Part shown: piece by piece, positions 1 to 64,000 of the stretch | Position numbering within the stretch: position 1 is the stretch's first letter | How the letters are laid out: every line of letters starts with the position of its first letter | Assembly: GCA_963669155.1 (NCBI GenBank) | Contig: OZ022597.1 | Coordinates: forward strand, 13,026,826-13,090,825 | Origin: Arbacia lixula | Lineage: Eukaryota; Echinodermata; Echinoidea; Arbacioida; Arbaciidae | Reading direction: 5' to 3' | Length of the DNA: 64,000 nucleotides | Program-made: the position numbers and the translations under genes | Notes under the pieces: model-generated | What the model saw: the letters and a program-made list of their open reading frames with translations, nothing else | Database searches by the model: none | Told to the model about the DNA's origin: nothing

Positions 1-660
1 TCCTCGCATTGAACACTGACATTTTGCTCTAGCAGCTAAACGAGACCTTGGTAACTCTCATCCTAATTCTAATCCCAAACCCAGTCCCAATCCCAGTCCT
101 AACCCTAACCCTAGGACACCAACATGCTTGGTGCTTAGCTTGACCAGACTGATGGCATACTCCTTGCAGAAGCTGAAAGAGACACTGTTACCTCTCATCC
201 CAATCCCAATCCCAATCCTAATTCTAGTCCTAACTCTAACCCTAGGACACAGTGCTTACCTTGACAAGGCTGATGTCACACTCCTTGCATCAGATGATGA
301 CTTTGGGATCCAGAAGCTTAAAGAGACCCTGGGAACTGTCATCCCAATCCCAATGCCAATTCTAGTCCTAACTCTTACCCTAGGGCACAGTGCATACCTT
401 GACAAGGCTAATGTCACACTCCTTTCATCAGATGACTTTTGGGATCTAGAAGCTAAAAGGGACCCTGGTAACTCTCATCCCAGTCCCAAACCCAACCCTA
501 ATTTCAGTCCTAGGACACAGTGCTTACCCTGGCGAGGCTTATGTCACACTCCTTTCATCAGATGATGACTATGGAATCCAGAAGCTGAAAGAGACCCTAG
601 TAACTCTCATCCCAATCCCAATACCAATTCTAGTCCTAACTCTAACCCTAGGACACAGTG
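1..660 (-). repeat. Minisatellite seeded by the 3' edge and donor site of ATP6V1E exon 4
   Basis: About five diverged copies of a 125-150 bp unit precede the real exon edge in plus-strand order, near 1-60, 130-190, 250-330, 388-470 and 510-595; the genuine edge is at 657-740. Each unit resembles the end of exon 4 (plus-strand motif ACAAGGCTGATGTCACACTC, then CCAGAAGCTGAAAGAGAC) and most keep the donor, read as CTTAC on the plus strand. Between the exon-like blocks lies a C-rich stretch of short CCCAAT or CCCTAA-like words, partly telomere-like. The array continues to the left window edge, so its full size is unknown. It lies in the intron downstream of exon 4. Confidence 0.85.
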
Positions 661-665
661 CTTAC

Positions 666-3144
666 CTTGACAAGGCTGATGTCACACTCCTTGCATCGGA
701 CGATAACGTTGGGTTCCAGAAGCTGAAAGAGTCCCTGTGCGAGCAGGCCCTGGACCACATTCTTGTACTTGGTCCTGTTCTTGGTCAGCTCGGTGAGCCG
801 CTCTTGGGCCTCATCCAGAGTGGCCTGGACATGGTCCTCCCTGGTCTTCAACACCTTGAGTCTGGCCTGGTTCAACATGTTGGACTGTAGACTGGGGAGA
901 TGGAGCAATGAGTATTGAATTATGAGATAATGCAATGATGAAGAGAAAGAAGGAGTGAAAGAAGAAATAAGGAGAGGGAAAGGAAAAAAGAAGAAGGAAG
1001 AAGAAGAAGAAGAAAGAAAGGGTGAGGGAAATGATCTTCAGGACCTTGAGTCTAGCCTGATTCAACATGTTGAAGTAAAGGCTTTTGAGAAATGATTTAG
1101 CAATGAGTATTGAATTATGAGATAATGCTTAATGACGAGAAAGAAGGAGTGACAGAAGAAGTAAGAAGAAAGAGAGGGAAAGGAAAAACGAAGAAGGAAG
1201 CAGAAGAAAGAAAGGTTGTGGGTAATGATTTTCAGCACATTGAGTCTGGCCTAGTTCAACATGTTTGACTGTAGACTGGTGATATATGATATAGCAATGA
1301 GTATTGAATTATGTGATAATGCATTTATGAAGAGAACGAAAGAGAGGAAGAAGAAATAAGAAGGTAGAACATAGCAGAAAGAAAGGGTGTGGGAAATGAT
1401 CTTAAGCACCTTGAGTCTGGCCTGGTTCAACATGTTTGACTGTAGACTGGGGAGCTATGATATAGCAATGAGTATTGAATTATGTGATAATGCATTAATG
1501 AAGAGAACGAAAGAGAGTAAGAAGAAAGAAGAAGGTAGAACATAGGAGAAGAAAGAAAGGGTGTGGGAAATGATCTTAAGCACCTTGAGTCTGGCCTGGT
1601 TCAACATGTTGGACTGTAGACTGGGGATATATGATATAGCAATGAGTATTGAATTATGTGATAATGCATTAATGAAGAGAAAGAAGGAGAGTAAGAAGAA
1701 GGAGAAGGTAGAACATAGGGAAGAAAGAAAGGGTGTGGGAAATGATCTTGGGCACCTTGAGTCTGGCCTGGTTCAACATGTTGGACTGTAGACTGGGGAG
1801 ATGTAGCAATGAGTATTGAATTATGTGATAATGCATTAATGAAGAGAAAGAAAGAGAGGAAGGAGAAAGAAGAAGAAATAAGGAGAAGGAAGATGGAGAA
1901 GAATGAAAGGATGAGGGAAATGATCTTCAGGACCTCAAGTCTAGCCTGGTTCAACGTGTTGGACTAAAGGCTTCTGAGATATGATATAGCAATTAGTATA
2001 GAATTATGAGATAATTCATTGATGGAGAGAAAGGAGTGACAGAAGAAGTAAGAAGAAAGAAGGAGAGGGAAATGAAAAAAGAAGAAGGAAGAAGACGAAA
2101 GAAAGGTTGTGGTTAATGATTTTCAGGACATTGAGTCTGGCCTGATTCAACATGTTGGACTGCAGGCTGGGAAGATATATCATGAATCATTCAATGATGT
2201 CATAAATTATGATGATGATGATGAAGGAGAAGAGAAAGAGCGAGCGGGAGGAGACGGAATATTAACAGAAATGAAAATGAGGAAAAGAAAGGCTAAGAAG
2301 GAGAACAAGAAGAATGAAAAAAAAGATGAAAAAAATGAGGAAAGAAGGAAAAGAAAGAAAAAGAAAAATGAGGAGAAGAACGAAGTGAAGTAGAAGAAGA
2401 TAGAAAAAGAAAAAAAAAAGCATTAGAAAAGGCACAATAACAATAACAATTACTCACATTTTCTTTTGCAGATCCAGGTTTTTCTCTTTACGGGTATAGA
2501 ACTCTGCAATCTTTATCCTCTGTTGCTGGACAAGCCGACCCTTCTCGATCTGGAACTCCTCCTCTGCCTGAAACGTAAGGAAACAATCAACTAGCGTTTC
2601 GTACCAGAGAATCTTAGAAGAAGACAATATCTGAAATATCTCAAAACGAGTAGATTTATACCTGTAATATCAATCTTGTTATTTACACTGAAAACACCAT
2701 TTCAAGAAATAAATTGAACGAAGATGGACATGAGCACATATATCTTCAATAAAATAAAGATACCCCTAACTAACCGCTAACAGTCTTTCTATAGCATACA
2801 AATAAGTAATTTTAAATACCATTTGCAGACATGTAATATATTTGCCTATGCAATGTACCTATTATCTTTGTGTACATGTATTGGTGAGTGCCAGTTCAGG
2901 AACAGTAATTTGAGATGTTCATTGTTGACTAACTAGTAACAGGGGTACTATCAGTGGATGTTACAATATATTGTTGGTTAGTAATGTTGCATTGGGGGAG
3001 TGGGAGAAAGGAGGGAGACATGTACAGTGTAGAAAGAGAAAGAGACAGAGAGAGGGAGAGAGTGAGAACGAGAGAGAGAGAGGGGGGAGGGAGAAAGGGA
3101 GAGAGGGAGAGAGAAAAAGAGAGGAGGGGAGAGAGAGAAAGAGG

Positions 3145-3175
<31 letters not shown>

Positions 3176-3274
3176 AGGGGGGAGAGGAGAGAGGAGAGAA
3201 AGAGAGAGGGAGGGAGAGAGAAAGAGAGCGAAAAGAGAGAGAGAGAGAGGGAGGGAGAGAGAAAGAGAGCGAAA

Positions 3275-3319
<45 letters not shown>

Positions 3320-6300
3320 ATATAATTACATGTAGAAGATTTGGATAAAGGTAGAAATGGAAAAGAGTAAAAAGGAAAGAAAAAACAAGAAAAACAGAAA
3401 GAGCATGACAATGACGAAGAAAATTACAGATAGAAGGAGAGATAGAAAGTAAGAGTCATAGAGAGAAAAAGAATCAGGGAGAGGGACAGAGAAAACTTTT
3501 CACAAGATCAGAGAGGAAGAAAACATATATCAAAACCCAGGAGAGAAGAGCGCAAAGAGAGCAGAAACAAAAAAACGCCAAAGGAAGTGACTGAAATCTA
3601 ATCACACTGGTTTCCTCATCTTGCATACGGTTAGTTTTGTTTTGACTACGTTATTCACGAATCTATGTACGGCAGTGGCTATGTCCATGCAAAGTACATG
3701 TAACATACAGAAAGGAGAACATGTTGTTAGCACATTTCCCAATTTTTACCAAGTCTGATTTATACGTTGACAAAAAAATATTCCATACATTGTCAAAAAT
3801 ATACTGGTTCCAAAGCAATTTAACACAAAAGATTAAATTGATGACCTTTGGAATGACCTTTGGATTACATGTACATATGTGCTTGTGCCTACCTTTGCTT
3901 CAATTTCTTCTGCTTTTTCCTTGGCCTCTTGATCAATAAAAGCCATCATGTGTTGAATCTTGGGGAAAAAGATTAAAATATAATGTCAGAAATTTAGCCA
4001 GAATCTGTCAGGCTATTGTCAAAATATACCTGTTATACAATCTTTCAATGTCGGTACCTGGAGCCATGTTCATGAAACCTTACTAGCCTACTGGTAGTTA
4101 GGTACTTAGGATGTATGTAGCTGAATGTAATTTGCTGACCATCTAGGCTTAGAACGGTTTCATGAATGTGGTCCCAGTTCTCCAAAATTAACAAGTTATA
4201 ATGCATAATTGCCTAGAAAATATTCGAAACACAGAGAGGTGAGATTACTGTTAAAGTCAAATTTACAATGGCTGGATTTTGCAAATGCTGTGAACTTATT
4301 ATGTGTGATTCACATTTAATAAAATATGATGACTCTGTGTTTGCTTTCTTGGCACCAAATGTTGCATACACTATATGTAGTAGATGTGCACCACACATCC
4401 AGCAAAGAAATATTAGACTTCATTTCATCTTTACTGGGTGCTAAACCTTGTCATTCAAATAAAACATAAAAAATAAGTTATAGTGGAGAATGGCTTCACA
4501 ATATACAACTACCTGCAAATGTTGTGGAACAAACATTTGCACTATATTTTCACAATTTCCAAAAATATTTTCAAACCAGAAAATATTTAATGGATGGCTC
4601 AAAATGACAGAATGTCACTTTTTGTCAGATATCCGTGCGAGACGCGTGGTACACAGCTATGGTACACATGGCTCAAAGAAAGCAAAAATAATAAGAATAA
4701 TAAGACTGTTACTGATTTTTATTCATCTTTAAAGATTACTGATCTGCACAACATCACAGCCTAGCTGCATATTCTAAGATTTTGTCAATTAAAACTAAAT
4801 CATACCTTTTAGAGAATGTTCTTTATATTTGCCTTTCACCTACGTAGATGAGCACCGTATGTTCAGTGCATTTGAGTCACTGTGATTAAAAATCACAGAC
4901 GGACTCGGGTGGGCCTAGAACCCCAAATCATACCTGTAATCATAGTTTTACTCAAACTGGTTTCTTTTTTCTCCTCTGGAAGTTAAACTAACTTTGGTGG
5001 ACAATTGCCATGAAGGTTCTTTCACAACATTGCATGTAACCTGTTACAGTAGCTGCCACCCTAGACTGAAAAATCGCTCTCTGTGGGACGTTGGATCTGC
5101 TGAGATTGCATCTGGCTCCTCTGAACGCCCTACCTAGAGACTGAACATTACTCCTGTAATGGCGAGCACACTGCTCGGTGCAGTCAAATTGAAATGAATA
5201 CAAACGGCCGATCAATTTTACTTTTCTCTGTCTTTAACAAGCCCAAATCCACAATTGGTATTTAAATATTATTGCATAGGTTCTATACTTACAATATCTG
5301 GCTTATACAACTCGGTTTTAAACGAGCACTTCGGACAAGTCCGTTTTGTCATTGTTTTTGTCATTTGTTCATTTGATGCAGGTCACCATTTTAAATCTGA
5401 AAACGCTAATGCCAATGCAAATATATGAATAAGAAATTGAACGCATATGCACATTTTTTTCCCGCTCATATGCTGTATGCTTTTTTTTTACCGTCGAAAG
5501 ATGTGACGATTTAAATATTCATAGCCAGCAGCACGTCGAACAATCCGATTGGTCAAATTTATTTCAACTCGAGCAGATTAAAAAGGTCTGCTACATACGT
5601 TGATGGACGGAAAGTCTGAAATTTTCACCTTTCTATATATTTCAAGGGAAGTTTGGTCCTAAAATTTACGAATACATGTATATACATATAGATTAGATCT
5701 CATTTTGATTGAGGTGGATGTGTTGCATCATAGCTTGAAAGATGTTAAAATTTGAGACAAAGTTGTTGTGACGTGCAACACATGTGCATTTATTAACCCC
5801 TTATTACAAAATTCAGATATGAATATCGAGAATAGCATGTTTGCCTAGACTAACTTTCGAGCGGAATATGACCAAAATGGAAAACTAAAAAATTGACGAA
5901 TTGATATCACAAAACAAGTTCACAACAATCTTCATCAAAATTATTTGTTGTACATCAAGCCAATCACTTTATGAGAATAATCAATGTTTTAAATAATACC
6001 TCACCCCATAATAATTCAGCCTGATATTTTATCAATAATTGCGGAAAGTCGTGAAAAAGGCTATCCATTTTGTCTGGAAATTCTCAACCGGTAAATTAAA
6101 GGCGGTAGGGCCTAGCTAGTAATCGATACACGAGATGAAAAAGATGTCACTGATAATCTAGCATTTTCTCTGAGAAATGGTTTAGCATGATCAATACTAT
6201 AATGAGTCCTACATGAGATAGCACTAGCATAAATAGCCTCAAGATTGTTGGACCCTGTTGATAAGAGTTATCACACTCTCGTCTAGATCCAGTGCTGGCC

Positions 6301-6530
6301 GGGTCGTCGTCGGCGATTGCCTAGCACTGTACCAGACCGCACCCGGCGCGCCCGGCCTGAGCCTGGCTCCGAAACTCGTGACTAAACGAAGCTGGGCAGA
6401 TGTCTCAGAGGCTTGCTCTAATGCCTGTAAACTTCCCGTTATCTTTGCGAAATTAAATCAATCAAAACTATGAATTAATATTTAAATATTAGCTTACTTG
6501 TTTTTGCACATCTTCGTCGCTCAAAGCCAT
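666..6530 (-). CDS. ATP6V1E1: V-type proton ATPase subunit E, exons 1-4 (3' end outside window)
   Basis: Subunit E pairs with subunit G to form the peripheral stalks that hold the V1 head of the vacuolar proton pump against rotation, on the cytosolic face of acidic organelles. Coding exons on the minus strand are 6530-6498, 3958-3893, 2567-2458 and 891-666. All introns are GT-AG and the phases join (0, 0, 2, 0), giving 145 of the roughly 226 residues usual for the family. The start is [11 protein letters not shown], followed by [22 protein letters not shown] in two pieces of the same exon, then [30 protein letters not shown] and QGLFQLLEP, all hallmarks of subunit E. The N-terminal half is the expected long charged helix. 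The remaining C-terminal exons lie left of base 1. Both introns flanking exon 4 carry tandem arrays copied from the edges of that exon, described separately. The one-gene or two-gene status (E1 or E2) cannot be decided here. Confidence 0.95.
892..2175 (-). repeat. Minisatellite seeded by the acceptor and 5' edge of ATP6V1E exon 4
   Basis: Seven further copies of the start of exon 4 lie upstream of it in the intron, near 1035-1080, 1225-1285, 1400-1455, 1577-1625, 1752-1800, 1929-1975 and 2122-2170, with a period of about 165-190 bp. Five of the seven contain the acceptor region (CCCCAG or a mutated form, then CTACAG), and all carry codons close to [13 protein letters not shown]; similarity to the exon then stops right after the lysine codon. 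In the true exon the next residues are TREDHVQ, whereas the copies run into a purine-rich spacer (plus strand GAAGAAAGAAGGAG type). The same unit also carries the motif AATGAGTATTGAATTATG. The exon part is better preserved than the spacer. Confidence 0.9.
2200..2420. repeat. Purine-rich GAA/GAAAA tract in ATP6V1E intron 3
   Basis: The plus strand is almost pure purine with degenerate GAAAA and AAGAAG words, beginning with a (GAT)n block near 2210. It continues the spacer composition of the adjoining exon-edge array. The open frame across it has only K, E, R and N residues and I do not regard it as coding. Confidence 0.7.
3040..3320. repeat. (GA)n purine tract with G runs
   Basis: Near-pure GA dinucleotide sequence with interspersed GGG blocks and an 11-base G run near 3165, inside ATP6V1E intron 2. 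Open frames on both strands here are low-complexity RERE/SLSL translations. Confidence 0.9.
4059..4175. mobile_element. Short inverted-repeat element (MITE remnant)
   Basis: The ends GAGCCATGTTCATGAAACC and GGTTTCATGAATGTGGTCCC are inverted copies of each other with a few mismatches, enclosing about 75 bp that are also partly complementary. This is the layout of a small foldback MITE. It lies in ATP6V1E intron 1, close to exon 2. Confidence 0.6.
4176..6497. other. ATP6V1E intron 1, mostly unassigned
   Basis: AT-rich intronic DNA. Apart from the dispersed repeat near 5085-5170 (listed separately) I see no convincing feature. A short minus-strand frame near 5350-5285 encodes a CxxC-bearing stretch ([16 protein letters not shown]) followed by GTAAGT. 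It might be an exon, but it has no partner I can find and no family I recognise. Confidence 0.4.
5085..5170 (+). repeat. Dispersed repeat, copy 1
   Basis: The stretch GTTGGATCTGCTGAGAT followed by CATCTGGCTCCTCT and AACGCCC recurs in reverse orientation near 21615-21680. It is an unnamed interspersed repeat with no visible ends or coding capacity. Confidence 0.55.
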
Positions 6531-6730
6531 CTTGAAATAGTTAATTTAACCGCACAATTCAGTCGAAAAGGCCGTCCCCCTGCGTCTTTCTACGTTTCAG
6601 GTATAAACGATAGTAATCAGTGAATGCAATCGATATAATTGCCTTGGGATTGAAGGCAGTGGCAGTGCGGTGGCAAAGTATTTTGCTGACCGCTAGTATT
6701 CTGCAAAAAATAGCCAAATTTCAGAACCTG

Positions 6731-6747
6731 TTTTTTTTTTTTTTTTT

Positions 6748-6816
<69 letters not shown>
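6731..6816. repeat. Poly-T followed by (TC)n
   Basis: About 22 T residues are followed directly by some 30 TC dinucleotides. Confidence 0.95.
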
Positions 6817-6819
<3 letters not shown>

Positions 6820-7207
6820 ATCAAATCCGTCAAAGGATAAGAAAGTTTTTTTTTAGACTTGATTTTGTGACGTTACGTGTGAGATGCTCTTCATGTGTTG
6901 TGTGCTGTATGAATCCATAAATTTTCCCTTTTCTGTTTTTTGATGAAGGAATAGATAATTTCCAAACATGCTAATGAAATACACAGGTAAAACGGGGTAA
7001 TTGCTATGAACTTTTTTTTTTTTTTTTTTAGAGAAGTGAAAGATTTTAAAAAATAGTACACATCATATTGGATAGTACCTCGCAAGTGACGTCAATCGCC
7101 AAAAAATCAAAACTTTAACTTTTTTACCATTTTCGACCAATTAACCTTCACATTCATGTCGGCTCTTATCAAAAGCAGTTTTTACTTTATGATGGACTGT
7201 ACCTTTA
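6817..7207. mobile_element. Decayed TTAA-type MITE remnant
   Basis: Pieces resemble the element at 14496-14980: CCGTCAAAGGATAAGAAAG near the left, a GAGCACCTCGCGCATG-like block near 7078-7090, and an end reading GGACTGTACCTTTAA. The left terminal repeat is not recognisable, so the limits are approximate. Confidence 0.4.
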
Positions 7208-7852
7208 ATTCTCTGGCGGTGACTGTGATGCAATTATTCTGACTGATAATCATTTGTGCCCAGTCATTAATTTTCACCAAAGTACATTATCTTTTCATGT
7301 ATCAAAAATCATTTTAATTGTCTATAAAGCGCTGTTTAAAAAGAATGTAATTCTATAGTTTTTGTTTTAGTTTCTGAATATGAAGATCATACAAATCAAT
7401 GAATTACTTGGGACAACAATAAACACAGATTTTAATGTTTTTTAAGCCATTTTGTTATAAGGAGCTTTCTATGCTGATGGTAATAACGACGAAAATCACT
7501 GTACATACGCTGGGGCAAAAATAGCCCCATTGGGTGAATAAGCCACGAAATATTTGAGCAGTGCTATCGGAAATTAGCGATATATTCATAGTATCGAATC
7601 TATCATATGACAAAGAATACACATTCTTTTACATTTATATGGTTTTACATATTTTATTTTTTATATAGATATTTGATACTCACAAAATATAACATGATAC
7701 TTAAGTGATATTTTATATAAGAAAAATATTAATTGATTTACACAAAATTCTCTTTTATTTTATCACAATCCTGCAATTGAGTGAACATGCCTGTTTAGAG
7801 CAGAGGGTACAAATTATAAATCTGCTGAAAAGCTTCCTATATTAAAGAAATT

Positions 7853-10800
7853 ATGAGTGGAAATCAAAGGAAGAACTATTACAGCTTTGAATCACGGGAC
7901 ACCGTTTCCTGTGTTGAGTTTTCACCGTTCGAACAGTCTTCCATGGTTGTCGCATTTGGGGGAGACCTGCGCGTTAGTGTTGGAACATGCAGATTTCAGG
8001 CAAGTGCACCCCGTACCCATATACTAAAATTTGTGTCAGTGTGTGAGACTAGTACTATAGAACAGTCTGAAGCTGACTCAGTGACTGTGTCTGTGATTTG
8101 TGATTAAGTTCATAATCGTATGATGGACGTGTACCGGGGGATGGGAGGGGAAGAAGTCTCACTCTGGCTTACTTGATTGGATTTTGATCGAGAATAAAAA
8201 AAACTGAAACAAATCAACGAAGAAGAATTTAAATTAAAGAAGAAATATTTATTACAAACCTCAACACAAATTGTGTACAACAGATAGAGGAGCGTGGTCG
8301 CTAGCCGTCGTGTACATTTTTGCTTATTATATGACGTCATCCAGCCACTGCCGAGAGGCAATCTATGAATGAAAATATAGTAAGCATGCGCCACACAGTA
8401 TTCCACCAAAACAAGTGTGAAATTCTCTATTACCTCGTGCCAAAATCGACCTAGAATTTCACTTTCCTATATTTTATATGAATTATGAAAGTTATTCTCA
8501 GGGGATATATTTTCTCACCAATACCGCACAGGTAAGCGAGTTTCGATTGCTTCTTGCTTTTCTGTCAAAATCTTACTACTTAGCGTCTCCCCCGCATCGT
8601 GTGTGTTGGAATTTGTAGAGTCTATCGCAACGTGCACAAAGTCAATTGGCTTCCGGGTTTCGGAGAGTCGCGTTAATATGCATGAAATTGCAGAGTTTCG
8701 ATAATTTTTTATCGATACCGGAGCGCTCCGATCACGAACCAAGACCATTTCCTGCGTACACAACGTGACCGGATATCGTTATCACTATCGATACTTCCAC
8801 ACGCAGTCCGAAGGAATTATTTTGGCAACCACGTGGTCATGATGTGATCTGCGCGATTGCCCAATGAGCGGTCTCCGAATCGCTGTGCGGAGACGATCTA
8901 TCCGTTGTACACAGTCTATGGACAATTGTTCGTTGTGCTCAAAGGCAAAGTTAGGGACGCCCATGTCCATGACATGTATCACTAGATGGCACTTCACATG
9001 TAACTGCGAAAACGGAATGGCAAAATGGTGAGCGCATTATCTGTGACTCAGAGACGATGCTAAAATCTTGTTTAAATAAATACTTTTCTTGTTAAGGTAT
9101 TTTGCCAAAATTAATGATTTCTATGGATTATCAATAGTGCAAACAAGCGTATATGGTGAGCATTTGTATTTTGAAGTTGTTTTAATATTTTGTGGGCGTC
9201 CCTAACAAAGTTCATTTCGCAAGCGCTGCCGCTGGTTGAATCCTTAACTTTTTTACCTTGGGCTTGGATTGGACCTTTTAAGGCTAGGCAAGGCTAGGGA
9301 AGGGAAATGTTACCTTTGTGGGTGAAACTGCCCTTAGGATGGCTACAAAGAGCCACTAGTTCAATTCTTACAGGAGGGAATAAAGCCAGGAGGAGAAGTT
9401 ATATGGCCTGGCCTTGGGTGACATTGCTCTCTAACTCTGTGTGGGTGTATGATGCTACTTCTTTAGTTTCGTTTATTTGTGTTTGATAAATGTTTCAATC
9501 TGTTTATGTTTCAATCTATTTATGTCATGTTTTTTCTTGATGTATGTATTTCAATGTTATTGTTTTTAAAGTTGTGTTGGAATAAAAACTGAACTGAACT
9601 GAATGCTAGCTGTCTCCTTGGCTTTGGCTTTGCAGGAGGAGGACAGGGCTGTGACAGGGTGCGAATACCAGCACCTCCGAGACTTCCACCATGGCACCAG
9701 GGTGCTAAGCATCGCCTGGAGTCCGGCCACCTCCCTGGATGTGTTGCCTCGCTGCCTGAGGTACTGGAAGGGCTGGGCATCTCACGTCACTCAACCTAGG
9801 GAATAATTGAGGGGCAATCCAGGGGCCCATATCACAAAAGCTAGGATTGATTGTACAATTGCTATCAATCGTTAATCCATATTACATAGAATCTGTGATC
9901 GATATCGATCGTAGCTTGCAATTGATATTGATTGTATTTTTTGTGGATCCATCATAACTGTACAATTGATTGCAAAAAGTAGGACTGCAAATGTAGGACT
10001 TAAGATTTGATGAGCAATTCCACTCAGTGGACTTGTGTAGTGGACATGTAGTGGACCATGTTATGCAGGCTTCTAGTTCTAAGATACATCACTCAAGTGA
10101 GAGATTACTTGTCCAACATTGTCTAGTGGGCTGAGAGTCCCACTGTGATCACTGCTGTTTGCTCTACACTAAGAGTTTGGATCCAGTTATCTTGACAACA
10201 TGTTCATATGATGTCACACTTTGGTAATATATAGGGTTTGTGGTTCACCTGTTGCTTCTAACTTCGTCTTGTTTATCTGCAGGTTTTGCACGGCTGGTTT
10301 GGACAACAAGATACGGGTCATCACGTCTGACCTCAAAGACCAAGATACTGTTCAGGTACAAAGAATAATTGAAAGCAAAACAACAACAATCAAAGAACAT
10401 ACACAATTTCCTCACTCAGATTAGCCCTGATGTTTTTTTCTGTCTTTGAACTATGTATTAGAAATTTGATACTTTTGCTTGTAGTCTGTAGTGCAATTGT
10501 GTAGTGATCTCAATTTAAGCAGTATGATATGGCTATACAGTGCATGAACTGTTTGTTTCTATGTTTTTGGCTGGTCCTATCCATTTAGATCAATGCACCT
10601 GTTCATAAATTATGATATTGGATAGAAAATGAAATGAATAATCAATTATGTTATGTAAAGTGTTGTAATAGCCTCAAAGTTTGCCGTACACAGTTCCTAG
10701 CTTGATTTAAGACAATTTACAGGCAAGCCTTAAAGTAGACTTTGTAAGAGGTTTTAAAGGGGAAGAGAATCTTCGGGCCAATTTCATATTTTTGAAAGAT

Positions 10801-13184
10801 GGACTTCCAGTATACAGCTCCAAAAACTATTGAACAATAAGAGACTGCAGAGTATGACATGCATGTATACTCTAACTATTCCATAATTGTCTAAAAAGAT
10901 TGCTTAAATATACCACTTTTAAAAAAAAAAGTTTCTTAACTGTTAGACTGTCCTCGTAAATGATACATGAAAATGGTGAATAGGTCAGATTTCACCAACA
11001 GTATATAGTAATAATAATATAATAAAGTTCTTTGTTATGTGTCAAATTTAATCACAGGTCATCAAGGGTCACCAAGATTTCATCAACTCACTGACCTTTG
11101 AACCCATAAAGGGTGAGGTCATAGCCAGCGTGAGCGACGACCACACCTGCCGGCTGTGGGGGCTGGATGGACGACAGAGGGCGGTGTTTCCCCTCAAGTC
11201 TGCTGGGATGTCTGTTTGTTGGAATCAGAGTGATCCAAATAAGGTATGAAGGAGTGAAGGAAAGAAAAGGGCATGAAGGATAAGTGGATGACTGGGCAGA
11301 TGACTGGATGGATAGATAGATTGAGCCATGGATGGACAGTGGGGAAGGCAAACTCCCCAGCAAGTGGAGATGGTGCACATATGTCATGTGTGTGATATGT
11401 CTTTGTATCCTCAGCCCAGGGCATTGATTGTGACATCACTCTAATAATTCAGTATTTGGACTGCAATCGACAAACTCCTATATACCACTGAAAAAGAAGA
11501 AAGATTATTAACATGTGGTGTCATTAGTACCCCTCTCATTAAAATGGATCCGTTCACTTTGTTTTAAATCAGTGGTTTATTCATGCCTTGGTACCAAGGA
11601 GGTTAAGATCACCACCTTGTTTTGGTGTTCCTTCCCCCATCCAGCTGATGGTAGGAGAGAAAGGAGGAACGATCCGTTTCTACGACCTGGTCAGCGAGCA
11701 GCCCTTCATGTCGCTGGAGGCCAGTCATCCTGGTCTGATGTGTGCTGACTGGAGTCTGTGCGACCCTACCAGGGTAGGAGCCATCGTCAGCGGGGAGTGG
11801 ATGGTGTGGGACATCACACGGTCAAGGTTAGAATGCAAGCAAACGCTACGATATAATGATGATCACATGGTCAAGGTTAGATCGCAACCAAACATCACAA
11901 TGATAAAAATAATGGTCATACTGGGACATCATACATCAAAGTTAGATCGCAACCAGCCATCATGGTATGATGGTAATTGGTAATAACACAGTAAAAGTTA
12001 GATCCCAACCAAATATAATCATGATAAAAATGATGATAATACTGGAACATCACATGATCAAGATTAGATAACCACCAAACACCACAAAATAATGATATTG
12101 ATAATGATGATGATAGTGTGACATGACATGATCAAAGTTGGATTGCACCCTGATATCATGATATGATGGTAATCATGTGGTCAAGGGTTAGATTATAACC
12201 AAACATCAAAATGATAAAAATAATGATAACACTATGATATCACACGTTCAAGGTTAGATAATCACCAAACACCACAAAATAATGATGATGATAGTGTGAC
12301 ATCACCAAACAGGACGATAACAATGATAATAATGATGAAAATAATGATGAAATCATGAAAGTAATAATGGTGATAATGGGACATTACATGGTCAAGGTTA
12401 AATTGTTGTAGGAGGTTAAATGTAGCACATGAAGACTTAAACTTCCTTCTTTGTCGTTGGTGCCCGCAGCCAGCCACAAGACTCTGAGCTGGCCCATGGA
12501 GAGGGGGGCAAGGAGTTCCGATGGTGTCGGTCCAGCGAGAATCTCTTTGCTACCACCGGACGGCCAAACAACGAAGCCAAAGTCTATCACCTAGGACACC
12601 ATCAGGTGGGTAGACCAGTGTTTCCACTCTCCAAATGTTTTTTTTTTTCCTGAAATGAACCTATTTCCTGAAATAATCTAGAGCACCATTAATCAGATTT
12701 GGCTCAAACTTGGTACATGTGTGCATTGCATGAAACTGATGAATTGTGTAAAGAAGGGGTCAATTCCAGAAAAGCTCAGAAATTGATTTCAAGAGGGATG
12801 GAAACACTGAGGTTGACCATAACATTAATGCTAGAAGAATCTAGGATATAGTCTTTGTTTTGCTGTTACACTCCGTAGCAATAACATTACTGGTAATTGA
12901 TCAATCTCTAAAAAAAAATCATGCAACCTAGCAATCTGAAATAAAAGAAGTGAATAAAAAATTTGAAGATGGAGACCTTTAACGTATTCCACCTGCTCCT
13001 CTCTCTCTCTCTTCCCCTGCCTCGCCCCACCCCTGCCCCACCCCTGCCCCGCCCCTCCTCTCCCCTGCAGGTCCCGGTGACCGAGAGCCTGCCTGTGCTG
13101 GGGGGTTTGTCCTGGCACGCCTTCCTGCCCGTTTGTGCTGTGGGGGGTGACCGGAGGATTCACCTCTACCCTGCAGAGCCCTGA
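7853..13184 (+). CDS. NUP37: Nucleoporin Nup37, complete, seven exons
   Basis: Nup37 is a WD40 beta-propeller subunit of the Nup107-160 (Y) complex, the scaffold of the nuclear pore, which also goes to kinetochores in mitosis. Exons are 7853-7999, 9636-9760, 10283-10355, 11058-11243, 11645-11826, 12470-12605 and 13071-13184. They join in phase to 963 nt, 320 residues, against about 326 in human. Recognisable family stretches are VEFSPFEQ and AFGG in exon 1, LRDFHHGTRV and IAWSP in exon 2, RFCTAGLDNKIRV in exon 3, GHQDFINSLTFEP and SVSDDHTCRLW in exon 4, GTIRFYDL and VWDITRS in exon 5, SENLFATTGRP in exon 6, and LSWHAFLPVCAVGGD near the C-terminus. The first ATG at 7853 is the only suitable start. 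Intron 1 uses a GC donor (CAG|GCAAGT); the others are GT-AG. Intron 5 holds a tandem array copied from the end of exon 5. AATAAA at 14032 is a possible polyadenylation signal. Confidence 0.96.
8330..8950 (+). mobile_element. Truncated copy of the 47-kb TIR element, in NUP37 intron 1
   Basis: From GACGTCATCCAGCCACTGCC to TCTATGGACAATTGTTCGTTG this stretch aligns block by block with about 47255-47890, with scattered substitutions and indels. The second copy has extra sequence near 47770-47850. The terminal inverted repeats seen at the 47-kb locus are not present here, so this is an internal or decayed copy. There are no coding frames of note. Confidence 0.75.
9440..9602 (+). mobile_element. Possible 3' tail of a retroposon with (TGAAC)n end
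   Basis: The sequence ends in AATAAAAACTGAACTGAACTGAA, a polyadenylation-like motif followed by three short pentamer repeats, as seen at 3' ends of LINE or SINE families. The tail stops only about 35 bp upstream of the NUP37 exon 2 acceptor. The 5' limit is unknown. Confidence 0.45.
9828..9965. mobile_element. Possible decayed foldback element in NUP37 intron 2
   Basis: GGGCCCATATCACAAAAGCT on the left and a loosely complementary block ending near 9965 enclose several ATTGAT/ATCAAT words. The pairing is imperfect, and I list it only as a likely eroded MITE. Confidence 0.3.
11850..12410 (+). repeat. Minisatellite seeded by the 3' edge and donor site of NUP37 exon 5
   Basis: Exon 5 ends GGGACATCACACGGTCAAG|GTTAGA. 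Diverged copies of this junction recur downstream in intron 5, centred near 11875, 11935, 11990, 12055, 12130, 12185, 12245 and 12390, plus a truncated one near 12298. The exon part appears as GGGACATCATACATCAAAG, GGAACATCACATGATCAAG, GATATCACACGTTCAAGG and GGGACATTACATGGTCAAGG, each followed by a GTTAG, ATTAG or similar donor and CAACCAAACATCA-like spacer with AATGATAAAAATAATGAT words. The period is about 55-75 bp. Several copies keep an intact GTTAGA donor. Confidence 0.85.
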
Positions 13185-14495
13185 ACACACCTTCCAGGTC
13201 CTCCTCAAAGCTGCTAAGATCAGCCAAGATGCAGCCAAGAGTTTGTGATCATTACAGTTATGATTGGGTATCGCCATGCAGAGACCGCCAAGAAGCCGCC
13301 TTGAGAATTTACGCTTTTACGCGAAATTCTTCCGAAATACTAATTTAATTAACTGAACAACCATTTTAAGAGTTAATAGAGGTCTACCATTTGTCTTTGG
13401 TGTCTCTGCTGTTCGTGGCAGCTTCTTTGCTTTTTTTGGCTGCTTCTCGGCTGCTCTTGACGGCTTGTATTAGCACCGCTTCTTCCTACAGACCTTAAGA
13501 TGTTAGCTCTACCCATGAAGGTGCTGTCAGTGGTATATCACCAGAGATTGCTCGTTTGGATGATGCTAGAAAATAGCCGTTTGTGCTTCTTTCTACCTTC
13601 ACACGGTTATCACAGTTGTGGGTAATGGAATACTGGGATTGCCTTAGAGTATACAAGAAGAAAGCTGTTCCTCTGGTATTGTGGCAAGGCATGACTTATT
13701 TCAATCAGATCATCGTGGAAAAGTTATCATTCTGTAAACAAATGTATTTGCGAAAATACTAGCCGACTAGAGGTCATGATGAAAGTTTGGTAGCCAAGCT
13801 GGTTGCTAAAAATGCAATATATGGCTGAATACACTTAGCTACTTGCTATGCCTAGCAAGATTTCATGAATATGGGGGAATAATAAGGATTGATATTCTGA
13901 AACTCCACAGAGATGAAGATTTTATCTCCCCTAAAATTTTATACTTGGGATTTCAAAACACATCTTAGGAACAATATTAACTTAATTTAATGAGTGCATG
14001 ATCTGTGCTTCTTTTTCCAATGGCAGCCAGTAATAAACGTCCTTTAGTATGTTTTGTATAAATTAGCACCATCAAGCTGATGGTGTGACGTCATGAAACT
14101 GACAATAACGTTGCACATCAATGTCCATTAGTGCGCCTTATATGCAAAGAGTGGAATGTGCCTACTATATTTGCACATAATGCAATGGAGAGGAATGGGT
14201 CTAAGAGCCTGCGTCTGGAGATGAAATTGCTTGGGAGCTTTTCAGAAAACTCCCGAAGATTGTTTTCAGAATACCCCCACCTCAGGTGCATATTTCCCAC
14301 CATTTATTTGCACTCTTATGTATTACATGTATGTATAAAAAACTCTTGTCCACTTCTATATTTTTGTGAATTTGTTTTGTGTAAGAGAAAATGATAATGA
14401 ACACGTATTAAATGCATTGTACATACAATATTAATATGACGATTGTCTGTTTGTGTGTCCTGTATTGTACTTTGGGAATTCCCCGCAATACAAAC
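13185..14495. other. NUP37 3' flank, no further gene seen
   Basis: Probable 3' UTR followed by unique AT-rich DNA. AATAAA occurs at 14032-14037 and ATTAAA near 14408. No coding stretch or repeat element is evident. Confidence 0.4.
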
Positions 14496-14980
14496 TTAAA
14501 GGGAAAGTCCACTCTGCAGTTAAGTTTTAATTTAAGTAGATACATGAAAGAAACATATAAATGAAGGTATTTTAAAAAAATCCATCAAAGGATCAGAAAG
14601 TTATGACCTTTTAATATGTGGATTTTGTGAGATACGAGACTCTCCCATATATGTTGTGTACTAATTTATTTTGAAAATATAAATTTTTTTACAAAAGAAT
14701 ATGCATCATTTTATCTGTGCATTTACTGATTAGACAAGTTTTAAAACACTTGCTTCTATGAAAAAGATTTATTCCTTCATTAAAATCAGAAAAAGACCAA
14801 TTTATGGAATTGTACAGCACACTGCACATATGGTAGAGCACCTCGCGCATGGCGGTAGGAAATGAAATTGGTGGAAGGTCATGATATTCTTAGCCTTGGT
14901 CAGATTTTCGTCAAACCTTAACCAATATGATTCTGCTTTGATTAAAACCAACTTAACTTCAGGGTAGACTTTCCCTTTAA
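14496..14980. mobile_element. TTAA-flanked MITE, 485 bp
   Basis: Both ends carry TTAA and an inverted repeat: AAAGGGAAAGTCCACTCTG on the left and CAGGGTAGACTTTCCCTTT on the right, with AGTTAAGT continuing inward on the left and its complement on the right. TTAA target sites suggest mobilisation by a piggyBac-type transposase (inference). Related remnants are at 6817-7207, 19110-19412 and 22755-22935, sharing a GAGCACCTCGC-CATG block and a TTTTCGTCAAACCTTCAC-like block. Confidence 0.8.
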
Positions 14981-14999
14981 AATGTGGATAAAATAGTTG

Positions 15000-15245
15000 A
15001 GTGATGTACAGTTTAACATTGAAGAGAGAGGCACATTTATGGAGAGGGAGAGAAGATTAGAGAGGGAGAGAGACAGAGAGGAGAGGGAAAGATACATAAA
15101 GAGATAGAAAGAAACAAGAAGGAAAGAGTGAGATAGAGGGAACAAGTGTGGGAGAGAGAGAAGAGGGAGTGGGGGAAGAGGGAGAGAGATAAAAAAGGGT
15201 GAAGAGAGGAGAAGTCTTAAAAGATTGAAAGCAAAAGAAAAGGAG
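15000..15245. repeat. GA-rich purine tract
   Basis: Degenerate GAGAGGGAGAGA sequence on the plus strand with no coding value. Confidence 0.8.
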
Positions 15246-15636
15246 GCCCTCCTTCAATCCAAGCCTTGCGGTAGTGTACATGACATATTTGTGGCATAGT
15301 GTATGTAGGCAATGTCACAAATTCTGACTTGTCGGATCATTTTTGCGTGCTCAAATACCTACAATGTGTACCTTATGAGATTGTAACTAGTACATGAAAC
15401 TACCGGTACTGTACACATAGACCGTATGCACAGCATGCGCTCGGATTTAGATTCAATAGGGAATGTTCAATCACCCATGGTCAGACTTCTCGATATCGCA
15501 AATAACTATAAAATATCATCGTACACAGTGTTGTCCGCTTTTCAGCCAAGCTTATTGACCGATATACTTCCAGTCTTGTAGTCTGGGACATGGATGGTGC
15601 TTTGCGTCGGTGCAAGTAACCCCACTTTTAGTCAAG

Positions 15637-15880
15637 AAAGTGCCCAGTTTCACTACTCTCATCTTCTGAAACATTTTGTACAAACTCTCTATAGTACAGT
15701 ATACATGTAGTAGCACATATGAGACAAATGTCTATGGGAAAATGGGCTACTGGGAAAGTGCCCAGTTCTACTTCACTCATCTTCTGAAACATTTTGTACA
15801 AACTCTCTATACTACAGTATACATGTAGTAGCAAATATGCGACAAATGTCTGTGGGAAAATGGGTTACTGGGAAAGTGTC
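15637..15880. repeat. Tandem duplication, 118-bp unit, two copies
   Basis: AAAGTGCCCAGTT begins at 15637 and again at 15755. The intervening block, including CATCTTCTGAAACATTTTG and CAGTATACATGTAGTAGCA, is repeated with few changes. A third GAAAGTGCCCAGTTCAC occurs alone near 15920. Confidence 0.85.
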
Positions 15881-15924
15881 AATGGTAGTGCAATAGTTTG
15901 CACTGACCTTCTAATATAACCGAA

Positions 15925-17015
15925 AGTGCCCAGTTCACCACTTTACAAGCCCCAAATCCAAAAAGTGTTGGAGTGCCACACACAGTGATATTTTACAGTT
16001 ATTTGCAACATCGAGAATTGTTTGACTTCCTTCATCTTTCAAGAGACTGAACAAATAGATAATACAGTTTATTCAAAATTTTACAAATTTAATCATCTCT
16101 GTTCCAACATTTCTCTTATCATCTCGAGAAAGTGGACATGTAGCACATATTCATGCAATTATGAAATACCCACAAGACGTACCAAGCAGCAAAATCTTCT
16201 GAGGTCTGTAAATTTCAGTGGGGCCGTGTTCCATAGAGCTGTATGGTCATTGTAATTACATCACCATGGAAACAACCAATCTGCTGTGAGCACTGGAGCT
16301 GTTGCCAGGGAAGCCTTGATCAAACCTCCATACAGCATATGAGGGCAAGTCGTCCTATGATGCATCCGGGCAACTTTGCAGTCATACCTACTTCTCTCAT
16401 ACCAGTGTACGAGACCAAAATAGGGTGATAACTGCAAACAAAGTCCTGATGTCAGTGCACAGTGCACTATAGAACGGATTTTCCCTTGCAGTATTAAGAA
16501 TTATAAGTTACAATTGATAATCTCTATGTAACATGGCCCCGTCTTGTACTTTTTTTCTGCAATACTATTAGCAAACATTCCAATGATGACATCACAGTAT
16601 GATATCCCAGAACTTGTTTCTTAGAAAACCCTGACATTTTGCTCCTTGTTCAGAAATACAAGCTACTATAAAAATGGTAATTTTTGTGCAGGATTCATAT
16701 TCGCAGGAAGTTATTTTTTCGCGCTCAATAGTTAAATGTCAGTCCTGGTAACTGCGGAATCCCTGATAGACTTGCGCGTCTAGCCTGCTAAAAAAATTGT
16801 GCTTGCTCTGTGTTGTGCGAAAAGTGTGAAATAAATGTCACGCAAAAAATTACTGGTTTTACAGTAGTCCAAATAACCAGGCATCCTGGTGAACTTGACT
16901 AATGAATGCAGGGGGTCTATATACAATCCACTTAACCCTCTCAGGACCATAGGTGCAGTAGATGTGTAATAAGTCAATGACCTTTCCTGGTTTGGTACTG
17001 AGAGAGTTACACATG
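15925..17015. other. Unassigned intergenic DNA
   Basis: Mixed sequence between convergent NUP37 and MRPL23. I find no supported exon, element or RNA gene here. Confidence 0.35.
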
Positions 17016-17019
17016 TAAT

Positions 17020-17217
17020 CCTTTAGAATGTCCGCTTCTTGTGATAAAAATCTGCACTCCGCACGCCGTCACAGATGATAATATTGGGTTCAGAGCTGCT
17101 CACTTTCAATTAATAAATCCTTTAGAATGTCCACTTCTTGTGGTAAAATATATGCACTCCGCACGCTGTCACAGATAATAGTATTGGGTTCAGAACTGCT
17201 CACTTTCAATGCATAAA
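17020..17217. repeat. Tandem duplication, 99-bp unit, two copies
   Basis: CTTTAGAATGTCC starts at 17021 and at 17120; each copy continues through CACTCCGCACG and ATTGGGTTCAGA to CTGCTCACTTTCAAT. Divergence is low. Confidence 0.85.
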
Positions 17218-17403
17218 TATCTGTGGGCAATTTTGCAACAACTTTAGTCCAAGCATCGTTCACGCACTGTTAACCCATGGACGGTCATTGCCTGGAAAGT
17301 TTGTAGGAATCCATCTCATGTGCTGCAGCCCAGGGCTTTGTTGGGTTCAAAGAAGGATTGTTGAAGACTCCAGAGGGGCGTGAGGGGGAGGGGGGGGGGA
17401 TGG

Positions 17404-20400
17404 TCAGATACCAAACCAGGTGGGCACCCCTCCCCTCGCTGCAAGCTGCTTCTGGGTCACCTTCTCCTTCTTCTTGAGGTCCTCCGCCATCTCGTCGTTC
17501 TTCTTCTCCTCCGTGTCGGGGAAGAGCTCAGGGAACTCAAACGTATGGTCCTCCGGCTGTGTAGATGAGGGTAGGGGAGAGAGGGGGGGGGGGGGGGAGA
17601 AGGGAGAGATACAGATGGGTAGAGGAGAGTTGGGAAGAGGATAGCAAGGAGAAGAGAGGGGGGGAGAGAGGAAGAGGGAAGAGAGAGGGAGAGGTGGGAA
17701 GAAGATAGAGAGGATGACAGAGGGGGGAATTATGAGATTTGATCAATCATTCCATAATGGCGTAAACAAGATCTGGACGGACAGAGGGATGGATTACCCA
17801 GAAATAAATGTCATCTGGCTACTTAGTGGCAGAGGCATAACAAAAGGGATTCCTACAAAATGGATCTGATCCAATATCCATCACTGTGATAATTTCAATG
17901 CAATACCGAATTGACCATCCATATAGTTGATATACACACATAAAAAGAACATATATACAATCATTGATGTTGTGAAACCATCAACTATATTTGACTAAAC
18001 ATGCGAGAAAATACTATCTACCATGACACCTCCAAAAAAGTAAGCGATGGTTGCACTTACCAGAGTGACGTAGGCGAGCTTGTAGTCTTCTCTGAGCTTC
18101 ACCCTCTGGTTCTTATGGTTACGCTGGAATGGCACGTAGATGACGTTGGTATTGACCCTGACCACCGGCACCTTGTAGATACTCTCTAGGTAGTTCTTGA
18201 TGTCAAACTTGGTCATCCTGGTTAGAAAGCAACATAACATGACACGTCTAAGTTTAAAGACAGCCTGTCCCTTTTTCAGATCATCACAAAACCATCGAAA
18301 CATTGGCAAAACAGATAGAGAAGTGTTAGCAAGCTATATTCATAATTTGAAACTGATACGTAGTGTAAAATTCAAATAATGCACGTAAACAACGTCTGAT
18401 CAATAGTCTTTACCTCAGGCTCTTAGCAGTTTGTGTTGAAATATCTGCTTTATTGATTGATCTGTTTACTGAATTATAAAACGCATTATGAAAAAAATGT
18501 TCTATAGAAGGAATCATCTCCAAAGTTTGGTAATAACTCATAAAATTAGAATTTCACACATGCATATTAACCACATAGATACTGTAACAAAGACTCATAC
18601 TTTTTTCGTAGTATGAAAAAAGTCGGTTTGAAATTTAACGGCTGAAATTTTTTACATATACAGGAAGCTTCAATATTCTATATTCTTAGAAATGGTCTTG
18701 AATCACACTTTCTTTAATTTACGATCGTGATAGACGATTTCAAATTTTAAGCTTGCAAAAGGGACGGACAATCTTTAATGTAATAAAGCATAAAAAGCAG
18801 ATAAAAAGATATGAGGGCACTGTGGTACAGTGGTGAGAGCTCTTGACCCTTGCAGAGAAATCCTGGGTTTGGACCCCGTTCAGTGCGTATACCCTTAGAC
18901 AAGGTGTTTTATTCACATTTGTCTCTCTCAACCCAGGTGGAGTAAATGGGTACCTGGCAGGAATTACCCCCCATCTAATTAGATCAACTAGCTTCTAACA
19001 CTACATACTTGGCTGCTTGGCTAAAACCTGGGTAATAATTGAGTGCTTTGGTAAGTACTTCTTACTTGGAAAGTGCTACTCTTTTGTATTATTAAAGATA
19101 AAAAATCTTCTCAAAAAAATATGCATCCTTGTACCTGTGCATTTGATACATCATCAGAAATACATTTTTACACACATACCTGTGTGAAAAAAATCATTCC
19201 GTTGCAAAAAACAGAAAAAGAGCAATTCATGTAATTATATTGTACACAACATATGGGTGAGCACCTCGCACATGATGTTCCAAAATTGAAATTTCAAAAT
19301 CGAATAACTTTCTTTTCCTTTGACCGATTTTCGTCAAACCTTCACTAATATGTTTCTTTCATGTTTCTGCTTTAATTGAAACCAACTGATCTTCAGGGTG
19401 AACTATCCCTTCAACTGGGTCATGGGAAAGTATCTATATGGGCATGCATGAGCTGTACTGTACTCACTGCAAGTCGCACTCAAAGGTGACCACATTGGGC
19501 GGCTGGGGCTTCTTGTTCTTGATGAGCTTCATGCAGAAGTCTGTGAAGAAAATCCTCCGCTGGGGATTCCCCAGGACAAAGACGGGATACCTAGAGGGAT
19601 AAAGAGAAACAAAATGTACTTGATTCCAAAGGAGATGATTGGTTGTTTCTACCCCCTATATCTCTCTCCGAATATCAGTGAGCGTATGTCCGACAAGATA
19701 ATGTTTTACCTCCGCACTCCCTTACCCCCACCCCAAAACTTACTTAAATGCACAGCAAATGAGAAAATGTAGCTGTGATCAGTGCAGCATTTGACAATAA
19801 TAAGCCTAAATTATGGAAAATGCTCCCAAAACAAGCACAAACAATGCATCACATTTTTGGCAGAAGTGTGATGCATGCATTGTTTATGCTTATTTTGAGC
19901 GTATTTTCCGTAATTTGGGCTTATTATTGTCAAATGCTGTACTGATCAAGGCTACATTTTCTCATTACTTACCGTGCTTAAAGTGAGTTTTGGCTTGTTC
20001 AAGACATGTTTCGGCGCTAGATTACAAATATTTTTGAGCATACACATACATGTAAGTACTATGGATCTGAATAAGAGTATGGAATATGGGTTTAACCATG
20101 CATGGATACAACTATGGGCAGATCTACAGGTTTAATTGAGCTTGTGACCAAGCCAGCGTTTGCGTTTCTGCCGTTGTGCTGTTACTAGAGTTGGTTATTT
20201 CACAATGCTTTCCCTTGCTTTCTACCGTACCATATCGAAATGAAATGTCTGAAATGTGAATATCAACAATATTTGAAGTCATATAGCGCCTTCACGATTT
20301 ATTGATTTAGTCGTGAACTCCATTTATTGTCTATTCGATATCTTTTCAATATCACATAAGCTCAATATTATCAAACAATCATGCAGCACTAATGTACAGA

Positions 20401-20425
20401 TTCCAACACACCTTGCTTTTGACAT
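17404..20425 (-). CDS. MRPL23: Mitochondrial large-subunit ribosomal protein uL23m, complete, four exons
   Basis: uL23m sits near the polypeptide exit tunnel of the mitochondrial ribosome. Minus-strand exons are 20425-20412, 19590-19468, 18217-18061 and 17556-17404. All introns are GT-AG and phases fit, giving 447 nt and 148 residues against about 153 in human. Diagnostic stretches are YPVFVLGNPQRRIFFTDF, MTKFDIKNYLESIYKVPV (the L23 fold core), the basic RNHKNQRVKLREDYKLAYV, FEFPELFP, and the C-terminal GGVPTWFGI, matching the conserved GGVPSWFGL end of animal MRPL23. The first coding exon holds only 14 nt (MSKA and two bases of the next codon), so the start depends on the spliced model, but no other ATG fits. 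Intron 2 contains a 525-bp MITE and a SINE. The gene converges with NUP37. Confidence 0.96.
17575..17735. repeat. G- and GA-rich tract in MRPL23 intron 3
   Basis: A run of about 15 G near 17583-17598 is followed by degenerate GGAGAGA sequence. It begins about 20 bp upstream (minus-strand sense) of the last MRPL23 exon, so the acceptor's pyrimidine tract is part of this repeat. Confidence 0.85.
18254..18778. mobile_element. TTAA-flanked MITE, family copy 1, in MRPL23 intron 2
   Basis: TTAA at both ends; inverted termini AAAGACAGCCTGTCCCTTTT and AAAAGGGACGGACAATCTTT. The full 525 bp is repeated at 58770-59298 with high identity, including ACATTGGCAAAACA, CAGGCTCTTAGCAGTTTGTG and ACGATCGTGATAGACGATTT. 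A third locus (45807-46089) shares the termini but not the interior. There is no coding capacity. Confidence 0.88.
18812..19100 (+). mobile_element. tRNA-derived SINE
   Basis: The head looks like a tRNA gene with a polymerase III A box (GTGGTACAGTGGTGAGAGC) and a B box near GGGTTTGGACCCC. It is followed by a tRNA-unrelated body (AGACAAGGTGTTTTATTCAC, CTCTCAACCCAGGTGGAGTA, AATGGGTACCTGGCAGG) and a short AT-rich tail with GTATTATTAAAG. The head-body-tail order is that of deuterostome SINEs. It sits directly beside the MITE in MRPL23 intron 2. Confidence 0.8.
19110..19412. mobile_element. Right part of a MITE related to 14496-14980
   Basis: Shares AATATGCATC near its left limit, CACCTCGCACATGATG, TTTTCGTCAAACCTTCAC and the end CTTCAGGGTGAACTATCCCTT. 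The left end is missing where it meets the SINE tail. Confidence 0.65.
19770..19945. repeat. Inverted repeat in MRPL23 intron 1
   Basis: GACAATAATAAGCCTAAATTATGG with downstream GCATCACATTTTTGGC is complementary to CCGTAATTTGGGCTTATTATTGTC and the preceding segment, giving a foldback structure of about 170 bp. Confidence 0.6.
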
Positions 20426-21610
20426 CTTGGAAATAGCCCTTGGGAGTAAAATGAAATCTCTCGCTCTTGGATGATGGTCTTCAAGCTTTGAATGACTTCT
20501 TCCCAGTTGCAGAGGTAGATTCTACATCTCCAGCTCAGCTACACTTCACTCAATAGAAATATCGACTGTTAACAGCACCCCTGGAGAAATCGATGAAACA
20601 AATATAAAAACTCCTTAAACTTAAATGGAACACTTCAGCACAGCAGGATCCTACACAAGGTTAGTGATCTTATAATGTAACTTTTCATTTTGTTTTTATT
20701 AATGCTATTGTCCTCCTCATTGCAAAGGACAATCTCTTTGCTTTGCTGAAAGTTGCAAGGACAAATAGCACCATAGTGTTTAGGAACATAATAATAAGTG
20801 CCATATAAATTATTTAATATATTGTAAACTTATGTAGCATGGAGTCATGGACATGTTTGTTTTTACAAGTGAAACTCTGCATCTGCCATTGAGGTATTCT
20901 TTCCATGCACACAATAATTCATAACATGATCTTCTGTTAGACTACCATCTGGAATTTAATGTGAGGGAATCAACCGTATGCTCAACCAGAAACCACAATC
21001 CCTTTTCTCTTAAAATTCTGTCATCAAAGACCAACTGTCATCGGAAGTTATCATTTTTTTTTTACACTGTCAGAGACTGAAATAAACTATCCTACTCAAT
21101 CACCATCTTTGTAGACTCAACAACATTCCAGAATGCACATCTACTCTAACTTTTTAAGTGTTAGCAAAAAGCCCTCTTCAGTCTTGATTCATGGGTGAAG
21201 TTCCAGTTGGAGCTGATCAACACACTAAAAAGGTTGAAAGGTTACAATGTTTCTTCATTCATAAACACATATCTAAAGGCAACAGGGCGCAGCAGTTTGC
21301 CTCGTACATACTGACAGGGCTGCTGCTCTGCAGTTATCCAACAATATTACTAGTAGGACAGGATTTGCAGGGGAAACAGGTCAATTACAGTGTATGAAGC
21401 TGAAAGATCAAGGAGCTTTAGGCAGTCAGAGTTGAAACCAGATAGTTGATTGACTAATTTACTGTACTGTAGATTACGAAACAAAACTAGCTCACTGGAT
21501 CTGGATCAGAATAGTCACACACACATTCAATAAACATGCGTGATACTACAGGAATAACCGTGACCGTCTCATTCGGGGCATTCTTTAATCAAAATTACAT
21601 TTTTAGGCAT
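20426..21610. promoter_or_regulatory. MRPL23 upstream region
   Basis: The 5' end of MRPL23 must be here, just above 20425. No TATA box is obvious. Beyond about 20600 the sequence is unassigned and AT-rich. Confidence 0.4.
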
Positions 21611-21612
21611 AC

Positions 21613-21690
21613 CTCCAAATAGGTTGGGGCGTTAAGAGGAGCCAGATGTTATCTCAGCAGATCCAACGCCTAGTACAGACAGTGTCAGTC
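21613..21690 (-). repeat. Dispersed repeat, copy 2 (reverse)
   Basis: GGGGCGTTAAGAGGAGCCAG and the following bases are the reverse complement of the repeat near 5085-5170. Confidence 0.55.
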
Positions 21691-22277
21691 ATTGTCAGTG
21701 TCACTTGTCAGACGGTCACATCCCCTGCCTATGGGAGCACAAATCCTAAGAAAACAAATATGGAGACAGCTCCTCGAGGCAAAAACTTGTTCCCTACATT
21801 AAGCCTCAATGATGGGTCCAACTACCAACGTAATACAAGTTACAGATCGTAAATGATACATTGTAATTTGATTTCTTCGGCAAAACACATAACACGCCGA
21901 CGTTCATGACATTGATGTCAGTATGCGGGACTGTGTTAATTCGCACCCCAAAATAATCGAGGAATGACATGAAATGCTGGCTTAAGACGGTAAAGTATCA
22001 CAAAGAAATGGGATCCAACTGTTATTCATGTTGAAATTTCAGTTTAATAAAACAATTTAATTACGAATACCTGCTCTGTGTTGCCCTCAAATCATAGTTT
22101 TGTGGTGTCAATTCAACTTGAGTAAAGCGTGAGAAGTGGACCGATCGATCTTAGTCTCTGCTCTAAATCTTTCATAATTGCTCCTTGCTCCTTGCGGATC
22201 GATTTTTGACAAGCATGACACATGACATTTTATGTCGGTGCCATAACTCACATGTCCTAGGATGCCAGGGCACTGTT

Positions 22278-22420
22278 GCATAAATGATAAAACTTACCAT
22301 GGTAACTTTGCTACCAATGGCAATATCCATGGAAACCTTGAATTTCATTGGCTGTCAAGCGATTCATGGTAGTTACCATCGATGGCAGAGTTACAATAAT
22401 TAATGATAAGTTTTATGCAT
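22278..22420. mobile_element. Foldback MITE, family copy 1
   Basis: GCATAAATGATAAAACTTACC at the left and AATGATAAGTTTTATGC at the right are inverted copies. The interior has further complementary TTACCATGGTAACTTTGC-like words. A second copy lies at 55704-55850. Confidence 0.75.
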
Positions 22421-22754
22421 AATGCATTCTGTTTTATGCCCAATGCATTTTGTCACCAATAATGCATACAGGACCAATCGACCAGCATTTTATCAAACGC
22501 AGGACGGGTTTACGGTTCATATCCAAAACGGGGAAAGCCGGGGGAGACCGGGGTGAAGTGGGACAAAAATTACAAGTTGATGAATTTTCTCTATAACTTT
22601 TCTTTTATTTAGAATTGCATGGGAACTCATGTTGGAAACCGATGCTAAGCGGCCACATGATGGGTTGTTGATTCATTTTGCTGCAAGTCTCATATTTGTT
22701 TTATTATTGATTTGTTAAAAGCTTCTGAACGGGGAGAAGTTTTCGAGAAAAAAA

Positions 22755-22935
22755 AATGTACACAAAATATGAAAGAGCTCCTCGCACATGACGTCACAAA
22801 ATAAAAACTTCGGAGATCGTAACTTTCTTCTCCTTTGACGGATTTTCATAAAGCCTTCACTAATATATTTTCTTTTTTTCATGTGTCTCCTTTTATTGAA
22901 ACCAACTTAATTCCAGGGTGAACTTTCTCTATAAG
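22755..22935. mobile_element. Right-end remnant of a MITE related to 14496-14980
   Basis: Contains GAGCTCCTCGCACATGACG, CTTTGACGGATTTTCAT and AACCAACTTAATTCCAGGG in the same order as the fuller element. A run of about 22 G follows at 22966. Confidence 0.6.
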
Positions 22936-23701
22936 GCTTGGGGTGGGGTCACGAGGAAGGAGAGGCGGGGGGGGGGGGGGGGGGGAGTGAGAACATCAAC
23001 TCTTCATGCGTCATGTACATAACTTTGTGTTTACCATTAATGTACATGAATCTCATTGAGCATCGATCGGTTTGCCTGTCAAACAAAGGGTTAAGAAATA
23101 AATTATTTTGATCCCATTTTTCGTATCCAAGTAGGACACGGGATAAAACAATATTAATACCATTCTTTTCTCGGTTTGGCCCTTTTGCGTGAGAAAATGG
23201 TTGCTGCGCCGTGAGACATTGGACAGACCCCCTTGGCATGACTCTCACGCAGTTTGCTTGAGATTTGGTTGGTCTGTATATCCTACACTTTTCATAAATG
23301 TGTTGTTGTCAGCAAATAGGATACCTGCAAAACGAACTTCTTATGAAAATCGTTCTTTTTAATAATAATTTTCTAGTTCCTTCTTAATCTTCTTGAAGTT
23401 TTGGCTGCATTCGAGAACTGAACTGAGGACCGTACCGGTAATGTTAAAAAGAAACAAATGAACATACGCCATCTCTCGTCGAAGTGCGCGTGCGGACGTA
23501 CAGAATCAGACCAGAGTTTTGTGATGGAATCGGATGGACAGATTGACGTGTTTCTCCGTCTCATTCATTGCTGGAAATTTACTTAAATTGTGGTCGGATG
23601 AGCCCCTTTCACCTTGAAAATAGTATTTAAAGGTAAGTCATTAATTTTCTTCCTGAGGCAGTACAGTAAATTTTCGTGATAACCCGTACTTTTATTCGCA
23701 G

Positions 23702-23804
23702 TGGAGATGAATATCACGATAAGGTCGCCAGCAAGCAAAATCAGAAACAGCTGCGCGGTCACGGTCTCAGCTGCGAACTCTGCAAGGTCTTTGGCACGGA
23801 GTAG
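23702..23804 (+). CDS. Candidate terminal exon, unidentified
   Basis: A good acceptor (TTTTATTCGCAG ending at 23701) opens a frame of 33 codons ending in TAG at 23802. The product is charged and non-repetitive and ends SCELCKVFGTE, with a CxxC pair that could bind zinc. The local base composition is richer in GC than the surroundings. I recognise no family and cannot find an upstream exon with the required phase, so this may be a chance frame. Confidence 0.25.
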
Positions 23805-24474
23805 CGCCCGGTCACCGGCCGCTGAGGTTCCGATGGGTCTTGTTTATGCCGGTGGGACCTGCGCGTCACACCCACATACCGCGGCCGCCCACACTCGCAC
23901 ATTACTGAATGGAGTCCCACGGCCAAATGTCAGTCGTTTTAATGGCATTTTAATATGTTTACATGAAGACTATGTGGAATTTGGCCACTTGAACTTGTTC
24001 CAAAGATTTTGCTGAATAATGGTTCGATTTAAACTAGCCAGGCCAAGGATTGAAGGAAAACGTGGTAAAAAAGCGTGCCTGTTACCTGTACTATTTTCTG
24101 AAATGATGAGTTGGATCTTGCCTTTCTTTCAGTTTAACTGAATTAAGTTTTAATTTCTTCATCATGATTTAGAATTTTCAAATTCAGATCCAAAAGACAT
24201 GTTTGATATGTCTACTGATATTGATATTGACAAAGAAATGAACAGATCTATCATTTGTGAAAGCTTGATTAATCAATTATATCTGTTAAACAACAATTCT
24301 AGGAGTAGGGGTAGGAGTACGCCATTACCACTGACCATCATACATCTGACATCGCACGCAAGGCACTTTAGGCACATACTACAGAAAAAAAAAACCTCAA
24401 CGAGGCTGGTACTTCAAGGCAAGAGGAAGAAGAATAATACCAATATAACTACCCAAGAAATGATTAAAAATAAG

Positions 24475-24870
24475 TTTCTTCTCAAATCAAGCTGAAATTT
24501 ATAATTCGTTCTTTTAGAAGCAAGTTTTGTGACAATTCATCAATTATTATTCTTGTAGTAATCTTTGGAATATCTAATGTGAATCCACTAGCTACTGCTA
24601 TCATAGTGTCATTAATAATTCATGAAGCTTCTGGCAGAAAAGATCTTGCAGGTATTGTGATACACAATGGCCGTTGTTGTGTTCTGAATCAATTATCTGA
24701 TACACATTTTGTAGGTCTAAATTTGTCTTATGTAATATTCCAAGGACTATTATCAGAATGACAATTGATAAAATGTCACAAAATGTACACAGTTTCTAAA
24801 ACTATGTGAATTCCATCTTGATTCAAGTTGTAATTGTTTTTTAGAGTTGTCATTTTTTTTTCAATACCCT
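24475..24870. mobile_element. Inverted-repeat element related to 46090-46700
   Basis: TTTTGTGACAATTCATCAATT near the left pairs with AATTGATAAAATGTCACAAAA at the right, and AATATCTAATG/GTAATATTCC follow inside. The centre shares GTGTCATTAATAATTCATGA and GCTTCTGGCAGAAAAG with the 46-kb element. The outer arms (CAAATCAAGCTGAAATTT and its complement) extend the symmetry. Confidence 0.65.
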
Positions 24871-24987
24871 AACTAGTACAGTGTACATTGGTTGTCCATG
24901 GGTAAACACTCACAGAAGTTTCTTTAAATAACAGAATGTAGGTCTACAGCACATTGAAATGTACATGTGTATGCATTACATGCTTGT

Positions 24988-25155
24988 GGATCTCTGCAAT
25001 CTGATTAGTCAATAACCATGCATCCGGTAATTCCCGGATGCATGATTTTGTCATAACCATGCGTCCGGTAATTACCGGACGCATGGTTATGACAAAATCA
25101 TGCATCCGGGAATTACCTGATGCATGGTTATTGACTAATCAGATTGCAGAGATCC
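24988..25155. repeat. Near-perfect 168-bp palindrome
   Basis: Two 84-base arms with a single mismatch and no spacer meet between 25071 and 25072 (GTCCGGTAATTACCGGAC). The outer ends are GGATCTCTGCAATCTGATTA and its complement. Smaller palindromes such as GCATCCGG...CCGGATGC are nested inside each arm. AATCAGATTGCAGAGAT recurs near 25818, suggesting an eroded second copy. Confidence 0.95.
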
Positions 25156-26517
25156 ATCTTCATCATCAATGATCAATGATTGGAAAATCTGCCGAAACTA
25201 AAAATTGTTGACTTTTTCACGTAGTCAAGTGTCCAGATAACACAGCTAAAATATGAGATGATTTTCTTCATAGACCATGTCAGGTGGAGAATTAGAGTCT
25301 GCATGTTTAGAACTACCAAGTTCATCACGCTTTAATTTGATAACAATCACTTATACGACGTAGTCATATCAGGAAAGACAGATTTAGTGCAATTTACTGC
25401 AAATGTCCGGAGCGGCATTGAGTGCCCAAATCACGTATTCGTAATGCACAATGGGCAACTCACCGCAGCACCGTCTCACACAGTGCTGCGACAGCATAGA
25501 ATTCAGGCATGAGTTTGTCCACTTCTCCGTTCGAAATATCTTACTTACGTGTTTCACTTCTGCAAAGCATTTAAATGTAGACAATGAGTATTTGAGGTTT
25601 TGTGGTGATTTTGTACTTACTGACAGCGTCTGAATCGTCCAAAATTTGTTTCAATTCTTCACCTAACTTTATCGGAGTTTCTCGAGATTCGTGGGTGCCG
25701 TCATTACCGTAAGCAACATTGGTATCGATCATATCAATTCTCGGTATCGCAATATCGTGTTGATATCGCGTGCTGCCAGTAAAAATAAATTACACAGTAA
25801 TTACGGGTAATTTACCAATCAGATTGCAGAGATTTTGACACCCATTCTATAATGAAAACAATACACAGGGACCCATGGTGATTTACATGTAGGCCCCCCG
25901 CAAGTCATAAAGAGCCGCCTTTAAAAAAAACAAACTCCTATGACACAATTGTTTTCCTTTTAAAACGGCCCCGCTCATAAACAAGTTTGCTTCTTAGTGG
26001 TCCATACCATTTTTTCATGTACACAAGTACATATTTTTGTTGTATTATTTTTATAATGTTGCACAAGATGAACAGGGTATCCCAACTATCCAGGACTGCG
26101 ACTATCCATTTCATGACATCTGGCTTGAAGAGTAGCCCAGACAAATGATTTGTTTTTGTTCTCCCTGCCGTGAGCCTACAGTAGCCGGGGGCTGCATAAT
26201 GATCCAGCAGTAATTAAGTGAATAGTGTACGATACCTTCGGTGTATTGTGCTTGCCTCTGGCTAATGCACAGTCTACATGCTCGTATGGCCTCAAGGGGT
26301 AAAATCCAGAGCATTGTACATGTATGCCAGACTGCAAAAGGAAGATTTCAGTATAAATTCACTCAAAGTGTGATGTATGTGTACATGTAAGCCTGATGAT
26401 GAGATGTACATTTGTAAAAGAGGTTAAAGGTTTTTGGGGAAGTAGAAATGTATCACTAAGGAAGTTTTTTGTTTTTAAAATTCTGGAAAAACTAGCCCAT
26501 AACTTAAGGTACATACA

Positions 26518-26745
26518 TGTACACTACAGCTCAAATGAATTGGCATAGTGAAAGGGAAAGGGAAGAAAGGGAAGGACCCACAGTTTTGAACCTCGGTATA
26601 TTTTATCCACTTCAAAAAAAAAAAATGCCAAAAAAGCATTGTTTCATGCTGAACTGGACAAAATATACCGCGGTTCAAAACTGTGGGTCCTTCCCTTTCT
26701 TCCCTTTCCCTTTCCCTTTGACAATTCCTTTGAGCTGGAGTGCAT
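26518..26745. mobile_element. Foldback hairpin element, copy 1
   Basis: Long complementary arms: ACTACAGCTCAAATGAATTG, then AGGGAAAGGGAAGAAAGGGA, then CAGTTTTGAACC are mirrored by GGTTCAAAACTG, TCCCTTTCTTCCCTTTCCCT and the closing CAATTCCTTTGAGCTGGAGT. Other copies are at 34009-34242 and 43335-43562. Confidence 0.88.
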
Positions 26746-26879
26746 GTGGATAAGTGGTCTTCTGGCATTGCCTTGTGGGGGAATTTATTATTTGTATATG
26801 TGTGTGTGGGGGGGGGGGGGGGGAGGGGGTTGGTTCTCCTCAAGCCTCATATCATGTAAGGAACATTCAGTAGTTTTAC

Positions 26880-27166
26880 TTAAAGGCTTTCACGCGTCGT
26901 ATGCAGGATATATCCCTAGCGCGCTGCCATATTGCGTACGCCTGCGTTCCGTGCAAAACACACCCTTACCTATGTGTATTGTCTCTCGGTCACTTACGCA
27001 TTCACCCGCCTGGTTAGAATGCACGATCCTTACTGAAGCTAAATCTTCGGTCCTGATTGTGGCTAGCCATTTCGCTGTGTACGGCATATGTGCGTTAAGT
27101 TGGCAAGTAAGCGTAGCAGCTAAATAGTGACGTCTCCCCACAGAATAGACGTGTGAAAGCCTTTAA
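26880..27166. mobile_element. TTAA-flanked MITE, 287 bp
   Basis: TTAA on both sides, with terminal inverted repeats AAAGGCTTTCACGCGTC and GACGTGTGAAAGCCTTT. The interior is GC-richer than its flanks and contains no supported gene. A run of about 18 G lies just to the left. Confidence 0.8.
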
Positions 27167-28730
27167 TATGTGTACTAGACCTGGACTAACTTAATGTGAT
27201 GCCTAATAGAAGAACATCAAACACTTTTATTGATTTAATATCATTGATGTTGTCCTCGGGGTATTGAGTTCGTCCAGATAATAATTAGAGCAAATGATTG
27301 AAACCGACCACTGTTGTGATTTTGTGATGCGTATGTAAATTAGTGATTTTGTGACGGCATCAGATGATTTATTTTGCGCCCCATAAAGTTAGTCTACCAC
27401 AGTTGTGAAGCCTTCTAAAAAGAGGGTATTTTTATTTTCCCAGGGACTCTTTTGTTGACTCGCATCAATACATGTAATATGAAAAAAAAAGCTGGTATAA
27501 AGAAGAAGCCCATGTGAAATGGGCATTATGCGCAGTGTGGCTCTATGCTTTTATGATGTGAGTAGCCCTCGGATTAAAAAATATAAAATGCAACATGGAG
27601 AAACTTACAGACATAAATTTGGTAGGGGACTTAAACAAAAAGGTGGAGGTCAAGAAGGAATTTAGATTGAAGGAGAGAATGAAAATGTACAGTAGGAAGA
27701 ATAGGGTGACAGATACATGTGGGAGAAATAACACCAACAAAGAACACAAATTGAGGAGGAGGAATAAGTAAGCAAGGGAGTAAGATGGAAAAATGGAGAG
27801 GAGGAAGGAACAAAGACTACAGGAAGATTGTGAGATAGAAAGAGAAGAAGAAGAAATAGAAGAGCAAGGAGAAAAGGAAGAGGAAGAACATTTTCCAATT
27901 AATTTCCTTTTATAATTTTCCCGTGATCTATTTTTTGTGCCATCTGTCACTTCAGCAAAAATTGCTATTCTTGGGGTAAATGTTGGACATGTGTGTACAT
28001 GTTTACGGGCAGTGCATGTTTTTTTTTTTAGCATTTATTCTGTGATATACAATACATTGCATATGCTATGTAATGGAAGGCTAAAAGAAAACAGTTGACC
28101 CACTTAAAAAAGCATCTTCATTCACATCTTTGACGACTACAGTTGACAAGATAAACACACACTTGTACACCACAGGTGCATTGCAGTAAACATATGCAGC
28201 CCCAAATCCTCAACATATTTGCCTAATACAATCAGAGTTTCTGCTCCAGATATCCACCAGCAATAAATACTCCATGACATCATCATCGCATCTTTAATGA
28301 TTCATGCCCTCCGGTTCTTAGGGCTTACCCCACCAGGGGTGGCTAGGTTCACCCCCGACCACAGTTTTCCCCAAATATGGGGACAAAGAGGCGGACGTGG
28401 GCGTGGGTGTTTACCTGAGCAGGACCAGTATGGACTTTGCAGGGAGTCAAAAGGATTGTGCAATGGTAATGTACTTGTTATTTTGAAAGAGTGGGTTACG
28501 CAAGTCCATTAACATGTAACTTCTGCCCAAATGTGACAATGGGTACTTGTGCACGGGTGTACAGTCATCGGTGGTACTGTTTTTAAAAGTATTATTTTTA
28601 GAAGTTGTGATGACTCTACTGTTGAAGGAAATGTAATCAATATTGACAGAGACATGCTAAGTTTAAATGGTGATGTAATGGGGTGTTATTACGCAGCATG
28701 TGGAACACATTTGATGTAAATGTAAAGAAA
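27167..28730. other. Unassigned intergenic DNA with a GA-rich stretch
   Basis: 27640-27890 is degenerate GGAAGAAGA-type purine sequence on the plus strand. The rest shows no supported gene or element. Confidence 0.35.
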
Positions 28731-28734
28731 TGGA

Positions 28735-28758
28735 GAGAGGGGCAGAGGGAGAGAGAAG

Positions 28759-28815
<57 letters not shown>

Positions 28816-29051
28816 GGGAGGAGAAAGAAAGAAATATAAATAAAAACATGTAGAAACAGAGAGAGAGACAGTAACATATATACACTGTATAGAGAGTGAC
28901 AGAAGAGAGTGAGAGTGAGAGAGAGAGAGAAGGTATTGAGGTACATACGTACATGTACTCAAGGATACAAACAAGGATGGAAAGAGGGAAAGACAAGATG
29001 GAAATGGAGCAACAAATTGAAACGGATAGAGAGAGAGAGAGAGGGGGGGGG

Positions 29052-29099
<48 letters not shown>

Positions 29100-29125
29100 C
29101 AGAGAGAAAGAAAGAAAGTGAGAGA
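28735..29125. repeat. (GA)n tracts with internal poly-G
   Basis: Pure GA runs at about 28750-28806 and 29058-29098, each next to a 9-15 base G run. The overlapping long SLSL/RERE frames are artefacts of this repeat. Confidence 0.95.
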
Positions 29126-29639
29126 TCATAACAGAGCCTCATTGTGTGTTAATGACCTTAGTTTGAACTTATGTACAGGCACACATCACTTGTCACTTTG
29201 TGGGGAAAGATGAATTAATTCAATTTTCTCTGTCCTCAATTGTTGAGGCTGAGCCAAGCCATGTGTATTGCGCAATGTGGGTTCATGAACTTTATTGCGC
29301 AAAATACATGTACGTAAAACGCATTGTACATTTCTGTACAGTACATACACTAATTCAGTATGTGTTGTTTACATGTTCATGTACATGTAGCTTGTGGGAA
29401 GATGGGAGGGGTATGTTGTAATCCTTTCATGTAAGGTAATAATTTTCCCTTGGCACCTCATATGGAGCCATTCTTATCATGAACATTCTCATTGAAAACA
29501 ATATTGTTTTGACATTGGTAAGAGTGAAACTGCAACTTTTTAAAGTACACAGTACTTGAACAGTGCCATTTCTTGAATGGAACGTAAGTTATGATTATGG
29601 GCTTTGTTAAAATTGAACAGACTTCACAGAGAGAAAGGG

Positions 29640-29640
29640 G

Positions 29641-29722
<82 letters not shown>

Positions 29723-29797
29723 TGAGAAAGAGAAGGGGGGTGGGGTGTGAAGGCGGGGGAGATATATAGAGAGAGACAGAGAGATACAGAGAGAAAC

Positions 29798-29850
<53 letters not shown>

Positions 29851-29960
29851 GGGGGGGGGGATGATAGAGACAAAGAGAATGAGAGAGAGAGGGAGGGAGA
29901 GAGAGAGAGAGAAAGAGAGAGGGTAAGAGAGAACAATAGAGATAAAGAGATAAAGACGAT
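29640..29960. repeat. (GATA)n/(GA)n compound microsatellite
   Basis: Begins with GATAGATAGATA, continues as long GA runs, then degenerate GAGACAGAGA and a second GA run ending in a G run near 29850. Confidence 0.95.
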
Positions 29961-30000
29961 AGAGAGGTACATGTATAAGGAAAGAGAGAAGGATTATTTT

Positions 30001-33000
30001 TCATAATGATTTGAGGGCATCCCACTTCTTGACCTCCTCACGACCCTGTGACATCATCTTTCGGCATAGGGTGAGGAGTGGGTGTGCACCCCTCTGTGTT
30101 TATGGAGAAGAGAGGAATCAGGAGAGAGAGGAAGGAGAATGAAAAGAAAACGTAACTTTAGTTACTTAAAGGGCATATACTGTACTGGGAAGACAAAAAA
30201 GCCTTCAAAATGTTTGGGCCGAACATTTTGAGGATTCTTGATTTAATCACTAATTACTCCACATGTGGATCATTTGAGGACAAATAATTATCAGCAAGCT
30301 TCTAAAATGGACAATACACCTGTACATGAATTTAAGACCATTGGAAAGAAGATTGCTCTCGATTACCTTTTTGAAGGCTTTTTGTCTTCCTTCTGTACCA
30401 TCTGTCATGCAGATGGTACACGGACTGTTTATTTCAGTAGAACTACATGCATCATGTACTTGTATTTACATGTAGATAGTCTGGCCTGCAGGCTGTTTGG
30501 CATCTCTAATCCCAAATTCCCAACGAAGAAAAATGAACAGGTCTGTTTCCAGTAGACTAATCACTCACTCATTCTTGTTGCTCACCTAAATATGTCCATG
30601 AAGCCTGGCTAACAGTTTTTTTTTGCATCACTAATAAATGTTAGAAATCATGCGAGGAATAGAGGCTATTCAAAATTTGAGATTGTATAACTAGTACGTA
30701 GTATGTATACATTGTACGGCCGGTGGTAATTATTACCCGCGCTGTCTGTAACAGCCGAGGTTGTTATAGTATCATACCTGGAGAAGATCCTTGAACAGAG
30801 GCTATTAATGTTAAGACAGTGTCCAAAAAGTTAACCTGTGTTATGATTGCCAAAAAAAGGAATTTTTTACCTACATGTAGAGTTTCTTCTCCGGAGTTTC
30901 TCTGGAGAATGTCCCAGTCTGTCAGTTAAGAGGGGGTATAATCTAAACTATTTCATAAACAGGGTCTGGACACAGACCCGTTCGCCCTAACACCCTGAAA
31001 AAAGGGGAGAAATAGAAAAAGAAGACTTTCTTATGAATACCAGATCCTAATCCATTTATTCATATTTATTTATTTATATTTATTTATTTATTGGTATTAC
31101 ATGTATTTGCGCAGGCTAAGCGCCTCAGTGGTTGAACACTGTTCTACCAGGGGGCCCTGCTTTGACACAACACAACGTATACAAACAAACACTTAATTTT
31201 CAGTGTGGCTGAGAAAATGTGCAAGTGTATAGCCTATAGATACACTGTAGGAACATTGGACGGACTGAAAAAGGTGGTGAAATGGAAAATTGACTGGTAG
31301 TGCGGATCCGAGAACGTAAAGTTTGGCATAGAACAGTCTGGAAACCAAGGTATCAGCAGGTCATATCAGATTTGTTCCACAGTAGTTAAAACAATGGCTG
31401 AAAATTGTCAAGTGCAATAAACAGCACATTTCAAGGCTCTGTGGTATGTGCATGTACAGTGAATTAGTACCTGCACTTTTTTTTTATTTCCGTGTTTTGT
31501 TTTCAAACCAAAGTCTTCTCACTGCCGCCATACCAGCATCTATTTCACCATGTAATTTGATCCGTATTGTCTGGGCTTAAATAAATTACTTGACATAATG
31601 CCAAAGTAGGCTTTAATATCATGTTGTGGTATCATGACTAAGTACTTGGCAATGAGAGTGTTTTGATACGAGGTTGTTTATATAAGGATCGTTACACAAT
31701 ATTCACTTTGGCGCAAAAGGGGATAAGTGTTTTACATCAAAAATACCCTCACCATCCAATGTACATGTAGTGAAACAACACCATGGTGTTGCCCAATAAA
31801 GTTTTAAGCGGTGTTACAGTTTATGGTAAAAGTGAATCCCTTTTCATAAAATCTTTAAATCCAGCATGGATCAGAAATATACCTAAACGAATTGGTATTG
31901 TGTCCTCCCACACGTATTAAAACTCTCTCAAGCTGTCATCAAATATAAATGACAATGTTCATGCTAAAACTTTTAGGAAGTGTTTATCGGCACCACTGCG
32001 GTGTACCTAATATTGGAATTGTGTTGGGGACACTAGCCAATCAGAAATACTGTACTGTCGGTCATGTGGTCATGTACAGCGAACAATTGGTGCGTAATAG
32101 CCTGCATTCCAGGCTATTTTGCATTTGTAACCCAAACTATTCAATAAAGAGGTCTGGCTGCAGTAGACTACTCATTCTCAATTTCTTCTCCACTTTCATC
32201 ACTTTTAAAAATATCAAACAATCTGCCATGAAGCACTAAAAGGGCATGTACTGTACTGGGAAGGCAAAAAAGCCTTCAAAAGGTAATTGATAGCAATCTT
32301 CTTGCCAGTGGTCTTAAATTCATGTATTGTCCATTTTAGAAGCTTGCTAAAATTTATTTGCCCTCAAATGATCCATATTTGGAGTAATTAATGATTAATG
32401 ATTAAATCTTCAAAATGTTCGGGCCGAACATTTTGAGGATTTGTGATTTAATCACTCATTACTCAAAATGTAGATCATTTGAGAGCAAATAAATTTCAGC
32501 AAGCTTCTAAAATGGACAATACATGAATTTGAGACCATTGGCAAGAAGATTGCTATCAATTACATTTTGAAGGCTTTTTTGCCTTCCCAGTACAGTATAT
32601 GCCCTTTAATATGAGCTGTGATCAGTGTTTAGGTGATGATTACATGTATGTCATTATCAGTACATTATTTTGATGGGTTTTTTTTCAAGTGCTAAGTTGC
32701 TAAATCAAGTTTTGGTCTTACCATTACTACTACCACGTACCTTGCACAGAAGCAAATCATATTGAAAAATCAATACATCAATACATTGAATTTTTATATA
32801 CATGTACAGTGTATCAGTCTTCTTGGAAAACAGGTGTGCATACATTGTAATGTACATGCTCATGAGCGTGCAGTGTTTTGTGCACCTGTGGCATATGTAC
32901 TGTAGTGCATCAACATTGTATCAACAATCCATGCCCCACAACCAGCATTTGATTATGCACAGCAGAGGTGAAATTTATACAAATTTCACTTTCAGAAGAG

Positions 33001-36000
33001 CTGTACAGTCAATCAGAAACTACTTTTTGAAATAAGGAGGAGGCAGATGAGATTCATTGGGCATGTATTGCGTAAAGGAGAACTGGACACCTTGTCAATG
33101 ACCCCGTTTGTATGTACCGTAATCATGAAAATACCGCTATTATTACTGATGCATGTCGGTAGGATAGTTTCCACTGAGCATCTAAAAACACAGTTTATGT
33201 ACACACGCCTACATGTAGCTAGAGAAAGTGACAAGCCATATGAGCGGTGCGATTAGCCAGATCGCAATACAGAGGAGCGTGCAATTTATAAGATTCACTT
33301 ACGGCAATCTTGCGGTATTGTTACGAGGTCTCGATGTGTGAAATAGCCATGAAATAAGCGGAAAAAAGGAGGAAGCAAATACCACATTAAAGTAGTGATT
33401 CCCATTCATATACTGCACGCAGCTATCGGTAATGTATTGGCAAAATTGCCGCAAATGTTGCGCTTATTTTGCGGATAGGTGGTGTATATGAATATGGTTA
33501 AATGGCAGGAAAGATTGAGGGGAAGAGGAAGAGAAGAAGAAGAATACTTGATGGAATAGCTTGAGGAGAGAGGAATAAAGAATCGACGAGTACAACTCAT
33601 AGACAAGGCCAGAGATGGGGAGTTTTGGAACATGATCACCAAAGTCAATAGATTAATAGATTCGCCACCTGAATAGAACTTTAACCTCATTTTAAGGAGA
33701 ACATCACTTGTTTCCTTGTAACTGTCAATTTCAGTGAGGATTGTATCGAGATGAAGTAGAAGTCTATTTTGTGACTTTCCTTGACTAGTTGCTGGTACAG
33801 GCAACCTGCGCTCATATTCCACCAACATCCTGTAAACTTGAATTGGCATCGGAAGTGTCGATGGGGTAATAAAGAAACACAATCCTGTCACACAGGTAGG
33901 CAATCAGATCACAGATGTGATAACCTTCATATCTCACTGAATTGTGAAGTAAGCACAAACCAGAAAGAACACATCGTTCCAAACGTACAAATTCACTTTT
34001 CTACGTGTACACTACAGCTCAAAGGAATTGGCATAGGGAAAGGGAAAGGGAAGAAAGGGAAGGAGCCGCAGTTTTAAACCGCGGTATATTTTGTCTGGTT
34101 CAGCATGAAACATGATGCTTTTTAGGCTAAAGCATCATGTTTCATGCTGAACTGAACAAAATATACCGCAGTTTAAAACTGTGGCTCCTTCCCTTTCTTC
34201 CCTTTCCCTTTCCCTATGCCAATTCCTTTGAGCTGTAGTGTATGTCCCGCAAATACCCAGTAATAACAAAATCTTACAGGGAAAGGTCATTTTTACAGGT
34301 AGCCACTGGTCTACGGAATAACTTGCCAGATTACCTCAGAAACAAAGAAACATACCACATTTTCATTTGAAAATGTCATAACTATGAACCCAGAGAACAT
34401 TACTATTCGTAAATGTATTGTGTTCTTTTAAGGGCATAGCTACAGTACATGTACATGCAATTATTGTATGCTTATGTGTTATGTGCGTACATGTATATAT
34501 ACACATTTTCAATTATTATTAACATTTGATAGGCAATGTGCTTCCCCTCCTTTCCCATGCAGTTCATCAATTTGAGTAATAATGTAAATAACATTTTAAA
34601 TAGCAAATTATGCTTGCATAAACTGTGTATGTTTGCTTACACCCAGAAATCAATATCTATAGAGTTGACTGTGAGGGCAGCATTGTTAGGGACTATTGTC
34701 CGGAGCTATCACATTAAACCAAGCTCCCAGACAAATTGCCATCGATTGCTTAAAGTGGTGTGGTGGTGGTGCGTTATATAACGTCGTATAATCACACCCC
34801 GGATGATATCTGGTTGTTTTTTTATTCAATGTAGATTTAGGCATCCATTTTCCGGTGCAGTCATGCAGACAATATGAAATGGATTTAGTGTCTCTCTGTC
34901 TCTTTCTGGTAATGTACATAGTATGTTCTTCATGTACAGGTACATGTACACATAGATGTACAGAGAGGAACATTGTGATTTTAAATGAGTAATTATCTTC
35001 TTTCTGTATCAGGGGATCACATATTTACATGTGTGACAATATGGAAAACATTGTCACATATGGGTTAAGAACTTTCACAGAGTAAAGATGACTTCAAACG
35101 ATCCGAGTGCTTGTTGCTAATATACAATATTACAATGTATGCAGTTCTTCACTTTTTTATAAAAACTATAAAATGGGTGTTATTTTGAAATCATACAATT
35201 TGACAAACACTGAAACATTTACTGTACATAGAAAATGAGAACGGAAGCTGCAAAAAACCTTAGATATTGGAGGATGAGTTGACATAATTCATTTCCTTCC
35301 GAGAAACATAAGCAACCTTAGCCCATTTTCTTTCCGTCGTCTTCTGTTGTTTCTTACATGGGTATGATCAAAACCAGAACAACTTGCATGGCTTACTTCT
35401 GCCTGTTGGATTGGGCCCTTTTGAGCGTAAGTGAAATGCAATCTCACTCTCATGCAGTCAAACCATATAAGGTGCGTCTTCATTAGCCCGATCAGACGAA
35501 ATAGCGAGCTATTTTTCTGATCCGGGGAACTAGCCTGAAGTTGCAATCGCGTCTTCATTAGCTCGAAACTCGGGATACGTAAGCTCGAGCTCGGGTTGCA
35601 TAAATTTTCCCGAGTTTCGCACGTACCAGCAGTGTGCGACAGGAATAGGCCATGACCGCATAGCTTCGGTTGTGAGCTTGCATTCACGCACGTGTAAAAA
35701 CCTATTACGTAAACAATGCCTCGTGGGCGCTGATGCATGCCGGGATCAAGAAATTTTCAGGCTAATGAAGACGCTCCGAACTAGCTTGAGCTATTTCGCG
35801 AACTAGCTCGAGCTAGCTCCATCTAGCCCAAGATTTCTTGGGAAATTTTCTCGACCAAATAGCTCGCTATTTTGCCTGATCTGGCTAATGAAGACGCAAA
35901 TACCTAGCTATTTTGTGATCTGGCTAGCTAACCCGATCAGAACAAGGTCGCTATTTTGCCCAGCTCGAGCTAATGAAGACGCCCCTATATAGATTCTTAC

Positions 36001-36063
36001 TCTGCCCTCGGACCTCCTCCGCCTCCAACATAATCCACTTACACCCAAGCAGCCTTTGGGGGG
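30001..36063 (-). CDS. Candidate unidentified gene, last four exons
   Basis: Four minus-strand exons can be joined in phase with canonical GT-AG sites: 36063-36001 (acceptor CTGACTCTCAG), 34668-34641 (a 28-nt microexon after CTGCCCTCACAG), 33829-33686 and 30091-30001, ending in TGA. The joined frame gives about 100 residues with the stretches LLGCKWIMLEAEEVRGQ, NSIDIDFW, MLVEYERRLPVP, LLLHLDTILTEIDSYKETSD, LTLCRKMMSQGREEVKKWDA. It looks like an amphipathic helical protein of coiled-coil or spectrin-like character. I do not recognise the family. The 33.7-kb and 30.0-kb exons are the best supported (48 and 29 open codons of protein-like composition); the two upstream exons are more speculative. 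For the last exon either of two adjacent AG acceptors could be used. Upstream exons beyond 36.1 kb were not found. Confidence 0.4.
30166..30395. mobile_element. Half copy of the 374-bp foldback element
   Basis: Starts TTAAAGGGCATATACTGTAC and GGGAAGACAAAAAAGCCTTC, then jumps straight to the central AATGTTTGGGCCGAACATT and a right arm like that at 32440-32590. Most of the left arm is deleted and the right terminus is degraded. Confidence 0.75.
30478..30575 (+). repeat. Dispersed 100-bp repeat with GTAGACTAATCA core
   Basis: TAGTCTGGCCTGCAGGCTG, then CAGGTCTG and CAGTAGACTAATCA. Similar blocks lie near 32100-32190, 39790-39890 (reverse), 43185-43220 (partial), 56043-56140, 56890-57005 (reverse), 59745-59840 and 63728-63830. 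The unit has no coding capacity or clear termini, but a short foldback at its start (AGCCTGN-CAGGCT). Confidence 0.65.
31061..31096. repeat. (TATT)n microsatellite
   Basis: Short run of TATTTATT tetramers. Confidence 0.85.
32236..32609. mobile_element. Foldback element, 374 bp, full-length
   Basis: Arms of about 180 bp meet at a central palindrome, AATGTTCGGGCCGAACATT. The outer ends are AAAGGGCATGTACTGTACTG and its complement CAGTACAGTATATGCCCTTT, with CTAA on the left and TTAA on the right. Arm motifs such as AATTGATAGCAATCTTCTTG and AAGCTTCTAAAATGGACAAT are mirrored. Partial copies are at 30166-30395 and 63866-64000. Confidence 0.88.
33025..33676 (+). mobile_element. Broken C-terminal remnant of a non-LTR reverse transcriptase element, interrupted
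   Basis: Translation near 33031-33100 gives RRRQMRFIGHVLRKGELDTL, a typical C-terminal motif of LINE reverse transcriptase proteins. After about 400 bp of unrelated DNA the same coding context resumes near 33503 with MAGKIEGKRKRRRRILDGIA. A frameshift then gives LEERGIKNRRVQLIDKARD and FWNMITKV up to a TAG at 33674. The element is therefore 5'-truncated, split by an insertion and frameshifted, and not functional. Its end lies about 10 bp from the candidate exon at 33686-33829. Confidence 0.7.
34009..34242. mobile_element. Foldback hairpin element, copy 2
   Basis: Arms ACACTACAGCTCAAAGGAAT and ATTCCTTTGAGCTGTAGTGT close the element. Inner arms include GAAACATGATGC and GCATCATGTTTC on either side of a loop of a few bases. 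This is the most symmetrical of the three copies. Confidence 0.92.
35469..35986. mobile_element. MITE-like element with repeated GCGTCTTCATTAGC motifs
   Basis: Left end GGTGCGTCTTCATTAGCCCG and right end GAGCTAATGAAGACGCCCCT are inverted copies. The same word occurs inside in both orientations (near 35550, 35762 and 35885), together with many AGCTCGAGCTAG and ATAGCGAGCTATTTTG words. This gives a complex foldback, possibly one element nested in another. Confidence 0.75.
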
Positions 36064-36140
36064 CTGAGAGTCAGACTAAGGATTATATTCAGGTCATGTG
36101 ACCTAATGCAGCGGAGCTGGCGAATGATTCAGATGACTCA

Positions 36141-36765
36141 CCAAGAGAGAGGGAGGGAGGGAATAGGGAGAGAGAGGGAAGGAGAAAATGATGATGGAGG
36201 GGCGGGGGAGGAAGATAACAAGAGTATGCAGATATAGAAGAGAGAAAGAGAAGAAGATAGAAAGAGAGAGATAGGTACGAGAATGAGAGAGAGAGAGAGA
36301 GAGATAAAGAGAGAGAGAGAGAAAAAGAGAGAAAGATGAAAAGAGAGGGATAAAGGAGAGAGGAAGATAAGATAGAGAAAGAAAGGAAAGAGAAAAAGAA
36401 AAAGAGAGATGGATAGGAGAAATAGAGAGAGATAGAGAGATATGAGAGAGGGAGATAAGATACAGAGAGATAGATATAAAAGAAAGAGAAAAAGATAAAG
36501 AGAGAGAGAGAAAGGATAGAGAAAGAGAGAAACAGAGAAATATATGTAGGAGAGAGAAGAAGAGAAGAAGATAGAAAGAGAGAGATAGGTACAAGACAGA
36601 GAAAGAGAAAAGGAGAGAAAGAGAGGGATAGATAAAGGAGAGAGAGAGAGGAAGATAAGATAGAAAGAGAGAGATAAAGAATATAGAAAGAGAGAAAATG
36701 AGGAAAAGATAGGCCTATAGGAGAAAGGAAGAGAGAAAATGAGTGATACTGTAGGAGAGAGAGGA

Positions 36766-36822
<57 letters not shown>

Positions 36823-36890
36823 AGAGGAAGAGAGGAAGAAAGAGATAGAGAAAGAGGGGAGGAAGAGAGAGAGAGAGATGTACACGTATA
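36141..36890. repeat. 750-bp GA-rich purine tract
   Basis: Degenerate GAGAGA/GATAGAGA/GAAGAGA sequence, nearly all purine on the plus strand. Internal segments are duplicated (for example GAGAAGAAGATAGAAAGAGA near 36247 and 36557). It produces the longest minus-strand open frame of the window, which is low-complexity. Confidence 0.92.
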
Positions 36891-37129
36891 TGTAGAAAAG
36901 GAAAGGGAAACGTGAGAAAAGATTGAGAAAATGAAAGAAACAGAGTGGAAATATGACACGAAGGATGAAGGAAAAGAGAGAGGAGAGGAAGAAAAGGGAA
37001 GAGGACAGAGATCCTATAAAAAAAACCTTCATGTATGCATCGTACATGTAGAAGGAGGAGAGAAAAAAAGGAAGGAAACAGGGAAGATGGACAGACAGAC
37101 ATGCATACACACACAGACACACACATACG

Positions 37130-38420
37130 TACACAGATCCACTAAGTTCATATTTTAATGAGGTTAGCCATGTAACCGCCAGTGCATGCACACATACACG
37201 TTGGCCGTCTCCACAAACATGTCTGTACATGTACAGGTTCAGGTGGAACAAAACAACAGTATGGTGAACCATTCATGTGGAGTTGGTGTCAACAATATCT
37301 TGTCATAACCAGGGCCACTTAAGTTTATGAATAATGACTGTTTTGCTTTCAATTGGCAAGATTTTTTTTCTTGTAAAATAACTTGGAATGTACTTTTCAT
37401 CGTGAATTAAAAATGGTACAAAGAAAAACATTTCAGAGCAATTACTTTGCCAATTTTCAGAGCAAAATATTGATTTAGCGATGCAATGATTATTCTTTGA
37501 ACATCAATTATGATTTGGTACCTACATGTGTCCATGTACTGTAACACGCTAGTGCTACATGTACATTATGCATTGGTGTGACATTATGCATCGCTCTAAC
37601 AAACCTGAGCAATGTTTCACCAAGATTCGTTATGCATGACTTTATGCTGATTGGTGACCTGTTCTTGTGCCACATGAGATACCGCAATGTGGTCTCATTT
37701 TGATATAGTGGGAGTGAATTTCTTACAATCCTAATCAAATTTGACAAATTATAAACTTTGTATTCAGACGCTTGTTAACAATGAGAATTTTAATTTATAA
37801 AGATCAGATTTCAACTTTAGCTGATGAGAATCAAAATCATTGAGAATCTGATTCACCAGTTGTGCATAATTTATGCACATCTTACGCACACCCCCCTGGT
37901 GTGCCCAATCATGTATCATTACTGCGTGCATTGAGGGTTCCACATCTAACACAGATCATGCAGCGCTGGATGACGACAGCAGAGTCTAATGTTGCACCTG
38001 TACACCGCCTTACTCTGACAAAAGGAAGCAACTAACAAAAGGACTTTTCTTGTAAATGTGCAAAATGTGTCTGCCACTTGCATCGCCATCAGTCAGTGCT
38101 AAACCACATCATGTTAGATTTAATATCTCGCAGCAAGATGAATATTTCTTCTCCAGACAGTTCTGGGTACAATCTTAGAATCCCAATAACTGAGATTTGA
38201 GTCATTTGTAACTAGCTTCCTTTTGTCATAGTAGGGCAGCATAGTCACAGGACATGTATACACTTGTACAGAGATGTCGCTCAATCGATCAATCATCCGA
38301 TCAATTGATATCCATGTTAAAAGTGATTCCTGCGGCTCTGAAAGGCCTATTACATGCACGTCTCTGTGACATCTCCAAGACAGGCTGGAGACTAGAAAAC
38401 ATCTCCCCCAAACGTGAACA
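37130..38420. other. Unassigned AT-rich DNA
   Basis: No supported gene or element seen. Confidence 0.3.
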
Positions 38421-38755
38421 TGTTTTTATTTATTGCCACTCCCTGGAGATCTCGCTAAATCTTTTGTTGGTGCTTACAGGTGCTCTGTTTGGCTTTACAA
38501 AAAAGGCTAAATCACCCTGAGCCGCCCCCCCCCCCCCATTTTTTCTCTAGTGTTTTTATTTTGAAAGCGAATCTACATGAATTTCATGTTTTTATTTATC
38601 GTGACTCCCTGGAGATCTCGCTAAATCTTTTGTTGGTGCTTACAGGGGCTCTGTTTGGCTTTACAAAGGCTAAATCACCCTGAGCCGCCCCCTCCCCACC
38701 CATTTTTTCTCTAGTGTTTTTATTTTGAAAGCGAATCTACATGAATTTTATGCTC
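38421..38755. repeat. Tandem duplication, 166-bp unit, two copies
   Basis: TGTTTTTATTTAT starts at 38421 and 38587. Both copies run through CTCCCTGGAGATCTCGCTAA, TTTGGCTTTACAAA and GAGCCGCCCC to TTTGAAAGCGAATCTACATG. The first copy has a longer C run. Confidence 0.92.
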
Positions 38756-38759
38756 AAGT

Positions 38760-41700
38760 ACATGTTCTTGTAAATGTATACTATGATGTATGTCTCAATT
38801 GAAACACATTTCAAACTAAGCATTCATTTTTCATCAGCATTATAACTTAGATACTGTACGTGTGTACAAACAGTATACTGTAGATGCGGCGCACCTAATA
38901 TCGGAAGAGAAGGGAATAATGTAGAAGTGTTACAAGTCGATATCAGTTTTTGATGCTCATGTTTCTAGGAGCTACTACCAAATTGAAAGTGCTAATCATG
39001 TTAAAGGACACATGAATTATTCAGTGTAATATTATTCCTGGTAGCAACGACTTTTCTTGTTCTATGTAACTTGCAATTGTAAACAGAGGTATCTACCCAT
39101 GTTTGTTCCTAGTTTGTGCATTATTTTGAAGGATTATAAATCAATGATGAGAAAAAAGGTGAATAATACAGTAATTAATAAGACTCCATCTATCTGTTTC
39201 ATCATACATGCAATACTGGGTGGTTGGTTAGCTGCACTACAGTGCACTTTGATACATATGTTTGGTCTCACTCGGATAAGCAGAGAATGTTTGTGAAGCA
39301 AAGTGAAAATCATCATAAATTATGCTTTGAATGAGTGTACAGTATGTAAGTGACCTCCAAATATGATATTCTAACTTCCAGGCTGCTTGACATTTCTGAT
39401 CCAATCTTAAAATAGATACTGATGGATATTAGATAGATAGATATTGCAATTTATTGTCCAATTGGAATTTTCATTTTCACTGGTTTACATAGATAAAAAT
39501 AAAGAATGTGACATCACACAAGGTACATATAAACAGAAAGATATACACAATTATACAAATTCTAAAGGATACATGATGTTTATATTAGCTTTACTATTAC
39601 TGAAACTGCAAAACACCTGCACAAGGCTTATATTGGGTTGTACGAAATAAACACTTATTACACCAATATTAGGAAACCTGCATTGGTTACCAATGCAGCA
39701 GAGAATAGCATTCAGAGTCTAGTGCTGTACATGTAGACTAGTCACTGTATTATTTTTTTCCTTTTTCGCAGTCCATGGGGAAGCTAGAGAAGAAATGGAG
39801 ATTGCTTTAGTCTCCTGCAGTCAGACCCCTTTCTTGAATTGTGTGGCTTAGAAATGGCGAAAAGCCTTTAGGCTAGGCTAAATGATATAGCGAGCTGCAG
39901 AGACGCAGCACGCGCCGGGGAGAGACAATGAACTCTGTAACAAACGCTCGGTCGCTCACCTTTTGTGAGCGTGGCATCACCCCCCCTCATTTATAGGCCA
40001 ATAAGTATTACAGATGCTCTTTCCAACATAAAATGTACACGTAGCTCCGTAGACACTTCTGGCGGGTGGCTGGTGCTTTCTTCGGAAACCATTTCTCAGA
40101 AACCATTTGTCAGAAACGCTGTTAGCCAGCCCTCCATAGAGTGGACGGGATGGTAAAGCAATAATGCATATTGGTGGAGCGAGTGCCGTGCTTGTGAGAG
40201 AAAATGAAGAACGCAATGTGGATTTAGTGATTTCATGACCCCTTTTGGGGGAGCGGGAATCTGTTTCTTTATGTGTGTAAATTTTCTTTATTTTGTTATT
40301 GGGTTAACCGAAATGTCTTTTTCAGTAAATTGTTTGATAACAGAGAGGTTGCATCAATTGCATGGATACTTGTACTGAAAAGAATAGAACTTTTGGTACC
40401 TTTTCTCACCCAGTCCATCCTCGTCTTATATAAGGTCATTGACTTTTTTTCATAGCTATTTTTCATTGTAATTATTGACGCTGGCACGTGCGTATTTCTC
40501 TCTATTGTGTATCAGCCATCTGTATGACAAATTACTATGACAAATGCCAGTACACTGGGGTGAATGCCCGCACAGCGCAGTGGCATTTATGCATAACATG
40601 CTGTGCATCTGTATTAGTCCTACTTGCTTGTTTTTGTGTCCTGTGATTGGTCTGTTTCTAGCAAGGCACTTTGTTTTTGCATAGAATTTTCTAATGGAAT
40701 GAATGCATGGTAGAATAAGAATAGATACCTGGTACGATTTTGAGTACTAACCTTCCCGGTACCAAGTTATTCAAAGCCCATAGATTTACTACACAAAATA
40801 TGTACCATGATTTTATGTACCTACATATACTTGAGTGGTCTTGTTTGGTCTGTAAGGTTAACCAAACCAACATAATGTACCACACCATTACTCACATTAA
40901 CTGTTCATCTACCATGTTTTGTCTCAAGTAAATCCCACAAATCCCACAGAGCAGCAGTTTGCCTGATACACAAACAGTTGAAAATAAAACAAATTTTATG
41001 AAACTGATTCATTCATAATCTTTTTGCTTGGCTCACAAAGAATCAAAGCATTTATAAGCAAAACATTCATAAACGTTTTGAGCGGGGCGTATAAAGTTGT
41101 TTTGTGTTTCTCCTTTAATAAGCTACATTTGTTCGAGATGGGCATGGCTGCTGGGATAGGGGAGGCTCCGTAGACAGCTGCATTATTTGCCTTGTTTTTC
41201 TAAGAAGTTGATTAAAATACAGTACCGAACAGTTGTCGTCATATCCATTATTAATCATTCATGTGCATAACACTTAAACCAATATCCTGCTTGCAATTTA
41301 CTCAGAAAAAACATCTTGATGGCTTATTATTAAGCCTTCTCAGAGTGTGAACAAATATATTTTCACAAGGGCTTTTTTGTGTGTTTATTTTAGAGGGTTA
41401 ATGTCTATATTTGCCATGTAAATGTTAAGATGCTACCCCCTTCGTTTCCCCTTCCATCCGCCACTGCACTCAGGACTTCATCTCCGTTTAATATCTCAGT
41501 CGAGACGTTTCACCAGGAGCCCCTCCCTCCCCCCTAATTTTTCTCGCTTTATTTCTCTTTCTTCTCTCTCTTCCCTCTTACCCGCCTGCCCATCTCCCCA
41601 AGGTTTCATTAAGAGATTGGACAAATGGCATTGTCTTTGTCTTTGCAAAGGTTAATAGAATCTGTCTGGGAAGACTGGGGCACCAGGGAGACTCTTGGCT
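38760..41700. other. Unassigned intergenic DNA
   Basis: Apart from a reverse copy of the 100-bp dispersed repeat near 39790-39890, I find no supported gene, RNA or element in this stretch. Confidence 0.3.
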
Positions 41701-41707
41701 GTAGTAT

Positions 41708-42612
41708 GGGTGGGTTTCACAACATCGATACAACCCTAGCCTGAGCTCTAACTAAATGAGGGGTGGGTTTCACAAAACCATTACAACACAAGCTTAAGTT
41801 CTTACTCAGAGTTTCAACTCTAGTCCTGCTCTAACTTATGATTGGTTAGCTTTCACAACACTATTACAACTCTAGTAGCCTGAGGTCTAACTCAATGAGG
41901 GGTGGGTTTCACAAAACCATTACAACTCTAGCCTAAGTTCTTACTCATTGAGAGATGGGTTTCATAACACCGTTTCAACTCCAGCCCTGCTCTAACTTAT
42001 GATTGGTTAGCTTTCACAACACGATTACAACTCTAGTAGCCTGAGCTCTAACTCAATGAGGGGTGGGTTTCACAAAACCATTACCACTCTAGCTTCATTT
42101 CTTACTCATTGAGAGGTGGGTTTCAGAATACCGTTTCTACTCCAGTCCTGCTCTAACTTATGATTGGTTAGGTTTAACAACACGATCACTCTAGTAGCCT
42201 GAGCTCTAACTCAATGAGGGGTGGGTTTCACAAAACTATTACAACTCTAGCCTTAGTTCTTACTCATTGAGAGATGGGTTTCAGAACACCGTTTCAACTC
42301 CGTCCTGCTCTAACTTATGATTGGTTAGCTTTCACAACACTATTACAACTCTAGTAGCCTGAGCTCTAACTCAATGAGGAGTGGGTTTCACAAAACCATT
42401 AGCCTGAGCTCTTGAGAGGTGGATTTCAGAACACCGTTTCAACTCCAGTCCTGCTCGAACTTATGATTGGTCAGATTTCACAACACTATTACAACTCTAG
42501 CCTTAGTCCTTATTAAAAGGTTGGTTTTACAAAACCATTTAACTCCAGCCTGAGCTACACATATAACTCATTAAAGGTTGGGTTTGACAACACCGTTATA
42601 ACTCTAACCTAC
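41708..42612. repeat. Minisatellite of about 53-bp monomers in trimeric higher-order units
   Basis: About 17 monomers share a GGTTTCACAACACCATTACAACTCTAGC-like consensus of 53-55 bp. Three monomer types alternate: one with GTTTCAACTCCAG and TTATGATTGG, one with AGCTTTCACAACAC and TAGCCTGAGCTCTAAC, one with GGGTGGGTTTCACAAAACC and TTACTCATTGAGAG. Together they form a repeat of about 160 bp present about five times; the edges are more diverged than the middle. Confidence 0.9.
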
Positions 42613-43334
42613 ACTCTACCTTCAATAAATACAATCCGATATGGCTGCATGCCTGTAATTATGTCAGGGACTTCCCCAGAGGCGTACCTAAGATGACGTC
42701 ATCATATAAATTGAATACTCATATGAAATCAGTGTACATATTTAAGCAATTTATGTCGATATGAGCATAAAAAGTGATCCAGAAAAGTGCCGTGACTGAG
42801 CAAAGTAGGGTCCCTGGGGATATTAACGGGGACTAGATGAACTCTATCAAGCAAGTGAAATTGTGGGTAAATTTGCAGGTACTGTAGACTCAATTTTATA
42901 CCTTAAAATATATTGATCCACATACTTGTCCTCTATTTTAATGATGCAAAGGTTATTTTTTGGAGGTCTCTGTCATTTCTGCCTTTTCTCCCATTGGTAT
43001 TTTGATATTTTTACTTTGATGAAGTGAAATTGAATTGAATTGCATTGAAGTTGATAAATTAATTGGAAAAAATATGGAAAGCCTTGTTTACGAATATATT
43101 TTTTTTCATGATTTCTCATTTTTAGCACTGTAAGCCTGTGTGGAAATGATTTCAGGCACATGACGTACATGAAAAGCTCTTCACATTAGCCTGGCTTTCA
43201 GCCTTTTGGACTTTTCGTATCAAAAGAAAGTGGGGACAAAACTCGCTGGAGCAGACAAGTTTTCAGTTCTGCTTTGATACACATGAGACGTCCTGTAGCC
43301 AATAGACCATTTTTGCTATGGATGCAAATGTCAT

Positions 43335-43562
43335 ACACAACAGCTCAAAGGAATTGACATAGGGAAAGGGAAGAAAGGGAAGGAGCAGCAGTTTTAAACC
43401 ACAGTATATTTTGTCCAGTTCAGCATGAAACACAATGCTATTTAGGCTAAAGCATCTTGTTTCATGTTGAACTGGACAAAATATACTGCAGTTTAAAACT
43501 GCGGCTCCATCCCTTCCTTCCCTTTCCCTTTCCCTATGCCAATTTCCTTTGAGCTGTCGTGT
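43335..43562. mobile_element. Foldback hairpin element, copy 3
   Basis: ACACAACAGCTCAAAGGAAT and TTTCCTTTGAGCTGTCGTGT form the ends; the arms again contain AGTTTTAAACC and GGGAAGAAAGGGAAGGAGC with complements. One short indel in the purine arm separates it from copy 2. Confidence 0.88.
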
Positions 43563-44132
43563 ACATGTATGTGTACCTTATACATTGCATATATATATTT
43601 TATTATTTTAGTTGAGGTCCCCGGCACAAATACATGTCTTTAAATGACTGCTCAGTCATAAACACATGCTAGTTCCATACTGCATATGGTCTGAAATGCT
43701 AGACTACTCAGACATGTTGAGTGCATTGCTGTCAGTAGTCTTCACACCTGACTGCATAGGTATGCGTCATCACCCTGGTTGTTTTGGTCCTGCTGTGTTC
43801 TCCATTGTTCTATACTTCTGTACCTCTCTTGGAACAGAAGCAGGATCTACATGTATTGATTCCTGGTAGTAAACAATGATCTTTCCCCCCGCATTGTTTC
43901 ACCAAAGCTGGGGAAACCCATGGTTTTGTGATACATAAAACGCATCCCTATTTACTGTACACTGCAGATGATGTAAGATTTAGCCTTGGCTCTAGGCTAT
44001 AGAGTCCATAGACACAACTAACTGCATCTGTTTAGATCTACAGTATGTCTAGTAACAAAGACTACCGTATGTGTTACCCCCACTTGCTCTCATTTCACAG
44101 GATGAGGGGAGAGGGCATTGACCTGTTTTCAA

Positions 44133-44278
44133 TACACACACACACACACACACATGATTTGAGACTTGACGAAGACTGAGTCTGTGATGAAGACTAGCAG
44201 AGAAAGATGCACACAGCTAATCCTATTCATCTTATGTAGACTCTGATCTCATAAAGATGTACATGTAAGCGCACAACA

Positions 44279-44321
<43 letters not shown>

Positions 44322-44438
44322 ATTTGAGAGTGACAAGACTGAGTCTGTGACGCAGACTAGCAGAGAAAGATGCACACAGCTAATCCTATTCATCTTATGT
44401 AGACTCTGATCTCATAAAGGTGTAAGCACACAGCATCA

Positions 44439-44478
<40 letters not shown>

Positions 44479-44482
44479 ACAC
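44133..44482. repeat. Tandem 150-bp unit containing (CA)n
   Basis: The segment ATGATTTGAGA, GACTGAGTCTGTGA, GACTAGCAGAGAAAGATG, CATCTTATGTAGACTCTGAT is present twice, each copy preceded by (CA)n and ending at another (CA)n. A (GT)n run follows near 44543-44562. Confidence 0.9.
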
Positions 44483-45658
44483 TACTCTGTCTGTGGCTAC
44501 ATCATGTACACCTGCCCATGGGTATTACCATTGACACATCACTGTGTGTGTGTGTGTGTGTATGTGTGGTACCCATGTCCTCAATCTTGTTGCTCATTCA
44601 TCTATGGGGTTCCCCCAAACCTAATCCTTGGCAATGGGAGGCTGTACCAATCCAAAAACAACATCAGTGGGGAATTTACCTTGCACGAGGCATGTACCGC
44701 ACACAGTTAGGTGTCAAGTGGAGGCATAATCATATAGACTGTACACACGGACCAATAATTCAATGTTTTGCTGCTGTATCTTTGCGTTCTGGTACCAGAT
44801 TGTTACTGGTAGTAACTCTGATTGCATTTTTATTGTATTTTGATGCAAGTGTTTTCACAGCATTGTCTTGTTTGTATCTCATCTCAGCAGACTGCTGTTT
44901 AGTTGGCCTATTTGTTTTTATTCAAGCTTTCAGCCTTGTAAGTTGTGACTTTGCAGTGGGTTGTCATCGTATGATAGATGAGTCAATTGAATTTCAGTTT
45001 GAGGATATTATTGAATTACAAGCGCACATGTTAGTGAGCATTACAAAGTAAGTACAGATGCCGGTTCAGTGTTGTTCAATCTTTTGATTTTTCTGTTCGA
45101 TTTCTTCGTTGTTACATGTATGTAAACTATGTGTTCTTTCTTGTTATTTTTTTATGAGATAATTTGTATTACTCATGTTCACTTATTTAACCTGTAGGCA
45201 TACGTGCACTAGGGTATGATCTTTCATTACACAGACAAAATTTAAAAGTGACCCTTTGGAATTTTGTCCGCATTTTAAACAACCATCTTCATAGTGTGAT
45301 TTCTTCTTTATTATGCAAATATTATGTGTTCTTTCTTGTTATTATTTTAGTAATTTGTATTTGTTCACTTTTCTAAGCCTTACACATAGACGCACTATGA
45401 ATATGATCTTTTGTTATGCGGGCACAATTTGAGAAGGACCCATTGAAATTTTGTCCCCCATAATTCTGGCGGTTTGAAAAGGAGTCCCCACAAATAAATC
45501 ATTATGTCTTGTTGTTTGACTGATTACAAATTGCAGAAAGTTTTGTTTCAAGTATTATCATGTAGTACGTACACCTTCACAATGTTTGTTAAGTTGTATT
45601 GATGGCATGCCGTATAAAATAACTAAACTAATATCATTGTTCTCTTTCTCTCATCCAG

Positions 45659-45759
45659 CTTTGCAACCATGTTGGATTCTAGATGCCAGGAAGTCGTCAT
45701 AGGAACCCATTATCTTCACCAGGATGTCAGCTGATGGCAACCATTGTCTCAACAAAAAG
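45659..45759 (+). CDS. Candidate 5' exon, unidentified
   Basis: A strong acceptor (TTCTCTTTCTCTCATCCAG) and a strong donor (AAAAAG|GTAAGA) delimit 101 bp. The ATG at 45724 gives 12 codons, MSADGNHCLNKK, open to the donor in phase 0; an earlier ATG closes after 19 codons. It could be a first coding exon or 5' UTR exon of a plus-strand gene. No neighbouring exon was identified. Confidence 0.25.
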
Positions 45760-45799
45760 GTAAGATTGCCTCATTTATAGTAAAAAAATAAATAAAGTA

Positions 45800-46700
45800 C
45801 TAGGTGTTAAAGGTAGCCCGTCCCTTTTGCAGGCCTAATTCTGAATTCTATAACCTTTCCCTGGAATCGACAAAAAAAAAAAAAAATTGAGGAAATAATC
45901 TTTGATAATTGATCGAGCTTTTTTAGTTGTAATTTCAAAAAATAAAATTGAGATTTTAATTTATTCTACGGGAGTTATAGTTCCTTTGACCTTAAAATTT
46001 CACAGTTGGTATCCCAAAGATACATGCTAAACATGTGCAAACTTTCACGAAGTTTGCAGATGTTTGTAAAAGGGATGGGCCATCTTTAAAAAAAAAACTT
46101 CTTGACACTTTTGAAAAATTATTCAAAATCAGTTTTAACTTAAATCAAGCTGAAATTGATACATAATCAAGTCAATTTTTTTAGAGACAGGTCTTGTGAC
46201 ATTTCATCAATTACTTTTCATATAATAATCCTTGGAATATTAAATGAGATTTTCACTTTTGGACAAATTTGGACCTCAAGATTTGTGTGTACATGTATAC
46301 ATGTAAGATCATTTATTCAGAACACAACAATGACCATTGTGTATCACACCTGCTAATCCACTAGCAAATGCCATCCCAGTATCATTAATAATGCATGATG
46401 CTTCTGGCAGAAAAGTGGTTGTTGGTTGGCATGTGTGATGCACAATGACCATTGTTATGTTCTGAATTAATTATCTTATAACACACCCATTTTCAGATAC
46501 AAATTTGTCCGAAAGTGAAAATCTCATTAAATATTCCAAGGAATATTTCAAGAAAAGTGAATGATGAAATGTCACAAAACCTGTCTCTAAAAAAATTTGA
46601 CATCCCTTGACTTTATACAACATGATGTAAATTTCAGCTTGATGTTAGTTGAAACTATTTTTTTCCCCAAAAGAATCAAAAGTTTGTTTTAACACCTTGT
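45800..46700. mobile_element. Inverted-repeat element with a TTAA MITE nested in its left arm
   Basis: Outer ends ACTAGGTGTTAA and TTTTAACACCTTGTA are inverted. Inner arms such as AGAGACAGGTCTTGTGACAT pair with ATGTCACAAAACCTGTCTCT. At 45807-46089 a second element interrupts the left arm: its ends AAAGGTAGCCCGTCCCTTTT and AAAAGGGATGGGCCATCTTT match the termini of the 18254 and 58770 elements and are flanked by TTAA. The insertion order is therefore readable. Confidence 0.75.
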
Positions 46701-47180
46701 ACAACCGTACAGTGTCAAAAATAATGCAATATTGGGGGAATTTTCCACCATCCTTGAAATGTAGTGTTCAGCCCATTTGCATGACACAATGTAAATTGTG
46801 AAAATACCACAGGAAGTGGAACAAAATACTGTATAAGAAGTTCCCCTACAACATGTAATTTTCAGTCCTGTTGCACGTCAAAATATAAAATTGCGTAAAT
46901 ACAGCAGGAAAGGGAACAAAATACTGTATAAGAACTTCCTTCACAACATTAAAACTGGAAAAAAAAAGTGGAATTGAATTGATCATTTAATAGGCTCTTG
47001 TACACACACTCCAAAATCAACTTTGGAAGAAAATGCGATTTTTGATCCCACCATTTAGAAAACATATGCTTAGTGTTTCTTTTCCCGTGATACTCCTCCA
47101 CTATTGCAAGGACTACATGTTGTTACATACAGTGTACATGTGCACTGGCAGCAAAAAAGTGCAATGTTTACATTTAAATA

Positions 47181-48204
47181 AGCCTGAGTCATATCGATTT
47201 TTTCAGAAACCGGTGTTCGATGGCTTTACGCCGATCGAACATCGATGCATCGATACATGACGTCACCCAGCCACTGCCAAGAGCCAATTTATGAATGAAA
47301 ATATAGTAAGCATACGCAGTGCAATCCTTCCATTTCCCCACATAAACAAGCATGCAATTCTCTATCACCTCGTACCAAAATTGACCTAGAATTTCACTTT
47401 CCTATATTTTATATGAATTATGATAGGTAACCTCGGAGAATCTATTTTCTCACCGATACTGCACATGTAAGCGAATTTCGATTACTTCTTGTTTTTCCGT
47501 CAAAATCTTACAAATTAGCGTCAATATGGCATCGTATACATGTATGTAGGTTGGAATCTGGAGAGTCTATTGCAACGGGCAGAAAGTCAATCAGCTTCCG
47601 GGTTGCGATTTTTTTTTTTCGTAACCCTAATGCGTCGAAAAAAATCGCTTCCGGGTTTCGGACAACGTGACTGGATATTGTATCACTGTTTTGGCGACCA
47701 CATGGTTATGACGTGATCTACGCGATGCACCAATCAGTGGTCTCCGAATCGCTGTACGGAGACGCTCTATTAGTCTGTACGTCGGCAGCGTGTATGCAAA
47801 TGAGCCTTACGCACGATTGCCACTGTATTTCCGGGTTTTCACAACACACGATGCTATCCGTTGTACAAAGTCTATGGACAATTGTTTGTTGTGGCGTTGC
47901 GCTGTATATAGTAGTGAACGAATCAAATCCAAGTAGTATGTAGTAGCTGCTTGATCATCGAGCGACCTGTTCATTCTCTTGATGCGTTACCTGCAAAACT
48001 CACAAAAGAGAGTAGGAACCAAGTAAGCAAATTAAAATTGTGAAAATATGAAGATAAATTGTGTATAACAGGACTATCAAACAAAAGATTTTGTGTTTTC
48101 TAGTCAATTTGGTAATTTCGTCGATGCATCGAATTCATCAAAACGAAATCGGAGTTCGACTTCTTCGATCGAACACCGGCTTAATAATCGATTCGACTCA
48201 GGCC
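47181..48204. mobile_element. TIR element of about 1.02 kb with 12-bp target duplication
   Basis: Terminal inverted repeats AGCCTGAGTCATATCGATT and AATCGATTCGACTCAGGCC, with CCGGTGTTCGAT mirrored further in. The same 12 bases TACATTTAAATA stand immediately outside both ends (47169-47180 and 48205-48216). No transposase-like frame is present, so it is non-autonomous. The longer-than-8-bp duplication would suit a Mutator-like or similar superfamily (inference). A truncated relative is at 8330-8950. Confidence 0.88.
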
Positions 48205-48402
48205 TACATTTAAATATATATTTTTTGTAAATTACTCGCTAGAGCAGGATGCTTAAAAAGTCTTTTCTGCTGTGTTTGGGGGGCAGTTGCCTCTCAACTT
48301 TCAATTGTCGATTGTGATTACAGAAACATTGCACTATTCTGCTGCCCTCGTACATGTACATTTACACTATAAATAGCCCTGGTGTCAAGAACCTTGCATT
48401 AC

Positions 48403-49268
48403 GGAGCTTTCTAACCCGAGACCGAACGTCAGCTACTACGAGTTAACTGGTGCGTATCGAGGTTGTGCAGATCTCGTTCGTTCTGTCGCAAAAACGCTTT
48501 CGGTTAACGACGGGGCCGCGGCCTTCGGCGATACCACGTGACTAATTATGTTCAGATCAAAGACCGTGCGTAGAGCGGTGCGAAGCTTCGCCAGCGTTGT
48601 GTGGTCGAATACATCGCACGCTGAATCATCCGAAATGGCGAGCTTCAGGCTCCGGCGCAGGCTTTAACTTACACCGATCTAGAGATATGCTGGCATTTGC
48701 ATAGGCCTACTGTCTGCGATATGCTGGACAATAGGTCTAGTAATTTCTTAAACATAAAAGTTAACCCTAACAATGTTCATAAACGAGTATTTTTGTGCAA
48801 ATACCTGCGCTTATACCGATAGCTAAAACCATTTGGGCTAGGCTACTCACCCGATGTGTCGCCCGCCAGCCGCGGCGGCCGGCCTTGTCGATTTCCGCTG
48901 GGAAACATGACTTAGGCTAAAACATGAAATTCAAAACTTTCACTCAAATTTACATGATCTAAGAAACGATTTCATGAAAAATGTGATCGCATAATGATTG
49001 GTAGTTTATATTTGAAGCCCTCTCAAGAAACTATTTTATGATGCAAGAGGTAGAAACAACAAAATAGACCTACCTATTCCGATCGTTTAGACATGTGAAT
49101 CGCACTCACGTTGTCGTTTTCACCACAACGTGGAATCGGGGAAATTTCCCCCGACTCCCGTCGTCAGAATTGGACGGCGACGCGAGTGAAGGCTTTCGGG
49201 CATGCGCAGTGGCAAAATATGACGTCACTCGTAGTAGCTGGACGTTCGGTCTCGCGTTAGAAAGCTCC
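48403..49268. mobile_element. TIR element of 866 bp with about 40-bp termini
   Basis: GGAGCTTTCTAAC and GAGACCGAACGT followed by CAGCTACTACGAG at the left are mirrored at the right with one substitution and one indel over about 40 bases. The interior is relatively CG-rich (GGGGCCGCGGCC near 48512) and lacks a long open frame. No exact target duplication is evident. Confidence 0.85.
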
Positions 49269-49924
49269 CTATTACTGGGCGAACGCTGTCCTCTTTTTAC
49301 ATGCAAGCGTGCGTACCACTTCCTTTTCACAACATCTTTGTACATGTAGCTCATATCAATTCTATACAGTGCTGTGCAAATGAGTTTATGCAGAGAAAAA
49401 TATTTGTGGGGCCATTTTTTAAAGCTGGATATCATGAAACAAGTGCGTGGAACGATGCGTTTTTTTTTATTAGTTTTAAAGGATTTGTTTGTGAAGGAAG
49501 GGGAGGGGGGGGGGGTAGGGGTTCCTTCATTATGTTAAGGGGCTAAATCAGCACCTCTGTAATGTCTCATTGATGTTACGTGTATGTATTGTAATAATGA
49601 TCATGATAAAAATAGTAATAATACATATTTATACCATGCTTAATACTACTTGTATGTTTCTAAGCGCTATGGTATTAAATTGTCCTTGCAACTATTGGTA
49701 AAGGGATTATCCTTGTAATGAAGCACCCCAGGACAATAGCATCAACAAATAAAAAATCGAAAGTTACGTTATAAGATCATTAAGATAATACGAACATGTG
49801 ACAATGTGTAAATTAACCGTCCAAGAATAAATAGTGTGGTGCGAGAAAAGAAAGATGTATTGTAGCTATATCAAATATCTTTATTTTGAGTGTGTGTGTG
49901 TGTGGATAAATGTTTACATGGAGG

Positions 49925-50085
49925 TGTGTTAATCAGTGATAATCCTTTACATCTGGGACCAACCTTTTGCATCACCATACAAAAGATGTGGCCCAGGTTC
50001 GAACCTGGAACCTTTGCAGATTTCTACCTTCCACATTGGATTGGATTACAGGTGCATGCCACAGCGCCTTGTCATGACACACTAA
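49925..50085 (-). mobile_element. Possible SINE head with polymerase III boxes
   Basis: On the minus strand GTGGCATGCACCTGTAATCC is followed about 45 bases on by GGTTCCAGGTTCGAACCTGG, a consensus-quality B box within a small palindrome. The A box is weaker. It does not fold as a full tRNA by eye, so a tRNA- or 7SL-related SINE fragment is more likely than a tRNA gene. Confidence 0.35.
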
Positions 50086-50093
50086 TGATTTAA

Positions 50094-50850
50094 GTTCTCC
50101 CTCAGGGCTTTGTTCTAAGTTACCCAAGTGAAGCACAAACACCAGACTTGACAACAACGCCTTATCAGAAAGTCAACATGCATTAGGATGGCTACAGCCA
50201 GGGTGATATGTTACAAGGTCCTGGAATTGTTGAATGATGACATCATGTCTTTGTCTGCTCTGAATCTGTTTTGATGGACTCTTAATTAGCAAGCCACTGT
50301 GGTTGAAAACAATCATGACTCCTTCAGTCAAGTAGAAGATTTATCTGTAGCAAATCTGTAGCAAATCCCATCCAGCATCATCTCATTTGGCATGCGAAAG
50401 GTTAATTGTACTAGTGTAAAAAAACACACACATGCTTTTCAATGGGATTTGTGTGCATTTTAGTGACAATAACATATACACCCGTCACACAAAGTGTTAA
50501 TGGAGGTGAAGGCGCTAAAATGAGAAATTGATAGACAATCACAGGTGTGTTGAGATTGTAAATTGTATTTATTTGGTCCATTTAAAAGATACATATATAG
50601 AAATTCATTTTGTTCACATGATAAAAAATGATAACAAATATTTAACATTGAACATACAAACAAACTCATTTTTAAAGATTAATTGACAACATCATACATA
50701 CACGGTACTACAACAGTGAAATTAAACATAAACATTCCAAGTCAAACCGATGAGTTTATGTAAAATGACAAATAATGAAAGGTTTTACATAAATCAAACT
50801 GGTGTTATATCATGCATACTGTCATGCAATAATGTGATATTAATGTACAA
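50094..50850. other. Unassigned AT-rich DNA
   Basis: No supported gene or element. Confidence 0.3.
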
Positions 50851-50853
50851 TTG

Positions 50854-51249
50854 AATTCTCCCTATCGCATATAGCCGATATCAAGCGATATCACCTCGCG
50901 ATACCGATATCTGATTGATTGCTCTTGGGACGTATACTTCCGGTAAGAGTTTGTTGTCGGCAGAAAGTGACCTAGAAATCACTTTTTTTATGAATTAAGC
51001 AGCGAATATTTTGTGTAAGGTTATGGTTAGGGTCAGGGTTAAATTTAGAATTAGGTTTAGGTTTAGTGTTAAGGTCAGGGTTAGGTTTAGGATTAAAATT
51101 CATAAAATTAGTTGGATACCCTGGACCGTTATTGTACGGGATTGCCGAATGTTCGTGGACCGGAAGTTCATATCCCAAGAATTAAAGGTAAAAAAAGTAG
51201 AGCGCCACACACGTTCAGATTCGGAGAGCTATATGCGATAGGGAGAATT
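50854..51249. mobile_element. TIR element of 396 bp with telomere-like interior
   Basis: A perfect 21-bp terminal inverted repeat starts AATTCTCCCTATCGCATATA on the left and ends with its complement on the right. The middle (about 51018-51105) is a degenerate array of GGTTAGG/GGTTTAG words. No coding frame. Confidence 0.85.
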
Positions 51250-51800
51250 AAATAGTTATTGTACAGTGAAATATTGATTAGGTCCCTTTAAAATAGTGAA
51301 ATGCATTGATATACCGTTACAAATATTCAAAATGAACTCGGCATAACTAAGGAAGTAGTATTATAATTGCACTTATTGGGCAAGGTACCGTATTGCTGTT
51401 TGATTTAATAGTCCTATCCTTTTGAAGTTGTATTATAGAATTTTTTAATTTTTTACATATTTTGTTGGATGCATTGAAGATTGATCAGTATTGTTGTTTT
51501 CTTGGCTTTTATGCTTGGTACAGTTGATATGCTGGATTTCTGCCATGATATTTGATAGGATTCTTGGAATTGCTTTGTGATTTAATTGGATATGATAAGT
51601 AAAAGAAAAGGGAGGAAATTGACCAGTCTCCAGTCCAGTCAGTCTCCCAAATGCCCACAACCCTCCTCCAGTTACATGTGCATGTAGTTACTCACTGTTG
51701 ACATTCCAATCTCATTAGATCATCTTTGCTCCTTGTACAATGAAATCCTCAACAGACTGCAGGGATCCTACATGCCTGCTCCATGCAAAGTCTGCTTCAC

Positions 51801-51892
51801 ACACGTGCACACACACAAACACACACACACACACGCACGCACGCACACGCACACACACACACACACATACACACACACACACACACACAAAC
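51801..51892. repeat. (CA)n microsatellite
   Basis: About 45 CA units with a few CG interruptions. Confidence 0.95.
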
Positions 51893-52249
51893 AAAAGGAG
51901 CACACCCAGGTGTTGTTAATTAGTTGTTTTCAAATGGCCATTCATGGATCGATGACCAGTCAGGCCATTGTCCTTGATTGACCTATGTGCATTGCCAGAC
52001 CAATTCTAAGGACAGTTTCCTGAAACTCAGTTGTTTGTCAAGTATTTCTCCCTTCACCATCCAATGCCATGGTCACTCTCTGAGTTGGTATGTATTGCGT
52101 AACATCTTGATGTTCTCTCTTTGTCTGTTTCATACCCCCTACTTTGTTTTTTTCTCTTCCATCTGCATGTCTGTCTCTGTCTTTGTCTATCTCTGTCTGT
52201 CTCTGTTTCTGCCTATGTTTATGTCTGACGCTCCCTCATTTTCTCTTGC

Positions 52250-53135
52250 TCTCCTGCTTAAAATCATCCCCTCTTCTCTTCTCTCCCTTCCCTTCTCTTT
52301 CTCTCTACCAATTCTTTCTTCTCTCTCCCGCTTTCTCCCATCTCTTTCCCATTTCTCTTTCTCTCTCCATCCCCCGTTTCCCCTTCCCTCCCCATCTCTT
52401 CACCTCCCATTCTATTCACCTCCCTTTACCCCCCCTCCCTCTCTCCCCCTCTCTCCCCCTTTCCCCTCTCTCTCCCTCTCTCTCCCTCTCTCTCCCTCTC
52501 TCTCCCTCTCTCTCCCTCCCTCTCCCTCCCTCTCCCCCTCTCCCCTTCTCTCCTCCCTTCCATATCCCTCCCTCTCTTTCTTTCTCTCTCCCTCTTCCTC
52601 TCCCTCTCCCTCTCCCTCTCCCTCTCCCTCTCTCTCTCCCTCTCTCTCTCCCTCTCCCTCCCTCTCCCCCTCTCCTCTTCTCTCCTCCCTCTCTTCCCTA
52701 TCCCTCCCTCTCTTTCTTTCTCTCTCCTTCTTCCTCTCCCTCTCCCTCTTTCTCCTTCCCTCCCTCTCCCTCTCCCTCCCTCTCCCTCTCCCTCTCCCTC
52801 TTCCTATCCCTCTCCCTCCCTCCCTCTCCATCTCCCTCTCCCCCTCTCCCTCTCCCTCTCCCCCTCTCCCCCTCTCCCTCTTCCTATCCCTCTCCCTCCC
52901 TCTCCCTCTCCCTCTCCCTCTCCCTCTCCCTCTCCCTCTCCCTCCCTCTCCCTCTCCCTCCCTCTCCCTCTCCCTCTCCCTCTCCCTCTCCCTCCCTCTC
53001 CCTCTCCCTCCCTCTCCCTCTCCCTCTCCCTCTCCCTCTCCCTCTTCCTCTCCCTCTCCCTCTCCCTCTCCCCCCTCTCCCTCCCTCTCCCTCCCTCTCC
53101 CTCTCCCTCTCCCTCTCCCTCTTCTCCTTCCCTTG
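52250..53135. repeat. Polypyrimidine (CTCCCT)n minisatellite of about 900 bp
   Basis: Nearly pure pyrimidine on the plus strand, from degenerate CTCTTC at the left to regular CCCTCT hexamers at the right, with internal higher-order duplications (for example around TTCCTATCCCTCTCCCTCCC). Long SLPLPL and GRGRER frames on both strands are artefacts. Confidence 0.95.
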
Positions 53136-53520
53136 TCTCCACATCTCTCCTCGTATCCCCTTTACCATCTCCCATAGCTGTACCCTTTTCTACCATACAT
53201 ACATGTATCTCCATCTCCATCGCGTGCCACACCAGTGATGTGAATTTCACCCACTCCACTTCCCAGAAATCGTTATAAATGCAGAAATTGGTCAAGGTCA
53301 TACTTTGTGTGTGCTATCAGCTAGAGCAGTGGGCTTTCCACGAATTCTCACTTCATTACGTAGTGCATCCCTATAGCTGATCATTTTACATTTCAAGCGG
53401 TGAATGCCTCCTTTGCTAATTTCCATACCCAGTCATTCCCCTCTCCATCTTTCCCTGTCCCTGGCTCTGAGATATTAGAGTTGTTCCCCCTTTGTTTGCT
53501 AGAAATGCAGAGAATTCAGT

Positions 53521-53690
53521 GGGGGGGGGGGGGGGGGGGGGGTTGTTCACATATTACTTCCTTTTTCAGAGAATTTTGAGAAATTTGAAACCCTGTTGTG
53601 CGTTCTAAGGGTTGGTGGTGAACATATTGTTTCTTTTTTCAGAGAATTTTGAGAATTTTGAACCCCTGTTGGGTGTTCCAAGAAAATGAA
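53521..53690. repeat. Poly-G run followed by a two-copy tandem duplication
   Basis: A 22-base G run, then two copies of an 85-bp unit with CTTTTTCAGAGAATTTTGAG and CCCTGTTG plus GCGTTC/GTGTTC. The unit contains an acceptor-like CTTTTTTCAG, but no open frame follows it. Confidence 0.85.
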
Positions 53691-53859
53691 GATGTTTATT
53701 TCTTTGTCTTTTTCACAGTTTTTCTATCTTGAGTTATGTTACAGCATTTTCATTTATTATTTTGTCTCTAATGTTTGTTGTTACCAAAATACAGGAGTTT
53801 ACTTATCATACAATTATTCTAATTACACACATCCTCGTTTCTCAAAAGTTGTGATGACC

Positions 53860-54000
53860 AAAATCACTATGACCACATCAATAACAAGCACAACTACATT
53901 TGCAACAATCACAGCAATGGCAAATAGAACAACAAAATTTACGTGCAGAATAATTGCACTGACAGTGACAGAACAGCAACAACAGTAATAGCAACTGCAA
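53860..54000. repeat. Degenerate ACA/CAA trinucleotide stretch
   Basis: CAACAATCACAGCAATGGCAA-like sequence, threonine-rich if translated. I do not consider it coding. Confidence 0.6.
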
Positions 54001-54153
54001 ACACAGTGACATGGTTAATGTACACTACAAACAAAATTGCGCCAGCAATGACATCATCAACAACCAAAACAATAGGGATACATGCAGCAGATCAACTGAA
54101 GCAAAACAGTGTTGGTATTTATAAATAATTTAGATGAGAAAGTCTAGTTTAAA

Positions 54154-54520
54154 TACTAGGTGTTAACTCAACAAGATTGACACTTTTGAAATACAGTAAT
54201 GTTGCTCCTGAGTTGTCCAAAAATGAAATTCTTATTGATTATTAAGAAAGGATTATCATGTACAAACATACATGTAGTCATTGATAAAATGTCACAAAAC
54301 TTGCTCCTCCAATATATGACATCCTTTGACCTTCTACTGTTTCAGTTTTATTTGAGTTGTATTTTTTTTTCGAATAATTTTTCAAAAGTGTGAAATGATT
54401 ACTTTTAACACCACCTAGACTCCTTACCACAAAGTTTTAGTTTTATTTGAGTTGTATTTTTTCAAATAAAATGTCAGAAGTGTGAAATGTTTACTTTTTA
54501 ACACGTACCTAGAATCCTTA
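54154..54520. mobile_element. Inverted-repeat element related to the 45.8-kb element, right end duplicated
   Basis: ACTAGGTGTTAA at the left and TTTTAACACCACCTAG near 54417 are inverted ends. CACTTTTGAAA pairs with TTTTCAAAAGTG. The right 90 bp is repeated once more in tandem (to about 54520), with AGTTTTATTTGAGTTGTATT in both. Confidence 0.7.
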
Positions 54521-54642
54521 CCACACTTGCTTGGAGGTTAGACCATGGTGCAGACTTCTTCTGGCAGTCTGTAGCTAGTCACAACACACTGCTTCGTGAT
54601 GTCAACCTGTTGTAGTTGCGTTACCTCCAACCATCCACATCA

Positions 54643-55010
54643 GTCGACTTAGCCTAGGTCTAGGCGATAAAGTCCATAACCACCGTGCTTGCGTATGAGT
54701 TGAGTAAAGTTAACTCTACTATCATAATCAAGTCTGCACAGGTACGTGTAGACTACTTAATGACAGTTGACTTAGCTTAGGTCTAGTCGATACCGTCCAT
54801 AGCCACAGTGCTTGCATATGAGTTGAGAAGAGTTAACTCTACTATCATAATTTAGTCTGCACAGGTACATGTAGACTACTTAATGACAGTTGACTAAGCC
54901 TAGGTTTTAGGCTATACTGTACATCCATACCCACCCTGCTTGCATCATGTGAGTTGAGTAGAGTTAACTCTACTATCATAATCAAGTCTGCATATGTAGA
55001 CTAAGCAAGC
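54643..55010. repeat. Tandem array, about 115-130 bp unit, three copies
   Basis: Each unit carries GACTTAGCCTAGGTCTAGGC, then TGAGTTGAGTAGAGTTAACT, TATCATAATCAAGTCTGC and GTGTAGACTACTTAATGACA. A single related block (TTAGCCTTGGCTCTAGGCTA) lies at about 43980. Confidence 0.9.
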
Positions 55011-55703
55011 CTGCTGACAGAGAGACTGTATTAGTCTGATTGTCCAGACCTAGTTGTGGTTGTTGCATCAGAGAAGCAGAGTCCAGAGAGACCTCATTAT
55101 GAACATGTTGCCATGGCAACTGGTGTTGAATCATGTTGATACTGCGTAGAGCAAGCAGCAGTGATGATAGTGAGGACTTTCACTGGTAGCACCTGACACT
55201 AGCCTGCTAGACAATGTCGAACGAGTAAAACTTTCACTGCAGTGATGCTGTTTCAAACCAGAAACCTGCATGACAATGGATATTATGACATCACCTTGGT
55301 ACTTTCTAGCTTAGAACAATAGAACCAGCAATGTAGGCTGTACATGTAACTGGCAGGGAAACTCCCCTAAAATAGACACACAGACACTCCTTGTGTAATA
55401 CGACATACAGCAAGAGCAAACATTCTAGAGTTTACATACTCTCTGAAAATGTATGAAAACAACAAAAGGTGCATTGATCTGGTTAGGACGTGATACACTT
55501 TTGAAGCTATGTGGATCACATTAACCCTAGAAACCTCATTAAATGATGCACATGTACACGAAGTGTCATGTGCTCTTTGAAATATGCAGCGTCATTATGT
55601 ACATAATGAATGATGCCCACTGTATAGCCTTGTATTCATGCTGTTAGGGATAATTCTACTCTGAATTTTGCAATCGCATATCTAGACTCTAGATCTAGGC
55701 CCC

Positions 55704-55850
55704 GGTGCATAAAACTTACCATTGATGGTAACTTTGCCGTCAATCGTAACTTCCAGGGAAACATCGCTCAACAGCCACTCAAATTCATGGTTACCATAGA
55801 AATGGCCATTAATTGCTAAGTTACCATCAATGGTAAGTTTTATGCATCAG
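55704..55850. mobile_element. Foldback MITE, family copy 2
   Basis: GTGCATAAAACTTACCATTG and CAATGGTAAGTTTTATGCAT form the arms; TGGTAACTTTGCCG and further words match the copy at 22278-22420. Confidence 0.85.
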
Positions 55851-56042
55851 GGACCTCCTAGAACCATTTTTACATTTGAAGATTCGTCTTCTTTGGTATC
55901 CTGAAATCAACTAGAAAGGGACCCATGATCTTGGCAGAATTTTTATTGACTGCTTGACTACTTCTTCCCCTTACCTAAAATATTAAAAGTTGTTTTGACA
56001 CCCCCCCCCCCCCATCTCCTTCTCCATCAAAGCTAGCATGTC

Positions 56043-56140
56043 TTTTAGGCGTTTGGATATTTTTAATCCAAACTACAGTATTTGATAAACAGGTCTGGCT
56101 GCAGTAGACTAATCATTCTCAATTCCTTCTCTGAACAGTG
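56043..56140 (+). repeat. Dispersed 100-bp repeat with GTAGACTAATCA core
   Basis: Ends in AACAGGTCTGGCTGCAGTAG and ACTAATCATTCTCAATTCCT. It stands about 60 bp left of a TTAA MITE. A reverse copy at 56890-57005 lies on the other side of that MITE. Confidence 0.75.
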
Positions 56141-56196
56141 GGAAAAAGGAGTAGAATGAAAGAGTGACTGGTGTTGAGAGTATTGATCTTTTATGT

Positions 56197-56585
56197 TTAA
56201 AGGGCCCCTGTCATCAAAATATATGTTGACTGATATTTAAAAACAAAATCACTAACTGTTCAATGGAAATATGTGTCCTATATTTTAAAATAATTTGTCT
56301 ATATTTTTTCTCAGCACTGATAAGCTCCACCTCCAAAATATCCCCCAACTCAAGATTCCCCCCTGTGACATCATCAAAGGTAGAAATTAGCAGGATAATA
56401 GACATAATTTATGCACAAACTAAACATTGCAATGACTACCTGCAAGTGCTTATAATAGCATCACATAGCTAGCACATTTTTGACATAAGGAAACGATTAT
56501 TCCCACATGAAAGGTTGTTAGATGGTATTGTGTGAAGACATGTGATGATCTTGTGGGCAGGTGGCAGGTGACAGGGGACCTTTAA
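56197..56585. mobile_element. TTAA-flanked MITE, 389 bp
   Basis: TTAA on both sides, with inverted termini AAAGGGCCCCTGTCA and TGACAGGGGACCTTT. The interior is unremarkable, AT-rich and non-coding. Confidence 0.85.
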
Positions 56586-57052
56586 GTAAGTTTTAATTAA
56601 CTTCAAAAGCCTGGAAGCCAGGCTAAATCAAAGCAACCATGTTGAATGCTGCTGTCTCTGTCTGAGTAGCTATTGTCATGTGACCAACCATTGTCACGTA
56701 GGACCTTGGACAGCCTTCTTAGCAAGCGTTTGTCCAGTGAGCTCTCACGCCTGATTGGCCAGACAAGAGGAAGATGTACTGAGTATACATGTATTTCTTA
56801 GTCTTTCTCCCAGGCTTTGTGATATGGCTGACTCAAACTCTAATGTAAGAGTTTAGTACACACAAGACTAATCACTATTTCATTCTTCTATTTTTTCTTA
56901 CTGCGCGGAGAAGGAATTGAGAATGATTAGTCTACTGCAGCCAGACCTGTGTATTTAATAGTGTAGTTTGAAATGAAAAAACCCCAACATCCTACAGGCC
57001 AGCCTACATTAATGAAGAAGGAGAGAAACAAAGGGGGGGGGGGGGGGGGGGG

Positions 57053-57338
57053 CTACACTACACTATCGAATGATAACTTAAGTCTCACACTTAGATGCTA
57101 CTGCATACTGTTCATGTATCAGACAGATTTGTTAGCATTTTTTAGGATTTAGGTGATGAAACACGGGAACTATACATCTTTGTACATTTCTACACTACAC
57201 TATAGAATGATAACTTCAGTCTCAAGATTAGATGCTACTGCATACACTGTACATGTTCATATATCAGACAGATTTGTTAGCATTTTTTGTAGGATTTAGG
57301 TGATGAAACACGGGAACTATACATCTTTGTACATTTCC
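57053..57338. repeat. Tandem duplication, 137-bp unit, two copies, after a poly-G run
   Basis: CTACACTACACTAT starts at 57053 and 57190; both copies end at GAACTATACATCTTTGTACA. A run of about 19 G lies at 57033-57052. Confidence 0.92.
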
Positions 57339-57367
57339 TTCGCCCTCCCCTCCTCGCCCTCTTTCCT

Positions 57368-57550
57368 GGTGGGTGTTTCACCAAGCTGTTTGTAAGTTAC
57401 GAACGACTTTATGAACGACTGGTGATCCCTTCTCGTGCTAAATCAGATTCTCAATTAACAAAGTGTGGTATCGCATTTAGCACAAGAAGGGATGACCAGT
57501 CTTTCGTGAAGTCGTTTGTAACTTACGAACAGCATGGTGAAACACCCATC
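57368..57550. mobile_element. Foldback MITE, 183 bp
   Basis: GGTGGGTGTTTCACCAAGCT and AGCATGGTGAAACACCCATC close the element; GTAAGTTACGAACGACTT and AAGTCGTTTGTAACTTAC follow inside, and a second inner pair CCCTTCTCGTGCTAAAT / ATTTAGCACAAGAAGGG. Confidence 0.85.
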
Positions 57551-58052
57551 AGGTCATGTGCACCCTTCACTGTCTTTCAATCATGTTTATATCACAAGAT
57601 CACATGTGTTTCATCATGTGTGTGGTATAATGCATCAAAGTTGCAGTACCGTAGTCTAGAGCGTAGACTAGTGTGTACGTGCTGGGGATCACAGTTAATG
57701 CTTGGGTGACCTTAGAACCAACACACAAGATATTATTAGCAGAGTGCTTAATGGAGTAGGGTCTCTCCATCATAAATGATGCTGTCAAATAAAGACTTCC
57801 TCTCTAAAATCTAGTCCTACACTTGCTAATTGGCTCTCAAATAAATGCCTACAGACATGATTTTGTATAGAAGTAATTGACCACCCCTCCCCCTCCCCCC
57901 TGTTTTTACATTTTGATTGTCCATGACCATATGCATCATATGACATTCTATGCGTATTATGCACTTGTTTTTATAATTTTGTACATTGTATTTTTACCAC
58001 GCAGCCCCAATGAACACCAGTCTTCATACTGATTTGGGTTATCAAAGGTGTT

Positions 58053-58057
58053 TAAAT

Positions 58058-58127
<70 letters not shown>
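58053..58127. repeat. (TCAA)n microsatellite
   Basis: About 18 uninterrupted TCAA/AATC tetramers. Confidence 0.98.
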
Positions 58128-58387
58128 CCTTTCCCATGTTTGTGTTTAATTTCCAACTGCATTGTACATGTAGTCTGCAGTCAAAGACCTTAGTCAGTCA
58201 TTCTATCAGTCTGTGATTGTGAATCGAGGACTAATCAAAGACAAAAAACTATGAATAGACATAAATTTTCCTTATAGTGTGACATTAAGCCACACCCTAA
58301 TGGTACTAAAGCAACAAGAGATCACCAAGAACCAAAATCTAACTGAGCAACAGGTTGACTTCAGTGCACCTGGTACTTGTATTAGGT

Positions 58388-58621
58388 TTATTGCCATTTG
58401 GTCCAATCCCAGTTGCTTCACTTGCCATTTCGTCTGCAAGGAACCCCTTAAAAATACCGTTTTAGATTAAAATATTTGGTTAACTTATCAACAACTCTAA
58501 TCTACACCATAACCTCAACCATAACCCAGACCCCGTACCCTAACCCTAACCATACATACCAGCATGTGATGGTAGACGAAATGGTGAGTGGACCAACTGG
58601 GATTGGACCAAATGGCAAATC
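58388..58621. mobile_element. Inverted-repeat element with telomere-like loop
   Basis: Arms of about 50 bp: TTGCCATTTGGTCCAATCCC on the left and GGGATTGGACCAAATGGCAA on the right, continuing to CCATTTCGTCT and AGACGAAATGG. The loop holds CCCTAACCCTAACC and related words near 58520-58556. Confidence 0.8.
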
Positions 58622-58769
58622 ACAGTGGATTATACCTGTACTGTAGTAGTCTTGTTTATGTTTGCTATGTGTTGCATAGTAAACAGAGACCTCAAGGAAC
58701 ATTTTCATCCTTAGCTGGCCATTTGTGGATTATTTTACCATCAGGTCACACAAATGCCATAGAGCAGCG

Positions 58770-59298
58770 TTGAAGACAGCCCGTCCCTTTTTCAGATCAC
58801 CACAAAACCATCGAAACATTGGCAAAACATATAGAGAAGTGTTAGCAAGCTGTGTATTCATAATTTGAAACTGATACGTAATGTAAAATTCAAATAATGC
58901 ACGTAAACAACGTCTGATTAATAGTCTTTACCTCAGGCTCTTAGCAGTTTGTGTTGAAATATCTGCTTTATTGATTAATCTGTTTATTGAATTAAAAAAA
59001 GCATTATGAAAAAAAATGTTCTACAGAAGGAATAATCTCCAAAGTTTGGTAATTACTCATAAAATTAGGATTTCACCCACGCATTTATAACCACATAGAT
59101 ACTGTAACAAAGACTAATACTCTTTTCGTAGTACGAAAAAAGTTGGTTTGAAATTTAACGGCTGAAATTTTTTACATATATAGAAAGCTTTAACGTGCTA
59201 TATTCTTAGAAATGGTCTTGAATCACACTTTCTTCAATTTACGATCGTGATAGACGATTTCAAATTTTAAGCTTGCAAAAGGGACGGACAATCTTTAA
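58770..59298. mobile_element. TTAA-type MITE, family copy 2
   Basis: A 529-bp close relative of 18254-18778 in the same orientation. The left target site reads TTGA, the right TTAA. Termini are AGACAGCCCGTCCCTTTTTC and AAAAGGGACGGACAATCTTT. Confidence 0.9.
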
Positions 59299-59603
59299 GT
59301 CTGGCACTCAAGGGGGTGAAACCTTCTCATCTCTGATACCATATGGTACCTTATATCTTTGTGAGATTCAGACTAAAGTGCCCCCTCCAAAATGTGAAGA
59401 CCCTCAAATTGAAGCTAAAAACATGTGGAAATGTCAGTAGTTGTGACGCCAAACTCGTTACGTGTAGGCGTCCCTCCGTCAAGCCAATTTAGAATCTCCA
59501 TTTGCCTGGTTACAACTTACGTAACCCACTCACGGTCGCTCATGGCGTATTGGCCATGGGGGAATGCAGTCTATGGAGACGTGTGAGACAGACAGAGCCA
59601 CGC

Positions 59604-59645
59604 CCCCCCCCCCCCCCCCCCGCATACATACACACAGACACACAG

Positions 59646-59711
<66 letters not shown>
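59604..59711. repeat. Compound C(n)-(CA)n-(CT)n microsatellite
   Basis: About 17 C residues, then CA repeats with short interruptions, then about 20 CT units. Confidence 0.95.
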
Positions 59712-59714
<3 letters not shown>

Positions 59715-59844
59715 CTATTCATGTACTCAGCTTATTAGAGCTTAGCCTTTATTCCAGCCTCTTGGACATTCCCTAAAATGAAACTCCTGCTTCCATTACA
59801 AATAATCAGAGCCGGGTCTGGTGGAAGTAGGCTATCTTCAAGAC

Positions 59845-62260
59845 GGACCGGGTATAGAGGAGACCAGTGAAGTAAGAAGTCTGAGAACCAGACTAATGGC
59901 ACTCTGAACAAAAATGCCCTGCAGTCTTGATGCCAGGCTAACCAGAGCTGGATGGAATGAGGGAATGTTCTTGGGCTGAGGCCTTGAGCTGGTGTTAGCT
60001 AATAATCAATGGACATTAGTTTCTTTGCTCCAATACGTGCCGAGGGCTGCGTGCGTGCGTGACTGCGATGCCGGCTTCCAGCTACAACACATGCAGAGAG
60101 CTTGCTTTACAGACTATAAGCCAATCTGGTGTTCACGAGAGCGGGAGGCACGAATTTCATGGAATTAGCTGACGTGCGATATAGCAAGCTGTTGCATGTA
60201 CGCAGAAAGATATGACAATGAGGATCATTTATAGTTGAGGAGTGATAAGGGAGGATGACTTAGTTTGATCTTCTCTTGGAAAGTATCGGTAGAAAGTGCG
60301 TTGATCTACATTACCATAGTGCCCTGTTTGTGTGCACATGAATTCAGTATTACTGGAAGCCCTATTGGTAGATACATTTATTGCTTCATACATTCTTGGA
60401 TGGACGGACAGAAAGCATGACAGAGCTGGGTCTATGTTGAGAGTCTGATTTCTGGCTCAGTGGGTCGTGGAGGAAACAGATGGTGGAAGACTCGGCCAAG
60501 ACGCTTGGCTGGATTACGAGCGGAGAGCGAGAGCTTCCAAGAAGGTGTACTGGAGCCTGTAATGGGCGCATTAACCCAGTGATAGTCTAAGAACCATGAT
60601 GGTACATCGCTTACATGTGGACTTGCCACATTGTATATATGCAAGAGGTTAATAGCTTAATGAACATGTACAGGAAATAAGAAATGAAACTTTGGATCGT
60701 GTCAGGTATTACCACATGAACTCGAGCAGAATCGTTCCTTCGAGTCGTGCCGTTGCAATTAAGCTCAGTCAAGAATTCTCCCGCCTTTCGTTAGTGGAAG
60801 TGAACTTTACGTTCTTCAAAACTGCTTGCAAGTTGTCTGCTTTTTATTAACCGGAGCAGGAGTTCAAAGCTGGACATGAATAACTTTAGAGATTTTGTTG
60901 AGGAATTGATATCAGATTGTTTCTACAAGGATGCCATGGAATATATACTGTGTTCAGATGTTCACTGTGGATAAAGTGTGGTACAGTGTGTGATGTATTG
61001 AAAAATAGAAGTATTTGACCAGTGAGAACAGTTTGTTGTGCTATATCTGCTGTGATTAGGCCATTGATACATGCACTGTTAGTGTGTTGTATGTCATCAT
61101 TATGGATTGCAGTTTGTGCACCGTTACATATTGCAGTTGAGCAGTGGTGACAGCTGAGATCCATTCTTGCCATGGTTGCCTGTGGTATGTCAGCATATAT
61201 AAATCATATACCGGGTGTTTGGATTGATAAATGACAGAGACCTCAGACATTGTGACATGTGACAACGCTCTGTCGTGCTTGATTGCATTCAACCTCGCTC
61301 ATTCAAAGATTACCCGCTCCCCGCCCTTTCACCTGTTTCTCAACCTTGGACCAGTTTTACTTTGCAAAAGCGGAAATCTAAAACTTTCAATTTGTGTGCA
61401 CCGTGTGGGGAGCATTTCTTGAAGGTTGCGGCCAAGACAAGACCATTCATGAAGAAGAGGAACTTTTTAGTCTTAAAATGTGACTTACTGCTGACATCAC
61501 TCCTCGTTTTATCACAACACATTGGTCTGCAAACCCTCGCTTTTGTTCTTGCGTCCTTGATGCGGAACAGACTATCTGATGGCATTGGAGATCTCTCCTC
61601 TTTTGTGAAGCAAGCAGCATTGTTTACTATTCTATCTTACGTTCGTGGTCAGTGAACAGACACGTTGTGTCTCAGACGAAGGAAGCATTCAGTGAAAGCA
61701 ACTGTCTACTGCAGAAGTCTTACCGCGAACGTGATGCTTGGGATACAAGCTGCTGTTTGTAAACAAGACCTTTGCTGGTTATCTGTGATCATGCAGTACA
61801 TGGATATGGTGTGTTTCTTGAGGGAAACTGATGAATCCTGAACCTAATCTCTCTCCAATCAGACACAAATGTGCTACATGGATTCGAGGTGACAAATAAC
61901 TCGTGTACGTGTGCGCCATTGGAATTAAAAGACATCGAGCGGCTCACGCAGTTTCAGATGAGCAATAAGAAAATACGCTGAACATGAAACTGACAGCCCA
62001 TCAAATGTGTGCATTTCTGATTCTGTGAGCATCGTCAGAACCACATACATACAGATTGATTCACTAGTATCTCATTATCTTGCCTTGATTCTGCGTACGA
62101 TTCTGAACGTCCAAGCATGCTATAAACATAGAGCCCTAAGTGCATAGCATACAAAAGGGCAAATAACATTTCTTGCTGGAGGACATCTACACTTGACTCA
62201 GCCTCGTGTTAGCTCTGTCCGTCTTGCCTGACGTACGCCGGTCCGGTGAAGCCATCAATC
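59845..62260. promoter_or_regulatory. Repeat-free stretch upstream of the 62-kb exon
   Basis: About 2.4 kb with no recognisable repeats or elements, unlike everything to its left. It lies directly upstream of a probable first coding exon, so it is a candidate promoter and 5' UTR region. A 126-codon frame (61275-61655) lacks an early ATG and matches nothing I know. Confidence 0.35.
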
Positions 62261-62429
62261 ATGTTGGCCAATCTGACGTACGTCTACAACACGACGCTGC
62301 CGTCGCTGAGTGGCTCTCTGAGGCCCAAGGAGCTGCTCAAAGCGACCGAGCAGCCGGGAACGTTCATTGGTCTCAGTCTAACAGACAAGCTGCACTTCCA
62401 GTATGTTGTCTCAAGCTGCGAACCTAAAG
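62261..62429 (+). CDS. Probable first coding exon of an unidentified gene
   Basis: ATG at 62261 opens 56 codons plus one base to a good donor (CTAAAG|GTACGT). The product begins MLANLTYVYNTTLPSLSGSL and ends near KLHFQYVVSSCEP. Two N-glycosylation motifs (Asn4, Asn10) and a cysteine hint at, but do not prove, an extracellular domain; there is no classical signal peptide. The frame upstream is closed by TAG at 62210, so this looks like the start codon exon. The reading frame is partly kept in three partial copies downstream, where MFIGMSLSNKLYFQYV-like residues recur, supporting this frame over the overlapping one. I recognise no family. Further exons lie beyond the window or were not found. 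Confidence 0.45.
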
Positions 62430-62960
62430 GTACGTGTACATGTGTGGGGTCATTACTGGGTGCAGAGTGGTGGGGGGGGGGGGGGGGAGGGAGAACATGG
62501 CATGCATGTTCATCGGTATCAGCCTGTTAGACGAGCCGTACTTCCACAAGTTCCAGTATGTTGTGTCAAGCTGCGAACCTGGAGGTACTGTGTGGGGTTA
62601 GGATTGGGTGCAGGGGGGGGGGGGGGGGGGTGGTTGAGCCGTTGAGGGGGAGTGGTGTTGGAAGGGGGTGGGGTGGCGAGGGTGGAGATCATAGCACAAC
62701 CTGGCATGTTCATTGGTATGAGCCTGTCAAACAAGCTGTACTTCCAGTATGTTATGTCAAGCTGCAAACCTAAAGCCTAAAGGTACATGTGTGGGGTTAG
62801 TAATGGATGCAAAGTGGGGGAGTTGGAGGGGGGGGGGGGGGGGGGTGGGGGGTGGTGAAAACCATACAACAACCTGGAACGTTCATCAGTATGAGCCTAA
62901 TAAACAGGTTGCACTTCCAGTATGTTGTGTCAAGCTGCAAACCTAAAAATGTGTGTGACT
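62430..62960 (+). repeat. Minisatellite seeded by the 3' edge and donor site of the 62-kb exon
   Basis: Three copies of the last 70-80 bases of the exon plus its donor region follow it, near 62500-62600, 62700-62800 and 62870-62955. Each has GTTCATYGGTATGAGCCT, CACTTCCAGTATGTTGTGTC and AAGCTGCRAACCT; the first two continue into a GGTACNTGTGTGGGGTTA donor region. Copies are separated by G runs of 12-20 bases. The unit is about 170-190 bp. Confidence 0.88.
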
Positions 62961-63538
62961 TTGCCCTATATTTCGGAGCACTTTGTATTCCATAATATTG
63001 CAAAATCATAGCAACTGGCACACTAATGTAAAGAAGATTAATTAATCAAGCTTTCTATTGATACCACAGTCACGTACAATGATAAAGTAACGAGCAATAT
63101 ATTACCCCACAAACTCGCAGAACTTTTTTTGAGGGGTTTATACTGGTGTATTATAGTACAAATGCAGCATACGTGTACATGCAAATGTAAGAACTGTGTA
63201 GTGCAGGCTTCATAATGTATGCATACACTGTTTGTTTACACTCTGTACATGTACTGCTCTGTAATAAACATGGAGCACTCGTGTTTATTTTGTGTGTGCA
63301 GCTGAATAAAATTGCATAAAATCAGCTCCTAGTATTCATATGCGGCCTCCATACTGTTACTCTGAATATGGTCCTTTGTTGCAATATTTGAAAGGGACCA
63401 TTTGCAATGTTGTCCGCACAATAAACCCCATTTTTCGTAGTGTGTAGTATACGCCCATGGTTATAAAGATAAGTCTAAACACTGATGACATTATTTTACA
63501 TGTAGTTAAAGGGCTTTCTGGGGGGAATGTAAATTTTG

Positions 63539-63657
63539 AAATTTTAGGCATACACCCAGTAGAAATGAGTATAGCATGCTCCATCCCGACTTGTTTTTCA
63601 TTCATTTACAGGATGGAGAATGCTAACTTCACTACTACTGGGTGCGTGCCTAAAATT
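63539..63657. mobile_element. Inverted repeat, possible MITE
   Basis: AATTTTAGGCATACACCCAG through GCTCCATCC pairs with GGATGGAGAATGC through TGCCTAAAATT; arms of about 46 bp with a 26-bp loop. Confidence 0.65.
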
Positions 63658-63727
63658 GATTTAAAAATTGATAGCATTGTTGTAAAAGAGTCTATTGTTA
63701 AAACTACATAAGAAAACAACATGTAGA

Positions 63728-63835
63728 ATAGTCTGGCCTCCAGACTTTTGGACATTTCTCATCTGAAGTAATGAATGAAGAGGTCTGGTGGCAGTAGACT
63801 AATCATGCTCTCCTCCTTCCCTGGCTTGCAGAAAC
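63728..63835 (+). repeat. Dispersed 100-bp repeat with GTAGACTAATCA core
   Basis: AGTCTGGCCTCCAGACTTTTG and GGTCTGGTGGCAGTAGACTA, ending next to the following foldback element, the same arrangement as at 32100-32236. Confidence 0.7.
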
Positions 63836-63865
63836 AAGAATGGGGGAATGGGAACATGACAAATG

Positions 63866-64000
63866 TTAAAGGGCATATACTGTACTGGGAAGGCAAAAAA
63901 GCCTTCAAAATGAAATTGTTAGCAATCTTCTTGCCAATGGTCTTACATTCATGTATTGTCTCTTTTAGAAGCTTGCTGAAAGTTATTTGCCCTCAAATGA
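63866..64000. mobile_element. Left arm of the 374-bp foldback element, cut by window edge
   Basis: TTAA, then AAGGGCATATACTGTACTGG and the left-arm sequence of 32236-32609 up to the final base, including TTAGCAATCTTCTTGCCAAT and AGAAGCTTGCTGAAA. Confidence 0.88.

Follow-up and report, generated by a model that had tools for sequence, protein, structure and literature searches.

Genes in the window

The window, by which we mean the whole 64,000-base stretch of DNA analysed here, carries three identified genes and a predicted first coding exon assigned to no family (Table 1). ATP6V1E lies on the minus strand and is represented by exons 1-4, while NUP37 lies on the plus strand with 7 coding exons. 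The exons of each gene join in frame through GT-AG splice sites, with one GC donor, and their products match the solved structures of V-ATPase subunit E1 (E 1.9e-52) and of NUP37 (E 1e-104), respectively. The GC donor (TTCAG/GCAAGT, 7999-8005) is apparently used by NUP37 exon 1. The third gene, MRPL23 on the minus strand, was recognised through a Ribosomal_L23 match (E 2.8e-9); its exons were placed with the help of the human sequence, and the splice edges obtained in this way, which are approximate, are included in the edge counts reported below.

The original prediction had spoken of a gene at 62 kb; what we find there is no more than a predicted exon, initiated by an ATG and followed by a good donor. 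A Pfam search with this exon at E values of up to 1 gave zero matches, and the two matches obtained in the PDB (E 0.27 and 0.47) are no better than chance. Selected ORFs between ~20.5 and 62 kb were tested, with no gene identified. A set of 20 ORFs taken from the remainder of the window, of which 9 overlap repeat clusters, matched no Pfam family above the curated cut-off and gave only weak matches, to CBM_14 and DarP.

Table 1. Coordinates of genes, exons and junction arrays in the window
Feature	Position	Strand	Description	Basis
ATP6V1E exon 4 donor-side array	1..737	-	~138-base units: exon end, donor, intron	
ATP6V1E exon 4	666..891	-	acceptor 891/892, donor 665/666	gene model and protein match
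ATP6V1E exon 4 acceptor-side array	845..2207	-	~171-194-base units: intron, acceptor, first ~47 exon bases	
ATP6V1E exon 3	2458..2567	-		gene model
ATP6V1E exon 2	3893..3958	-		gene model
ATP6V1E exon 1 (coding part)	6498..6530	-		gene model
NUP37 exon 1 (coding part)	7853..7999	+	GC donor	
NUP37 exon 2	9636..9760	+		gene model
NUP37 exon 3	10283..10355	+		gene model
NUP37 exon 4	11058..11243	+		gene model
NUP37 exon 5	11645..11826	+	donor TCAAG/GTTAGA	gene model and protein match
NUP37 exon 5 donor-side array	11800..12420	+	degenerate; ~50-80-base units: last ~17-27 exon bases, donor, intron	
NUP37 exon 6	12470..12605	+		gene model
NUP37 exon 7 (coding part)	13071..13184	+		gene model
MRPL23 gene	17404..20428	-	splice edges approximate; comparison gene	
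Predicted first coding exon, no family assigned	62258..62429	+	ATG 62261, donor TAAAG/GTACGT	
62-kb exon donor-side array	62350..62966	+	last ~80-100 exon bases and donor; G-runs between copies	

Anatomy of the junction arrays

When each junction was aligned to the sequence around it (fitting alignment), four imperfect tandem arrays emerged, in each of which the unit combines the end of an exon with its splice site and adjoining intron. They are located on both sides of ATP6V1E exon 4, 3' of NUP37 exon 5 and 3' of the predicted 62.4-kb exon. Arrays seeded by the exon edge, splice site included, had been claimed for these places, and the alignments confirm the copies at the ATP6V1E and NUP37 edges; at 62 kb the copies stand as well, while the gene is reduced to the predicted exon. 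The authentic copy forms one end of its array and lies in a functional exon, with the 62-kb gene itself being only predicted.

The donor-side array of ATP6V1E exon 4 extends ~72 bases into the exon and contains 4 extra copies (89-577), which are 70-94% identical to the authentic copy over a 90-base probe, with GT retained in 3 of them. On the acceptor side of the same exon there are 7 extra copies (78-94% identity, 85-base probe), all with AG. The NUP37 array comprises 9 extra copies (60-74% identity, 45-base probe; the copy at 60% is doubtful), 7 of which retain GT, and was not returned as a single array by the tandem repeat finder. The 3 extra copies at the 62-kb exon display 74-83% identity to the authentic one (75-base probe), and GT is retained in 2 of the 3 as judged by eye, small gaps shifting the aligned position. 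Across the four arrays, GT or AG is thus present in 19 of 23 extra copies, in agreement with the strings of decoy splice sites that had been anticipated. In the nearby-copy scan with edge probes, no array was found at either edge of ATP6V1E exon 3 or at any of the 6 MRPL23 edges, and probing both edges of ATP6V1E exon 2 gave no clear array.

Copies lean towards resembling the authentic sequence more closely in their exon part than in their intron part: this holds for 9/9 NUP37 copies, for 5/7 copies of the ATP6V1E acceptor array (1 further copy being equal) and for 2/3 copies at the 62-kb exon. Such a lean would arise even if the copies were under no selection, since constraint acts on the authentic exon and not on the authentic intron. 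The ATP6V1E donor array is an exception, with the lean reversed and the exon part closer in only 1/4 copies.

Consequences of decoy splice site use

If splicing used one of the 4 ATP6V1E donor copies, of which 3 have GT, or one of the 7 acceptor copies, a premature stop would follow, and correct expression therefore requires that these copies be ignored. At the 62-kb exon, each of the two GT decoys reads into a stop, and the NUP37 GT decoys tested at 11875, 11996, 12136, 12186, 12252 and 12396 give an early stop. By contrast, splicing at the NUP37 decoy at 11940 would lengthen the exon by 114 bases (38 codons), keeping the reading frame and the normal protein end and meeting no stop on the way; no other decoy here stands an evident chance of yielding a viable product. 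The models of ATP6V1E and NUP37 keep intact reading frames, which is consistent, as far as sequence can tell, with undisturbed splicing.

Frequency of arrays at splice edges

Clusters were defined as nearby direct repeats among complex 60-base probes. In total, 21 were found, and the 19 supported by at least two probes were kept; these cover 10,315 of the 64,000 bases, and three of them (24988-25845, 36464-37090, 52130-53190) consist partly of palindromic or low-complexity DNA. The two single-probe clusters, one of which (3730-4232) overlaps ATP6V1E exon 2, were dropped before the placement test; with both kept, the edge-touching count would be 5/21. Repeat clusters outside the gene models may adjoin unannotated exons, the edges of which are excluded from the 26 annotated ones.

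Four arrays in 64 kb had been considered hard to explain by chance. The placement test does not support this view: 4 clusters touch an annotated splice edge (26 edges in all), where independent random placement gives 2.7 on average (P 0.28) and circular shifts give 2.7 (P 0.29). The number of splice edges covered by clusters is likewise 4, where 3.9 (random placement) and 4.2 (circular shifts) would be expected. Within the three identified genes, each of the 3 kept clusters touches an edge, although at their lengths of 740, 1420 and 600 bases random placement in those genes would produce such contact in 67%, 90% and 60% of cases.

A comparison with random seeds, run within this window, gave a similar picture. 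A nearby copy was found for 4/26 edge probes (15%) at scores 16, 18 and 20 and for 3/26 at score 24, leaving 22/26 edges without an array at scores 16 to 20. Overall, the edge rate lies within the 9-18% seen at complex random positions; within this window, the refuting condition named in the original prediction, a rate not above that of random seeds, thus came out against it. At scores 16 to 20 and a complexity cut-off of 3.3, a nearby copy was found at 15-18% of genic and 9-12% of other random positions, with the genic control including positions within the four arrays, which raises its rate. For scores 16-24, the strictest complexity cut-off gives corresponding values of 14-18% for genic positions and 8-12% for the others; when no cut-off is applied, these become 20-27% and 13-18%.

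A different result is obtained when one founding unit is counted for each of the 19 arrays: 0.92 edge-spanning units are expected vs 4 seen (P 0.012), a count that is post hoc, in a window chosen after the arrays had been seen, and for which the 15 other clusters were given unit lengths taken partly from repeat tables and partly from estimates. In combination, the three counts would allow a mild preference for junctions but do not establish an excess over chance.

Interpretation and relation to known mirages

Minisatellite-like tandem duplications of exon-intron boundaries are known as mirages and have been described in the amphioxus Adh, troponin C, globin and PGBD5 genes (PMC3087553, PMC3902484). 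The term goes back to Adh of B. floridae and B. lanceolatum (Canestro and others 2002, cited via PMC3087553). The globin mirages, in BflGb6 and BflGb9, have units of 150-160 bases (PMC3087553, PMC3902484), whereas those of PGBD5 have units of 60 and 108 bases (PMC3902484, where troponin C is also cited); the BflGb6 mirage occurs in two haplotypes, with 6 and 3 units (PMC3087553). Data on Adh3 and RT-PCR of globin transcripts suggest that mirages do not interfere with regular splicing (PMC3087553). The same source proposes that new introns may come from mirages and connects them with the tandem-duplication model of intron gain (Rogers), so the link to models of intron birth that was drawn in the original prediction is sound and, for amphioxus mirages, already in print. 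The accessible text on the amphioxus huntingtin scaffolds mentions tandem repeat elements and not mirages (PMC2206037).

The arrays described here are new loci of an already described phenomenon. As in amphioxus mirages, their tandem units run across an exon-intron boundary, be it at a donor or at an acceptor, and the copies are imperfect, many of them retaining AG or GT; the published units measure 60-160 bases. Unlike in the published cases, the genes involved are ATP6V1E, NUP37 and one without a family match, ATP6V1E exon 4 carries arrays on both sides, and the NUP37 copies are more degenerate. As in the Rogers model, in which an AGGT-bearing segment is duplicated, tandem duplication supplies extra splice signals, but here the copies lie within existing introns, at existing junctions. 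Ordinary intronic minisatellites are head-to-tail imperfect repeats of roughly 50-200 bases; the present arrays share this head-to-tail, imperfect organisation and differ in that their unit contains coding sequence and a splice site.

We consider it probable, at slightly better than three in four, that the arrays are mirage-type minisatellites produced by ordinary local tandem duplication that is tolerated across junctions, with no junction-recognising element needed. This reading is based on the anatomy of the arrays, the divergence of their copies and the lack of excess in whole-array placement; the mutational mechanism and the splicing outcome we infer. Local tandem duplication, presumably by slippage, unequal exchange or break repair, is frequent across this DNA. 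A gene would survive the duplication of a unit that crosses an exon-intron junction, since a complete exon and the nearest splice site remain, and a junction-crossing array would be tolerated because the exon-proximal splice site still works. The extra copies, sitting in the intron, could then expand or decay neutrally. The decoy sites would be tolerated because only the authentic exon has both splice sites at the normal distance, as exon definition would have it. An element recognising junctions, which had been put forward as one possible cause, was set aside because random placement gave no excess. Similarly, special seeding at junctions finds no support, local duplications being common throughout the window and edges being met about as often as random placement predicts.

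It is unlikely that exon-intron junctions are preferred seeds of tandem duplication, owing, for example, to R-loops, a paused polymerase, nucleosome edges or a junction-cutting nuclease. The founding-unit count and the three of three kept clusters touching an edge in the identified genes do point that way; however, the excess disappears when whole arrays are placed randomly, edges seed copies no more often than random positions, most edges at scores 16 to 20 have no array, and these very arrays were the reason for choosing the window. Were junctions preferred founding sites after all, which we regard as similarly unlikely, a noticeable share of introns in this genome would carry strings of decoys, some usable in frame, that feed alternative exon ends and intron birth.

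Distinctly improbable is the idea that selection holds the extra copies as decoys that tune splicing or provide alternative exon ends. The retained splice dinucleotides and the in-frame extension offered by the NUP37 decoy at 11940 are what it would lead one to expect, but at 75-90% identity many dinucleotides would be retained regardless, all 11 ATP6V1E copies cause a premature stop if used, as do both 62-kb GT decoys and every other NUP37 GT decoy tested, and published mirages are said to leave splicing undisturbed (PMC3087553, PMC3902484). Least probable of all is an assembly artefact, with reads or haplotypes falsely stacked in tandem. There is a precedent in a draft genome, where the assembly of one globin mirage was aberrant (PMC3087553), yet the present copies differ from the authentic ones by 6-40%, which exceeds sequencing error or the heterozygosity of 3.2-4.2% given for amphioxus (PMC12500494).

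With mirage-type duplication as the preferred reading, three genes and four junctions are added to the short list of mirage loci, the local rate being 4 of 26 annotated splice edges, and the results suggest that frequent local tandem duplication may be all that mirages need. The junction arrays and the over-representation of TACATGTA described below would give the window an amphioxus-like look; should the animal fall outside the cephalochordates, the known range of mirages would be extended to another group. Among the matches listed in the open literature there is no genome-wide count of mirages, although one may exist in subscription journals.

Other repeats in the window

Several further repeats were observed. 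A large array at 41690-42630, built of ~161-base units with a 53-base sub-period, has no recognised exon adjoining it. Three related palindromic elements of ~240 bases (26505-26747, 34002-34245 and 43332-43580), 76-89% alike in pairwise comparison, resemble foldback or MITE-type transposons, and a dispersed repeat of ~529 bases is present in two copies with 94% identity (18254-18778 and 58770-59298), one of them within the MRPL23 gene. In the whole window, TACATGTA occurs 49 times vs 1.49 expected in shuffles, and, read on the plus strand, the donor-side array of ATP6V1E (1-737) is rich in telomere-type motifs resembling CCTAACCCTAA.
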